DNA from: Halichondria panicea
Lineage: Eukaryota; Porifera; Demospongiae; Suberitida; Halichondriidae
DNA: 64,000 bases
Assembly: GCF_963675165.1 (NCBI RefSeq)
Contig: NC_087379.1
Span: 7,036,339 to 7,100,338 of the forward strand
Reading direction: 5' to 3'
Shown: one piece after another, positions 1 to 64,000 of the stretch
Numbering within the stretch: the first letter of the stretch is position 1
How the letters are laid out: each line of letters begins with the position of its first letter
Program-made: the position numbers and the translations under genes
The notes under the pieces: generated by a model
Seen by the model: the letters and a program-made list of their open reading frames with translations, nothing else
Database searches by the model: none
Told to the model about the DNA's origin: nothing

Positions 1-1987
1 ATATGAACAAGTCCCTCGTCCTCAATCCTGTTGTAGCTGATGTCCAGATCACTGAGGGGAGTGTTGTGTTGGAGCAGGACTGACAGGTGGCGGGCACCAT
101 CTCGAGACAGGGAATTGCTACACACATTATAAACTCATATCAGAAGGCCAGATAAGAAAATGTCTATAAAGAAAGTATTTTTAAAAAGTGAAACTGATTT
201 TTTGCCCTGTTTCAACAGGACATAGTGGTACCCACCAGCTGATATTCAGGCAGGTGAGGGTGGTATTCTCCCTGAGCATTCTGCAGAGCCACTCCACTCC
301 AGTGTCAGTCATGGCGTGCTTGCTCAGGTGCAACTCTCTCAGTGTACTGTTCACCTGCATGGAAGAGAGGACAAATGAACGCTAAGCACATTCAGTGGTT
401 TTACAGTCTATGGTACACGGTGAACAGACTAGCTTCTTATTGAACACGGCCCGTACAAGCTAATAGTCCCAAAAATCCCCTATATGCATGTACATACTTA
501 ATATTCACTAAAACATACAATGATAATCGTATAAATTGCATAATTGCTCCACGCAAATAAGTCGTACATCATACCGTATAGCGCGAAATTTTCGAGGCAC
601 TTATATTTCGTGGATTAGCCTCTAAAAGCTATTTCGTTGCACAATGTTCGCGGAATGACTGCTTACCGGAAGCCACGCCTTTAAATCTATGCATGCTATA
701 TCAATTTTCGTGGACTTAATTTTCGTGTAGGATTCTAACCCACGAAATCCGCGAAAATTAAGCCCCTCGAAAATTTCGCGCTATACGGTACGTAGTTAAA
801 ATTGTATATTCAATGAGGTCACTTTTATACTCGCCTGTAGCATTCTACTGATGTGAATAGTGGTCTCCTCCAGTTTACTGTGTAGCAGAGGTCGTGAGAG
901 GTCAATGGAGGTTAGCGACTGGTTCCCTTGCAGCACTGTAGCCAATGCTATCACAGAGTCAGTGTCCAGGTCAGTAGCAGACAGGCTCAACTTTCGCAGG
1001 GATTTGTTTACCTGTAGCATTGACGCTAGGCTAATACCACCTCTGTGCCCAATCTTGCATCCGTCCAAAATGAGAGTAACGAGTGAATCATTGAACTGTG
1101 GTGCATGGGAATTCTTAGAAGAGGTATAATATCTACATGTACTAACCTGTAGCGCTGTTGATAATGTCTCTGCTCCTGCACACTCTATGTCATTGTAGCT
1201 CAGATTGATGGTTTGTAGAGTGGAGTTAGGTGTCTGAAAACCATGGTATTATATCAAGGTTGTTAACGATTATTGAAGTGATCTTGTGAACAATCTGTAC
1301 ATATAGTACATGTAGCTAACGTTTTTACCTTGAGGCATTCTGCCAAATAGTCAGCACTGGTGTCAGTCAGGGAATTGTAGCTCAGATCAATAGAGGTAAT
1401 TTTTGATGGCTGGCAATCTCCAACGGCTTTCATTAAAATATCTATATCCTGCGGCACAAAAAGTGATGGTACAAGCAGTCCAGCAAAAATGGTTACCTCA
1501 TCATGCAGGTGATCTTCAGAGAACGGTGGAAGATTTCCCCTCAGGACTAGTGCAGCACCATCTGTGCTGCAATAAAAGTATAGCTACATGTACCTACCAG
1601 CCTTGAAACAAAAATAACTTTATCCACATGGACACGTAACGCACCTTTGAAAGGATTGTACAAAAGGTAATCCCTATCGAGGTACCTACACCACATGGTT
1701 GCTAATTAACATAGCTAATTAGATTAACGATATGCCCGGATATAGATCACGTGCATGCTATAACAAAAAACAACATAGGGGCAGTTAATTGTCTGATGGG
1801 GTAGACCATAAGTACTCGAGTTTAACTTATTATTATAATACTAGCACTGCTCCAATGCTACTTACCTGTCTATGTCCACCAGTTGAGCAAGAATATCTGT
1901 GTATCTGTCCTTTCTCGAGTATTCAGGTGCCTGGAAAGCAAAGGATTGCCACTTCTCAGTAAGAGCAGACGCTGTCTTGACTTCCAT
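1..1987 (-). CDS. LRRC34: LRRC34-like leucine-rich repeat protein (partial, C-terminus outside window)
   Basis: Spliced minus-strand gene. Exons I read: 1866-1987 (start ATG at 1987), 1497-1566, 1329-1448, 1147-1233, 835-1095, 236-354 and 117 to 1, where it leaves the window. All joins keep the frame. The protein is a chain of ribonuclease-inhibitor type leucine-rich repeats (for example ITSIDLSYNSLTD, LQTINLSYNDIE, LSDLDISYNRIEDEG). The block SLTSIDLSRPLL followed by EETTIHISRMLQ and later LRELHLSKHAMTDTG matches the order typical of LRRC34, a nucleolar/germ-cell associated LRR protein in vertebrates. The exon ending at 835 uses a GC donor (GCGAGT). The start lies 111 bp from the divergently read mS38 gene. 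Family-level assignment is firm; LRRC34 orthology is my recognition of the block pattern. Confidence 0.68.
574..788. mobile_element. TA-flanked mariner-like MITE, in an LRRC34 intron
   Basis: Ends are inverted repeats, CCGTATAGCGCGAAATTTTC on the left and the complement on the right, with a TA dinucleotide directly outside each end (572-573 and 789-790). There is no internal ORF. The same end sequence occurs at 26975-27155 and 28283-28489, so this is a dispersed family. It sits in the intron between exons 835-1095 and 236-354. Confidence 0.75.
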
Positions 1988-2098
1988 TGTGCATTACTTT
2001 TTCTATGGTGATAAAAAGGGGGAGGGGCTCAGTAAGCATGGACACGGTGCGCGTTATTTAGAAAACGTTAACAAATAATTTTGCTGGGAAGATCAAGA
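1988..2098. promoter_or_regulatory. Shared divergent promoter region of LRRC34-like and mS38 genes
   Basis: Only 111 bp separate the two start codons, so both promoters and 5' UTRs must lie here or overlap the first exons. I see no clear TATA box at a useful distance. The function is inferred from the geometry only. Confidence 0.5.
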
Positions 2099-2524
2099 AT
2101 GGCTTTACTGAGGATTGGACTGCTCCATCAAAGATCCTCCTTGAGTATTCTACGCTATACAAGTGGACATACGTATGGGTGGTCTGACAGCCAGCCATCT
2201 TTGCAGTTACTCTCCGTGAGAATGGAACCACAGAAAATAAATTCTATGACCAACGAAACAAGCTTGTTGAATGTTCCCTCAACATTCAGTTGTTTTCGAT
2301 TAAATCATCTTTCCTTCAGAAATCTTGATCTCTCGTACGGTCTTCAAAATCCGATGGAAGAAATTTGTTTGTCTGAACTAGATTCTAATTTTCAGGCGGA
2401 GTCAAACGATGTGAGCTATTCTTGCCTCAGTGTACTAAAGCAGCGGCGAAAGAAAATGAAGAAGCACAAATACAAGAAATGGAGAAAAAGAATGAGATTC
2501 GTCAGAAAAGCACACGGAAGATAA
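2099..2524 (+). CDS. AURKAIP1: Mitochondrial small ribosomal subunit protein mS38 (AURKAIP1)
   Basis: Intronless 141-residue protein. I take the ATG at 2099; the frame is open a little upstream but has no earlier ATG. The last 30 residues contain VLKQRRKKMKKHKYKKWRKR followed by MRFVRKAHGR. This very basic motif defines the mS38/AURKAIP1 (COX24) family, a small mitoribosomal subunit protein near the decoding region. The N-terminal part is poorly conserved and rich in Arg, Leu and Ser, as expected of a mitochondrial presequence. Length is somewhat below the roughly 200 residues of vertebrate forms. It is read away from the LRRC34-like gene from a shared short promoter. Confidence 0.85.
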   Translation: MALLRIGLLHQRSSLSILRYTSGHTYGWSDSQPSLQLLSVRMEPQKINSMTNETSLLNVPSTFSCFRLNHLSFRNLDLSYGLQNPMEEICLSELDSNFQAESNDVSYSCLSVLKQRRKKMKKHKYKKWRKRMRFVRKAHGR

Positions 2525-2728
2525 AACTTATTAAATTGAATGTTTTATGAATCATAATAATGTTATGGCTTGTAAAAAATGTTTTGTTCGCCAAGTTTGG
2601 CACAATAATGTTTAAAACATAATGATCAGGGCTCGATAGAGTAGCATAGAAAAGAAGTAACATCAACCATCAAGAACTTAGGGAAAAAAAAAAAACATCC
2701 TTGGGATTATCAACTTGGAAAAAAAACA
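2525..2728. other. Gap between mS38 and the tRNA gene
   Basis: This holds the mS38 3' UTR and a run of A around 2683-2694. I see no gene or recognisable repeat. Confidence 0.5.
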
Positions 2729-2802
2729 CATCCCAGGTGGGACTCGAACCCACAACCTTTGAATTAGAAGTCCAATGCGCTAATCCATTGCGCCACTGGG
2801 AC
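2729..2802 (-). tRNA. tRNA-Arg (anticodon UCU)
   Basis: The minus strand folds as a complete 74-nt cloverleaf. The acceptor stem GTCCCAG/CTGGGAT closes with G-U as its first pair and has discriminator G. The D arm is GCGC-loop-GCGC. The anticodon stem TTGGA/TTCAA carries loop CTTCTAA, so the anticodon is TCT. The T arm is GTGGG TTCGAGT CCCAC. There is no intron. The internal promoter boxes (GTGGCGCAATGG and GGTTCGAGTCC types) are present. The layout and anticodon match eukaryotic nuclear tRNA-Arg(UCU). Confidence 0.95.
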
Positions 2803-3280
2803 GGTTATGAACTTGGTTCAGTATTTCTTTTATTTATCAGAAAAATTGCTTTTACACAACATTACATCACCAGTAAAGGAATTTTCTGCGCATGTCCATA
2901 TTGCACAACCACGCTGCCTACTCTCACTGACCCCCACCAGATTGGCTGACAACTGACTGAAAAGCTCACCTTATCAAGAAAGCAATACATTGACGAGGTA
3001 ATGTATAGCTTCAATGGAAGATCTACGTATGCACCAACTAGTAGTGGTCCAACTAGAGTGTAGGGTAGCTTGAGCTACGTACCACCCCTGTCATAAAGTT
3101 CTAGGTGTGGTCTGTTTGCCCTATTTTTTAAGGATGGTATATATATATATGGGGAAAAGTGGTTGAGCTCTGTAGTCTATAAAACATACTATATTGCGGT
3201 GTCCCGTACCGTAAGTATTGCATCATTCCGTTTAGTATTGATAAAAAATTATTATCTTGCTGGCCGGCCGTACAGGTGAA
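2803..3280. promoter_or_regulatory. Upstream region of eIF5A
   Basis: This 478-bp stretch precedes the eIF5A start. It has a short TA run (TATATATATATAT near 3137-3149) that could serve as a TATA-like element, and a GGCCGGCCG stretch about 20 bp before the ATG. I see no coding region. The promoter role is inferred from position. Confidence 0.35.
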
Positions 3281-3849
3281 ATGGCGGATGGGGGTGATGA
3301 TACTTTCCAAGCAACTGATTCTGGATCTTCAAACACCTACCCCATGCAGTGCTCAACGCTGCGTAAGGGTGGGTTTGTTGTGATCAAGGGTCAGCCTTGT
3401 AAGATTGTCGAAATGTCTACTTCCAAGACGGGAAAACATGGCCACGCTAAAGTGCACATGGTGGCTCTCAACATATTTAACCAGAAAAAGTTAGAGGAGC
3501 TGTGTCCTTCCACCCACAATATGGACGTTCCCCACGTGAAACGTTCCGACTACCAGGTAATAATTATATAATGCTTAATGCTAACGTTTGATCAAATTAT
3601 GTGTGTCAATTTCCGTATTAATAGGCAATTTGCTTATTTTGTTAATCTCTGCAGCTTGTGGACATTGACGACGGTTACCTCTCTCTCATGGAAGACGATG
3701 GCACACAAAGGAGTGACATCAAATTACCTGATAGTGATCTTGGAAAAGAGATTCAGACGAAATTTGAAGCCGATGAGCAATTTATGGTCACTATTCTTGG
3801 TGCCATGGGGAAGGAACAGGCTATTGCTGTTAAGGCATTGACAAAGTGA
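3281..3849 (+). CDS. EIF5A: Eukaryotic translation initiation factor 5A
   Basis: Two exons, 3281-3556 and 3655-3849, with a 98-bp GT-AG intron, give 156 residues, the usual family size. The N-terminal SH3-like barrel contains the hypusination loop [11 protein letters not shown], with the modified lysine at residue 52. The C-terminal OB-fold begins with the second exon ([16 protein letters not shown]) and ends [12 protein letters not shown]. eIF5A binds the ribosome E site, relieves stalls at proline-rich and similar sequences and assists termination. Deoxyhypusine synthase and hydroxylase are needed to activate it. An AATAAA signal at 4114-4119 fits the 3' end of this transcript. Its 3' end converges on that of the PRXL2B-like gene. 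Confidence 0.97.
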
Positions 3850-4315
3850 ACTGGATTAGGGCTGTTGTTAGTCTATACCACCCGTTTATTATTAGTATGA
3901 TGCATTTGTATTTTGATGTTACTTGTCTGCAATTGACTGAAATCAATGTTACATTGTAGGATAGTTTCATCATGGTTTTCTTGTCGAGAGATTTTTGATT
4001 GAATTATACCGTAAGAATCATTATTTTGTCGTAATTATGGTGTTAGAATTACGGAGTCCTTATACAACATGTATCAGTTAATTGTTAATCAACTATCAGT
4101 CTGTGAAGAATTTAATAAAACAAGACAGCAGTTCTTATTTGTAAGTAATGAGTGATAAAAACTTCAAGAACGACTCACTTCCATTTATAGGAATTAGTGG
4201 GCGGCCATCATTAGTCACACAAAACAAACTTTAAAATGCAAAAAAAAAATTATACTAAACGATATTGTAAGCATACATTTGTAATCACACAAGATTTGAG
4301 GAAGTTTTTTTGTTG
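3850..4315. other. Convergent 3' UTRs of eIF5A (+) and PRXL2B-like (-)
   Basis: No ORF of interest. It contains the plus-strand AATAAA at 4114-4119 and, on the minus strand, the SECIS-like element at about 4155-4222. The two transcripts probably overlap tail to tail. Confidence 0.5.
4155..4222 (-). promoter_or_regulatory. Candidate SECIS element in the 3' UTR of the PRXL2B-like gene
   Basis: About 105 nt after the stop codon, the minus strand reads ATGA (4208-4211), then 12 nt, then AA, then TTCC-loop-GGAA as a small apical helix, then GTGAGTCG and TTGAA near 4162-4167. The ATGA to AA spacing of 12 nt, the AA in an apical bulge below a mini-helix (type 2 layout) and the GTGA/TCAC pairing below the core agree with the eukaryotic SECIS pattern. 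Helix 2 has several G-U pairs and mismatches, so the fold is imperfect. It is supported mainly by the in-frame TGA in this gene. Confidence 0.42.
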
Positions 4316-5420
4316 CTATTCTGTAGCTTGAACATCCTTAGCCGTGGCTTCTTTGTCCACTGGTGTGCCGGGACTATACATATTATGTAGTGTGTGTGAA
4401 AAAAAAAATTAATTATAATACGCAACGCCAACAACATAATAATAGCAACACACGCGTAGATGTACAACCACCAATGCAAGCCAGGCAGCATAATTTACAT
4501 GCTAATTTCTAACAAGTGCTATACTGTTATAGCTCACCTAGTAACTTCAGTGAGGCTGAGGGCGTTGAGGATAGCCTCGTTAGCAACATGATCACCGATG
4601 TCATTCTCGTGGTGATCGAGGAGCACCTGTTCACCACCTTTGGCAACGATGAGAGTGCCTCCATTTTGAAGGCCGTCACCAGAAAGGTTACCCTGGATAC
4701 TCTGTGCTTTCGCAGCAGATATAGCAGATCGAGTGATCTTTGTGAAGAGGGCCACCCAAATACTCAAAAAGTTGTAGCGCTTGTAGCCCAAGTCCTGATA
4801 CGTTTTCTTTCCCTTGTCAACAAAAACATCTGTGTGAGATAAAAACGGTAGGGGAGAGCAAAATAGTGTGAGGTGTGTGTGTGTGTGTGTGTGGGTGCGT
4901 ACGTACGTGTGTGTGTGTGTGTGTACTGATATGGAAGCTTGCCCCATGCAATACTTAGCAAAGATAATTTATTACTCCTGGTTACAGTTATCAAAACAAG
5001 CAACTGTTTTTACACACCATAAACACAAACATGTGAAGCCGCCACTGTAAAACATACCTCCTCCCTCAAAGAAATTCAACTCCACAAACTCTTCTGCCCC
5101 AAATTCTTCCAACCCAATTACCACCAAATCCACCCCATTAGCATCCATTGTCGGCCTGAGGGCATTCAGGTTCCTAGCCCCCAGCCGACACATTACTCAT
5201 CCAAACCGGCGCATGAAGTGGAGCACGACCGGCTTCTCTGTCCACAACGACTCCAGTGAAATAGACTGTAAAAAAAACAGCAGTATATAGTATATAGTAC
5301 GTGTCTCAGAGTTAATTAAATGTATAAACTAACTTCTTTCGTCTTCACATTGAGGAGCATGTTCTTAGAAATCTTAGGCAGAATGCCAGCATCAATCGCA
5401 GGCTCACTTGCTGTAGCCAT
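4316..5420 (-). CDS. PRXL2B: PRXL2B-like (prostamide/prostaglandin F synthase family) thioredoxin-fold protein, probable selenoprotein
   Basis: Four exons: 5334-5420 (ATG at 5420), 5058-5265, 4538-4829 and 4316-4373, giving 214 codons before TAG. All phases match. Residues downstream of the active site match PRXL2B closely (DLGYKRYNFLS, IQGNLSGDGLQNGGTL, VAKGGEQVLL). In exon 2 the frame runs through one TGA at 5197-5199, in the context RRFG-TGA-VMCRLG. There the family has the first Cys of CxxC, so TGA most likely encodes selenocysteine (UxxC). The rest of the exon and both later exons remain in frame and conserved, which argues against a dead gene. The known family activity is thiol-dependent reduction of prostaglandin H2 or its ethanolamide; I do not claim that substrate in this animal. 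Confidence 0.85.
4868..4925. repeat. (GT)n microsatellite in a PRXL2B intron
   Basis: Alternating GT with a small CGTACGTAC interruption, in the intron between exons 5058-5265 and 4538-4829. Confidence 0.9.
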
Positions 5421-6740
<1,320 letters not shown>

Positions 6741-6988
6741 AGCTAACCATGCAGAAATAATATTCAACATTATAATAATTATACATGCTTGTAGCTCTAG
6801 TCTGTGAGTATAATTATTTGTGATACATGATGTGTGTAATAATTATAATTATGTGTGTTCCCTAGCTTCTGATTTTTATACGTTTAACTTCCAATCTGAG
6901 ATAATTTATCATGACTGTGCAAAATAAAGCAATAATTATAGACTGAAGTATGTAACTTGTATAGCAGCTACCTATACACAGTACTAAG
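6741..6988. other. Convergent 3' ends of LZIC and MYBBP1A
   Basis: AT-rich 3' UTR sequence with repeated TAATTATAATTAT motifs. AATAAA is present on the plus strand near 6923. No gene seen. Confidence 0.5.
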
Positions 6989-9900
6989 TCATTTTTTGTG
7001 TTTTGTTCTTTTTCTCTTCTTGGATTTGCTGGTGAGCGCATCAATGGCTTCCAGATCTTCAGTAGACAGTTTATCAAAGGGGCTTTCCCCGCCGCCCACA
7101 TGTCCTCTCAGCACGGCCAGCATCTCGTACATCTGGGTCTGTAGCACGAGAGAATGGTGGAACATAATAATTAGTGAAATCACTTTTTTTATGAAGAACA
7201 CAGCATTTCCCAGATACATAATTATAATATAATAAAAAAAATAAAAAAAATGCACACACGTAAAAAGCTACGGGTACAACACACACAACGTATTGAACTG
7301 ACTGCATACACATACAGCATCTATTGGCTAGGGGCGTACATGTACTGTCAGTGCTGTTTTGGTTTAGCTCAAAGATATTATTATTGAGCTTTCAAGTACG
7401 TACAATATTGTATGATTATACTAGACACCAGCCGTACCTTCCTGAAGTAGTTGGCTGAGAGTGGCAAAAGTTCTATGAGCTTGGGAGCGAGGTGAACACC
7501 GAGACTCTGTACAGGAGGTTGAGTGTACACATGTGCTGCATGCATACACTCACAGCTGCACACTTACCGGGTACCTCTCAATATAGGTGGAGAAAAACAC
7601 TGGATTGATATTGGAGTTCCTATAAAAAAACAGTCAAAAATGTGGGCAGGCTCAAAAATTAAGCTTAGGGGAGGAGCTATACTGTGTTATATTTATGCTA
7701 CTGCTGTATACTTGCTTATAGTCTAAACGGGTCATAGGTCAGACTCACTTCTTGGTGACAAAGTCCGAGAGTGCACTAGCCAACCAGTCGGTCACCTGAT
7801 CCACATTCAGGTCACCATGCTCTAGTGACTGTGGCTCCTGCTCGACCTTCTTCCTCTTCCGTCCCGAGCGAGTGGTGAGTGGTGAGATGGCAGGGAGAGG
7901 GAGACTCGTAGCATTGCCACGGAGCACTCGTATGAGGAGGAGAAAGCTTTGTGTGAGGAGTGGGGCTGTGAGGGCGTTCGCTGTGTGGAGTGTATGTGGG
8001 GGTGGGAAGATTGAGACCAATTGTAACGATTCTTAGCTGTGTGGGTGTCAGCCGTACAAGGTTAAAATAGTTTAAAATTTTGTTTTAAATGCATAATTAA
8101 ATTTCTAATTACCTTTATTCAGGTGGTCCACCAGCTGGTGAAGATTGTCATGGATGCGCTTCAAGTCAATGTTTGTCTTAGGGTACTGCAAGTGAAAACG
8201 ATACATGTATATAAACTAACTCCAGGCAACATCACATGATCACTAACCTCCTTCATGTGACACAGCCTGTTCTTGAAGATCCCTTTAGCCTTATCAACGA
8301 GTGGGGCATGGTCTTTCTTACTCTGAGCGCCTTGGATCACCTCGTACAGGGGGACCACCACTTCCTGTGTTAAAGGAAGCTATTTATAATCACAGCTATC
8401 AAAAATATAATATCTCAAGCTCACCAGCACAAGAGGGTTGGTTGTCTCCTTGCGGATAAATGCCTCCACTAAACCGAGTACCCTCAACTTAAAATGAACG
8501 ACAGATTTCTCTTCGTCTATATAGTGGAAAAGAGGATATAAGGACAAATCATGTTACATTTTTCACTTGATCTCACCTTTCTTTGCCTTCTTCTGATGCT
8601 TGAGTGCGAACCTTGTCCTGAATACTTCAGCCAGGTCGTTGTCAATGGCTGCCATGACATCATCATCCACAGAGCCCCCACTCTACATACACATTATTAT
8701 AAAGTACAAATGACCAACAGGTTCAACAGGTTCAACTATTGCACCATTACACATACTTATGACATCATCATACACTAGCTTCCACCACTCTCTACACAGT
8801 TTAAGGACAAAGTTGACCACAACAGATTTTAGATAGCCACACCAAAGTACTGTATGTTCTAAGGAATGTATGCTGTCATAAAAACTATTACTGGACTCAC
8901 CTCGACGTCACTATCCATACCAGCTGCTCCGAGCGCCTTCCGTATATCAGCTCTGAACAGCGGGTCCACCACCTCATCACCGCCCACACTAGAGTCCTCA
9001 CCACTGTCACTAGCCTCACCATCATCACCACTGTCACCAGCATCACTACCGTCACCAGCATCACTGCCGTCATCACCAGAGTCACTCCCCTCCTCTCCGT
9101 CCACCTCCATGATGTCATCTTTGGATTGCTTTGGCTCCAGCACCTCTAGGATGAGCTTGAGTGAGTCTGTAGTCACGCAGTGGGTCAGCTGTTTGAACAC
9201 CTGCAAGGAAGCGGCCCTACATGCACTAGTATGGTCTCCTGGGTTTAATTGTGTATTGAGTGGGCATGTGAGAACTACTACACAATAACAAAGCGTGGTA
9301 CTAATAATCATGTTTGGCCCCCCTCTATAAACCACAGTCCTTTCAGCAAAGAATGTCTATAAGGATATCACTCATAATTTATACCTAAACTAAATAGCCT
9401 ATCACACACCCACCCACCCACACCACACACCCACACCACACACACATACACACACCTGCTCCACAACATTCCTCCATAGCTGTGATGAGTGAGAGAGCAG
9501 TCCGAGTAAGACATCAGTGAGCACGGCCATCCAACCAGGACCTTTGACTTTCTTAGGAGTCCTTCTCTTAACCAGCGACTGGCTCATCTCATTGAAGCAA
9601 ATGCTCAACTCCTGCATGTTCAATAGGGCTATATAAGTGGCTGTTTTTTTTTTCTAAATCAGGTGTGTTTTGGGAGCTAACTTTGAAGGGCCATAACTTG
9701 GATTGAGAATGTCCGATTTCAAAAATGTATATTTAGTAGCTTTTCGATATTGCTACTGTAACAATAATAATGTAAAAATCCTGAATGCTCAGTTTTATAA
9801 GAAGCTGTCTTCCATTACCACACAAACATTAGTCACTGACCTGCACAGTTTTACTCATTGAATCTCTCTCCTCTGTTGAAGTGAGTAACTGTAAACCAGT

Positions 9901-10619
9901 GGCAGAGAATAACAATAGGAAGGCCCTCTCCTCAGGAGTCAAACTCTCCTGCAATGGGGGGAGGGGGAGGTCAATACAGGTGGACTGAGACGTGAAACAA
10001 CGCGTAGCTGTACAAACCTTGCTTGTAAGAGAGGCAACGTGTTCGATTGAAGTAGCCCACGCTTCAAGAACCTGGGGGTAAAAACCAATAATGGCAGCAC
10101 ACACAAAGATACACACACACACTCACATCTTCTGCTAGCTCCTCTACCAGACACAATCCATCATTTGTCAACTCATCAACGTACTTAACCAGAGCAGACA
10201 GAAAGTAGCCACCATCTTCCATCACTCCAGGGATACCAGTAGTCCATCGTTTTTGACCCTGTTCCTCGGTAGCGGCCATTTTGTCTTCAGCAACAGAATC
10301 GGAGGAATTTTCGCTATTCGAGAGAGGAGTTTTTGTGAGGGCCAAGCTACTGAGGTCGGATATAGCGCTGGCCAGACGCTGAGAGAGAGTTTGACGTATG
10401 GAGCTTGAGAAGGGAACATCAGGAGAACACTTCAGTAGCTCCTGTGGTAGGGGCTTCTTCGAGGAAGGAGGAAGTTGAAACAGTGAGAACAGGAGCAGGG
10501 TTTTGGTGGCTTTCAGAATCCATGTAGAATGCCGGGGCAGTTTACGCTGTCTGAGAATGAGTAGGATCTCGTCCACGGCCCACAGCTGTACCGAGTGAGT
10601 GTCAGCACCAACACCATTG

Positions 10620-10686
<67 letters not shown>

Positions 10687-13299
10687 GGGGGGGGGGCAAT
10701 TTGTTGAATTTGAAGTTAAAACACAGGTAATTCACCAGCAATTTCCTAAGTAAATGTTAATTTAAAAGGTCTCTGTCTATATGTTTCACAATCAATCTAT
10801 AGTTTCCTGCACGACTGTCCTTACATGGTAGCAGTGTTGAGCTGTGATGGGTGACAGAGAAGGGCAGTCAGTCTATCCAATAACAGCCCTACTCCTTCCA
10901 CTGAGAGCTGAGTCAGCACTTGTTCAGTGAGCTTCACTCCACACAGCTGGTCAAACTTGTTGTGCGTACTGCCAGGAGACATAACATAATTAAGTACACA
11001 TAATATTATTATACTTACCTTATTTTCAGCTGGAGGTACAATGCAATCAGAAGCTCTCTGTCAGTTGAGGAAGTCACAAGAGCAGACATCTCAGTCAGCT
11101 GTAAACGCAAACAAAGGGATAAACTAAGTGTTTAAAATTCCAAGTAAATGTGGATACACAGCTGCATGACTGCTGCTACGTACATGTCCCAGGCGTACAC
11201 AAATTCATTATCAATGGCAATTTTGTCTAGTAACATCATAGTAAAATTAGTTTACCAGAACAAGCTATGGTTACTTGCTCACCAAGTGTTTAGCAGCCAG
11301 ATGGAGGTAGTTATCCTTGGCTGCTGAGTTGTTGAGGAGACAGGAGAGCAGGTTGGGGGAGAGTGTGATGGCCACCTCACCCACTGTTAGTGAGGGGAGG
11401 AGAGACTCTAGCAGCTTGAAACCCAGGTAGCGACGCTCGTGGCTTGAGGAAAACAAAGAGTCTGTGTGTGTGTGTGTGTGCGCATGGACAAAGATGGTGG
11501 CTAATACAGACATATAGTGAAGACAGAGATCATAGAAATGGCATCCACACATCATCTATTGCTTAAATACATGAAAACAGGTACAAAAGGCAACAACACG
11601 ACTTTATGAGTATAATTTGATACATGTACGTGGCGTGCTACAAAGCAACAATCTTACCATCCACCACAGTCCTCCAGAATAGCTCGAAGACCTCTTTCCC
11701 TCTAATCGCCTCCAGGACCAACGCCCACACATTATGTAGTCGAGGGTGAGCAGAGGTTGACTCCATCAGCACAGGAACAAGCTGCTCCATGCATCCCTCA
11801 CTCAGCAAATTCTTACTGCCTAGCTTCTTACTCAAGTACTTACGAAACCACTTCTCCTGTGGAAAATGAGCAAGAATAAAAAATTATCATCATGGTATGA
11901 AATTCAGAACAAAATTACACGCTTCAATTGCTAAATTGTCATAATCTATAAAGTGGAAATTTGATTTACTAAATATTTAATTATTATACTGAAGAACAAA
12001 GAAAACAATATTACATGTATTAAGGATATTCTGCGAACCTTTCCGTAAATGTTGTTCATGTGAAGATATAGGAACAGTTGTTCAGCTGTACACCCGTCCC
12101 ATTCTGTATCCAGGGCAATGGGTATCACTTCATCTTGGACGATGTCATCATTTCCCTGAGAGTGGCACAAGTCCACGAGGTGGGCGATAGAGATATAGCA
12201 AAACTCTCGAAGGTAGTTCTTCTTTAGATAGCAAGTATGCAACTGCTGAGCCACGTTGACAATGTCCTCCTGGGGAATTGAGATACACACTCATGTAAAC
12301 CAAAGGCTTGGAAAAATGTACATTTTGGGTCCGAAAATGACCTCTGAGATTATTGCATACACCATGTGTTAGGAGCTACAGAATGCATGCCTTTAAGTTT
12401 TGGAAATTGACATTTCAATTTACGAGCAATCAAAACTATCAACGACACATAATTTTATAACGAGATCGAGACTAGAGACGTTAAGTGCATACAGTGTAGC
12501 AATGGTTGTGCCTCACCTTGTCGCTGACTCTGCCTGACTTGATGAGTGCTAGGAGAGCAAACAGTTTCCCAAAGTACAAGCCCCTCTCTTCTGCAGCCTT
12601 GTCACCACCAGTGGGCTCCAGGTGGGAGCGTATCAGCTGCAACACTTGAGACACGGGGATAGCGGGGGACACAGACAATAGCTGCGCATGCAAAGGAACA
12701 AATAGTAAAACGTAACCATATAAGCTTTCAGAAAATCCTTGATACATGTACACAGTATTCATGCCAGGGCTGCATTGAGGGGGGTAATTTGCCCCCCCTA
12801 GGATCTGGCAGATTCATTTTTTGTACTGCTATAATTCTGATGACTTCGCCCCCCCCCCCCCTGATCCAAAATCCTGGATGCAGCCCTGCATGCACTCCTG
12901 ATGTACAGTATTTAAACAGGGGGATTATAGACAATAAAATGCAAATAGACGGGGCTAGTGCATATAGTATCATCATTATTCGTACCTCTGTGAGGCTGAT
13001 GAAGTAGCCCTGCCGTGCACCCTTCCTGTTGGACGCTAGCCCTCTGATGAGCCGCTTCACAGTGTACTGAATATCCGAGCACATCTCTTCATCACCACAT
13101 GCCTCCTATAATTATAATTATATCCTGTGCAATCTATTTAATATTTATATCAGACCTGTGATTTCTGCAAGGAGGTGATTAGTTGCTTGGCTGACTGGAG
13201 CTGCTCTTCCTCCTCTAGTGAGGAGAGTCCCCAGAAGGTCTGCAGGATACCACCACCAGAGTCAGCCTGGTTGCCAGTCTCTAGGCTTATAGAATCCAT
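6989..13299 (-). CDS. MYBBP1A: MYBBP1A (Myb-binding protein 1A / yeast Pol5 family)
   Basis: Long multi-exon minus-strand gene. It starts at ATG 13299 (MDSISLETGNQ, then LQTFWGLSSLEEEEQL). Clear later exons are 12986-13105 (RLIRGLASNRKGARQGYF), 12520-12681 (YFGKLFALLALIKSGR), then about 12042-12270, 11640-11860 and 11280-11445, a large one at about 10130-10620, and several small ones down to the TGA at 6989-6991. The product is a HEAT/armadillo-like helical nucleolar protein. An acidic Asp/Ser/Gly tract lies at about 8940-9115, and the tail is Lys/Arg-rich (SKKRKRTKHKK), a probable nucleolar signal. The family acts in rRNA gene transcription and ribosome assembly and binds several transcription factors. 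Small exons in the C-terminal half are approximate. A hAT-like MITE sits in intron 2. Confidence 0.88.
10621..10697. repeat. (TG)n microsatellite with G tract in a MYBBP1A intron
   Basis: About 31 TG units followed by a run of G, directly upstream (in gene sense) of the large MYBBP1A exon. On the gene strand it is a C run followed by CA repeats, which may act as a polypyrimidine-like stretch before the acceptor. Confidence 0.9.
12765..12888. mobile_element. Small hAT-like MITE in a MYBBP1A intron
   Basis: Terminal inverted repeat CAGGGCTGCAT on the left and ATGCAGCCCTG on the right, with CATGC flanking both sides. There are C and G runs inside and no ORF. The CAGGG terminus is typical of hAT elements; the family name is inferred. 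Confidence 0.6.
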
Positions 13300-13674
13300 T
13301 ATGATTTTATATGCAGGCTTGAAGACCACGTGGCTCTTTTAGAGCCATGTGGGGAGGTGTGGCAGTAGTCTTATAAATTAGCCGCCCTCATCAGAGTACC
13401 GTAAAATTATCTGGTAATCTGTTTGTTATGGCGCCACTATGTCTACTGTTGGGTGCATGTACACCATCACCATGTATGGGTCAAATTTTTTCATAAAGGA
13501 TAATGATCCCTACACAATAGCTGTGCAAGCAGACCTATTGCACCAAATACAAAAATGCCTGCCAAAAGAGATAGTTAAATTATATGCCATACAAAAAAAT
13601 GTACGTGTGCATACAAAATTTAATTGATGAGATTGCGAGAGTTGATACACAAAAAGTTACACAAGGTTTGCGAG
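13300..13674. other. Gap between MYBBP1A start and the SLC25 carrier stop
   Basis: This should contain the MYBBP1A promoter and the 3' UTR of the carrier. A short hairpin GGCTCTTTTAGAGCC lies at about 13332-13346. The one ORF here (13439-13627) resembles nothing I know. Confidence 0.4.
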
Positions 13675-15843
13675 TCAATTATTCGATTCTTGGACCATCC
13701 GAATGATAGCTTCGTACGTCAGAAACACGATGACAGTATTTGGGACAACCCTACACAGATGCGGGGTCATTCCTCCGTATAAACCTCGAGTGCCCTCCTC
13801 CCTCGAGATCTTGAGGAGAGTTTGGAAAAAGGAATGATATTTTCTGTGTTCTCTTGCGACTTTTTGTCTTAGTCTCGTTCTACACACCTCTGCACGGGAA
13901 TAAAGAGCAAGTTCATAAAATTATGTATGCCACTTACACAATGTTGACATGGGATGGAATCTAGAAATTTAGTCTGTACTCTATACAACTTATGCAATAC
14001 CCAGCATACACGTAGCAGGAAAATCCTGCTGTATTGGGCAGTCTATACAGTCTACCATCAATAGAAGCCAATGCTATAATTCAGTATTGTGTCACTCTAT
14101 AAGCACTATAATGGAGTCATAACAGATACATACTGATAGTAACAACGGAACAGGGCTTACCGTGAGGGTAACATATTGAGGATGCTGTGAGTTTTGATAT
14201 TCCGGCTGCAAGCATACAGTCCTTGAGTTCTAGTGTCTGGTTGTGCGCCTTTATCGTCTTCTTAATATGTTCGTAAATTACAAAGTGAATTGCTGTTTCT
14301 GAGAGACCTGCAAAAAACACAAAAGAAGAGTTTGTTTACAGTAGAGATCTAATTAAGATATTCATTAGATATTGTTACGCAAGAAGCCCTACACAATGCC
14401 CATTCATGCCACAAGGTTTGTGAACTCATGGTTATAAATACATTCAAAGGTCACGCAGATATACACATGCTGAGCACATGCATCAACACAAACAAATCAG
14501 TAGTGTAGTACCCACACTCACCTGCGTACGATGCAGTCAGCCCTCGGTAGAAGCCTCTTATACCATCCATCTTGAATATCTGTTTTACACATCTCTGAGC
14601 AGTCAGTCTGCTGCACTCTAGTTGCATTTGAGTTTTGACTACCCATATTGGACTAGTCACCGTTGATGTCACCACTCCTGCACGAAAATAAAAATGCACA
14701 ATGTCATGTGAATGCACTTAATCACTAACTGTTTACAAATTGGGCAAATTGTTATAAGGACTAGATACACAAGGACTAGATACACAATGCCACTGAGTCT
14801 ATTGTGTTGGGCACGTTGATCAATTAGCACTTAAACGTGGCAAGCATGTGCACTGGGCAGGCGTGTGTGGGTGACCACTAGGTGTTGGGGAACAAAAGAC
14901 ACTATACAAGAGAAATTACAGACAATGGTAGACATACCTGCAGAGACTGCAGAGCAGAGGTGAACGGCTGGACTTTCGTACGAGAATATATTATTAAACA
15001 TCTGCTTGGCTTGTGCATAGGAGGTGAAATATAATGCCCTGTGTGTTGGGAAAAAGAGAAACATTCCTCACATGACTATCTAATGTATGTAACCATGAAA
15101 CCTAACAGTGTCTATGGTAAGCAAAACATAGAGGGGGAAACAAATAATATGAAGTACTAGATGCGTGTACTGAATGATAATATACCTTGTGGGCATGATG
15201 CCAATCAAACTGGGAGAGAGACCTTTGAATAATGCAGACAGTCCTTCTGTTTGCAACATATGTCTGCATGGAAACAATCAATGGTGATGCAAAATCAATA
15301 CTAGTATGAATACTGTACATACAAGTTATTTACACTTGCTATTCAAGTGATAACGGTTAAAATTGGATACATTGGTACCTAGCAGGCAAATATGAAGTAT
15401 GCCTTAAATCTGTACTTAAGGAATTTAAGACACACAGTGCATTCTGATGAACATGCAACACACACCTGAAATAGACAAGAGGAGTTGTACTAGCAATGGC
15501 GACTCCACCACCAGCAGATGCTGTCTGGAGGCTCAGTACACGATACAACTGCACATTCTGTAGAACGTTCTGCCCAACAGACGACTGAAGCCAAAAAAGT
15601 ATAAATTAATAACAATTAATTATTTTTTCCCTCTACAAATGAAAAACAAAACGAATACAATTACTGTCTACGAACGTACCTGTAGCCTTGTCTTGATAAC
15701 TTCTAACGGACAGGTAACCATGGTACCAACAGCTCCGGCAAGCCTGTAATTAAAGGGAGCAAAAAATTGATTTTTCTGCACATTTCTGAGATATGTGTAG
15801 ATACTTACCCTCCAGCTAGTAGATTAATGACTGGATCAGTCAT
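13675..15843 (-). CDS. SLC25A36: Mitochondrial carrier, SLC25A33/SLC25A36 (pyrimidine nucleotide) type
   Basis: Minus-strand gene of eight or more short exons from ATG 15843 (MTDPVINLLAG) to the stop at 13675. It has the three mitochondrial carrier repeats with signature motifs CPLEVIKTRLQ, SPIWVVKTQMQ and YPHEVCRTRLR. The PIW form in repeat 2, followed by the FYRGLTASYAG and LSETAIHFVIYE blocks, is characteristic of the SLC25A33/A36 branch rather than other carriers. These transport pyrimidine nucleotides across the inner mitochondrial membrane in exchange for nucleotides and are needed for mitochondrial DNA and RNA synthesis. I cannot say whether A33 or A36 is closer; the invertebrate gene probably predates that split. 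It is head-to-head with the PXYLP1-like gene. Confidence 0.88.
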
Positions 15844-16102
15844 TTTCTTTCGTTATTCTTTAGTGTTTTGTGCCAACAATAGCAGGTATAGGAATGTGAC
15901 TTGAACTTTAGGTTCTTATGAGACTTGGACGTTGTATACATCAGATATCCACCAGTGATAGTTCCGCAGGAACTGTTTTGCATAACTGCTCCCAAAAGGA
16001 AACGTAGCAGAGCCTGTAGAGGACTTGAAAAACGGCTTGACTTCTTTCACACAAGATCTTTTGCTCGTGTATCTATGCTGCCGCTTTTGTACAGCACAGA
16101 GA
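15844..16102. promoter_or_regulatory. Divergent promoter region of SLC25A33/36 and PXYLP1-like genes
   Basis: 259 bp between opposite start codons with no TATA box that I can see. The frame of the phosphatase gene is open through much of it but lacks an upstream ATG, so I place both start sites here. Confidence 0.4.
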
Positions 16103-17883
16103 ATGCTTGCACGTTCTCTGCACATGCACAGTAACGAGGCACGTGGAGATGGGCGTAGCAGTCAGGAAATGATCGCTGACTCAGCAAACACGCAACGTGT
16201 TGACTTGGCTATTGAACAAAATGGGGGCAGGGCTCATGGTCTTTTTGGAGAGTTTGAAGAAACTAAGGTTTTTTATGTGTTGATGGGACGCTTACTGTCC
16301 AGGAGGACACGCAAAGGAGGATTATTCATACTCTTAGTATTGCTAATTCTAACTGGTAAGCTGGCAATGAGCATTAATGAAGCTAGCTAACATAGATCTA
16401 GTCCTTGAATACTACTTTTTTATCTTTCTCAGTGTGGCTGTACCAGGCTCACAGAGTGAAATCATCTGAGAAGGAAACAAAAAACAATTCGTCCAATGCT
16501 CATCACTCATACGCTGAACTATCGTACTCTGAACCCTCCTCTCCATGCAACGGTGATTGTGAAGCTTATACTAATCGTCTCAAGCGCTACTGCCACAGCT
16601 CATTATTTGATGGAAACGAACAAATCTCTTCGAATGAAGGCAGGCTAACTAATGATGACTATGAGCTGGTACATGTGCACATTGTAGCAAGACATGGAGA
16701 TCGTACCCCAGTCTCCAACCTACGACTTGGTCCCAGAGTGTACTATGAATGTGGCCTGGTCCAGGAATCAATTAATTGGAACGGACTCAACGATTTTACT
16801 CCACATTTTCTAACTCCTTCATCACGTGGAATTGAGCCTCAAATTCAGTTCCATCCCGGAACCCAAAGACACGAGTGTGGGGACGTCAAGGGAATCGGTA
16901 AACTGACGTTACTAGGCTACAAGCAACATGTATACTTGGGCAAACTGATGCGAGACAAATATGACAATTTTGTGGCTCCCATTATTGAGGATGTTCCATC
17001 TCTAAGGAATGGTGTATACGTACAATCCACTCAGGTACTCAGGACAATTCTCAGTCTGTCTGCTTTTATGTTGGGATTTCTACCAGATTCAACCGAGCTT
17101 CGACGAGCTACAACCGTTCACATCTCACACGGTACACTGCTTGAAGCCCCTCCAGTTGGCATTGAGACTGTTTATAAACATTGCCATGGCTACTCTCAAC
17201 TATGGAATGAAGATCGTAGACAAACTGGTTACCTAACGAGTGAAGATAAAAGAAGACACTTGATTACCAATCTCTGTGGCATGTTTGGACTAGTGAGCAA
17301 ATGCCAAAGCCTGTCAGTAGCCAAAGTGTTTGAGCAACTTTCTATCAGAGGCTGCCACCGACCTTTAGACCCACTACCTTGTGTGAAAAACAACGGTCCG
17401 TGTGTTTCGTACCCGCAAGCTTTAGAGCTATTCAAATTTGCTGACTGGGCTTGGAGCAATGGCCATCCTCTGAAGACATCTATCATCGCAACAATGCCGT
17501 TTTTGACTCATTCCATATTGTCTCCAATGCAACGAGTAATTGAGAGTTATCAGAGAAGCATTTCATTGGCTGGTTCTTACAAGTTCATGGTATCGCTGAC
17601 ACACGATGATGCAATCACTAAGATGTTAACGAACCTGGGTGTGCGTGTGAGTGAATGGATACCTTATGCAACTAGAGTTGTGTTTGAACTTTGGAAAAAG
17701 AAAGATGAAGAATTGTATGAGGTTCGAATATTACTGAATGGAGAAGTGGTGACTCCACAGTGTGGTGGTTGGAGAGAGGGGATGAATGATGAACTGATTC
17801 CATACCCAGTCTTGAAGGTGTTCCTCACCTCGGGGACACACAGAGAACTCAAGTATTACAATAACATGTGTACAACTACATAG
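16103..17883 (+). CDS. PXYLP1: PXYLP1-like histidine acid phosphatase (type II membrane protein)
   Basis: Two exons, 16103-16355 and 16433-17883, give 567 residues. After a cytosolic basic N-terminus, the hydrophobic stretch GGLFILLVLLILT continues over the splice junction into VWLY, a signal anchor at about residues 70-90. The histidine phosphatase signature is HIVARHGDRTP, with the nucleophile His at about residue 172, and the proton-donor motif is LTHDD at about residue 475. Domain order, length and membrane anchor fit PXYLP1, the Golgi 2-phosphoxylose phosphatase that removes phosphate from the glycosaminoglycan linkage xylose, better than lysosomal acid phosphatases. Ordinary secreted acid phosphatase is the alternative. 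I start at ATG 16103; a second in-frame ATG lies at 16124. Confidence 0.75.
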
Positions 17884-18100
17884 CTACAGTTGGGCTGTAT
17901 ATTATGTGTGCGTTAAAACCTTGCAGCTCAACAATACTACCATACTCTGACAGTCATTTTTTTACAGTATAATATGTAGTACTAGTATCAACCATATTAG
18001 CACAATGCCATGCACTTACTGGCTCACACTGAGCTAGCTGTGATGTGTATTGATCAAGCATGAATGCTAGTCTCGCGAGCAGACTACATGAATGCATGGC
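17884..18100. other. Gap between PXYLP1-like gene and gene A
   Basis: AT-rich 3' flank of the phosphatase gene without a recognised feature. The conserved upstream box of gene A follows. Confidence 0.4.
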
Positions 18101-18163
18101 ATGAATGTCAGTAAGGAGGGGTCCAAACAAAGGGGCGTATAAACGTAGCTACTTTCTAAGAAA
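18101..18163 (+). promoter_or_regulatory. Conserved proximal upstream box of gene A
   Basis: ATGTCAGTAAGGAGGGGTCC, then AAACAAAGGGGCGT, just before the ATG. Nearly the same sequence precedes the start codons of genes B (35291-35343) and C (60033-60087). It may be core promoter or 5' UTR; the conservation may simply reflect recent duplication. Confidence 0.45.
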
Positions 18164-21100
18164 ATGGACATACACAGTGCTGCCCTCATTGGTGACTTGA
18201 GTGCTTTAAAAGATGCCATCAAGAGAGGAAAGGATGTCAACAGTGTGAATAAGGTAAGCTGGTTTGTGGGTATGTAGAGCTGAAGCTGTGAAAGTCTGTT
18301 TTTGCTACTGTCATGCTAATTAATAATAATATACGAATGTACGATATCCCTTGATTCCATGCTTTAGTCTTGTCCCCAAATATTGTCTGTCTATCTCAAA
18401 TGAGAGGTAAGGTCATCGGTTACCATACAGCCGTATTTCAGGCTACATAATTTATAGTAATGAGGGAGCAAACCACTTCAGAACCATACTGTGGTGATAG
18501 ATAGTTGATGCATGTGCTCTGTCACCAGAATAACTGTGGACATGGAAAATTGAATTTGGTGCGACTATTATTTTTGGTCGTGTGTAGATTTTAATCTGCT
18601 GTCGCTCAACTACGAGCTAGCTTGCTGAAAGGTTAGAGTTAGTGTTATGTACTTTCGTGCGTGGGCTAAGTCACTACTGAGCCAATATATCCCATGTGGC
18701 ACTCGTGCATGTGTCACAACTATAACATAAAGTTTTCTAATAACATAGCCGGCATTATATAGATAGTTGCATTTTCATTTTTCGTGTCCAACCTCCTCTG
18801 TAGTTTTATATAGTAGCTGGACGAGCAAGAGTTAGCTAGCTACAGATCTACCGACAGTTAGTGTTCCTACGATGGCCGAGAAGAGTCACCTGCATCCGCC
18901 TACCACCACAATTAACTGTGCACGCTTAAAACCAATGTCAATCTGTGCAAGGTCAAAGGTCAACGAATAATGTCTGCATTCTAATTAACGCAACGTATTA
19001 CTTTTGTTGAAGTGACCATTGATGAGGTGGGTTGGTCCCAGAGGAGGTTGGACACGATTACGTACACCACTTTTTTTGCTGAGCTGACACAAAAATTGGC
19101 AATGAGTTCTATGTAAACTTCTAGCTGATGTTGCACGGTCATTGGAGACTGAAGGCAAACTTTATGTGCCTCTCTGGCTTCTTTTGATATAAAACTTTCA
19201 TTAACCAACCCGATCCCCTCTATTCTGACGAGCATACAGTGTTTTCTAGATTCTTGTCAGCCAGTACAGTGCAAGCTGCATACAGCACCGCTGAACTATA
19301 CCGTACCCTATAGTCTAGCTAATCTTGGTCCAGGCAGATGGACTACAGACACAGCTAGTCCGGTGTTACAAGTCAGCAAAGCAAGAGTATCCATAACTTT
19401 TTTATTACAGTGTTATTCGGTATCTATGGTAACTTTAAGCAGAGACCTTAGGAATGTCACATGATTGATGACGCGTGGCCAACCTCCTCTGGGTTGGTCC
19501 TACTATACTATCCTATAGTGATTCAACACTCTTCAAGAGTAGCTCTAGAACTAAATCCAACCTACCTGCACTGTGCATCGATGTCCATTTCAACAAATTA
19601 ATACGTTGCGTTAATTAGAATGCAGACAACCTTGTGCAGACTGACCTGAAAATTTATTCTTTGTTCCTTTACTTTATTTATGTTTTGTCAATATTTATGA
19701 TGCTCTCACTCTTGTAGGATGGGCGGACTCCACTCTATTGGGCAGCCAGCTATGGTCACACTGACTGTGTTAAAAAGCTGCTCTCCTCAGGAGCTGTAGT
19801 GGACCTGGCTGACATGGTGAGTATCTGATACTAAACTGATGTGTCTATAGTACAGTGGCCCTGAGGTACACACATAGTAGGCTCGAGGCTACAGCAATTC
19901 TCTACATCAATTCAACTGAGGTCAGCTCCATTGAACTGAGGCTATGGCAATTCACTACTTTTGTAAGAAAATGACTAGGGGTCTTTAATATTACAAATTA
20001 AATCAGAAATAAGTCTCCAAGCAAGTTTGTGAAGAACTAAGGGGGTGGATTAGTGTAACGGAATAGTTACCTATAGGCTAGCTAATGACTCTATATACCG
20101 TTGAGGTCTGTAGCCTCTGCTTTAGCCATGACACAGACAGACAGAGTGTGATTTTCTATTTAAAACACACCTGATATAATTATTTCTAGGGAGTTGAATT
20201 GACGTAGAGAATTGTCGTAGCCTCGAGCCTACAATGTGTGTACCTCAGGGCCACCGTACTATAGGCAGCATGTTCGTGACCATGCATGTACTTACAATTA
20301 TGGACGTTGCCGGCATTTTGAATTAAAATTAACCTTATTATGTTTTGCCTATAAGATGTACTTATCTTGCTTATTAATTTTGTGTTTAAGTTGATAAACT
20401 GGGCTACATACATTTTCTTGCATGTTGTACTCTATTACCGATTAAAATCATAGACTATAATTATAGTGATACATTATACAGTATATACTAGCCTCGTTCT
20501 CAGGCCGAGGTGTCTCTAAAATAACGCTAGATTGCCATGCAACTAGGCCTGGGGAAGATTGCATATGGGCGTGGTTTCAATTTGTTTAGATCCAACAAAT
20601 TTCAATGATTTTTCCGTAAAAGCTGCCGTAATCACAAAAATAGCTCCGTGTTACAAAGCTAACCTAGCTAACTAGCTAGCTAGCTATTAGATCTAGGTGG
20701 TAGCTATCAAGTTGTGTCAAACAAGAGGCCCCCCTCAATGAGCGTCAGGTCCAAGCTGTCAACTCCAGTGTGAAGGAAGGGACATTTTGTGTGGTTCCCT
20801 ACTGTGCTACCAGTTGCTGCAGACAATGAACTTGGAAGCCATTAGCTCGATCTACCTGGACATATAGCATAGGTGTATTTTGTGTTGCTAGGGTTATAAA
20901 CTAGTTATGACACGTGCACTCGGGATGCATGGTGTATATTGCACTCAGCCCTCGGGCCAATATCATATTTCTTTGTCATTTCTCTTAAACAATAATTATA
21001 TCAGATACAATCTATCCCAGGCCTAGTTGGCGACCTAGCATTATTTTTGAGACAACTCTGCCTGGGAACGAGGCTAAGTATATACATGCAGTTGTAGATG

Positions 21101-23657
21101 TACTGTACAATGTATTATGAACTTACGTGTGCTGACAATTACATTTCCCTGTGGATTTTAGTGCTTTAAACTGACGTACTAGCCGGTTTATTTACATGTA
21201 CTGTACTAGCTGGCTTAATACGTATGACTGTTGTGCTTGTGTTCTCACTCTAGGATGTGGTTGGAAATGTAGAGCAGTGAATGTCTGTATTGTTCAATGT
21301 ACATTCATATTGTGTTATCACTGTCTCCACTCTTGCAGGATGGGGACACTCCACTCATGAGGGCAGCCAATGGAGGGTACACTGACTGTGTTAAAAAACT
21401 GCTCTCCTCAGGAGCCGTTGTGGACCTGGCTAACAAGGTGAGTATCTGATACTAAACTGATGCGTCTATAGTACAGTGGCCCTGAGGTACACACATAGTA
21501 GGCTCGAGGTTACGGCAATTCTCTACGTCAATTCAACTGGGGTCAGCTCCATTGAACTGAGCAATTCACTACTTTTATAAGAAGATGTCTAATATATTAC
21601 AAAATCAGATATGAGTCTCCAAGCATCTCTAAGCAAGTTTGTGAAGAACTAAGGGGGTGGATTAGTGCTAACGGAATAGTTACCTATAGGCTAGCTAATG
21701 ACTCTATATACCGTTGAGGTCTGTAGCCTCTGCTTTAGCCATGACACAGACAGACAGAGTATGATTTTCTATTTAAAACACACCTGACATAATTATTTCT
21801 AGGGAGTTGAATTGATGTAGAGAATTGCCATAGCCTCGAGCCTACTATGTGTGTACCTCAGGGCCTCCGTACTATAGGCAGCATGTTCGTGACCATGCAT
21901 GTACGTACAATTATGGACGTAGCCGGCATTTAGAATTAAAATTAACCTTATTATGTTTTGCCTATAAGATGTACTTATCTTGCTTATTAATTTTGTGTTT
22001 AAGTTGATAAACTGGGCTACATACATTTTCTTGCATGTTGTACTCTATTACCGATTAAAATCATAGACTATAATTATAGTGATACATTATACAGTATATA
22101 CTAGCCTCGTTCCCAGGCCGAGGTGTCTCTAAAATAACGCTAGATCGCCATGCAACTAGGCCTGGGGAAGATTGCATATGGGCGTGGTTTCAATTTGTTC
22201 AGATCCAACAAATTTCAATGATTTTTCCGTAAAAGCTGCCGTAATCACAAAAATAGCTCCGTGTTACAAAGCTAACCTAGCTAACTAGCTAGCTAGCTAT
22301 TAGATCTAGGTGGTAGCTATCAAGTTGTGTCAAACAAGAGGCCCCCCTCAATGAGCGTCAGGTCCAAGCTGTCAACTCCAGTGTGAAGGAAGGGACATTT
22401 TGTGTGGTTCCCTACTGTGCTACCAGTTGCTGCAGACAATGAACTTGGAAGCCATTAGCTCGATCTACCTGGACATATAGCATAGGTGTATTTTGTGTTG
22501 CTAGGGTTATAAACTAGTTATGACACGTGCACTCGGGATGCATGGTGTATATTGCACTCAGCCCTTGGGCCAATATCATATTTCTTTGTCATTTCTCTTA
22601 AACAATAATTATATCAGATACAATCTATCCCAGGCCTAGTTGGCGACCTAGCATTATTTTTGAGACAACTCTGCCTGGGAACGAGGCTAAGTATATACAT
22701 GCAGTTGTAGATGTACTGTACAATGTATTATGAACTTACGTGTGCTGACAATTACATTTCCCTGTGGATTGTAGTGCTTTAAACTGACGTACTAGCCGGT
22801 TTATTTACATGTACTGTACTAGCTGGCTTAATACGTATGACTGTTGTGCTTGTGTTCTCACTCTAGGATGTGGTTGGAAATGTAGAGCAGTGAATGTCTG
22901 TATTGTTCAATGTACATTCATATTGTGTTGTCACTGTCTCCACTCTTGCAGGATGGGGACACTCCACTCATGAGGGCAGCCTTCTGGGAACACGAAGATA
23001 CTGTGAAGGAGCTTCTCTCATCAGGGGCTTCCCCTCTCTGCACTAATAATGTGAGCACATGTACTTTTAGAGTACATAGTTGCGTAGTTATACTTAACAA
23101 ACAGCTTTACATGTACTGTACACCTATACCTCTTACAGTAGTTAATGACTGAACAGAGCTGTCATTTGTACCTAAACAGATATACCCAACCTCTTAATAT
23201 GCAATTATCGTTGCCAGTATTGCTCTGTCAGAAAAGTACATGTCATACGCATTAGACCACTTTACCTCTTACAATGTACGTCTCATCCCTTCATATGATC
23301 ATCATCACAGGATGGACAGACTGCTCTGATGGTGGCCAAGAGATCACAATTCTCTAACCCTTCAGTAATACAGTTGCTTGAGGAAGCTGCTGAATCACAT
23401 GTGAGTCCATACCTCAATAATGCACACACTGCATGATCATGATGGTGTTTTAGTTTATTGTGCCGAATAATTAAATAGTGCATACATTATTATATGTACA
23501 TCGAATAAACTGTATGTCCTTTCTTTTACGAGTATTTTGCTATTTGGATAATTAAGCTCTAAATACTGTCCATTTAATTGCAATGGAGTGCAAACTAGTA
23601 CAGTTCCAATATTACACACACCTAAACAAGCATGAATACCATTACATGTGCCCCCCC

Positions 23658-23706
<49 letters not shown>

Positions 23707-26700
23707 GCGCGCGCGCACACACACACACACACTACTATCTATTTATTTTGACTAATGCCTTGTGCTAATTCTAAGAACCAAAATTAGAGGTTAATGATTG
23801 TTTTGTGCTTGCCACCTAGAAGAACCACATAGACCCATCCCCATTATCAGATACTACCACCACAAAACCTAGCCCAGACAATACAGGCCTGTACCTTATA
23901 AATTAAGCCTCCCTCAAGGTCAGATTTAGTTTACACAAGTACATAGCCATGCACAAGCTAAGTTAAAGTATTACAGCAGCCAATATCAAGTCTAAGATAA
24001 GTTCTATACTTTATGTCAGCATTACAATGTACCTCAAATGTGAATATAGCTTACAATCAGCATGGCCCCAAGTGAATAGCTTCCAATAATTATTCAGTAT
24101 ACTAGTTGTTCTGAATGCAACAGATGAATGGGGAGGGTTGGTGCACCGTTAAAGACTCTTTAACCCATCATTCTCGACTCTCAAGGTTGGGCATCTGTTT
24201 GCCTTTTCTACCTGTACGATTTTGTGCTGTTTGCTCTTTTGTTCTCCTTTTTTCTTTTGCTTGCCTAACTAGATAGGATAATACAAGGTATCAAGGATCC
24301 ACCACTATAATATTAGAACATCAGATGCCAACCTTTTAAAGATTAATTTAAGTGAGCATTCCGTTTGAGCTATAGTAACGCTAACAGTTGACACAATTTC
24401 TCCCACACAAATGATACTTTTGTATACCCTCAAACACACACACACACACACACTCAGTTATGTCTGCAGTCTGTTCCAGTCCTACCCAAGAACTGGACTG
24501 TCGTCACTGACACAGAAACGTGAGTGACTATTGTACAGTTTAGTCACTAGCTTTTATGAATGTGAGTCAACTTTAGGAAGAAGCCAGTCTACCAGAACAA
24601 GGCAGCAGGGGAAACCCTATCCACACCACCTGGATGTAAGTGTTGTGCTTGTGCTGTATCTAGCACATGGTTCTGTGTGTTTTACCTCCTGTGTACATGT
24701 AGATCCCCTGCACCAAACCTCCGCATACCCTGATGTCACTTTCTACGACATGCCTCAAGAGAAGGAGTTCACCTCCAGTGGTGGCCACGCTGACTTTGAC
24801 AATGGAGTGCAAGTGACTGTTTCAGCTAATGCTGTCCCAGCAGGGACCTCTGTGAGCATTAGTGTCCAACCCAGCCTTGCTTCAAATGACGTGTTTGTGA
24901 TGCCTGAGGGCATTCAGTCTGCCAGTCCGTCCTACTTGATCTCTGGTGAAGGTCTAAACGGAGAGGTGACCCTGAGCATGGAGCATCATGTACGCGTGTC
25001 CACCCAACAAGAAGCTGATGACCTCCTCTTTCTCCAAGCTGACTCGTCTCCCAAGAGATCTGGATCAAAGAGTATATACCAGTACCAGGTACAAGAGGGA
25101 GGGTCGAAGGCAGAGTTCACTCCTGGTGGGAACACTGGGAGACTGACCAGACGTTTGTCAAAGAAGAAGTTTTTCAAAGTTGGGGCTCGAATTAAGAAAT
25201 GGTTTCGAGGTGAGTGTATAAGGAATGTGTTTGTAGTGTGAGTGACATGCTTTTGTTGCAGGTTCATCCCAACTTGCTGCCAGCCAGCCTGATGACCCCC
25301 CAGAGCCTGAGAGTCCACCTAACCTCTACACTGTCAGAGTCTACCGGTCTCCGCCGCACACAACTGAGGACAGAATGGCTCTTGTCATTGTCAGCTACTT
25401 CCACCGGCTGTTTTTCGATGTACGTACATTGCAGAGTAAAGTTTTGTGATTCGTTTAGCACTGTACATAAATAACTGTTTTCCCATTATAGTTCTTGCAG
25501 AGGTTTGAGGTTGTCGTCATTCCCCGAGAGTATCCACACTTGTCAAGTAGCCCTGCTGATAAGACAATCAAACAACCTCTTTGCTTTGTCCAAGTTGATG
25601 CAGTACTGGAGCTAGTCTGTGACCCAGCCTGGAGGAGTGTGCCTGACCAGAGAATGGTGAGTGCTTTCAATAGTTATAGAAAAAAAACCGTTATATCGTA
25701 AGTGACTTTTCCGCACTTTTTTGTGTCTTCTATTAATTAATTTTTGCCGTGTTTACAGATTTCCCAAGATGAAGTAGACTTGCCAGTGATTGGTAAGTTC
25801 TCGCCAGAGGAGCTTCAGTGTTACCCACCCAGGATAGTGTGTCGGTTCTTCCCTGAGCAAGGAGCTGTCTCCTGCACCACATGCAATCTCTCACTGCATG
25901 GCTTTGACAAGCCAGTCAGTGTGGACATGGCACTGCTCACTCCTCAGAGATCAGTGGACACTAAACAACTCAAGGTGTTTCACTAAATCTCTGTTAAAGT
26001 CAATAATTATAATTATGAATGTTAGATACACTTCACTTGTGCCACATCAACCCAATGTTCTGCATCATCCTACACTTGTAAATTTTGGCTAATGAATGTC
26101 CGTAATGTAGTATGTTGCTTCCATAAGACCCACGTCTGTACTGTGTGTACTGCATGTGGACATGTGGACGTTCTCAATTCGTTATAATGCATGTACCGTA
26201 TAGCAGGTTATTTTCGTACGGTAGAAGTTTTCGTATTTTTCGTATTGTATACATAATCAACATTATCATTGGAAAATTAAAACTGCGCTACCGCGATAGG
26301 TTCAACGTCACTATCCTGAGCTGTACGAGTATTTAGAATATGAAATATTTGATTGGGCAGTTCATACGAACATTTACCAGTATGTATGTGATTGTAGGAA
26401 GCCACTGAAGTACTGAGGAGAACAGTTGGTGAGATGACCACCTCACAGCTTGGCTCTACTGTGGAGACTGTACTGTCACTAATGGAAAAAATGACAACTG
26501 CACTTCAGTGAGATGTCTAGTATTTTAATGGTAGCACTTTATTTACAATATCTCCCACCTCAGGTCATCTTCTCTGAGTGAGCTGACAGCCTACACTGAC
26601 TCCATACGGACAGAGATAAAGGCAGTCCTTGTAGTGACCAGGAGGGTTGTCCAGGAGTGCACAGTACAGAGCATCAGTGAGAACATGGGAGCCAGTCTCT

Positions 26701-29700
26701 CTAAGATGGAGACTTTATCTCACCAGCTTTGTCATGTGACCAAGGTCAAACTCAGATACTGTCTAGGTGAGAACGTGTGTTTATGATATCAAGTGTTAGC
26801 TCTCATTCTCAATGGTACAGACCAGTCAGAGGAGACAGCTGCTCTTGTTGACCTGGTGGAGAATGGAGCTAATCTGTTGAGAGCTGTAGACTGTCTACTC
26901 AGGGACATCCACACACTCAGTGGAGTCAGTGGTGAGTGTAGATTGTCAGAGTCTGTGTATCCAGTATCTACCTACCGTATAGCGGGTATATTTCGAGGGT
27001 ATAAATTTTCGCGGAAATGCCTTTAGAAATTAATGTTTTCGCGGATTTGATTTTCGTGGAATAGCAGCCTTTTTGCAACATGCATGCATACGATATTAAA
27101 TTTGCGGTACATGCTTAATCCATGACAACCACGAACATGTATACCCTCTATACGGTATTATGTTTTGATTTTAGATCAATGATACTCTGCTGCTCAACTG
27201 CAACCCCCCTCCCTCCGTTTCTTTCAGCTTCCATAACATGGCAGTTACAGTAGGATACCATGTTTGAATTTTAAATTCCAAGAGGGGGTAAACCAAATCC
27301 AAAGGAGGGTGGCAAAAGCCTCCCTAATTTCCCCCTGCCAATATTCACGTACAGTCTTTTGTCGAAATTTGCTGTTTTTTTTCCTCCCAAAACTTATAGC
27401 CAAAGAATAATTATTTATATCTGGAGGCATAAGTGTTCTATGTACTGCAGATAATTCACATATCCATTATAATGATGTCTCCAACATTGCCACTACAATG
27501 TGGAAGCTGCTTTGGTGTTATGGTAATTGTTCACTCCACTAATCAATGTATAATTATAGGACCATCCGCTAAACGAGTCACTCTTCAAGAACTAGTAGAG
27601 CAATACAATCTGACTGACGAGCAACTCAACAGTGAAATAGAAGACTCTGAAACTCCCGAAATGGCCTCATGTTTTGATGATGTGGACCTTTATTCGAGTT
27701 CAATGGGGCTAGGTATTGCTGATCAAGCCGATGTGAAGAGGTTGTACCATAGTGAAGGTACTCGAGCAGCCATGATGAAGTGTTTGCAAATCTGGAAAGA
27801 ACGTAATCCTTTTCAAGCAACTTACAGAGCTCTACTGGATATCGCACTGAGATTGGGGAAAGGAGACACAGCTCATCAAATCTGTCAGCAATTGATCCAA
27901 CGTAAGTACATGTACACATGTTACTACATGTCAGGTGACAAGCCCCCTCTACTAAGTAGCTATTCAAAATTTGGCTCAAGATTGAAATCGCAACAGAGAA
28001 GGCATTTGCCACAATCCCTATGATTGTGTGTATATACCATCATGCGTGCTTGTACACCTCCCTCCTAGACTGCACTGTTGAGTACTAGTGTATGAGAACC
28101 TCACCAAACTGATATACTGATTGTCTCCATATTGTACAGGAGGTGTGAGAGGTGTGGTCACTGGCTCGGACTGTATACAGGTATCCTGCATGTACTGCTT
28201 GTATACAGTTTAGCTGTACAATAGATACTGAGTGTTCAACTTAAGTTAATTCAACTAGCGAGTATTTACATTTTGCTGTATACCGTATAGCGGGTAATTT
28301 TCGTGGGGTAAAAAATTCGTTCAATTAAAGAAACGGTGATTTGCGTGAGTAAAATTTCGTTTAGTCTCGTTGCTTGCCTGCATTCCTACGTTTGGGTAAG
28401 CCACGCCTACGTTAAAATTTCGTGGAGGCCAGCTTGCCCATGACAATAACGAATATTTACCCCTCAAAAATTACCCGCTATATATACGGTACATGCACTG
28501 AAACACAGTGATTCTCACAGTCTAATTGTACTTGCTTCCTCAGGTTGAGGCTGGCGTTGCACGGAAGGTTCCGACTGTAGCCAGGACTGTGGTGGACATT
28601 GATGTGCGTTTATTTGTTACGTACTTACATTGTAATTATAGCTTTAAGTTAGCACAATTAACCGTGTATATACACTGCTAAATGTTGCTTGGCTTACCTA
28701 CATTGTATGCATATCCATGTTACAGTACTGTATGTTTGCTTAATTATCTTCTGTAGGAAGCCACTGAAGTACTGAGGACAACAGTTGGTGAGATGACCAC
28801 CTCACAGCTTGGCTCTACTTTGGAGACTGTACTGTCACTAATGGAGAAAATTACAACTGCACTTCAGTGAGATGTCTACTATTTTAATGGTAGCACTGTA
28901 TTCATAATATCTCCCACCTCAGGTCATCTTCTCTGAGTGAGCTGACAGGCCACACTGACTCCATACGGACAAATGTTACGTCCGTTCGTCAACTGGCCGG
29001 GAAGATTGTCAAGGAGTGCAACATTGGAGCCAGTCTCTCTAAGATGGAGACTTTATCTCATCAGCTTGGACGGTTGGCCGAGGACAAACTCGAAGACTGT
29101 AAAGGTGAGAATACATTGTACCAGGGTTTAGGGCAGGGGATTAAACTTCCCCTAAAAACATTTTGTGCAATAATGGCATCAGGGTTTCATACAGGATTTT
29201 TAGCTGGGAGAGGGAAACGTTTAATTAAGGGGGGTCTGAGGGTCCTCTCCCGGAAAAATTTTTGAGGAATGGTTATCTGAGGTGCAATTTGGGTTTTTGT
29301 GTGCTTCAAACCATACATTTTACTATAGCCTATAATAAGATTGTAGATATTTTAATGGAGAAAAGTCATACATTTTTATTATGACATCATTAATTTTCAG
29401 ATTTCTAGGGGGGGGGGATTTTGGCTGGGGGTAGGAAATCTCAGGCCCCCCCCCCTCTGTATGAAACCCTGCATTGGCATCATCAACAAAAACCAGTTAC
29501 AAGTAGACTCTACTGTATTAAACACTGTGATATGTACACTATTATCTCTGCCCTACTATAATGCATATAATGGACTCAGGGTTTCATCTAGTGGGGGGGG
29601 GGGGGGGAGGGGGGGTCAGGGGTGAACAATCACACTAATATGCTCAGCTTCCTCCTTGTAGAATAATGACATCATCACATTGGTAATGTAGGTACATGTA

Positions 29701-32700
29701 ACAACAGTCATAAGGTAGAATCTACGTACTGTCTATGATGTGCAATATGCCACTATACACTGTGATGCATTAGCATGTAATAGGGGTGTGGTCAACAGCG
29801 TGGCCAAACATTATGCCATCCCTCCCCCCCAACTTTTGAACCTAGATAAAACCCGGATGGTGAGAGTAGGCCCCAACAATTCAACAATTGTGCAGTGCGC
29901 TCTACCGCACATCCTCACACAAATGTTCATCCTAGATGAAACTCAGTACATGTGTATGTTGTATATCTGTAATATTAACTGTCAGGAGCTTATTTACTCT
30001 GGAGCTCTTTGTTGAACTGCATGCAATCCACGTACACCATTTCCTTTGCTGACCCTCACCCTATCCACACTACAGGCCTGGCAGAGAGTGTTCAAACATT
30101 GCCAAGAACATTTGATGGTAAACTTACATAGTACATGTGTTAGCGTATTATTTGTTTTGTGATGACCTGTATTTTTATCAGTTTGAATGCACGTATAATT
30201 ATTTGTTTTTGGATGATGTAAGCAGACTATGAATAGTCCTATTTGTTTAAGAGCCTGGAATTTTGATTGCTATTTGAACGCCCACTAACTACTTCCTGTA
30301 TAGCTTCCGCAGTAAAATTGTGCTGAGCTGGCACACCCTTTTACATTGAAGTCCAGAGGAGGTACGACACGGTCACATGACCAGCCAAAAGGATTATGAA
30401 TCTCATTAACTTGTGCATGAATATCATTCAAGACTGTACTTTGATAGTGGATTTGGTTTGGCATGTATCTTTCAAGAAATACACTTGACGTTTCTAAGAT
30501 CAGGATGGTTCATTGCTGGGCTTATACTAATATGAAATAGCTTTTCAACCAGTTTCAACCACCACTTAGATTTTGAGATATTATTGTTTTTAGTATAATT
30601 CTGTTTTAGAGTGTTTAATAAGTATTCTGTGCCTGCATTCAGGATAGGATCACTGCCAACATCTGAGCCTTGGTTGTTACAACAAATCTAATCTCTACTT
30701 GTAAAACTCTAGCTACTAGCCAGCAACAAATTCACTGAGTTTTATGCTCTAAACTTGTCTCTTTATGGCGCTCACTTGCCACCAGTTGAATGTCGTCATT
30801 GGAATGCATTTTTAACGACTTCTTTGTCTTTCTTGCCTTCAATCAAGAAATAGCAGCCACGTGAGCTTAACCGCGTGTCGTACCTCCTCTGATTGAAGTC
30901 ATTGTAAAATCAATGTGTTTTGCAGCCTCTGCATTCTGCAATGCATGCGCTATTATTCTAAATAAAGGAAGTTTGTGAAATATTGAAGTAAGAGCTACAC
31001 AATGGTTTTTGTCCCAGAGATCGAGAGTGTTTGTCAACTGTCAGTGAGCTAGCTGGTCTTGAAGATACCTACTATACACACAGTAAGTGCAGTAGTAGTA
31101 GATCTAAGAGGTAGTCTAATGCTCAAGGATGATGGAACATCTTATAGTAGGCATCTGCAGAATTGTGTAGAGGAGATGTTCCACCATCTTGGAGCATTAG
31201 TTTACCTCTTAGATCTACTACTACTGCACTTACTGTGTATATAGTAGGTATCTTCAAGACCAGCTAGCTCACTGATAGTTGACAAACACTCTAGATCTCT
31301 GGGACAAAAACCATTGTGTAGCTCTTACTTCAATATTTCACAAACTTCTTTTATTTAGAATAATAGCGCATGCATGCATTGCAGAATGCAGAGGCTGCAA
31401 AAACGCATTGATGGACTTGTTAGTCACATTGTTATGGTGGTCATGTACTGTCATGCTCCCTCATGATTGTTATGCCTTGATGCGTATGGTCCATGCAGGG
31501 GCACACAGTCATCTGTTTGTGTGTGCATGTGTGTGTGTATTCCAGCTGTAACTGTTCCTTCTATTAGCAGTATACAAGCGTCATATCACCTTCTAGGTAA
31601 AGGGTCGTTGAATAACATTGTGTAACTAGCATTGGTGATCTTTACCAACTCACCAAACCAGCAAAGAAGAGAAGAGACCCTGAGCTGCATGCTGGTGCAA
31701 CTTACAGAGCTCTTGTGAAACTACTCCTAAGAATGAGGAAATATGACATTGCTAACCAAGTGTTCAAACATTGCCAAGAGAATGGTAAACTCACATAGTA
31801 CATGTGTAGCGTAACATAATCTGTTTTGTGATGGATCCATGCATGTGAGTAGAATTTGAATGCTCCTAGTTTATACTAGGGATGCATTTGTGAGTCAGAA
31901 GTATATGATCCTCTACCTGCCTACATTGTACGAGAGCTTAGCTTACAAGCCCCCTCATAACAATGACCTCAAGGACTGATAATGCATTTATCATACACAT
32001 GAATTGTGTCACATGACTATGTGCTACTGTTTCAATGTTACAGTGTTGTACAGTGCGTGAGGTGTGTGCCAAGTTCACCTCCATGCCATTGTCACTGAGG
32101 TGACGAGTACTTAGCCTCGTTCCCAGGCCTTACTTTTTCCTGCTGTTGTCACTGTTCATACAAGAAAGACATAGTGAGGCAGCAAAGAAAGAAATGGGCG
32201 TACAGTTAAGAAAAAGTAAGGCCTGGTTTGGGAAATCGCGTGATCCACAAGGATTTTTATGAACGTGGGCGATATGTAGCCCACAATCGTGACGTAAGGT
32301 ATTCTCCCACGCATTCAGAGTTGATAAAACTGTACTGAGACAACCACCCAAGCTGTGCTGCAAGTCAGATCAGAGAACCAGCGTGGCCAGCTCTGGTGGC
32401 AGTAGCTACCTGCTATATATGATAATGATGACTAAGCTATTCTTGATCTATACTAGCATGTAGAAAGACACAAGAAAAGGTAATAGTCTGATAGAATCTG
32501 AACACACAATCTAGACTAGTAGATCATCTAGCTAAGCCTAAGGTATATAGCTAGCTATAGTGCTTGCAAACTTCCAGTTCCAAGTCCATGTCCAGCTTGC
32601 TGCAGGCAAAGTTTTATTAGTCATAGATATCTGCGTGGGCAGTCCAACATCTCTAGCTCAGCATGCCCACGCTCATTTTCACCCTTCTACCACCCTTCTA

Positions 32701-35124
32701 CCCTCACGCGACTTCTCGATACAGGCTCTCCTTTTTCCTAACTCTACGTCTATTTCTTTCTTTATTCCTCCAATTAATACCGTATTTTATCTCATTGAAC
32801 GATAAGACAGTATTTTATCTTATTGAATGATTGTGATAAAGAACAGAAAAAGGAGAGCCTGTGTGTAGAGGCTAACGAGTACTGTCTCAATACTAGCTCT
32901 TTAAAATGTACACATTTACAATCTGACCACTTTAATTACAAGTGGTTGTTAACGTGAGCTAGTTTTGTAGTAGCTAATAGCAGATTTACTTCTGTTGGAA
33001 GGTCACATTTCATTTCTACCATTTGCTCACTGTACATGCAGGCGTATAAGTCGGTTGTCATTTGAATATTCCTTCTCTTAATTAGAGTGTGTGAGGAGGA
33101 GGTCAAGGTGAGGATGGGATTGGTGGAGTGTGTCAACCACAACCTAGTAGACCCCTACCATCATCTACGAGAAACACGGTGACTATGTACTCTGAACCTT
33201 CATACCTTGGTTACTACACAGCTAACAAGTGTTTAAATCTAGTGCCTGGATAGTCTGTATCAGCAGTTGTATGATATAAAGTGAAACCTCCGAAAATGTG
33301 TGCAGCATTTATTTGTGACGTTTGTTCTCTGTATTGAGTCTGAGGTGGTCCTTTACAGTGGTACCTAGGAAAGTGATTTTGTAGACTGAAGCAATGTCCT
33401 TTGTAGCTACACAGAGAGATGTTTAATTGAGTGTCCCTTATTCAGAGGGTCCTTTATCAGAGGTTCCACTGGTATTCATATTGATGTTGGTACTGTGTTT
33501 CCTGTGTAGGTGAGTATGTTGCACAGATGAAGTTCACTCTGCTGCTAATGCCCAATGGACCACAAAGGTGAACATCTGAAACTCTCCTGCCTGTACAATT
33601 CATGTTGTGTAGTGCAGGCTGTGTGTATGACAGCGTTCTGTAGTGCATGAGGTTTGAGGTGTACGTATGTATGACATCATTGCCATTGTTTGTCTGGTGT
33701 GTTCATGCACTGTATTGGTTTGATTGTGTGTACACTACAACATTCAGTGATTGTCATTCCCCACAGACTCACCAGTGGCTCCTTTGACCCTGCATGAGCT
33801 AGTGTCTTCACAGCTGAAACTGGAAGACCCTCGACTGAATGTGAGTACATACAAATTAGCTCTATTAATTAAGACAGTCAGTTATTTCATGGGAAATTCT
33901 TTAAACCTGTTCCAAGGTCTGTTTCAAAGCTTTCAGAAAATCATAAAAATTGGGAAATTAGATCAATGATACTAGTTACGGCCATTGAAACCCCCCCCCT
34001 CCGTTTAATTGCTCCTAGGAGGGTGAGCCGGACCATGTTTGATGACTGGTTAGGCAGCCCCTCTAATTAATTAGAGGAATGCAACCCGCTAATTAAATAA
34101 TAATCAGGCGTTTCTATTGCTCCCCTAATTAAGTACTTGGGGGTAAAGATGTGGCCTAGCCACCAGTCATAGCTTCAGCTCAGTCATGCCCTAACCACAT
34201 GCAGAGAAGTTTACCCTAACCCTTAACAACAGATATAAAGAGCAAGCATTACTATACAGTATCCTATAACAATTAAATACAGGGAATTCAAGTCCCCAAA
34301 CCATTGAGCTTTTAGAAAATCATTGACAACGATGCTTATTTATAGCAAGAGCACTTATCTACTCTTGGTCACGGCCATTAAACTGCAACCCCCCCCCCAT
34401 CCGTTAATTAATGGTTCGGGGACTCTTTTAGCTGCCATGCAAAACTTGAATTCCCTGTATTGAAAGTCTCTTTAAAAACTCATCAAAATTGGATAAGTTA
34501 CTGCCATTGACAGTTGTTCAACCCTCCCTCTGTTTAATCAATGGTTTGGGACTCTTTTAGCTGCCATATAACTTGAATTCTTAGGTATTTAATTTTTAGA
34601 AAGTATAGAAAACAGCTAATGCTTGCTCTTCATATCTGTTGTTCCATATTCCGTTCCATTCCGCATTCCTCCTTTTACAACATGCCTTTCCACTTCCTCC
34701 TATTGTGTACTACCAGCCATATACAGTGTATTGTACATGTACTGAGTCTATTTGTTCACATTACACGTACTTAGGTCTCCAGTGTGTGGGCGTATCATGC
34801 TCTAACCATTTCCTCTCTCCTGCAGGTAACGCTGGCTACAGTGTGCTGGTGAGCTGCAGTGAGAAGATAGTTCAGTCACTCTCTGAGGACCCGAAGGCCT
34901 TGGCCCTCCACCTCCTGTCAGCTGGGCTCATCACTGTGTCCATTCTTGAGAAAACCAACGAGTATGTGAATGAGACCAAGAGAGAGAAGGCCACCAGACT
35001 GTACACTGCCCTGCTGGGTGTGGTCAAACACCACCCCCACAAGTACCACGAGTTTGTCTCCACTCTCAGACTCAACCCACTACACACTGACTTGGTCACA
35101 CAATTAGATAGCAAGTACACGTAG
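18164..35124 (+). CDS. Gene A: ankyrin repeat - ZU5 - death domain - CARD-like protein
   Basis: Exons I read: 18164-18253, 19718-19816, 21339-21437, 22952-23050, 23311-23400, 23820-23886 (weak GC donor), 24480-24519, 24577-24635, 24703-25209 (ZU5), 25262-25419, 25492-25656, 25759-25974, 26398-26507, 26564-26766, 26800-26931, 27560-27901 (death domain), 28140-28180, 28544-28603, 28757-28866, 28923-29104, 30076-30117 (truncated death domain) and 34826-35124 (CARD-like). The phases agree throughout and sum to 1069 residues. No signal peptide or membrane segment, so it is probably a cytosolic adaptor. Such domain sets occur in apoptosis and immune signalling proteins; the function here is inferred. 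Isoforms may stop at the death domain or skip 28140-30117, which also preserves the frame. Confidence 0.78.
18778..19630. repeat. Nested inverted repeats in intron 1 of gene A
   Basis: The outer pair is GTCTGCATTCTAATTAACGC at about 18972 and its complement ending at about 19626. A second element (19039-19491) is inserted inside, and the right end of another CAGAGGAGG-type element (GTGTCCAACCTCCTCTG) lies near 18785. Related sequence occurs in introns of B (35950-36390, 37190-37450, 40440-40740) and C (61440-61830). Confidence 0.7.
19039..19491. mobile_element. CAGAGGAGG-ended element with 9-bp target duplication
   Basis: Starts CAGAGGAGGTTGGACACG and ends CGTGGCCAACCTCCTCTG. The direct repeat GGTTGGTCC flanks both ends (19030-19038, 19492-19500). 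Gene C has the uninterrupted site GGTTGGTCC near 61695, which confirms insertion. No ORF; a 9-bp duplication suggests a Mutator-like transposase. Confidence 0.85.
19845..20264. mobile_element. Foldback MITE (CTATAGTACxGTGGCCCTGAG ends) in an ankyrin intron
   Basis: About 65 bp at the left end reappears inverted at the right end (ending CTCAGGGCCACCGTACTATAG). Copies of the same element lie in equivalent positions at 21466-21877, about 37680-38111, 39335-39752, 40959-41389 and 62068-62489. It was therefore inserted before the exon units multiplied. A right half alone remains near 36405-36465, 42640-42690 and 43895-43950. Confidence 0.8.
20489..21076. mobile_element. TAGCCTCGTTC-ended element, 588 bp, 9-bp target duplication (gene A intron)
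   Basis: Left end TAGCCTCGTTCTCAGGCC, right end GCCTGGGAACGAGGCTA, flanked by AGTATATAC on both sides. The copy in the next intron is 22102-22689. Full copies in B: 38336-38945, 41628-42236, 42888-43499 and 44151-44762; in C: 62702-63312. Copies from 36683 and 39977 are cut short at about 37135 and 40434. All share the same flanking duplication, so they descend from one insertion. Confidence 0.88.
23651..23731. repeat. C tract and (CA)n/(CG)n microsatellite in gene A intron
   Basis: A run of C, then CA repeats with a CGCGCGCG core. Gene B has a shorter version at 46274-46303. Confidence 0.9.
24703..25209 (+). other. ZU5 domain exon of gene A
   Basis: The exon encodes YPLHQTSAYPDVTFYDMP, then FTSSGGHADFDNGVQVTVSA and VPAGTSVSISVQPSLASNDV. 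The G-G-x-x-x-F/L-x-x-x-G-V-x-V-x-V-P-x-x-A start and the following strands are the ZU5 pattern seen in ankyrins, UNC5, PIDD and ZO-1. The exon closes with a basic stretch (RLTRRLSKKKFFKVGARIKK). The next exons (25262-25974) lie where a UPA domain usually follows ZU5. They look beta-rich, but I cannot assign them to UPA with confidence. Confidence 0.82.
26975..27155. mobile_element. TA-flanked mariner-like MITE (gene A intron)
   Basis: CCGTATAGCGGGTATATTTC at the left, CTATACGG at the right, with TA on both sides. Gene B has the unoccupied site (CTACCTATTATG near 49583-49592), so the insertion happened after A and B separated, or was lost cleanly. Confidence 0.85.
27560..27901 (+). other. Death domain exon of gene A (diverged type)
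   Basis: GPSAKRVTLQELVEQYNLTD is followed by MMKCLQIWKERNPFQATYRA, then LLDIALRLGKGDTAHQICQQ. The Trp followed by ATYRxLLxxxxxxxxxxIA/Hxx is a death-domain helix 5-6 signature. It is clearly different from the gene B domain, although the rest of the two genes is almost identical. Confidence 0.75.
28283..28489. mobile_element. TA-flanked mariner-like MITE (gene A intron)
   Basis: Left CCGTATAGCGGGTAATTTTC, right TACCCGCTATATATACGG, TA on both sides. Same family as 574-788 and 26975-27155. Confidence 0.75.
29180..29471. mobile_element. CAGGG-ended hAT-like element
   Basis: Left CAGGGTTTCATACAG, right CTGTATGAAACCCTG, with imperfect flanking similarity (ATGGCAT / TTGGCAT). G/C tracts inside. 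A lone related end CAGGGTTTCATCTAGTGGGG starts near 29577. Confidence 0.6.
30076..30131 (+). pseudogene. Internally deleted second death-domain exon of gene A
   Basis: It begins like the gene B death-domain exon (GLAE) but jumps almost at once to its last codons (GTGTTCAAACATTGCCAAGA), so about 270 bp are missing. It still ends with the G|GTAAAC donor, or reads on to TAG at 30129-30131. The exon could be spliced in frame but would not encode a death domain. Confidence 0.65.
30354..30891. mobile_element. CAGAGGAGG-ended element, 538 bp, 9-bp target duplication
   Basis: Left CAGAGGAGGTACGACACGG, right CGTGTCGTACCTCCTCTG. ATTGAAGTC is repeated at 30345-30353 and 30892-30900. Same end family as 19039-19491 and 61028-61472, with a different internal sequence. 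No ORF. Confidence 0.88.
30911..31425. repeat. Large palindrome (foldback) in gene A
   Basis: Two arms of roughly 230 bp with centre near 31160: TTTTGCAGCCTCTGCATTCT on the left is mirrored by AGAATGCAGAGGCTGCAAAA on the right. It is absent from the matching place in gene B. It is probably a foldback transposon; I could not define a target duplication. Confidence 0.85.
31676..31798 (+). pseudogene. Death-domain C-terminal remnant (gene A)
   Basis: It reads GATYRALVKLLLRMRKYDIA, then NQVFKHCQENGKLT and stop. This matches the end of the gene B death domain, but the N-terminal half of the domain is missing. The copy at 57200-57306 in gene B has small deletions and a frame break. Confidence 0.65.
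32054..33840 (+). pseudogene. PA2G4: PA2G4 (EBP1)-like C-terminal fragment inside gene A
   Basis: Four exon-like pieces: 32054-32099 (REVCAKFTSMPLSLR), 33086-33178 (VCEEEVKVRMGLVECVNHNL), 33510-33567 (GEYVAQMKFTLLLMPNGPQR) and 33767-33840 (LTSGSFDP, then in another frame ELVSSQLKLEDPRL). Order and sequence follow the C-terminal half of PA2G4. The b-c join is out of phase and the last piece has a TGA and a frameshift. No N-terminal PA2G4 exons are present. It therefore looks like a decayed fragment lying in the intron before the CARD exon. Confidence 0.75.
32112..32874. mobile_element. TAGCCTC...GAGGCTA element, 763 bp, 9-bp target duplication
   Basis: Begins TAGCCTCGTTCCCAGGCC, ends GTGTAGAGGCTA, flanked by ACGAGTACT (32103-32111, 32875-32883). 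Gene B has the single unoccupied ACGAGTACT at 57614-57622. It lies between the first two PA2G4-like pieces. No coding capacity seen. Confidence 0.9.
33960..34640. repeat. Dispersed AT-rich repeats before the CARD exon (gene A)
   Basis: Contains a GAGGGTGAGCCGGACCATG block with a CTAATTAATTAG hairpin (34010-34160), found inverted at about 45535-45700. It also contains an inverted-repeat element starting CAGGGAATTCAAGT near 34282 and ending ACTTGAATTCCCTG near 34460. The gene B counterpart is 58680-59350. Confidence 0.6.
34826..35124 (+). other. CARD-like domain exon of gene A
   Basis: The exon encodes 99 residues: EKIVQSLSEDPKALALHLLS, AGLITVSILEKTNEYVN, KREKATRLYTALLGVVKHHP, KYHEFVSTLRLNPLHTDLVT. 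The helix pattern (h-x-x-x-LLSxGLIT, then KxxKATRLLxxLxxxxxxxYxxFxxxLR) is that of CARD or death-fold domains. The gene B exon 59565-59863 is essentially identical. It begins with the two bases GT, so it needs a phase-1 upstream exon; the death-domain exons end in that phase. Confidence 0.72.
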
Positions 35125-35343
35125 TTTGTCTACACGTACGTACATATACATAATTATGATTATTACGATTGTGCGTACCATCATTCTTTTTGTACTTGAG
35201 ATTAACCTTGAATTTATACATGTACTCACTTAATTGTTGCATGTTTGAGCTGAAGCTGTGAAAGTGTAATTATTATTGCATATTGATCAATGAATGTCAG
35301 TAAGGAGGGTCCAAACAAAGGGGTGTGGCTACTATCCAAGAAA
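35125..35343 (+). promoter_or_regulatory. A-B intergenic region with conserved upstream box of gene B
   Basis: 219 bp between the stop of A and the ATG of B. It is nearly the same as 59864-60087 between B and C. It must hold the 3' end of A and the start of B. The box GTCAGTAAGGAGGGTCC at about 35297 is shared with A and C. Confidence 0.45.
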
Positions 35344-38300
35344 ATGGACATACACTGGGCTACCAGGTTTGGTTACTTGAGTGCTTTAAAAGATGCCATC
35401 AAGAGGGGAGAGGATGTCAACAGTGTGGATGAGGTAAGCTGGTTTGTGGGTATGTAGAGCTGAAGCTGTGAAAGTCTGTTTTTGCTACTGTCATGCTAAT
35501 TAATAATAATATACGAATGTACGATATCCCTTGATTCCATGCTTTAGTCTTGTCCCCAAATATTGTCTGTCTATCTCAAATGAGAGGTAAGGTCATCGGT
35601 CACCATACAGCCGTATTTCGGCTACATAATTTATAGTAATGAGGGAGCAAACCACTTCAGAACCATACTGTGGTGATAGATAGTTGATGCATGTGCTCTG
35701 TCACCAGAATAACTGTGGACATGGAAAATTGAATTTGGTGCGACTATTATTTTTGGTCGTGTGTAGATTTTAATCTGCTGTCGCTCAACTACGAGCTAGC
35801 TTGCTGAAAGGTTAGAGTTAGTGTTATGTACTTTCGTGCGTGGGCTAAGTCACTACTGAGCCAATATATCCCATGTGGCACTCGTGCATGTGTCACAACT
35901 ATAACATAAAGTTTTCTAATAACATAGCCGGCATTATATAGATAGTTGCATTTCATTTTCCGTGTCCAACCTCCTCTGTAGTTTTATATAGTAGCTGGAC
36001 GAGCAAGAGTTAGCTAGCTACAGATCTACCGACAGTTAGTGTTCCTACGATGGCCGAGAAGAGTCACCTGCATCCGCCTACCACCACAATTAACTGTGCA
36101 CGCTTAAAACCAATGTCAATCTGCGCAAGGTCGAAGGTCAACGAATAATGTCTGCATCTAATTAACGCAACGTATTACTTTTGTTGAAGTGACCATTGAT
36201 GAGGTGGGTTGGTCCCAGAGGAGGTTGGACACGATTACGTACACCACTTTTTTTGCTGAGCTGACACAAAAATTGGCAATGAGTTCTATGTAAACTTCTA
36301 GCCGGTCATTGGAGACTGAAGGCAAACTTTATGTGCCTCTCTGGCTTCTTTTGATATAAAACTTTCATTAACCAACCCAATCCCCTCTATTCTGACGAGT
36401 TAGAATTGCCATAGCCTCGAGCCTACTATGTGTGTACCTCAGGGCCTCCGTACTATAGGCAGCATGTTCGTGACCATGCATGTACGTACAATTATGGACG
36501 TTGCCGGCATTTTGAATTAAAATTAACCTTATTATGTTTTGCCTATAAGATGTACTTATCTTGCTTATTAATTTTGTGTTTAAGTTGATAAACTGGGCTA
36601 CATACATTTTCTTGCATGTTGTACTCTATTACCGATTAAAATCATAGACTATAATTATAGTGATACATTGTACAGTATATACTAGCCTCGTTCTCAGGCC
36701 GAGGTGTCTCTAAAATAACGCTAGATCGCCATGCAACTAGGCCTGGGGAAGATTGCATATGGGCGTGGTTTCAATTTGTTCAGATCCAACAAATTTCAAT
36801 GATTTTTCCGTAAAAGCTGCCGTAATCACAAAAATAGCTCCGTGTTACAAAGCTAACCTAGCTAGCTAGCTAGCTAGCTATTAGATCTAGGTGGTAGCTA
36901 TCAAGTTGTGTCAAACGAGAGGCCCCCCTCAATGAGCGTCAGGTCCAAGCTGTCAACTCCAGTGTGAAGGAAGGGACATTTTGTGTGGTTCCCTACTGTG
37001 CTACCAGTTGCTGCAGACAATGAACTTGGAAGCCATTAGCTCGATCTACCTGGACATATAGCATAGGTGTATTTTGTGTTGCTAGGGTTATAAACTAGTT
37101 ATGACACTTGCACTCGGGATGCATGGTGTATATTGCAAGCTAGAAGTTTACATTGTCAATACGCTGTGCCAGCTCAGCAAAAAAGTGGTGCAAGTGATCG
37201 TGTCCAACCTCCTCTGTAGTTTATATTATGTAGTTTTATATAGTAGCTGGACGAGCAAGAGTTAGCTAGCTACAGATCTACCGATAGTTAGTGTTCCTAC
37301 GGTGGCCGAGAAGAGTCACCCGCCTCCGCCTACCACCACAATTAACCGCGCGCACTTAAAACTAATGTGAATCTGCACAAGGTCAATGAATAATGTCTGC
37401 ATTCGAATTAACGCATTAATTAGCTAATGCAGACATTATTCGTTGACCTTGTGCAGACTGACCTGAACACTTGTTGGCGGTTCTTTGTTCCTTTACTTTA
37501 TTTATTGTCTATCACACAGATGTATTGTCACTGCATGCTCTCACTCTTGTAGTATGGGGACACTCCACTCATAGAGGCAGCCAGGAAAGGGAACACTGAC
37601 TGTGTTAGGGAGCTGCTCTCCTCAGGAGCCGTGGTGGACCTGGCTGACAAGGTGAGTATCTGATACTAAACGGATGTGTCTATAGTACGGTGGCCGGCCC
37701 TGAAGTACACACATAGTAGGCTCGAGGCTACGGCAATTCTCTACATCCGCAATTCAATGAGGTCAGCTCCATTGAACTGAAGCTATGGCAATTCACTAAT
37801 TAATGTACTTTTATAAGAAGATGTCTAATATTACAAAATCAAATATGAGTCTCCAAGCATCTCCAAGCAAGTTTGTGAAGAACTAAGGGGGTGGATTAGT
37901 GCTAACGGAATAGTTACCTATAGGCTAGCTAATGACTCTATATACCGTTGAGGTCTGTAGCCTCTGCTTTAGCCATGACACAGACAGACAGAGTGTGATT
38001 TTCTATTTTAAACACACCTGATATAATTGTTTCTAGGGAGTTGATATGACGTAGAGAATTGCCGTAGCCTCGAGCCTACTATGTGTGTACCTCAGGGCCA
38101 CCGTACTATAGGCAGCATGTTCGTGACCATGCATGTACGTACAATTATGGACGTTGACGGCATTTTTAATTAAAATTGACCTTATTATGTTTTGCCTATA
38201 AGATGTACTTATCTTGCTTATTAATTTTGTGTTTAAGTTGACAAACTGGGCTACATACATTTTCTTGCATGTTGTACTCTATTACCGATTAAAATCATAG

Positions 38301-41300
38301 ACTATAATTATAGTGATACATTATACAGTATATACTAGCCTCGTTCTCAGGCAGAGGTGTCTCTAAAATAACGCTAGATCGCCATGCAACTAGGCCTGGG
38401 GAAGATTGCATATGGGCGTGGTTTCAATTTGTTCAGATCCAACAAATTTCAATGATTTTTCCGTAAAAGCTGCCGTAATCACAAAAATAGCTCCGTGTTA
38501 CAAAGCTAACCTAGCTAGCTAGCTAGCTAGCTATTAGATCTAGGTGGTAGCTATCAAGTTGTGTCAAACGAGAGGCCCCCCTCAATGAGCGTCAGGTCCA
38601 AGTTGTCAACTCCAGTGTGAAGGAAGGGACATTTTGTGTGGTTCCCTACTGTGCTACCAGTTGCTGCAGACAATGAACTTGGAAGCCATTAGCTCGATCT
38701 ACCTGGACATATAGCATAGGTGTATTTTGTGTTGCTAGAGTTATAAACTAGTTATGACACGTGCACTCGGGATGCATGGTGTATATTGCACTCAGCCCTC
38801 GGGCCAATATCATATTTCTTTGTCATTTCTCTAGCTGTATTTTCATTATGGACATAATTTTACAATATACCAGATGCAATCTATCCCAGGCCTAGTTGGC
38901 GACCTAGCATTATTTTAGAGACAACTTGGCCTGAGAACGAGGCTAAGTATATACATGCAGTTGTAGATGTACTGTACAATGTATTATGAACTTACATGTG
39001 CTGACAATTACATTTCCCTGTGGATATTAGTGCTTTAAACTGACGTACTAGCCGGTTTATTTACATGTACTGTACTAGCTGGCTTAATACGTATGACTGT
39101 TGTGCTTGTGTTCTCACTCTAGGATGTGGTTGGAAATGTAGAGCAGTGAATGTCTGTATTGTTCAATGTACATTCATATTGTGTTGTCACTGTCTCCACT
39201 CTTGCAGGATGGTAAGACTCCACTCATGAAGGCAGCCAGTGAAGGGCACACTGACTGTATTAGGGAGCTGCTCTCCTCAGGAGCCGTGGTGGACCTGGCT
39301 GACAAGGTGAGTATCTGATACTAAACTGATGTGTCTATAGTACGGTGGCCGGCCCTGAGGTACACACATAGTAGGCTCGAGGTTACGGCAATTCTCTACG
39401 TCAATTCAACTGAGGTCAGCTCCATTGAACTGAGCAATTCACTACTTTTATAAGAAGATGTCTAATATTACAAAATCAGATATGAGTCTCCAAGCATCTC
39501 CAAGCAAGTTTGTGAAGAACTAAGGGGGTGGATTAGTGCTAACGGAATAGTTACATGTACCTATAGGCTGGCTAATGACTCTATATACCGTTGAGGTCTG
39601 TAGCCTCTGCTTTAGCCATGACAGACAGACAGAGTATGAATTTCTATTTAAAACACACCTGATATAATTATTTCTAGGGAGTTGAATTGACGTAGAGAAT
39701 TGCCGTAGCCTTGAGCCTACTATGTGTGTACCTCAGGGCCACTGTACTATAGGCAGCATGTTTGTGACCATGCATGTACGTACAATTATGGACGTTGCCG
39801 GAATTTTGAATTAAAATTAACCTTATTATGTTCTGCCTATAAGATGTACTTATCTTCCTTATTAATTTTGTGTTTAAGTTGACAAACTGGGCTACATACA
39901 TTTTCTTGCATGTTGTACTCTATTACCGATTAAAATCATAGACTATAATTATAGTGATACATTATACAGTATATACTAGCCTCGTTCTCAGGCCGAGGTG
40001 TCTCTAAAATAACGCTAGATCGCCATGCAACTAGGCCTGGGGAAGATTGCATATGGGCGTGGTTTTAATTTGTCAGATCCAACAAATTTCAATGATTTTT
40101 CCGTAAAAGCTGCCGTAACCACAAAAATAGCTCCGTGTTACAAAGCTAACCTAGCTAACTAGCTAGCTAGGTATTAGATCTAGGTGGTATAGCTATCAAG
40201 TTGTGTCAAACAAGAGGCCTCCCTCAATGAGCGTCAGGTCCAAGCTGTCAACTCCAGTGTGAAGGAAGGACATTTTGTGTGGTTCCCTACTGTGCTACCA
40301 GTTGCTGCAGACAATGAACTTGGAAGCCATTAGCTTGATCTACCTGGACATATAGCATAGGTGTATTTTTGTGTTGCTAGGGTTATAAACTAGTTATGAC
40401 ACGTGCACTCGGGATGCATGGTGTATATTGCAAGCCAGAAGTTTACATTGTCAATAAGCTGTGCCAGCTCAGCAAAAAGTGGTGCAAGTGATTGTGTCCA
40501 ACCTCCTCTGTAGTTTTATATAGTAGCTGGACGAGCAAGAGTTAGCTAGCTACAGATCTACCGACAGTTAGTGTTCCTACGGTGGCCGAGAAGAGTCACC
40601 CGCCTCCGCCTACCACCACAATTAACCGCGCGCACTTAAAACTAATGTGAATCTGCACAAGGTCAATGAATAATGTCTGCATTTGAATTAACCCATTAAC
40701 TAGCTAATGCAGACATTATTCGTTGACCTTGTGCAGACTGACCTGAACACTTGTTGGCGGTTCTTTGTTCCTTTACTTTATTTATGGTCTATCACACAGA
40801 TGTATTGTCACTGCATGCTCTCACTCTTGTAGCATGGGGAAACTCCACTCTATGGGGCAGCCAGTGGAGGTCACACTGACTGTGTTAAAAAGCTGCTCTC
40901 CTCAGGAGCCGTGGTGGACCTGGCTAACAAGGTGAGTATCTGATACTAAACTGATGTGTCTATAGTACGGTGACCCTGAGGTACACACATAGTAGGCTCG
41001 AGGTTACGGCAATTCTCTACATCAATTCAACTGAGGTCAGCTCCATTGAACTGAGGCTATGGCAATTCACTAATTAATGTACTTTTATAAGAAGATGTCT
41101 AATATTACAAAATCAGATATGAGTCTCCAAGCATCTCCAAGCAAGTTTGTGAACAACTAAGGGGGTGGATTAGTGCTAACAGAATAGTTACCTATAGGCT
41201 AGCTAATGACTCTATATACCGTTGAGGTCTGTAGCCTCTGCTTTAGCCATGACAGGCAGACAGACAGAGTGTGATTTTCTATTTAAAACACACCTGATAT

Positions 41301-44300
41301 AATTATTTCTAGGGAGTTGAATTGACGTAGAGAATTGCCGTAGCCTCGAGCCTACTATGTGTGTACCTCAGGGCCACCGTACTATAGGCAGCATGTTCGT
41401 GACCATCACATCATTTGCATTATTTGCATGTACGTACAAATATGGACATTGCCGGCATTTGAAAACCCTTACTATGTTTTGCCTATAAGATATACTATCT
41501 TGCTTATTTGTGTTTAAGTTGACAAACTGGGCTACATACATTTTCTTGCATGTTGTACACTGTATTACCGGCATTTTCAATTAAAATCATAGACTATAAT
41601 TATAGTGATACATTATACAGTATATACTAGCCTCGTTCCTAGGCCGAGGTGTCTCTAAAATAACGCTAGGTCGCCATGCAACTAGGCCTGGGGAAGATTA
41701 CATTTGGGCGTGGTTTCAATTTATTCAGATCCAACAAATTTCAATGATTTTTCCGTAAAAGCTGCCGTAATCACAAAAATAGCTTCGTGTTACATAGCTA
41801 ACCTAGCTAACTAGCTAGCTAGGTATTAGATCTTGGTGGTAGCTATCAAGTTGTGTCAAACAAGAGGCCCCCCTCAATGAGCGTCAGGTCCAAGCTGTCA
41901 ACTCCAGTGTGAAGGAAGGGACATTTTGTGTGGTTCCCTACTGTGCTACCAGTTGCTGCAGACAATGAACTTGGAAGCCATTAGCTCGATCTACCTGGAC
42001 ATATAGCATAGGTGTATTTTGTGTTGCTAGGGTTATAAACTAGTTATGACACGTGCACTCGGGATGCATGGTGTATATTGCACTCAGCCCTCGGGCCAAT
42101 ATCATATTCTTTGTCATTTCTCTAGCTGTATTTTCATTATGGACATAATTTTACAATATACCAGATACAATCTATCCCAGGCCTAGTTGGTGACCTAGCA
42201 TTATTTTAGAGACAACTCTGCCTGGGAACGAGGCTAAGTATATACATGCAGTTGTAGATGTACTGTACAATGTATTATGAACTTACATGTGCTGACAATT
42301 ACATTTCCCTGTGGATTTTAAACTGACGTACTAGCCGGTTTATTTACATGTACTGTACTAGCTGGCTTAATACGTATGACTGTTGTGCTTGTGTTCTCAC
42401 TCTAGGATGTGGTTGGAAATGTAGAGCAGTGAATGTCTGTATTGTTCAATGTACATTCATATTGTGTTGTCACTGTCTCCACTCTTGCAGGATGGGAACA
42501 CTCCACTCATGGTGGCAGTCTTTGGAGGTCACACTGACTGTATTAAAAAGCTGCTCTCCTCAGGAGCAGTGGTGGACCTGGTTAACAAGGTGAGTATCTG
42601 ATAGAGTATGATTTAAATTGACGTAGAGAATTGCCGTAGCCTCGAGCCTACTATGTGTGTACCTCAGGGCCACCGTACTATAGGCAGCATGTTTGTGACC
42701 ATCACATCATTTGAATTATGTTCATGTACGTACAAATATGGACATTGCCGGCACTTTAAAACTTACCTTATCTTGCTTATTAGACAAACTGGGCTACATA
42801 CATTTTCTTGCATGTTGTACACTATTACCGGCATTTTCAATTAAAATCATAGACTATAATTATAGTGATACATTGTACAGTATATACTAGCCTCGTTCCC
42901 AGGCCGAGGTGTCTCTAAAATAACGCTAGATCGCCATGCAACTAGGTCTGGGGAAGAGTACATATGGGCATGATTTCAGATCCAATGATTTCTCCGTAAA
43001 AGCTACCGTAATAACAAAAATAGCTCCGTGTTACAAAATATCTCTTGAAGAAAGCTAACCTAGCCAACTAGCTAACTAGGTATTAGATCTAGGTGGTAGC
43101 TATCAAGTTGTGTCAAACAAGAGGCCCCCCTCAATGAGCGTCAGGTCCAAGCTGTCAACTCCAGTGTGAAGGAAGGGATATTTTGTGTGGTTCCCTACTG
43201 TGCTACCAGTTGCTGCAGACAATGAACTTGGAAGCCATTAGCTCGATCTACCTGGACATATAGCATAGGTGTATTTTGTGTTGCTAGGGTTATAAACTAG
43301 TTATGACACGTGCACTCGGGATGCATGGTGTATATTGCACTCAGCCCTCGGGCCAACATCGTAATTATTTCTTTGTCATTTCTCTAGCTGTATTTTCATT
43401 ACGGGCAATAATTTTACAATATACTAGATACAATCTATCCCAGGCCTAGTTGGCGACCTAGTATTATTTTAGAGACAACTCTGCCTGGGAACGAGGCTAA
43501 GTATATACATGCAGTTGTAGATGTACTGTACAATGTATTATGAACTTACATGTGCTGACAATTACATTTCCCTGTGGATTTTAAACTGACGTACTAGCCG
43601 GTTTATTTACATGTACTGTACTAGCTGGCTTAATATGTATGACTGTTGTGCTTGTGTTCTCACTCTAGGATGTGGTTGGAAATGTAGAGCAGTGAATGTC
43701 TGTATTGTTCAATGTACATTCATATTGTGTTGTCACTGTCTCCACTCTTGCAGGATGGGAACACTCCACTCATGATGGCAGCCAGTAGAGGTCACACTGA
43801 CTGTATTAAAAAGCTGCTCTCCTCAGGAGCAGTGGTGGACCTGGTTAACAAGGTGAGTATCTGATAGAGTATGATTTAAATTGACGTAGAGAATTACCGT
43901 AGCCTCGAGCCTACTATGTGTGTACCTCAGGGCCACCGTACTATAGGCAGCATGTTTGTGACCATCACATCATTTGAATTATGTTCATGTACGTACAAAT
44001 ATGGACATTGCCGGCACTTTAAAACTTACCTTATCTTGCTTATTAGACAAACTGGGCTACATACATTTTCTTGCATGTTGTACACTATTACCGGCATTTT
44101 CAATTAAAATCATAGACTATAATTATAGTGATACATTGTACAGTATATACTAGCCTCGTTCCCAGGCCGAGGTGTCTCTAAAATAACGCTAGATCGCCAT
44201 GCAACTAGGCCTGGGGAAGAGTACATATGGGCATGATTTCAGATCCAATGATTTCTCCGTAAAAGCTACCGTAATAACAAAAATAGCTCCGTGTTACAAA

Positions 44301-46999
44301 ATATCTCTTGAAGAAAGCTAACCTAGCCAACTAGCTAACTAGGTATTAGATCTAGGTGGTAGCTATCAAGTTGTGTCAAACAAGAGGCCCCCCTCAATGA
44401 GCGTCAGGTCCAAGCTGTCAACTCCAGTGTGAAGGAAGGGATATTTTGTGTGGTTCCCTACTGTGCTACCAGTTGCTGCAGACAATGAACTTGGAAGCCA
44501 TTAGCTCGATCTACCTGGACATATAGCATAGGTGTATTTTGTGTTGCTAGGGTTATAAACTAGTTATGACACGTGCACTCGGGATGCATGGTGTATATTG
44601 CACTCAGCCCTCGGGCCAACATCGTAATTATTTCTTTGTCATTTCTCTAGCTGTATTTTCATTACGGGCAATAATTTTACAATATACTAGATACAATCTA
44701 TCCCAGGCCTAGTTGGCGACCTAGTATTATTTTAGAGACAACTATGACTGGGAACGAGGCTAAGTATATACATGCAGTTGTAGATGTACTGTACAATGTA
44801 TTATGAACTTACATGTGCTGACAATTACATTTCCCTGTGGATTTTAGAGCTTTAAACTGACGTACTAGCCGGTTTATTTACATGTACTGTACTAGCTGGC
44901 TTAATATGTATGACTGTTGTGCTTGTGTTCTCACTCTAGGATGTGGTTGGAAATGTAGAGCAGTGAATGTCTGTATTGTTCAATGTACATTCATATTGTG
45001 TTGTCACTGTCTCCACTCTTGCAGTATGGGGACACTCCACTCATGACGGCAGCCAGTAGAGGTCACACTGACTGTATTAAAAAGCTGCTCTCCTCAGGAG
45101 CAGTGGTGGACCTGGTTAACAAGGTGAGTATCTGATAGAGTATGATTTTCTATTTAAAACACACCTGATATAATTATTTCTAGGGAGTTGAATTGACGTA
45201 CAGAATTGCCGTAGCCTCGAGCCTACTATGTATGTACCTCTTACAGTAGTTAATGACTGAACAGAGCTGTCATTTGTACCTAAACAGATATACCCAACCT
45301 CTTAAATGATGTTTAAGGTAGTTAAACAAGGTTTATCGATGTACTCCGCTTGCCCCGCCTACTGCATTATGTACTGCCCAGCATCTACGCGCATGCGTAA
45401 TTATTATCTCTACACCTACCTCGTGCCCGATTATAGCTACCTGAGTTTAAAGCCCCACACCCAACCCTCCCTTGGTTTCTATACATTTCTCTGTCAGTAC
45501 GACATGACTGAGCCGTGGCTATGACTGTTGGCTAGGCCACCTCTTTACCCCCAAGTACTTAATTAGGGGAGCAACATAATTATTAGAAACGCTTCATCAC
45601 TATCTAATTAGCGAGGTTGCACCCCTCTAATTAATTAGAGGGGCTTCCTAACTATATTAACGGCCCTCAGTCATGGTCCGGCTCACCCTCCAAGGAGCGT
45701 TGCGGTAATGGGTAGCTGTACTCATCGCTTGCAGCAGTACCTAGAGTGACATAACTTCGTAGTGGTAATGGTATCTAATTGGGTGCATATTTATTACTTG
45801 ACGTACAGTAGATTAATATGCAATTATCGTTGCCAGTATTGCTCTGTCAGCAAAGTACATGTCATACGCATTAGACCACTTTACCTCTTACAATGTACGT
45901 CTCATCCCTTCATATGATCATCATCACAGGATGGACAGACTGCTCTGATGAGAGCCAAGAGATCACGTCTCTCTAACCCTTCAACAATACAGTTGCTTGA
46001 GGAAGCTGCTGAATCACATGTGAGTCCATACCTCAATAATGCACACACTGCATGATCATGATGGTGTTTTAGTTTATTGTGCCAAATAATTAAATAGTGC
46101 ATACATTATTATATGTACATCGAATAAACTGTATGTCCCCTCTTTTACGAGTATTTTGCTATTTGGAAAATTAAGCTCATACTTTTAAATACTGTCCATT
46201 TAATTGCAATGGAGTGCAAACTACAGTTCCAATATTACACCCTCCTAAACAAGCATGAATACCATTACATGTGCCCCCCCCACACACACACACACACACA
46301 CACTACTATCTATTTATTTTGACTAATGCCTTGTGCTAATTCTAAGAACCAAAATTAGAGGTTAATGATTGTTTTGTGCTTGCCACCTAGAAGAACCACA
46401 TAGACCCATCCCCATTATCAGATACTACCACCACAAAACCTAGCCCAGACAATACAGGCCTGTACCTTATAAATTAAGCCTCCCTCAAGGTCAGATTTAG
46501 TTTACACAAGTACATAGCTATAGCCATGCACAAGCTAAGTTGAAGTATTACAGCAGCCAATATCAAGTCTAAGATAAGTTCAATACTTTATGTCAGCATT
46601 ACCTCAAATGTGAATATAGCTTACAATCAGCATGGCCCCAAGTGAATAGCTTCCAATAATTATTCAGTATACTAGTTGTTCTGAATGCAACAGATGAATG
46701 GGGAGGGTTGGTGCACCGTTAAAGACTCTTTAACCCATCATTCTCGACTCTCAAGGTTGGGCATCTGTTTGCCTTTTCTACCTGTACGGTTTTGTGCTGT
46801 TTGCTCTTTTGTTCTCCTTTTTTCTTTTGCTTGCCTAACTAGATAGGATAATACAAGGTATCAAGGATCCACCACTATAATATTAGGACATCAGATGCCA
46901 ACCTTTTAAAGATTAATTTAAGTGAGCATTCCGTTTGAGCTAGTAACGCGAACAGTTGACACAATTTCTCCCACACAAATGATACTTTTTGTATACCCT

Positions 47000-47060
<61 letters not shown>

Positions 47061-50000
47061 AGTTATGTCCGCAGTCTGTTCCAGTCCTACCCAAGAACTG
47101 GACTGTCGTCACTGACACAGAAACGTGAGTGACTATTGCACAGTTTAGTCACTAGCTTTTATGAATGTGAGTCAACTTTAGGAAGAAGCCAGTCTACCAG
47201 AACAAGGCAGCAGGGGAAACCCTATCCACACCACCTGGATGTAAGTGTTGTGCTTGTGCTGTATCTAGCACATGGTTCTGTGTGTTTTACCTCCTGTGTA
47301 GATCCCCTGCACCAAACCTCCGCATACCCTGATGTCACTTTCTACGACATGCCTCAAGAGAAGGAGTTTACCTCCAGTGGTGGCCACGCTGACTTTGACA
47401 ATGGAGTGCAAGTGACTGTTTCAGCTAATGCTGTCCCAGCAGGGACCTCTGTGAGCATTAAAGTCCAACCCAGCCTTGCTTCAAATGACGTGTTTGTGAT
47501 GCCTGAGGGCATTCAGTCTGCCAGTCCGTCCTACTTGATCTCTGGTGAAGGTCTAAACGGAGAGGTGACCCTGAGCATGGAGCATCATGTACGCGTGTCC
47601 ACCCAACAAGAAGCTGATGACCTCCTCTTTCTCCAAGCTGACTCGTCTCCCAAGAGATCTGGATCAAAGAGTATATACCAGTACCAGGAGGTACAAGAGG
47701 GAGGGTCGAAGGCAGAGTTCACTCCTGGTGGGAACACTGGGAGACTGACCAGACGTTTGTCAAAGAAGAAGTTCTTCAAAGTTGGGGCTCGAATAAAGAA
47801 ATGGTTTCGAGGTGAGTGTATAAGGAATGTGTTTGTAGTGTGAGTGACATGCTTTTGTTGCAGGTTCATCCCAACTTGCTGCCAGCCAGCCTGATGACCC
47901 CCCAGAGCCTGAGAGTCCACCTAACCTCTACACTGTCAGAGTCTACCGGTCTCCGCCACACACAACTGAGGACAGAATGGCTCTTGTCATTGTCAGCTAC
48001 TTCCACCGTCTGTTTTTCGATGTACGTACATTGCAGAGTAAAGTTTTGTGATTCGTTTAGCACTGTACATAAATAACTGTTTTCCCATTATAGTTCTTGC
48101 AGAGGTTTGAGGTTGTCGTCATTCCCCGAGATTATCCACACTTGTCAAGTAGCCCTGCTGATAAGACAATCAAACAACCTCTTTGCTTTGTCCAAGTTGA
48201 TGCAGTACTGGAGCTAGTCTGTGACCCAGCCTGGAGGAGTGTGCCTGACCAGAGAATGGTGAGTGCTTTCAATAGTTATAGAAAAAAAACCGTTTATATC
48301 GTAAGTGACTTTTCCGCACTTTTTTGTGTCTTCTATTAATTAATTTTTGCCGTGTTTACAGATTTCCCAAGATGAAGTAGACTTGCCAGTGATTGGTAAG
48401 TTCTCGCCAGAGGAGCTTCAGTGTTACCCACCCAGGATAGTGTGTCGGTTCTTCCCTGAGCAAGGAGCTGTCTCCTGCACCACATGCAATCTCTCACTGC
48501 ATGGCTTTGACAAACCAGTCAGTGTGGACATGGCACTGCTCACTCCTCAGAGATCAGTGGACACTAAACAACTCAAGGTGTCTCACTCAATCTCTGTTAA
48601 AGTCAATAATTATAATTATGAATGTTAGATACACTTCACTTGTGCCATATCAACCCAATGTTCTGCATCATCCTACACTTGTTAAATTTTGGTTAATGAA
48701 TGTCCGTAATGTAGTATGTTGCTTCCATAAGACCTACGTCTGTACTGTGTGTACTGCATGTGGACGTTCTCAATTCGTTATAATGCATGTACCGTATAGC
48801 AGGTTATTTTCGTACGGTAGAAGTTTTCGTATTTTTCGTATTGTATACATAATCAACATTATCATTGGAAAATTAAAACTGCGCCACCACGATAGGTTCA
48901 ACGTCACTATCCTGAGCTGTACGAGTATTTAGAATACGAAATATTTGATTGGGCAGTTCATACGAACATTTACCAGTATGTATGTGATTGTAGGAAGCCA
49001 CTGAAGTACTGAGGAGAACAGTTGGTGAGATGACCACCTCACAGCTTGGCTCTACTGTGGAGACTGTACTGTCACTAATGGAGAAAATGACAACTGCACT
49101 TCAGTGAGATGTCTAGTATTTTAATGGTAGCACTGTATTCACAATAATTTTATGTCCCACCTCAGGTCATCTTCTCTGAGTGAGCTGACAGGCCACACTG
49201 ACTCCATACGGACAGAGATAAAGGCTGTCTTTGTAGCGACCAGGAGGGTTGTCCAGGAGTGCACAGTACAGAGCATCAGTGAGAACATGGGAGCCAGTCT
49301 CTCCAAGATGGAGACTTTATCTCACCAGCTTTATATGGTGGCTAAGGTCAAACTGAGAAACTGTCTAGGTAAGAACGTGTGTTTATGATGTCAAGTGTTA
49401 GCTCTCGTACTCAATGGTACAGACCAGTCAGAGGAGACAGCTGCTCTTGTTGACCTGGTGGAGAATGGAGCTAATCTGTTGAGAGCTGTGGACTGTCTAC
49501 TCAGGGACATCCACACACTCAGTGGAGTCAGTGGTAAGTGTACATTGTCAGAGCCGTGCCGTGTATTGAGTATAAAGGTACCTACCTATTATGTTTTGAT
49601 TTTAGATCAATGATACTATTATAATAGTTACTGCTGCTCAACTGCAACCCTCCTCCCCCTGAGATTAAATATTCACGTACAGTCTTTTGTCGAAATTTGC
49701 TGTTTTTTTTCCTCCCAAAACTTATAGCCAATGTATGTAGAGCTACAAAATGCATCTTTTAGTTTTGATGTAGTTAAGTTATGACCTCCTGAAAGAAGCT
49801 AGCGTAATAGCTAGGTGCCATATTCCTTTCCACTTCCACTGTATTGTACATACTACATGTACTGTACTTAGTGCTCCAGTGTGTGGGCGTATCATGCTCT
49901 AACCATTTCCTCTTTCACACAGATGTATTGTCATTGTATTGAACTGCATGCAATCCACGTACACCATTTCCTTTGCTGACCCTCACCCTATCCACACTAC

Positions 50001-53000
50001 AGGCCTGGCAGAGAGGATAGACATTGAACACCCTCTACTCAACAACGAGATTGAGACAACAGAGTTCGTATATTTGGCTGCATATTTCGACAACGTGATA
50101 TTGTACTCTCAGATGTTGGGACTCAATCGTTCTCAGCAAGCTAGTGTGAGGCAGCTTCTAGGTTCATATGACATGCAAACGGCCATGATGGAGTGCTTGT
50201 CCCTATGGCAGAGGAGTAACCCAGCTGCTGCAACATATAGAACTCTTCTGAAACTACTCGTAAGAATGAAGAAACATGAAATTGCGAGTGATGTGTTCAA
50301 ACATTGCCTAGAGAATAGTAAACTAACATAGTACATGTGTAGCGTATTATTTGTTTTGTGATAGACCTTTTTTTTATCAGTTTGAATGCACGTAACATTA
50401 TTTTTGTAGTGTTTATTGTTTGGATGACAATGAATTGTTAGTCACATTGTTATTGTGGTCATGTACTGTCATGCTCCCTCATGATTGTTATGCCTTGATG
50501 CGTATGGTCCATGCAGGGGCACACAGTCATCTGTTTGTGTGTGCATGTGTGTGTGTGTATTCCAGCTGTAACTGTTCCTTCTATTAGCAGTATACAAGCG
50601 TCATATCACCTTCTAGGTAAAGGGTCCTTGAATAACATTGGTAAAGATCGCCAATGCTATTATTGCTAGTTACACAAATTGTGTAACTAGCAATAATAGC
50701 ATTGGCGATCTTTACCAAATCACCAAACCAGCAAAGAAGAGAAGAGACCAGAGGAGGCTGGAACCACTTGACCTTAGCTAATTAAGGTCACTAATTGGAT
50801 TTATCCAAACTTCTCTTGCAGACTACTTCAAGCCTAGTTTTTAGTGTCTATCAGTTTAAAACCTTATTTTTCAGGGGGGGTCAAATTTTATTTTCGCCAA
50901 TTTTGCTCAGAAGCAGAGATACAAGTCTCAAAGCCAGTATGCAGTGACCTCGAGAACAAGCCGCTCATGATATCGAGGCTAGTGCAAGAGCAAGACTTTT
51001 GATTGTATCTCTGCTTCTGAGCAAAATTGGCGAAAACATAATTTGACCCCCCCTAAAAAATAACGTTTTAAACTGATAGACACTAAAAACTAGGCTTGAA
51101 GTAGTCTGCAAGAGAGGTTTGGATAAATCCAATTAGTGACCTTAATTAGCTAAGGTCAAGTGCATGTTTAGTCTCGAATACCCGCCTCAACCTAAAAGCT
51201 TGAGTCTGGTCAAACCATAGATGTAGGAGAGAGGGATTGGAAACGGAAGTAGATTTCAATGTACTTCACATATGACCTCCATAAACATCCGCGCCTCGCT
51301 TAATGAGGGCTAAATCTATTCCCCAGGAACTTCGCGGGTAACTGAGATTATTGCAAATCTAGGATTTTATTAGCCTCGTTCCCAGGCCTTACTTTTTCTT
51401 GCTGTTGTCACTGTTCATCCATAAATCACTAGAAAGACATAGTGAGGCAGCAAAGAAAGAAATGGGCATACAGTTAAGAAAAAGTAAGGCCTGGTTTGGG
51501 AAATCGCGTGATCCACAAGGATTTTTATGAACGTGGGAGATATGTAGCCCACAATCGTGACGTAAGGTATTCTCCCACGCATTCAGAGTTAATAAGACTG
51601 TACATGTACTGAGACAACCACCAAGATGTGCTGCAAGTCAGATCAGAGAACCAGCGTGGCCAGCTCTGGTGGCAGTAGCTACCTGCTATATATGATAATG
51701 ATGACTAACTTAAGCTATCTTGATCTATACTAGCATGTAGAAAGACACAAGAAAAGGTAATAGTCTGATAGAATCTGAACACACAATCTAGACTAGTAGA
51801 TCATCTAAGGTATATAGCTAGCTATAGTGCTTGCAAACTTCCAGTTCCAAGTCCATGTCCAGCTTGCTGCAGGCAAAGTTTTATTAGTCATAGATATCTG
51901 TGTGGGCAGTCCAACATCTCTAGCTCAGCATGCCCACGCTCATTTTCACCCTTCTACCCTTCTACCCTCACGCGACTTCCCGATACAGGCTCTCCTTTTT
52001 CCTAACTCTACGTAGGGTTTCCACACAAAAATCTGATCTCTACAAATGGTGTTTTGAGTGATTGTGCATACAAAGCAACTAAAATAAAGCAGGCAGCCAC
52101 AATTTCGCGTTGAAATACCTTTTCTTTCTTGCACAATAGCACCCGTTAACTCTCACCACAACTATGCGCTTGCATGCAATATTTCCACTCTAAAGAAAGC
52201 ACACTTCAAAGTTAAATTTCAAAACTTTTGTTGAAGCATAGATAAAGGAATTTTGTGCTGCAATTCTACACTTCAAGGTAAGTAGTTTAGAGCAGAATTG
52301 AACAAATTGTATTTAGTTGTCAAAGCCTGGTGTATTTTTTACAACTACAACCAAAAATTGAAAATGTTGTTTTGATACTGTAAAAATAGAAGTGTCAGTG
52401 CATTTGCTTTCCTCACCATATTTTTATGAAGTAGGTTGGTGCATGTATCTATGATAATAATTAAAAGTAGAATCGTCCCATGTAACCACCAAACTACATC
52501 CGATGTATTTCTACTCCGTAACAACGTAACAAACATTACAAAATGTCAGTGATCATCATAATATGTATTATACACAGGCTGTTGAGTCAACAGAAGCCTT
52601 TAATGTCTGAAATGAAAATTTCAGCCACCCAAGGTGATAATTTAATATAATATTATAGAAACTTTGTTGTTCTTCACTGCAGTGCGTGCGTGGCCTTGTT
52701 AACAATAACAAGTGAACAATTTGGTGGAACTTGTCCAAAAAAGACTGCTCATGTTGGAAAAAGTAGACGCTGAAGAAAGCTATAATTATAATCATTGTCA
52801 ATTTATAGTATAATGGAACAGTTATAAGCTTAAGACTATCAACTTTCCAACAATGCATTACGATGAGAACAGAAAGTGTCTATTTTGACCTGACTATTGT
52901 GACTTTTTACTGGAGACAAAAAATCAGAATAATTATTGTGAACAAAAACGCAATTTTAAGTCAGAAGAGACTACATAGAAATGTGTGTAGTATACACATG

Positions 53001-56000
53001 CAATTGTTGTATTAAGTGTTCACTCCTGTTATGTCCTTTAAAATGTCACAAATTCCATCAACGTCTACTTGTGACTCTTCCAACTGCGTTTTTACCTCTC
53101 TAAACTCAGTTCTTAGTTTTTGGACAAGTTCCACCAAATTTTTCACCTGTTGTTGTAGTTCATACAAGGCCACTGCAGTGAGGAACACAAAATTTGTGAA
53201 TCTAACTTGCATATAATACAGTAGTATAGTACAAATCGTCACCTTGGCCTTGGGTGGCTGAAATTTTCATTTCAGACATTGAGGGGAGGGCTTCTGTTGA
53301 CTCAACAGCCTGTGTATAATGCATATGATGATCACTGACATTTCGTAATGTTTGTTACTTTGTTAGGCCACTCCAAGTGATACTCTGGTTTCTGGTCCAC
53401 CCCCCGCATCAGATTTTATTCTATCTCATTATTGGATTTCTATCTCATTATTTCTACTACGCATGCGCGCAGAATGGTCCATGTGGTTACAAAATAGTGT
53501 GATAATGATATTCATTTGCAAAATAATGAGATTCATAAGGTGAAATTGATAATGACATAATGAGAAAAGCCGCCCGCCCGCATGCAATTAGAAAAACTTC
53601 AGGACCAGAAACCAGAGTGTCACTTGGAGTGGCCTTACGGAGTAGAATCTAGAAAATATTGAAAATAAACAAAACTAAAAATACATCGGATGTAGTTTGG
53701 TGGTTACATGGGACAATTCTCCTTTTAATTATTATCATAGATACATGCACCAATCTACTTCACAAAAATATGGTGAGGAAAGCAAATGCACTGACACTTT
53801 TATTTTTACAGCATCAAAACAACATTTTCAATTTTTGGTTGTAGTTGTAAAAAATACACCAGGCTTTGACAACTAAATACAATTTGTTCAATTCTGCTCT
53901 AAACTACTTACCTTGAAGTGTAGAATTGCAGCACAAAATTCCTTTATCTATGCTTCAAAAAAAGTTTTGAAATTTAACTTTGAAGTGTGCTTTCTTTAGA
54001 GTGGAAATATTGCATGCAAGCGCATAGTTGTGGTGAGAGTTAACGGGTGCTATTGTGCAAGAAAGAAAAGGTATTTCAACGCGAAATTTTGGCTGCCTGC
54101 TTTATTTTAGTTGCTTTGTATGCACAATCACTCAAAACACCATTTTTCAGAAATCAGATTTTTTTTGTGGAAACAACCCTACTCTACGTCTATTTCTTTC
54201 TTTATTCCTCCAATTAATACCGTATTTTATCTCATTGAACGATAAGACAGTATTTTATCTTATTGAAAGATGTGATAAAGAACAGAAAAAGGAGAGCCTG
54301 TGTAGAGGCTAGGATTTTATGAGTTGTCACTAGTAGATCTATTCTGTCAAGTTTTCCAGTATCCAGTGCAACTGTGCTTTATATAGATAGTGAATAACCA
54401 TTATTCAAGCTCTATTTACCGTTGCAACTATCTTCTTCATTGAATTTAGGTAAGTTTAATCTTGTATTGTACACATTTATCCCTTTTTCTCTGAAATGAT
54501 TAATGTTTAGGTAGTATACTTCAATATGCTTGTTGGTAAATCATGTGGTATCACCCCAAGCCAAAGAAAATTAGTCATACATCAGCTGGTAGAATTTAGT
54601 GCTAGAAAAAAGTTGAATTAAAGAGCACCACTAAAGATCCCTTTTTTGGGAATATGCTAAGCGTTACAGAAATTTTAATTTTAGGCATACATTCCCTTAT
54701 GATTGGTGATCACCACAAGAGCATTAGTTTTGGATTAGGTGGATGTATAGCTTTTGTGTGCATGAATGTGTAGTCACCTATTTTTACCTCATAATTGTTA
54801 TTGGCCCGGTAGTTAGATTGTGGTGAAGGGCCTGTAGGCCCGAGATATTTAACTACTACAAATGCTGTTTCATCTATATTTTATATAGCAATACCTCGCA
54901 AGCCAAAACTTACTGAGTACGCTGAAGAAAAGAAGACAGAAGAATACCCCTCCTCTCTACACCCTATACGTCACCGCCCTCGTAAATGTTATCGGCTGTT
55001 CCGGCTATATATACACCCTTGTATACCTCACCAGCTTCTCTCCATCTAAGACTGTCTGATTAGAGTGCTAAACTAATCATAATTATAGCTGTAATAATCA
55101 TTTTTATCGTGTATGTTTTTGTTAATGTTGTTTGGTTTGATCCCACTCGTTTTACACTTAGAAAGCAACTGGCAGTGCTGTGGAGTGTTTTGCTGTCTCC
55201 AAGTGTATGTAATTATACTTAATGAATTGGAAATTGAAATGTACGCTCACCAGCCTAGTATTATTATATAGAAACTTCGTACAATTGATTCATCAAAAGT
55301 GAAAACAATAATTAAGAAAGTTACATGGTGTATTATGTATCTTGTCGTATGAATGATCATGGTTATTGCCTCAAACTAGTGGACTTCTTGATGGTTTTTT
55401 TTTTCATTTAATTAAGTTGGCAGCAAAAGAGAAGCCTCTGACAGTCACAAATACATTCACAATTTCAGGGAACTAAGCATCCTCTGATGATTTTATATCT
55501 ACTGTGAAAAAAGTATCCAATACCACTAGCTCTGCACATTCTCCTTACTATTACCATGTACCAATGCACTGTTGATTGTGTCTCTTTCCCTATTCTTTCA
55601 CCGCTTATGCAATGAGTTTTCCTCATTTGAGGCAAGAAAAGAAGACAAGAAAGCGAGGCGCGGATGTTTTCCGAGGCCCACTTCCGTTTCCAATCCCTCT
55701 CTCCTACTAGCCTCGTTCCCAGGCCTTACTTTTTCTTGCTGTTGTCACTGTTCATCCATAAACATAAGAAAGACATAGTGAGGCAGCAAAGAAAGAAATG
55801 GGCGTACAGTTAAGAAAAAGTAAGGCCTGGTTTGGGAAATCGCGTGATCCACAAGGATTTTTATGAACGTGGGAGATATGTAGCCCACAATCGTGACGTA
55901 AGGTATTCTCCCACGCATTCCGAGTAAGACTGTACTGTACTGCACTGAGACAACCACCGGCACCAAGCTGTGCTGCAAGTCAGATCAGAGAACCAGCGTG

Positions 56001-59000
56001 GCCAGCTCTGGTGGCAGTAGCTACCTGCTATGATAATGATGACTAAGCTATTCTACTATAGCATGTAGAAAGACACAAGAAAAGGTAATAGTGATAGAAT
56101 CTAAGCACACAATCTAGACTAGTAGATCATCTAGCTAAGCTTAAGGTATAGCTAGCTATAGTGCTTGCAAACTTCCAGTTCCAAGTCCATGTCCAGCTTG
56201 CTGCAGGCAAAGTTTTACTACAGTTCATTTAGTCTAGAGAGTAGATTACCACAAATGTGTGAGTAGTTGAACTTAAATGTAAATATCTTTTGATTGGAGC
56301 ATTTCTAAGAAATGGTGTTGATACCTGTGTGTAGATGAATGACTGAACTATAACATATCCAAAAATGTTCCATAGAAACATAAGATGGTGGGTTTGTGAT
56401 GATTAACATAAGATGGTGGGTTTGTGATGATTAATAGAACAACAGCAAATTGTTATAGTGGGTAATCGGTTAGAGTAATAAAACACTAACTTTAAACAGC
56501 TAAGGTCTTAGACTTTTATCACGCAATAGTTTAATGGTTTAGGTATCCTGACCATCCCTTTATGGGTCTTACATATGCTCACAGTGTCTATAATTCATGA
56601 TTTACCGGTTTTTAGGTACACTTTTGGTTAGAGTAATATCTTCTGAAAATTTTATAGCTTAGCTTTAAAAGTTCTCTGGTAAGTTTACAAATAAATGGGC
56701 TACATTTTGATACCAAGAACATCCTCTATGCTTATTCCATTGTTGAGATATCACTGAAAAACTACATATTCTACTATTTTCTACTGTTTTGATGACATCA
56801 CAAGTGCTAACCACAAATTGATGACACTTAAATTAACCACGTAAGTGGGCGTACAATAACTGTACGCCCACTTTTAATTACGTTTGTGGTAGACCTCTGC
56901 GTGGGCAGTCCAACATCTCTAGCTCAGTATGCCCACGCTCATTTTCACCCTTCTACCACCCTTCTACCCTCACGTGACTTCCCGATACAGGCTCTCCTTT
57001 TTCCTAACTTTACGTCTATTTCTTTCTTTATTCCTCCAATTAATACCGTATTTTATCTCATTGAATGAATAATACAGTATTTTATCTTATTGAACGATTG
57101 TGATAAAGAACAGAAAAAGGAGAGCCTGTGTAGAGGCTACTCTCCTACATCTATGACCAGACTCAAGCTTTTAGGTTGAGGCGGGTATTCGAGACTACTG
57201 CATGTTGGTGCAACTTACAGAGCTCTTGTGAAACTACTCCTAAGAAGGAAATATGACATTTCTAGTAAAGTGTTTCAAACATTGCCAAGAGAATGGTAAA
57301 CTTACATAGTACATGTGTAGCGTAACATAATCTGTTTTGTGGTGGATCCATGCTTGTGAGTAGAATTTGAATGCTCCTAATTTATACTAGGGATGCATTT
57401 GTGAGTCAGAAGTATGTGATCCTCTATCTGCCTACATTGTACGAGAGCTTAGCTTACAAGCCCCCTCATAACAATGACCTCAAGGACTGATAATGCATTT
57501 ATCATACACATGAGTTGTGTCACATGACTATGTGCTACTGTTTCAATGTTACAGTGTTGTACAGTGCGTGAGGTGTATGCCAAGTTCACCTCCATGCCAT
57601 TGTCACTGAGGTGACGAGTACTGTCTCAATACTAGCCCTTTAAAATGTACACATTTACAATCTGGCCACTTTAATTACAAGTGGTTGTTAACGTGAGCTA
57701 GTTTTGTAGTAGCTAATAGCAGATTTACTTCTGTTGGAGAGTCACATTTCATTTCTACCATTTGCTCACTGTACATGCAGGCGTATAAGTCGGTTGTCAT
57801 TTGAATATTCCTTCTCTTAATTAGAGTGTGTGAGGAGGAGGTCAAGGCGAGGATGGGATTGGTGGAGTGTGTCAACCACAACCTAGTGGAGCCCTACCAT
57901 CATCTACGAGAAACACGGTGACTATGTACTCTGAACCTTCATACCTTGGTTACTACACAGCTAACAAGTGTTTAAATCTAGTGCCTGGATAGTCTGTATC
58001 AGCAGTTGTATTATATAAAGTGAAACCTCCGAAAATGTGTGCAGCATTTATTTGTGACGTTTGTTCTCTGTATTGAGTCTGAGGTGGTCCTTTACAGTGG
58101 TACCTAGGAAAGTGATCTTGTAGACTGAAGCAATGTCCTTTGTAGCTACACAGAGAGATGTTTAATTGAGTGTCCTTTATTCAGAGGGTCCTTTATCAGA
58201 GGTTCCACTGGTATTCATATTGATGTTGGTACTGTGTTTCCTGTGTAGGTGAGTATGTTGCACAGATGAAGTTCACTCTGCTGCTAATGCCCAATGGACC
58301 ACAAAGGTGAACATCTGAAACTCTCCTGCCTGTACAATTCATGTTGTGTAGTGCAGGCTGTGTGTATGACAGCGTTCTGTAGTGCATGAGGTTTGAGGTG
58401 TACGTACGTATGACATCATTGCCATTGTTTGTCTGGTGTGTTCATGCACTGTATTGGTTTGATTGTGTGTACACTACAACATTCAGTGATTGTCATTCCC
58501 CACAGACTCACCAGTGGCTCCTTTGACCCTGCATGAGCTAGTGTCTTCACAGCTGAAACTGGAAGACCCTCGACTGAATGTGAGTACATACAAATTAGCT
58601 CTATTGATTAGGACAGTGTGTTATTTCATGGGAAATTCTCTAAACCTGTTCCAAGGTCTGTTTCAAAGCTTTTAGAAAATCATAAAAATTGGGAAATTAG
58701 ATCAATGATACTAGTTACGTCCATTGAAACCCTCCCTCCGTTTAATTGCTCCTTGGAGGGTGAGCCGGACCATGTTTGATGACTGGTTAGGCAGCCCCTC
58801 TAATTAATTAGAGGAATGCAACCCGCTAATTAAATAATAATCAGGCGTTTCTATTTCTCCCCTAATTAAGTACTTGGGGGTAAAGACATGGCCTAGCCAC
58901 CAGTCATAGCTTCAGCTCAGTCATGCCCTAACCACATGCAGAGAAGTTTACCCTAACCCTTAACAACAGATATAAAGAGCAAGCATTACTATACAGTATC

Positions 59001-59863
59001 CTATAACAATTAAATACAGGGAATTCAAGTCCCCAAACCATTGAGCTTTTAGAAAATCATTGACAACGATGCTTATTTATAGCAAGAGCACTTATCTACT
59101 CTTGGTCACGGCCATTAAACTGCAACCCCCCCCCCCCCCATCCGTTAATTAATGGTTCGGGGACTCTTTTAGCTGCCATGCAAAACTTGAATTCCCTGTA
59201 TTGAAAGTCTCTTTAAAAACTCATCAAAATTGGATAAGTTACTGCCATTGACAGTTGTTCAACCCTCCCTCTGTTTAATCAATGGTTTGGGACTCTTTTA
59301 GCTGCCATATAACTTGAATCCTTAGGTATTTAATTTTTAGTGTATAGAAAATAGCTAATGCTTGCTCTTCATATCTGTTGTTCCATATTCCGTTCCATTC
59401 CGCATTCCTCCTTTTACAACATGCCTTTCCACTTCCTCCTATTGTGTACTACCAGCCATATACAGTGTATTGTACATGTACTGAGTCTATTTGTTCACAT
59501 TACACGTACTTAGGTCTCCAGTGTGTGGGCGTATCATGCTCTAACCATTTCCTCTCTCCTGCAGGTAACGCTGGCTACAGTGTGCTGGTGAGCTGCAGTG
59601 AGAAGATAGTCCAGTCACTCTCTGAGGACCCGAAGGCCTTGGCCCTCCACCTCCTGTCAGCTGGGCTCATCACTGTGTCCATTCTTGAGAAAACCAACGA
59701 GTATGTGAATGAGACCAAGAGAGAGAAGGCCACCAGACTGTACACTGCCCTGCTGGGTGTGGTCAAACACCACCCCCACAAGTACCACGAGTTTGTCTCC
59801 ACTCTCAGACTCAACCCACTACACACTGACTTGGTCACACAATTAGATAGCAAGTACACGTAG
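35344..59863 (+). CDS. Gene B: ankyrin repeat - ZU5 - death domain - CARD-like protein
   Basis: Exons I read: 35344-35433, six ankyrin exons, 45930-46019, 46391-46457 (weak GC donor), 47085-47124, 47182-47240, 47302-47811 (ZU5), 47864-48021, 48094-48258, 48362-48577, 48994-49103, 49166-49368, 49402-49533, 50003-50317 (death domain) and 59565-59863 (CARD-like). All phases fit, giving 1015 residues. If the donor at 50318 is not used, the protein ends at TAG 50329-50331, right after the death domain, so two isoforms are possible. ZU5 and middle exons are almost identical to gene A. The intron before the CARD exon is 9.2 kb and full of nested transposons plus a PA2G4-like fragment. Probably a cytosolic adaptor or sensor; the function is inferred from domains only. 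Confidence 0.78.
37553..46019 (+). other. Ankyrin repeat exon block of gene B (six repeats plus cap)
   Basis: Six 99-bp exons at 37553-37651, 39208-39306, 40833-40931, 42491-42589, 43754-43852 and 45025-45123, then the 90-bp cap 45930-46019. All are phase 0, one ankyrin repeat each. They differ mainly just before and after the TPL and AA positions, while the second half ([16 protein letters not shown]) is nearly fixed. Repeats 4 and 5 lie in units of 1263 and 1271 bp with almost identical introns, the youngest duplication seen here. Confidence 0.93.
45124..45929. repeat. Intron of gene B with an inserted dispersed repeat
   Basis: Gene A has about 260 bp at this place. Gene B has an extra stretch of about 500 bp (about 45305-45815) that contains the inverted copy of the CTAATTAATTAG/GAGCCGGACCATG repeat of 34010-34160. 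No gene is seen in it. Confidence 0.55.
46994..47059. repeat. (CA)n microsatellite in gene B intron
   Basis: More than 30 CA units; the equivalent place in gene A (24433-24452) has about ten. It lies just before the acceptor of exon 47085-47124. Confidence 0.92.
47302..47811 (+). other. ZU5 domain exon of gene B
   Basis: Same domain as in gene A with very few changes: SIKVQ instead of SISVQ, and one extra codon (YQYQEVQEGG against YQYQVQEGG). The near-identity over the exon and its neighbours indicates recent duplication or gene conversion between A and B. Confidence 0.82.
50003..50331 (+). other. Death domain exon of gene B
   Basis: GLAERIDIEHPLLNNEIE at the start, then FDNVILYSQMLGLNRSQQAS, and ECLSLWQRSNPAAATYRTLL, KLLVRMKKHEIASDVFKHCL. 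This has the helical layout and Trp/ATYRxLL signature of a death-fold domain. The alternatives at its end are a stop (50329-50331) or donor A|GTAAAC at 50318, which joins the CARD exon in phase. Confidence 0.75.
50638..50718. repeat. Perfect 81-nt hairpin in gene B
   Basis: Arms of 40 nt around the single central base 50678: TTGGTAAAGATCGCCAATGC on the left and GCATTGGCGATCTTTACCAA on the right match exactly. Gene A (about 31610-31657) has only one arm, in a shorter form. Confidence 0.92.
50770..51165. repeat. Foldback element in gene B
   Basis: CCACTTGACCTTAGCTAATT on the left mirrors AATTAGCTAAGGTCAAGTG on the right. Arms of about 170 bp flank a short centre near 50965. Absent from gene A. 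Confidence 0.8.
53012..53183 (-). other. Possible coiled-coil exon in the foldback element
   Basis: After a plausible acceptor (TTCCTCACTGCAG) the minus strand reads VALYELQQQVKNLVELVQKL, then EFREVKTQLEESQVDVDGIC and DILKDITGVNT before TAA. It is a Leu/Val/Glu-rich coiled coil. The opposite arm carries a decayed version near 52679-52790. It may be the last exon of a transposon or captured host gene; not recognised. Confidence 0.4.
53366..53634. mobile_element. TTA-flanked Harbinger-like MITE
   Basis: GGCCACTCCAAGTGATACTC at the left, AGTGTCACTTGGAGTGGCC at the right. TTA on each side (53363-53365, 53635-53637). The other arm of the surrounding foldback shows the unoccupied site. The 3-bp TWA-type duplication is typical of PIF/Harbinger. 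Confidence 0.85.
54321..55640. other. Unassigned interior of the 6-kb insertion
   Basis: AT-rich sequence without long ORFs or recognised motifs. A short basic open stretch at about 54895-55050 (PRKPKLTEYAEEKKTEEYPS) resembles nothing I can name. Confidence 0.4.
55708..57139. mobile_element. TAGCCTC...GAGGCTA element, third copy, with extra insert
   Basis: Flanked by CTCTCCTAC (55699-55707, 57140-57148). Compared with 32112-32874 it carries an extra 0.67 kb (about 56217-56885) whose ends include ATTACCACAAATG and its near-complement CGTTTGTGGTAGA, perhaps another small transposon. Confidence 0.88.
57565..58579 (+). pseudogene. PA2G4: PA2G4 (EBP1)-like C-terminal fragment inside gene B
   Basis: Pieces at 57565-57610, 57825-57917, 58249-58306 and 58506-58579, the same four as in gene A and with the same phase break and frameshift. 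The second piece reads VKARMGLVECVNHNLVEPYH, slightly closer to animal PA2G4 than gene A. It lacks the 763-bp transposon of gene A. Because the lesions are shared, the fragment decayed before A and B separated. Confidence 0.75.
59565..59863 (+). other. CARD-like domain exon of gene B
   Basis: Encodes the same 99 residues as 34826-35124; I find only a silent change. Such strict identity, in contrast to the very different death domains of A and B, suggests recent copying or conversion of the 3' part. Confidence 0.72.
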
Positions 59864-60087
59864 TTTGTCTACACGTACGTACATATACATAATTTATGAT
59901 TATTACGATTGTGCGTACCATCATTCTTTTTGTACTTGAGATTGACCTTGAATTTATACATGTACTCACTTAATTGTTGCATGTTTGAGCTGAAGCTGTG
60001 AAAGTGTAATTATTATTGCATATTAATCAAACATGAATGTCAGTAAGGAGGGGTCCAAACAAAGGGGCGTGGCTACTATCCAAGAAA
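59864..60087 (+). promoter_or_regulatory. B-C intergenic region with conserved upstream box of gene C
   Basis: 224 bp, nearly identical to 35125-35343. Contains GTCAGTAAGGAGGGGTCC and GGGGCGTGGCTAC shortly before the ATG of C. Promoter role inferred. Confidence 0.45.
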
Positions 60088-63000
60088 ATGGACGTACACA
60101 ATGCTGCCAGTGTTGGTGATTTGAGTGCTTTAAAATATGCCATCAAGAGAGGAGAGGATGTCAACAGTGTGAAGGTAAGCTGGTTTGTGGGTATGTAGAG
60201 TTGAAGCTGTGAAAGTCTGTTTTTGCTACTGTCATGCTAATTAATAATAATATACGAATGTACGATATCCCTTGATTCCATGCTTTAGTCTTGTCCCCAA
60301 ATATTGTCTGTCTACCTCAAATGAGAGGTAAGGTCATCGGTCACCATACAGCTGTATTTCAGGCTACATAATTTATAGTAATGAGGGAGCAAACCACTTC
60401 AGAACCATACTGTGGTGATAGATAGTTGATGCATGTGCTCTGTCACCAGAATAACTGTAGACATGGAAAATTGAATTTGGTGCGACTATTATTTTTGGTC
60501 GTGTGTAGATTTTAATCTGCTGTCGCTCAACTACGAGCTAGCTTGCTGAAAGGTTAGAGTTAGTGTTATGTACTTTTGTGCGTGGATGGATGATGTCAGA
60601 TGCAACCACTCTTTATTATGCTAATCCCTTTCCTTTATGGTCTATCACACAGATGTGTTATCTTGTATGCTCTAACTCTTGTAGGATGGGCAGACTCCAC
60701 TCTGTTGGGCAGCCTATAAAGGGCACACTGACTGTGTTAAAAAACTGCTCTCCTCAGGAGCCGTGGTGGACCTGGCTGACAAGGTTAGTGTCTGATACTA
60801 AACTGATGTGTTTATATAGGCAGCATGTTTGTGACCATCACATCATTAAGAATTATTTACATGTACCGTACTCACCTGAAAATACACCCCCTTCGAATTT
60901 ACGCCCCCCTAGCCAGAGCAGGAAATGTATTGCAGAGGTATTTTCTACCTCAATAATACGCCCCCTAACCCCATCTAATTATGGCAGGTTCAATAATAGC
61001 TCCTGTTAGATCTAAACATAGTTTTATCAGAGGAGGTTGGCCACGTGTCATCATTTATGTGACGTCTCTGCTCACGTTACCATAGATACTGAACAACTAT
61101 AAAGAAAATTATGGCTACTCTTGTTTTGCTGAGCTTATAACACCTGACTAGCTGTGTATGTTGTCTGGTTGGACCAGGATTAGCTAGACTATAGGGTAGA
61201 GTGTAGTTCAGCGGTGCTGTATGCAGCTTGCACTGTACTGGCTGGCAAGAATCTAGTAAACACTGTATGCACTGATAACTCGTCAGAATGGAGGGGATCG
61301 CTGGGGATCGGGTTGGTTAATGAAAGCTCAAAGTAGCCAGAGTTGTGTAAATTTTGCCTTCAGTCTCCAATGACCGTGCAACACCAGCTAGAAGTTTACA
61401 TAGAAATCATTGTCAATAAGCTGTGCCCACTCAGCAAAAAGTGGTGCACGTGATCGTGTCCAACCTCCTCTGTAGTTTTATAGTAGCTGGACGAGCAAGA
61501 GTTAGCTAGCTACAGATCTACCGACAGTTAGTGTGGCCGAGAAGAGTCACCCACCTCCACCTACCACCACGATTAACCGCGTGCACTTAAAACTAATGTC
61601 AATCTGTGCAAGGTCAAAGGTAAACAAGTAATGTCTGCATTCTAACTAAGGCAACGTATTAATTACTTTAGTTGAAGTGACCATTGATGAGGTGGGTTGG
61701 TCCTACTATACTATCCTATAGTGATTCTAGACACTCTTCAAGAGTAGCTCTAGGACCAAATCCAACCTACCTGCACTGTGCATCGATGGCCATTTCAGCA
61801 AAATTAAATACGTTGCGTTATATAAGTAGTCGTTGACCTTGTGCAGACTGACCTGAACACTTGTTGGCGGTTCTTTGTTCCTTTACTTTATTTATGGTCT
61901 ATCACACGATGTGTTGTAACTGCATGCTCTCACTCTTGTAGAATGGGGACACTCCACTCTATTGGGCAGCCAGGAGAGGGAACACTGACTGTGTTATGGA
62001 GCTGCTCTCCTCAGGAGCCATGGTAGACCTGGCTAACAAAGTGAGTACCTGATACTAAACTGATGTGTCTATAGTACGGTGGTCCTGAGGTACACACATA
62101 GTAGGCTCGAGGTTACGGCAATTCTCTACGTCAATTCAACTGAGGTCAGCTCCATTGAACTGAGGCTATGGCAATTCACTAATTAATAAGAAGAGGTTTT
62201 CAATATTGCAAAATTAGAAATGAGTGTCCAATTATCTCCAAACAAGTTTGTGAAGAACTAAGGTGGTGGATTAGTGCTAACGGAATAGTTACCTATAGGC
62301 TAGCTAATGACTCTATATACCGTTGAGGTCTGTAGCCTCTGCTTTAGCCATGACACAGACAGACAGAGTATGATTTTCTATTTAAAACACACCTGATATA
62401 ATTATTTCTAGGGAGTTAAATTGACGTAGAGAATTGCCGTAGCCTCGAGCCTACTATGTGTGTACCTCAGGGCCACCGTACTATAGGCAGCATGTTCGTG
62501 ACCATGCATGTACATACAATTATGGACGTTGCCGGCATTTTGAATTAAAATTAACCTTATTATGTTTTGCCTATAAGATATACTTATCTTGCTTGTGTTT
62601 AAGTTGATAAACTGGGCTACATACATTTTCTTGCATGTTGTACTCTATTACCGATTAAAATCATAGACTATAATTATAGTGATACATTGTACAGTATATA
62701 CTAGCCTCGTTCTCAGGCCGAGGTGTCTCTAAAATAACGCTAGATCGCCATGCAACTAGGCCTAGGGAAGATTGCATATGGGCGTGGTTTCAATTTGTTC
62801 AGATCCAACAAATTTTGATGATTTTTCCGTAAAAGCTGCCGTAATCACAAAAATAGCTCCATGTTACAAAGCTAACCTAGCTAACTAGCTAGCTATAGGT
62901 ATTAGATCTAGGTGGTAGCTATCAAGTTGTGTCAAACAAGAGGCCCCCCTCAATGAGCGTCAGGTCCAAGCTGTCAACTCCAGTGTGAAGGAAGGGACAT

Positions 63001-64000
63001 TTTGTGTGGTTCCCTACTGTGCTACCAGTTGCTGCAGACAATGAACTTGGAAGCCATTAGCTCGATCTATCTGGACATATAGCATAGGTGTATTTTGTGT
63101 TGCTAGGGTTATAAACTAGTTATGACACGTTCACTCGGGATGCATGGTGTATATTGCACTCAGCCCTCAGGCCAATATCATATTCTTTGTCATTTCTCTA
63201 GCTGTATTTTCATTATGGACATAATTTTACAATATACCAGATACAATCTATCCCAGGCCTAGTTGGTGACCTAGCATTATTTTAGAGACAACTCTGCCTG
63301 GGAACGAGGCTAAGTATATACATGCAGTTGTAGATGTACTGTACAATGTATTATGAACTTACGTGTGCTGACAATTATATTTCCTTGTGGATTGTATAGT
63401 GCTTTAAACTGACGTACTAGCCGGTTTATTTACATGTACTGTACTAGCTGGCTTAATATGTATGACTGTTGTGCTTGTGTTCTCACTCTAGGATGTGGTT
63501 GGAAATGTAGAGCAGTGAATGTCTGTATTGTTCAATGTACATTCATATTGTGTTGTCACTGTCTCTACTCTTGCAGTATGGGAACACTCCACTCATGAAG
63601 GCAGCCAGTGAAGGTCACACTGACTGTATTAGGGAGCTGCTCTCCTCAGGAGCCGTGGTGGACCTGGCTGACAAGGTGAGTATCTGATACTAAACTGATG
63701 TGTCTATATAGACAGCATGTTCGTGACCATCACATCATTAGGAATTATTTACATGTACCGTACTCACCCGAAAATATACACCCCCTTTGAATTTACGCCC
63801 CCCACTAGCCAGAGCAGGAAATGTATTGCAGAGGTATTTTCTATCTCAATAATACGCCCCCTAACCCCATCTAATTATGGCAGGTTCAATAATAGCTCCT
63901 GTTAGATCTAAACATAGTTTTATCAGAGGAGGTTGGCCACGTGTCATCATTTATGTGACGTCTCTGCTCACGTTACCATAGATACTGAACAACTATAAAG
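60088..64000 (+). CDS. Gene C: ankyrin repeat gene of the same family (5' part only)
   Basis: The start exon 60088-60174 ([20 protein letters not shown]) is 29 codons, one shorter than in A and B. Ankyrin exons are 60685-60783, 61942-62040 and 63577-63675, all 99 bp and phase 0. The last one is identical in its variable residues to repeat 2 of gene B ([17 protein letters not shown]). The window ends in the following intron, so ZU5 and death-fold exons are not seen. The first exon pair is separated by only 510 bp, against 1.5-2.1 kb in A and B, because intron 1 of C lacks the transposons found there. Confidence 0.85.
61028..61472. mobile_element. CAGAGGAGG-ended element, 445 bp, 9-bp target duplication (gene C)
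   Basis: Left CAGAGGAGGTTGGCCACGTG, right CGTGTCCAACCTCCTCTG, flanked by TAGTTTTAT (61019-61027, 61473-61481). The left part of a further copy with the same left flank begins near 63925 and runs out of the window, as expected of a duplicated unit. Confidence 0.85.

Follow-up and report, generated by a model that had tools for sequence, protein, structure and literature searches.

In vertebrate ankyrins (ANK1-3), about 24 ankyrin repeats are followed by ZU5, UPA, and Death domains, and the order ZU5-UPA-Death is also that of PIDD1 and UNC5/UNC5CL. In the demosponge Halichondria panicea, a stretch of 64,000 nucleotides (C3:7036339-7100338 of the 131-Mb genome), in the following called the window, carries neighbouring genes with a related set of modules, and the question arises what such proteins are for. 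Our answer is that the genes of this array rather probably encode intracellular recognition proteins, in which a variable ankyrin face is joined by a conserved core to death-fold ends for immune-type signalling. Of the readings weighed below it is the best fit, and it agrees with the preliminary description of the locus, which had suggested sensors or adaptors.

Organization of the array and gene models

Three units were delineated in the window, all on the + strand: gene A at 18164-35124, gene B at 35344-59863, and gene C, which starts at 60088 and runs off the end of the window. The preliminary description had presented them as neighbours in the same orientation with a common start exon, ankyrin exons, and intergenic regions, and a BLAST comparison of the window with itself agrees. 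The start regions match at 96.3% between A and B (18101-19232 vs 35290-36399) and at 95.0% between A and C (18100-18664 vs 60032-60585), the ankyrin exon/intron units are about 88-99% alike among copies, and A and B match at 97.3% in the ZU5-to-helical part (24431-26951 vs 47036-49553) and at 97.8% in the CARD end with the adjoining intergenic part (32868-35843 vs 57608-60585). Tandem Repeats Finder, applied to 18000-64000 with a period of up to 500, reported no array with a score of at least 150.

The gene models comprise 16 exons (A) and 19 exons (B), one false exon having been removed from each. This chance ORF (26300-26383, with its twin 48896-48979 in B) was rejected because the following intron would be 14 nt long and because the NCBI model of A does not contain it; after its removal, the exon junctions are GT/AG and consistent in phase. 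In gene A, a 54-nt intron that ends at 26820 was preferred to one of 27 nt at 26767-26793. The resulting gene A protein of 898 aa matches LOC135333968 isoform X2 (P0001, 902 aa; like the other NCBI models, a prediction) end to end at 99.6%, the sole difference being four residues at one acceptor, for which an alternative acceptor is used. The long form of the gene B protein has 989 aa, and no identical protein was among the database matches returned; the two proteins match at 84% overall. These lengths differ from the 1015 and 1069 residues previously predicted, whereas the Death and CARD exons given there (27560-27901, 50003-50317, and 59565-59863) have coordinates identical to those of the exons assembled here.

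Gene A starts with an exon that holds the start codon and the ankyrin N-cap (18164-18253), the same as in P0001. It continues with three ankyrin exons of 99 nt each in phase 0 (19718-19816, 21339-21437, 22952-23050), a last ankyrin repeat (23311-23400), a WW-like linker in two exons (24470-24519, 24577-24635), a ZU5 exon (24703-25209), a UPA-like region and a helical region of three exons each (25262-25974 and 26398-26931), a Death exon designated type A (27560-27901; phase 1-1, donor GTAAGT), and a CARD exon including the stop codon (34826-35124). Gene B comprises exon 1 (35344-35433), six 99-nt ankyrin exons starting at 37553, 39208, 40833, 42491, 43754, and 45025, the last repeat (45930-46019), WW-like, ZU5, UPA-like, and helical exons (47075-49533), a type-B Death exon (50003-50317), and the CARD exon with its stop (59565-59863). 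The start exon of gene C (60088-60174) is followed by ankyrin exons at 60685, 61942, and 63577, the last ending at 63675; beyond the window lie a ZU5 match at C3:7109119 and a Death match at C3:7112335, which is 40% identical to the B exon.

The self-comparison also revealed that A and B contain incomplete duplicates of Death and helical sequence. The Death-CARD interval of gene A holds second, partial helical exons (28757-29111) and fragments resembling Death (at about 30090 and at 31616-31795), all on the + strand. The corresponding interval of gene B contains a 97% inverted repeat pair (52017-52513 and 53676-54174), perhaps a mobile element. An interspersed repeat of about 0.5-0.65 kb occurs in three copies (32108-32749, 51368-52013, and 55705-56217).

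Directly upstream of gene A lies a histidine-phosphatase gene (16402-17883, +), whose end may belong to the duplicated unit, since the paralogous model P0007 starts with a stretch resembling the phosphatase C terminus. The window further holds exons of a DNA polymerase phi/MYBBP1A-like gene (8859-13105, -; Pfam DNA_pol_phi in four ORFs), an eIF5A exon (3245-3571, +), a COX24_C-type protein (2072-2524, +), a leucine-rich repeat exon (796-1248, -), and a tRNA-Arg (2728-2803, -).

Domain composition

The ankyrin repeats match Pfam Ank_2 with E values of 1.4e-30 (A) and 2e-69 (B); against the PDB, a designed DARPin ranks first and Ankyrin-1, the best natural match, second. The WW assignment of the linker is below cut-off (E 0.035). 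In A and B themselves the ZU5 and Death scores also lie below cut-off (ZU5 of A, 0.0031 and 18.2 bits, cut-off 21; Death of A, 0.1; Death of B, 5.3e-4 and 20.5 bits, cut-off 22.6), and the best matches among their relatives are stronger: all six aligned relatives match ZU5 at E<=1 (best 4.2e-4), P0002 exceeding the cut-off with 24.5 bits, and all eight members of alignment A3 match Death at E<=1 (best 3.1e-7). Searched against the PDB, the Death profile retrieved PPR repeat proteins at the top, through short repeated segments, and the Death domains of CRADD, RIPK1, and Fas at E 0.12-0.41. For the helical region, long helices are predicted, along with a weak similarity to Vinculin (0.0028). ZU5 and CARD follow each other in that order; the putative UPA region is placed between them by position alone, strands being predicted there and HMM support being nil. 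Pfam returned one ZU5 match and detected neither a second ZU5 nor a UPA domain, the structure model is poor over that region, and the ZU5-UPA profile gave one unrelated match among PDB sequences (E 0.71).

According to its structure model, the CARD exon is predicted to form a helical CARD bundle: the model has a pLDDT of 95, and CARD chains top the list of structural alignments, on which the assignment is based. Foldseek with the same model gave no hit at E <= 0.001, the best being an Apaf-1 apoptosome chain at 0.17, and CARD profiles reached the CARD of Dronc in the PDB at E 0.6 and 0.31, behind unrelated matches. The full-length fold search, in which ankyrin and DARPin chains fill the list, is uninformative beyond about residue 161. 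Of the death-fold exons postulated before, the Death exons were backed by HMM matches, whereas the CARD HMM matched 2 of 24 copies (best 0.074). That ankyrin repeats, ZU5, Death, and CARD form one polypeptide, likewise proposed for the array, is supported for gene A only, by HMM matches, by a gene model made independently, and by the fold predicted for its CARD exon.

Within A and B, Pfam gave no match to NACHT at E<=1 and none to Ig or TSP domains; LRR was absent from their Pfam matches, among which ankyrin is listed, and no TRADD-N match was listed. HFS or SFS is the motif of the autoproteolytic F-S site in NLRP1/CARD8 (FIIND). The ZU5 end in alignment A1, inspected by eye, has an invariant F, then T, S or P, and then x-GG, and contains no HFS/SFS. 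Autoproteolysis of ZU5 was considered and not adopted. Another ZU5 protein of H. panicea, P0022 (LOC135335907), carries TSFSW after its ZU5 match, which we take to resemble the self-cleavage site of PIDD/NLRP1.

Exchange of Death and CARD ends

Previously, A and B had been thought to have the whole part from ZU5 to CARD in common. This is correct for the ZU5-to-helical part and the CARD exon and does not extend to Death, because A and B have different versions of it: the two Death exons are 38% identical, whereas the adjoining core is about 97% identical in DNA. Twenty aligned family models comprise one with Death and CARD (A), eight with CARD only, seven with type-B Death only, two with type-A Death and no CARD, one with a divergent Death, and one with neither. 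The type-B Death exon of gene B has a possible donor (GTAAAC), and reading through it leads to an in-frame stop at 50329-50331; all seven type-B models end at or just past this site without a CARD, six with ENSKLT or ENSELT and P0002 with EKEQ. Two versions likewise exist of the UPA-like segment, one sharing 75-96% and the other 41-47% identity with A, beside ZU5 and helical segments that are mostly 74-95% identical to A.

A search with the end of gene A yielded ten further proteins: the large proteins P0024-P0031, which end in a Death domain 64-72% identical to that of A, P0022, whose three copies of a type-A-like Death are more distant (33, 62, and 45% identical), and P0023 with a CARD at its end. 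Pfam analysis of five of P0024-P0031 gave ankyrin in three, Roc or COR-A (below cut-off) in four, and Ig-like domains in four. Modules therefore move between families, and the Death and CARD ends are exchangeable. In the large sponge protein P0021, ankyrin repeats occur together with an internal type-A Death and a terminal type-B Death, and in P0018 (LOC135336766) a PH domain takes the place of the ankyrin repeats before WW-like, ZU5, UPA-like, helical, and CARD segments.

Diversification of the ankyrin face

Thirty-five ankyrin exons from the window and fetched loci, which passed a sequence filter and had 300-nt flanks, were compared, other genome copies being left unused. Seven codons (1, 3, 7, 8, 11, 12, and 14) were taken as face codons from codon tables that left out exon 22952; as they were picked after viewing these tables, the group of eight exons described first is not independent of the choice, whereas the group of six is. 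In the eight internal exons, six of which lie in the window and two in the part of gene C past its end, the common upstream intron differs by 1.4% (mean pairwise; 11 of 290 sites segregating), the face codons by 33% per site (17/21), and the rest by 8% (16/78), with a pN of 0.362 for the face and 0.058 for the rest and an overall pS of 0.137. Six last-repeat exons give 2.8% for introns, 33% for the face, and 6% for the rest (face pN 0.347 vs overall pS 0.090), and four exons with a common downstream intron 2.7, 25, and 8%. When seven codons were drawn at random 20,000 times, the observed face value was never reached in either recent group. Fisher tests, which take sites as independent, gave P 0.009 for the pair B5-B6 (three changes in the exons, each a replacement at a face codon, vs 3 in 1105 flanking sites), P 0.0495 for B4-B6 (8 vs 40 in 1058), and no excess over the whole unit for B4-B5 (5 vs 40 in 1195; P 0.26).

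As a control, the CARD exon has no replacement change between A and B (one synonymous), and their core from the WW-like to the helical exons has a pN of 0.011, a pS of 0.033, and an intron divergence of 0.018. A simple selection reading is countered by fourfold sites, which are also raised in ankyrin exons (4/15), and by 23 exons outside the window, in which the face pN (0.507) is not above the face pS (0.554); DARPin positions give a weaker contrast (12/21 vs 21/78 and 9/21 vs 16/78 segregating). Selected change of the face is therefore probably at work alongside sequence exchange among repeats and the homogenising of introns.

Copies in the genome

The rapid evolution that had been assumed for the family agrees with the variable face and with the genome-wide copy count suggested earlier: the ZU5 exon found 136 matches at exon level, 40 of them over the ZU5 part itself (C3, 29; C6, 7; C8, C14, C16, and C27, one each). 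The C27 match may reflect a duplicate contig, since its score exactly equals that of one C6 match. On C3 the array runs on beyond the window, with ZU5 matches at 7061043 (A), 7083642 (B), 7109119 (C), 7137559, and 7148963, each followed by a Death match (7063930, 7086337, 7112335, 7140922, and 7152004). Among the matches listed, CARD occurs near the array at 7071160, 7095899, and 7146044, and none is assignable to gene C before the next gene. Stops occur in several genome matches, and some of the copies are therefore probably broken.

Homology searches (E<=10) returned H. panicea proteins only; they required shared 5-residue words, and in two of them the best ~8,000 candidates were scored. The matching entries are named as uncharacterized proteins of this sponge. 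Within these searches the expanded family thus occurs in H. panicea alone, from which absence elsewhere does not follow. Caspase-like sequences gave 33 exon-level matches in the genome; a caspase joined to this CARD was sought by position, and those listed are not at the C2 sites of CARD relatives. Caspase-like (Peptidase_C14) exon matches at C3:7711744-7712953 precede a ZU5 exon of the family (C3:7738867) by about 26 kb.

Proposed mode of action and alternative explanations

The ankyrin array would form a recognition surface, each full repeat being a 99-nt exon cassette that duplicates as a unit with its intron. Amino acids of the expected binding face are diversified, while introns and framework are near-identical. 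The conserved core of WW-like, ZU5, UPA-like, and helical segments joins this array to the death-fold ends, which are one of two Death types or a CARD and in rare cases both. For all steps past recognition we infer that a ligand on the ankyrin face would free an autoinhibited Death or CARD end from the ZU5 core, that the freed end of a presumably cytosolic protein would assemble homotypically on Death/CARD adaptors or caspases as candidate partners, and that this assembly could trigger signalling of an inflammation-like or cell-death kind, directed at microbes or non-self. Binding, release, and assembly are proposed because designed ankyrin arrays bind proteins through such face positions and because the ZU5-UPA part of UNC5-type proteins holds the Death domain closed. 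A further reason is the concave interface that passages on fungal NLRs describe (PMC4986451). More tentatively, we regard it as possible that the genes encode germline-diversified, NACHT-free intracellular receptors, built from cassettes resembling natural DARPins, with selected change on the binding face, homogenised introns, and output through exchanged or alternatively spliced Death/CARD exons, which could be a main anticipatory repertoire of the sponge for immunity or self-recognition.

Rather unlikely, in our view, is allorecognition, in which the ankyrin face would match self ligands between individuals and the death-fold end would reject non-self cells, as fungal NLR incompatibility genes do. 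Near-identical neighbouring repeats with variable concave positions are the ANK/TPR pattern of fungal NLRs, linked to non-self recognition in passages of PMC4986451, and the repeat number differs between A and B; however, in the one genome examined, the present observations do not separate self recognition from microbe sensing. Also to be weighed are duplicated ankyrin-like cytoskeletal or membrane scaffolds with Death/CARD ends for constitutive assembly, which are less probable still. The ankyrin-ZU5-UPA-Death order, the rank of Ankyrin-1 behind the designed DARPin as best natural PDB match, and the PH domain of P0018 would suit such scaffolds, but three (A) and six (B) full repeats plus caps contrast with about 24 in ankyrins, and face-focused diversification and 40 ZU5-exon matches are unexpected of housekeeping proteins. 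Least likely is a family that duplicates fast and evolves mostly neutrally, its introns homogenised and its ankyrin exons shuffled by gene conversion and its face variable through weak constraint: raised fourfold variation, partial Death/helical copies within A and B, and internal stops in several genome matches are countered by the clustering of replacement changes on seven codons (0/20,000 draws), above the synonymous level there, and by the constraint on core and CARD.

If the array genes are recognition proteins as proposed, an early-branching animal makes a diverse recognition repertoire from ankyrin exons rather than from LRR or immunoglobulin parts and, with no NACHT switch, couples it directly to Death/CARD signalling. 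One layout would then connect vertebrate ankyrins with inflammasome-like proteins and with the ankyrin-type receptors for non-self of fungi, and the array offers a concrete gene set for the question how sponges distinguish symbionts, microbes, and kin.

Comparison with known systems

The layout had been described as not standard for vertebrates, which does not apply to its ankyrin-ZU5-UPA-Death part, as this is the layout of ANK1-3; what is unusual is therefore the presence of a CARD, a WW-like linker, and a helical region, together with ends that can be exchanged. The sponge genes keep the ANK1-3 order with a UPA-like region, and differ in having three (A) or six (B) full repeats of 99 nt in addition to the cap and the last repeat, one ZU5 seen, the additional linker, helical region, and CARD, and a tandem family with a variable face. 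With PIDD1 and UNC5/UNC5CL they have the order ZU5-UPA(-like)-Death in common, ankyrin repeats replacing the LRR or extracellular Ig/TSP domains and a CARD being present. Unlike NLRP1/CARD8 (FIIND-CARD), they have no NACHT or LRR match and no recognised HFS/SFS-type cleavage motif, and the helical region and an optional Death are inserted.

Similar in its mode of variation is the ankyrin class of fungal NLRs, with high internal conservation of the repeats, for which passages of Dyrka et al. (2014; PMC4986451) describe variable, selected positions on a concave binding interface. Both have highly conserved ankyrin repeats of variable number, and in both the variability lies on the concave face, at its inner helices and its beta-hairpin (PMC4986451), whereas the sponge genes have no NACHT, possess death-fold outputs, and carry their repeats as separate exons with near-identical introns. 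Large sponge expansions that mix death-fold domains with repeats are described for NLR and TRADD-N families, Amphimedon TRADD-N proteins often having ankyrin repeats at the end (passages of PMC12909245 and PMC8195603); here, the ankyrin array is N-terminal, a ZU5/UPA-like core is used, and neither a NACHT nor a TRADD-N match is listed for the two complete genes A and B. In H. panicea itself, ankyrin-repeat genes are regulated after LPS and receptor expression is individual-specific, in passages of PMC8242945 that do not name the array family. No earlier description of the ankyrin-ZU5-Death/CARD family was found in searches of open-licence PMC articles. Sponge death-fold/repeat expansions and concave-face diversification of ankyrin repeats in fungi are already known from the passages cited, and these searches returned neither the present arrangement of domains nor, for an animal, the use of exon cassettes.
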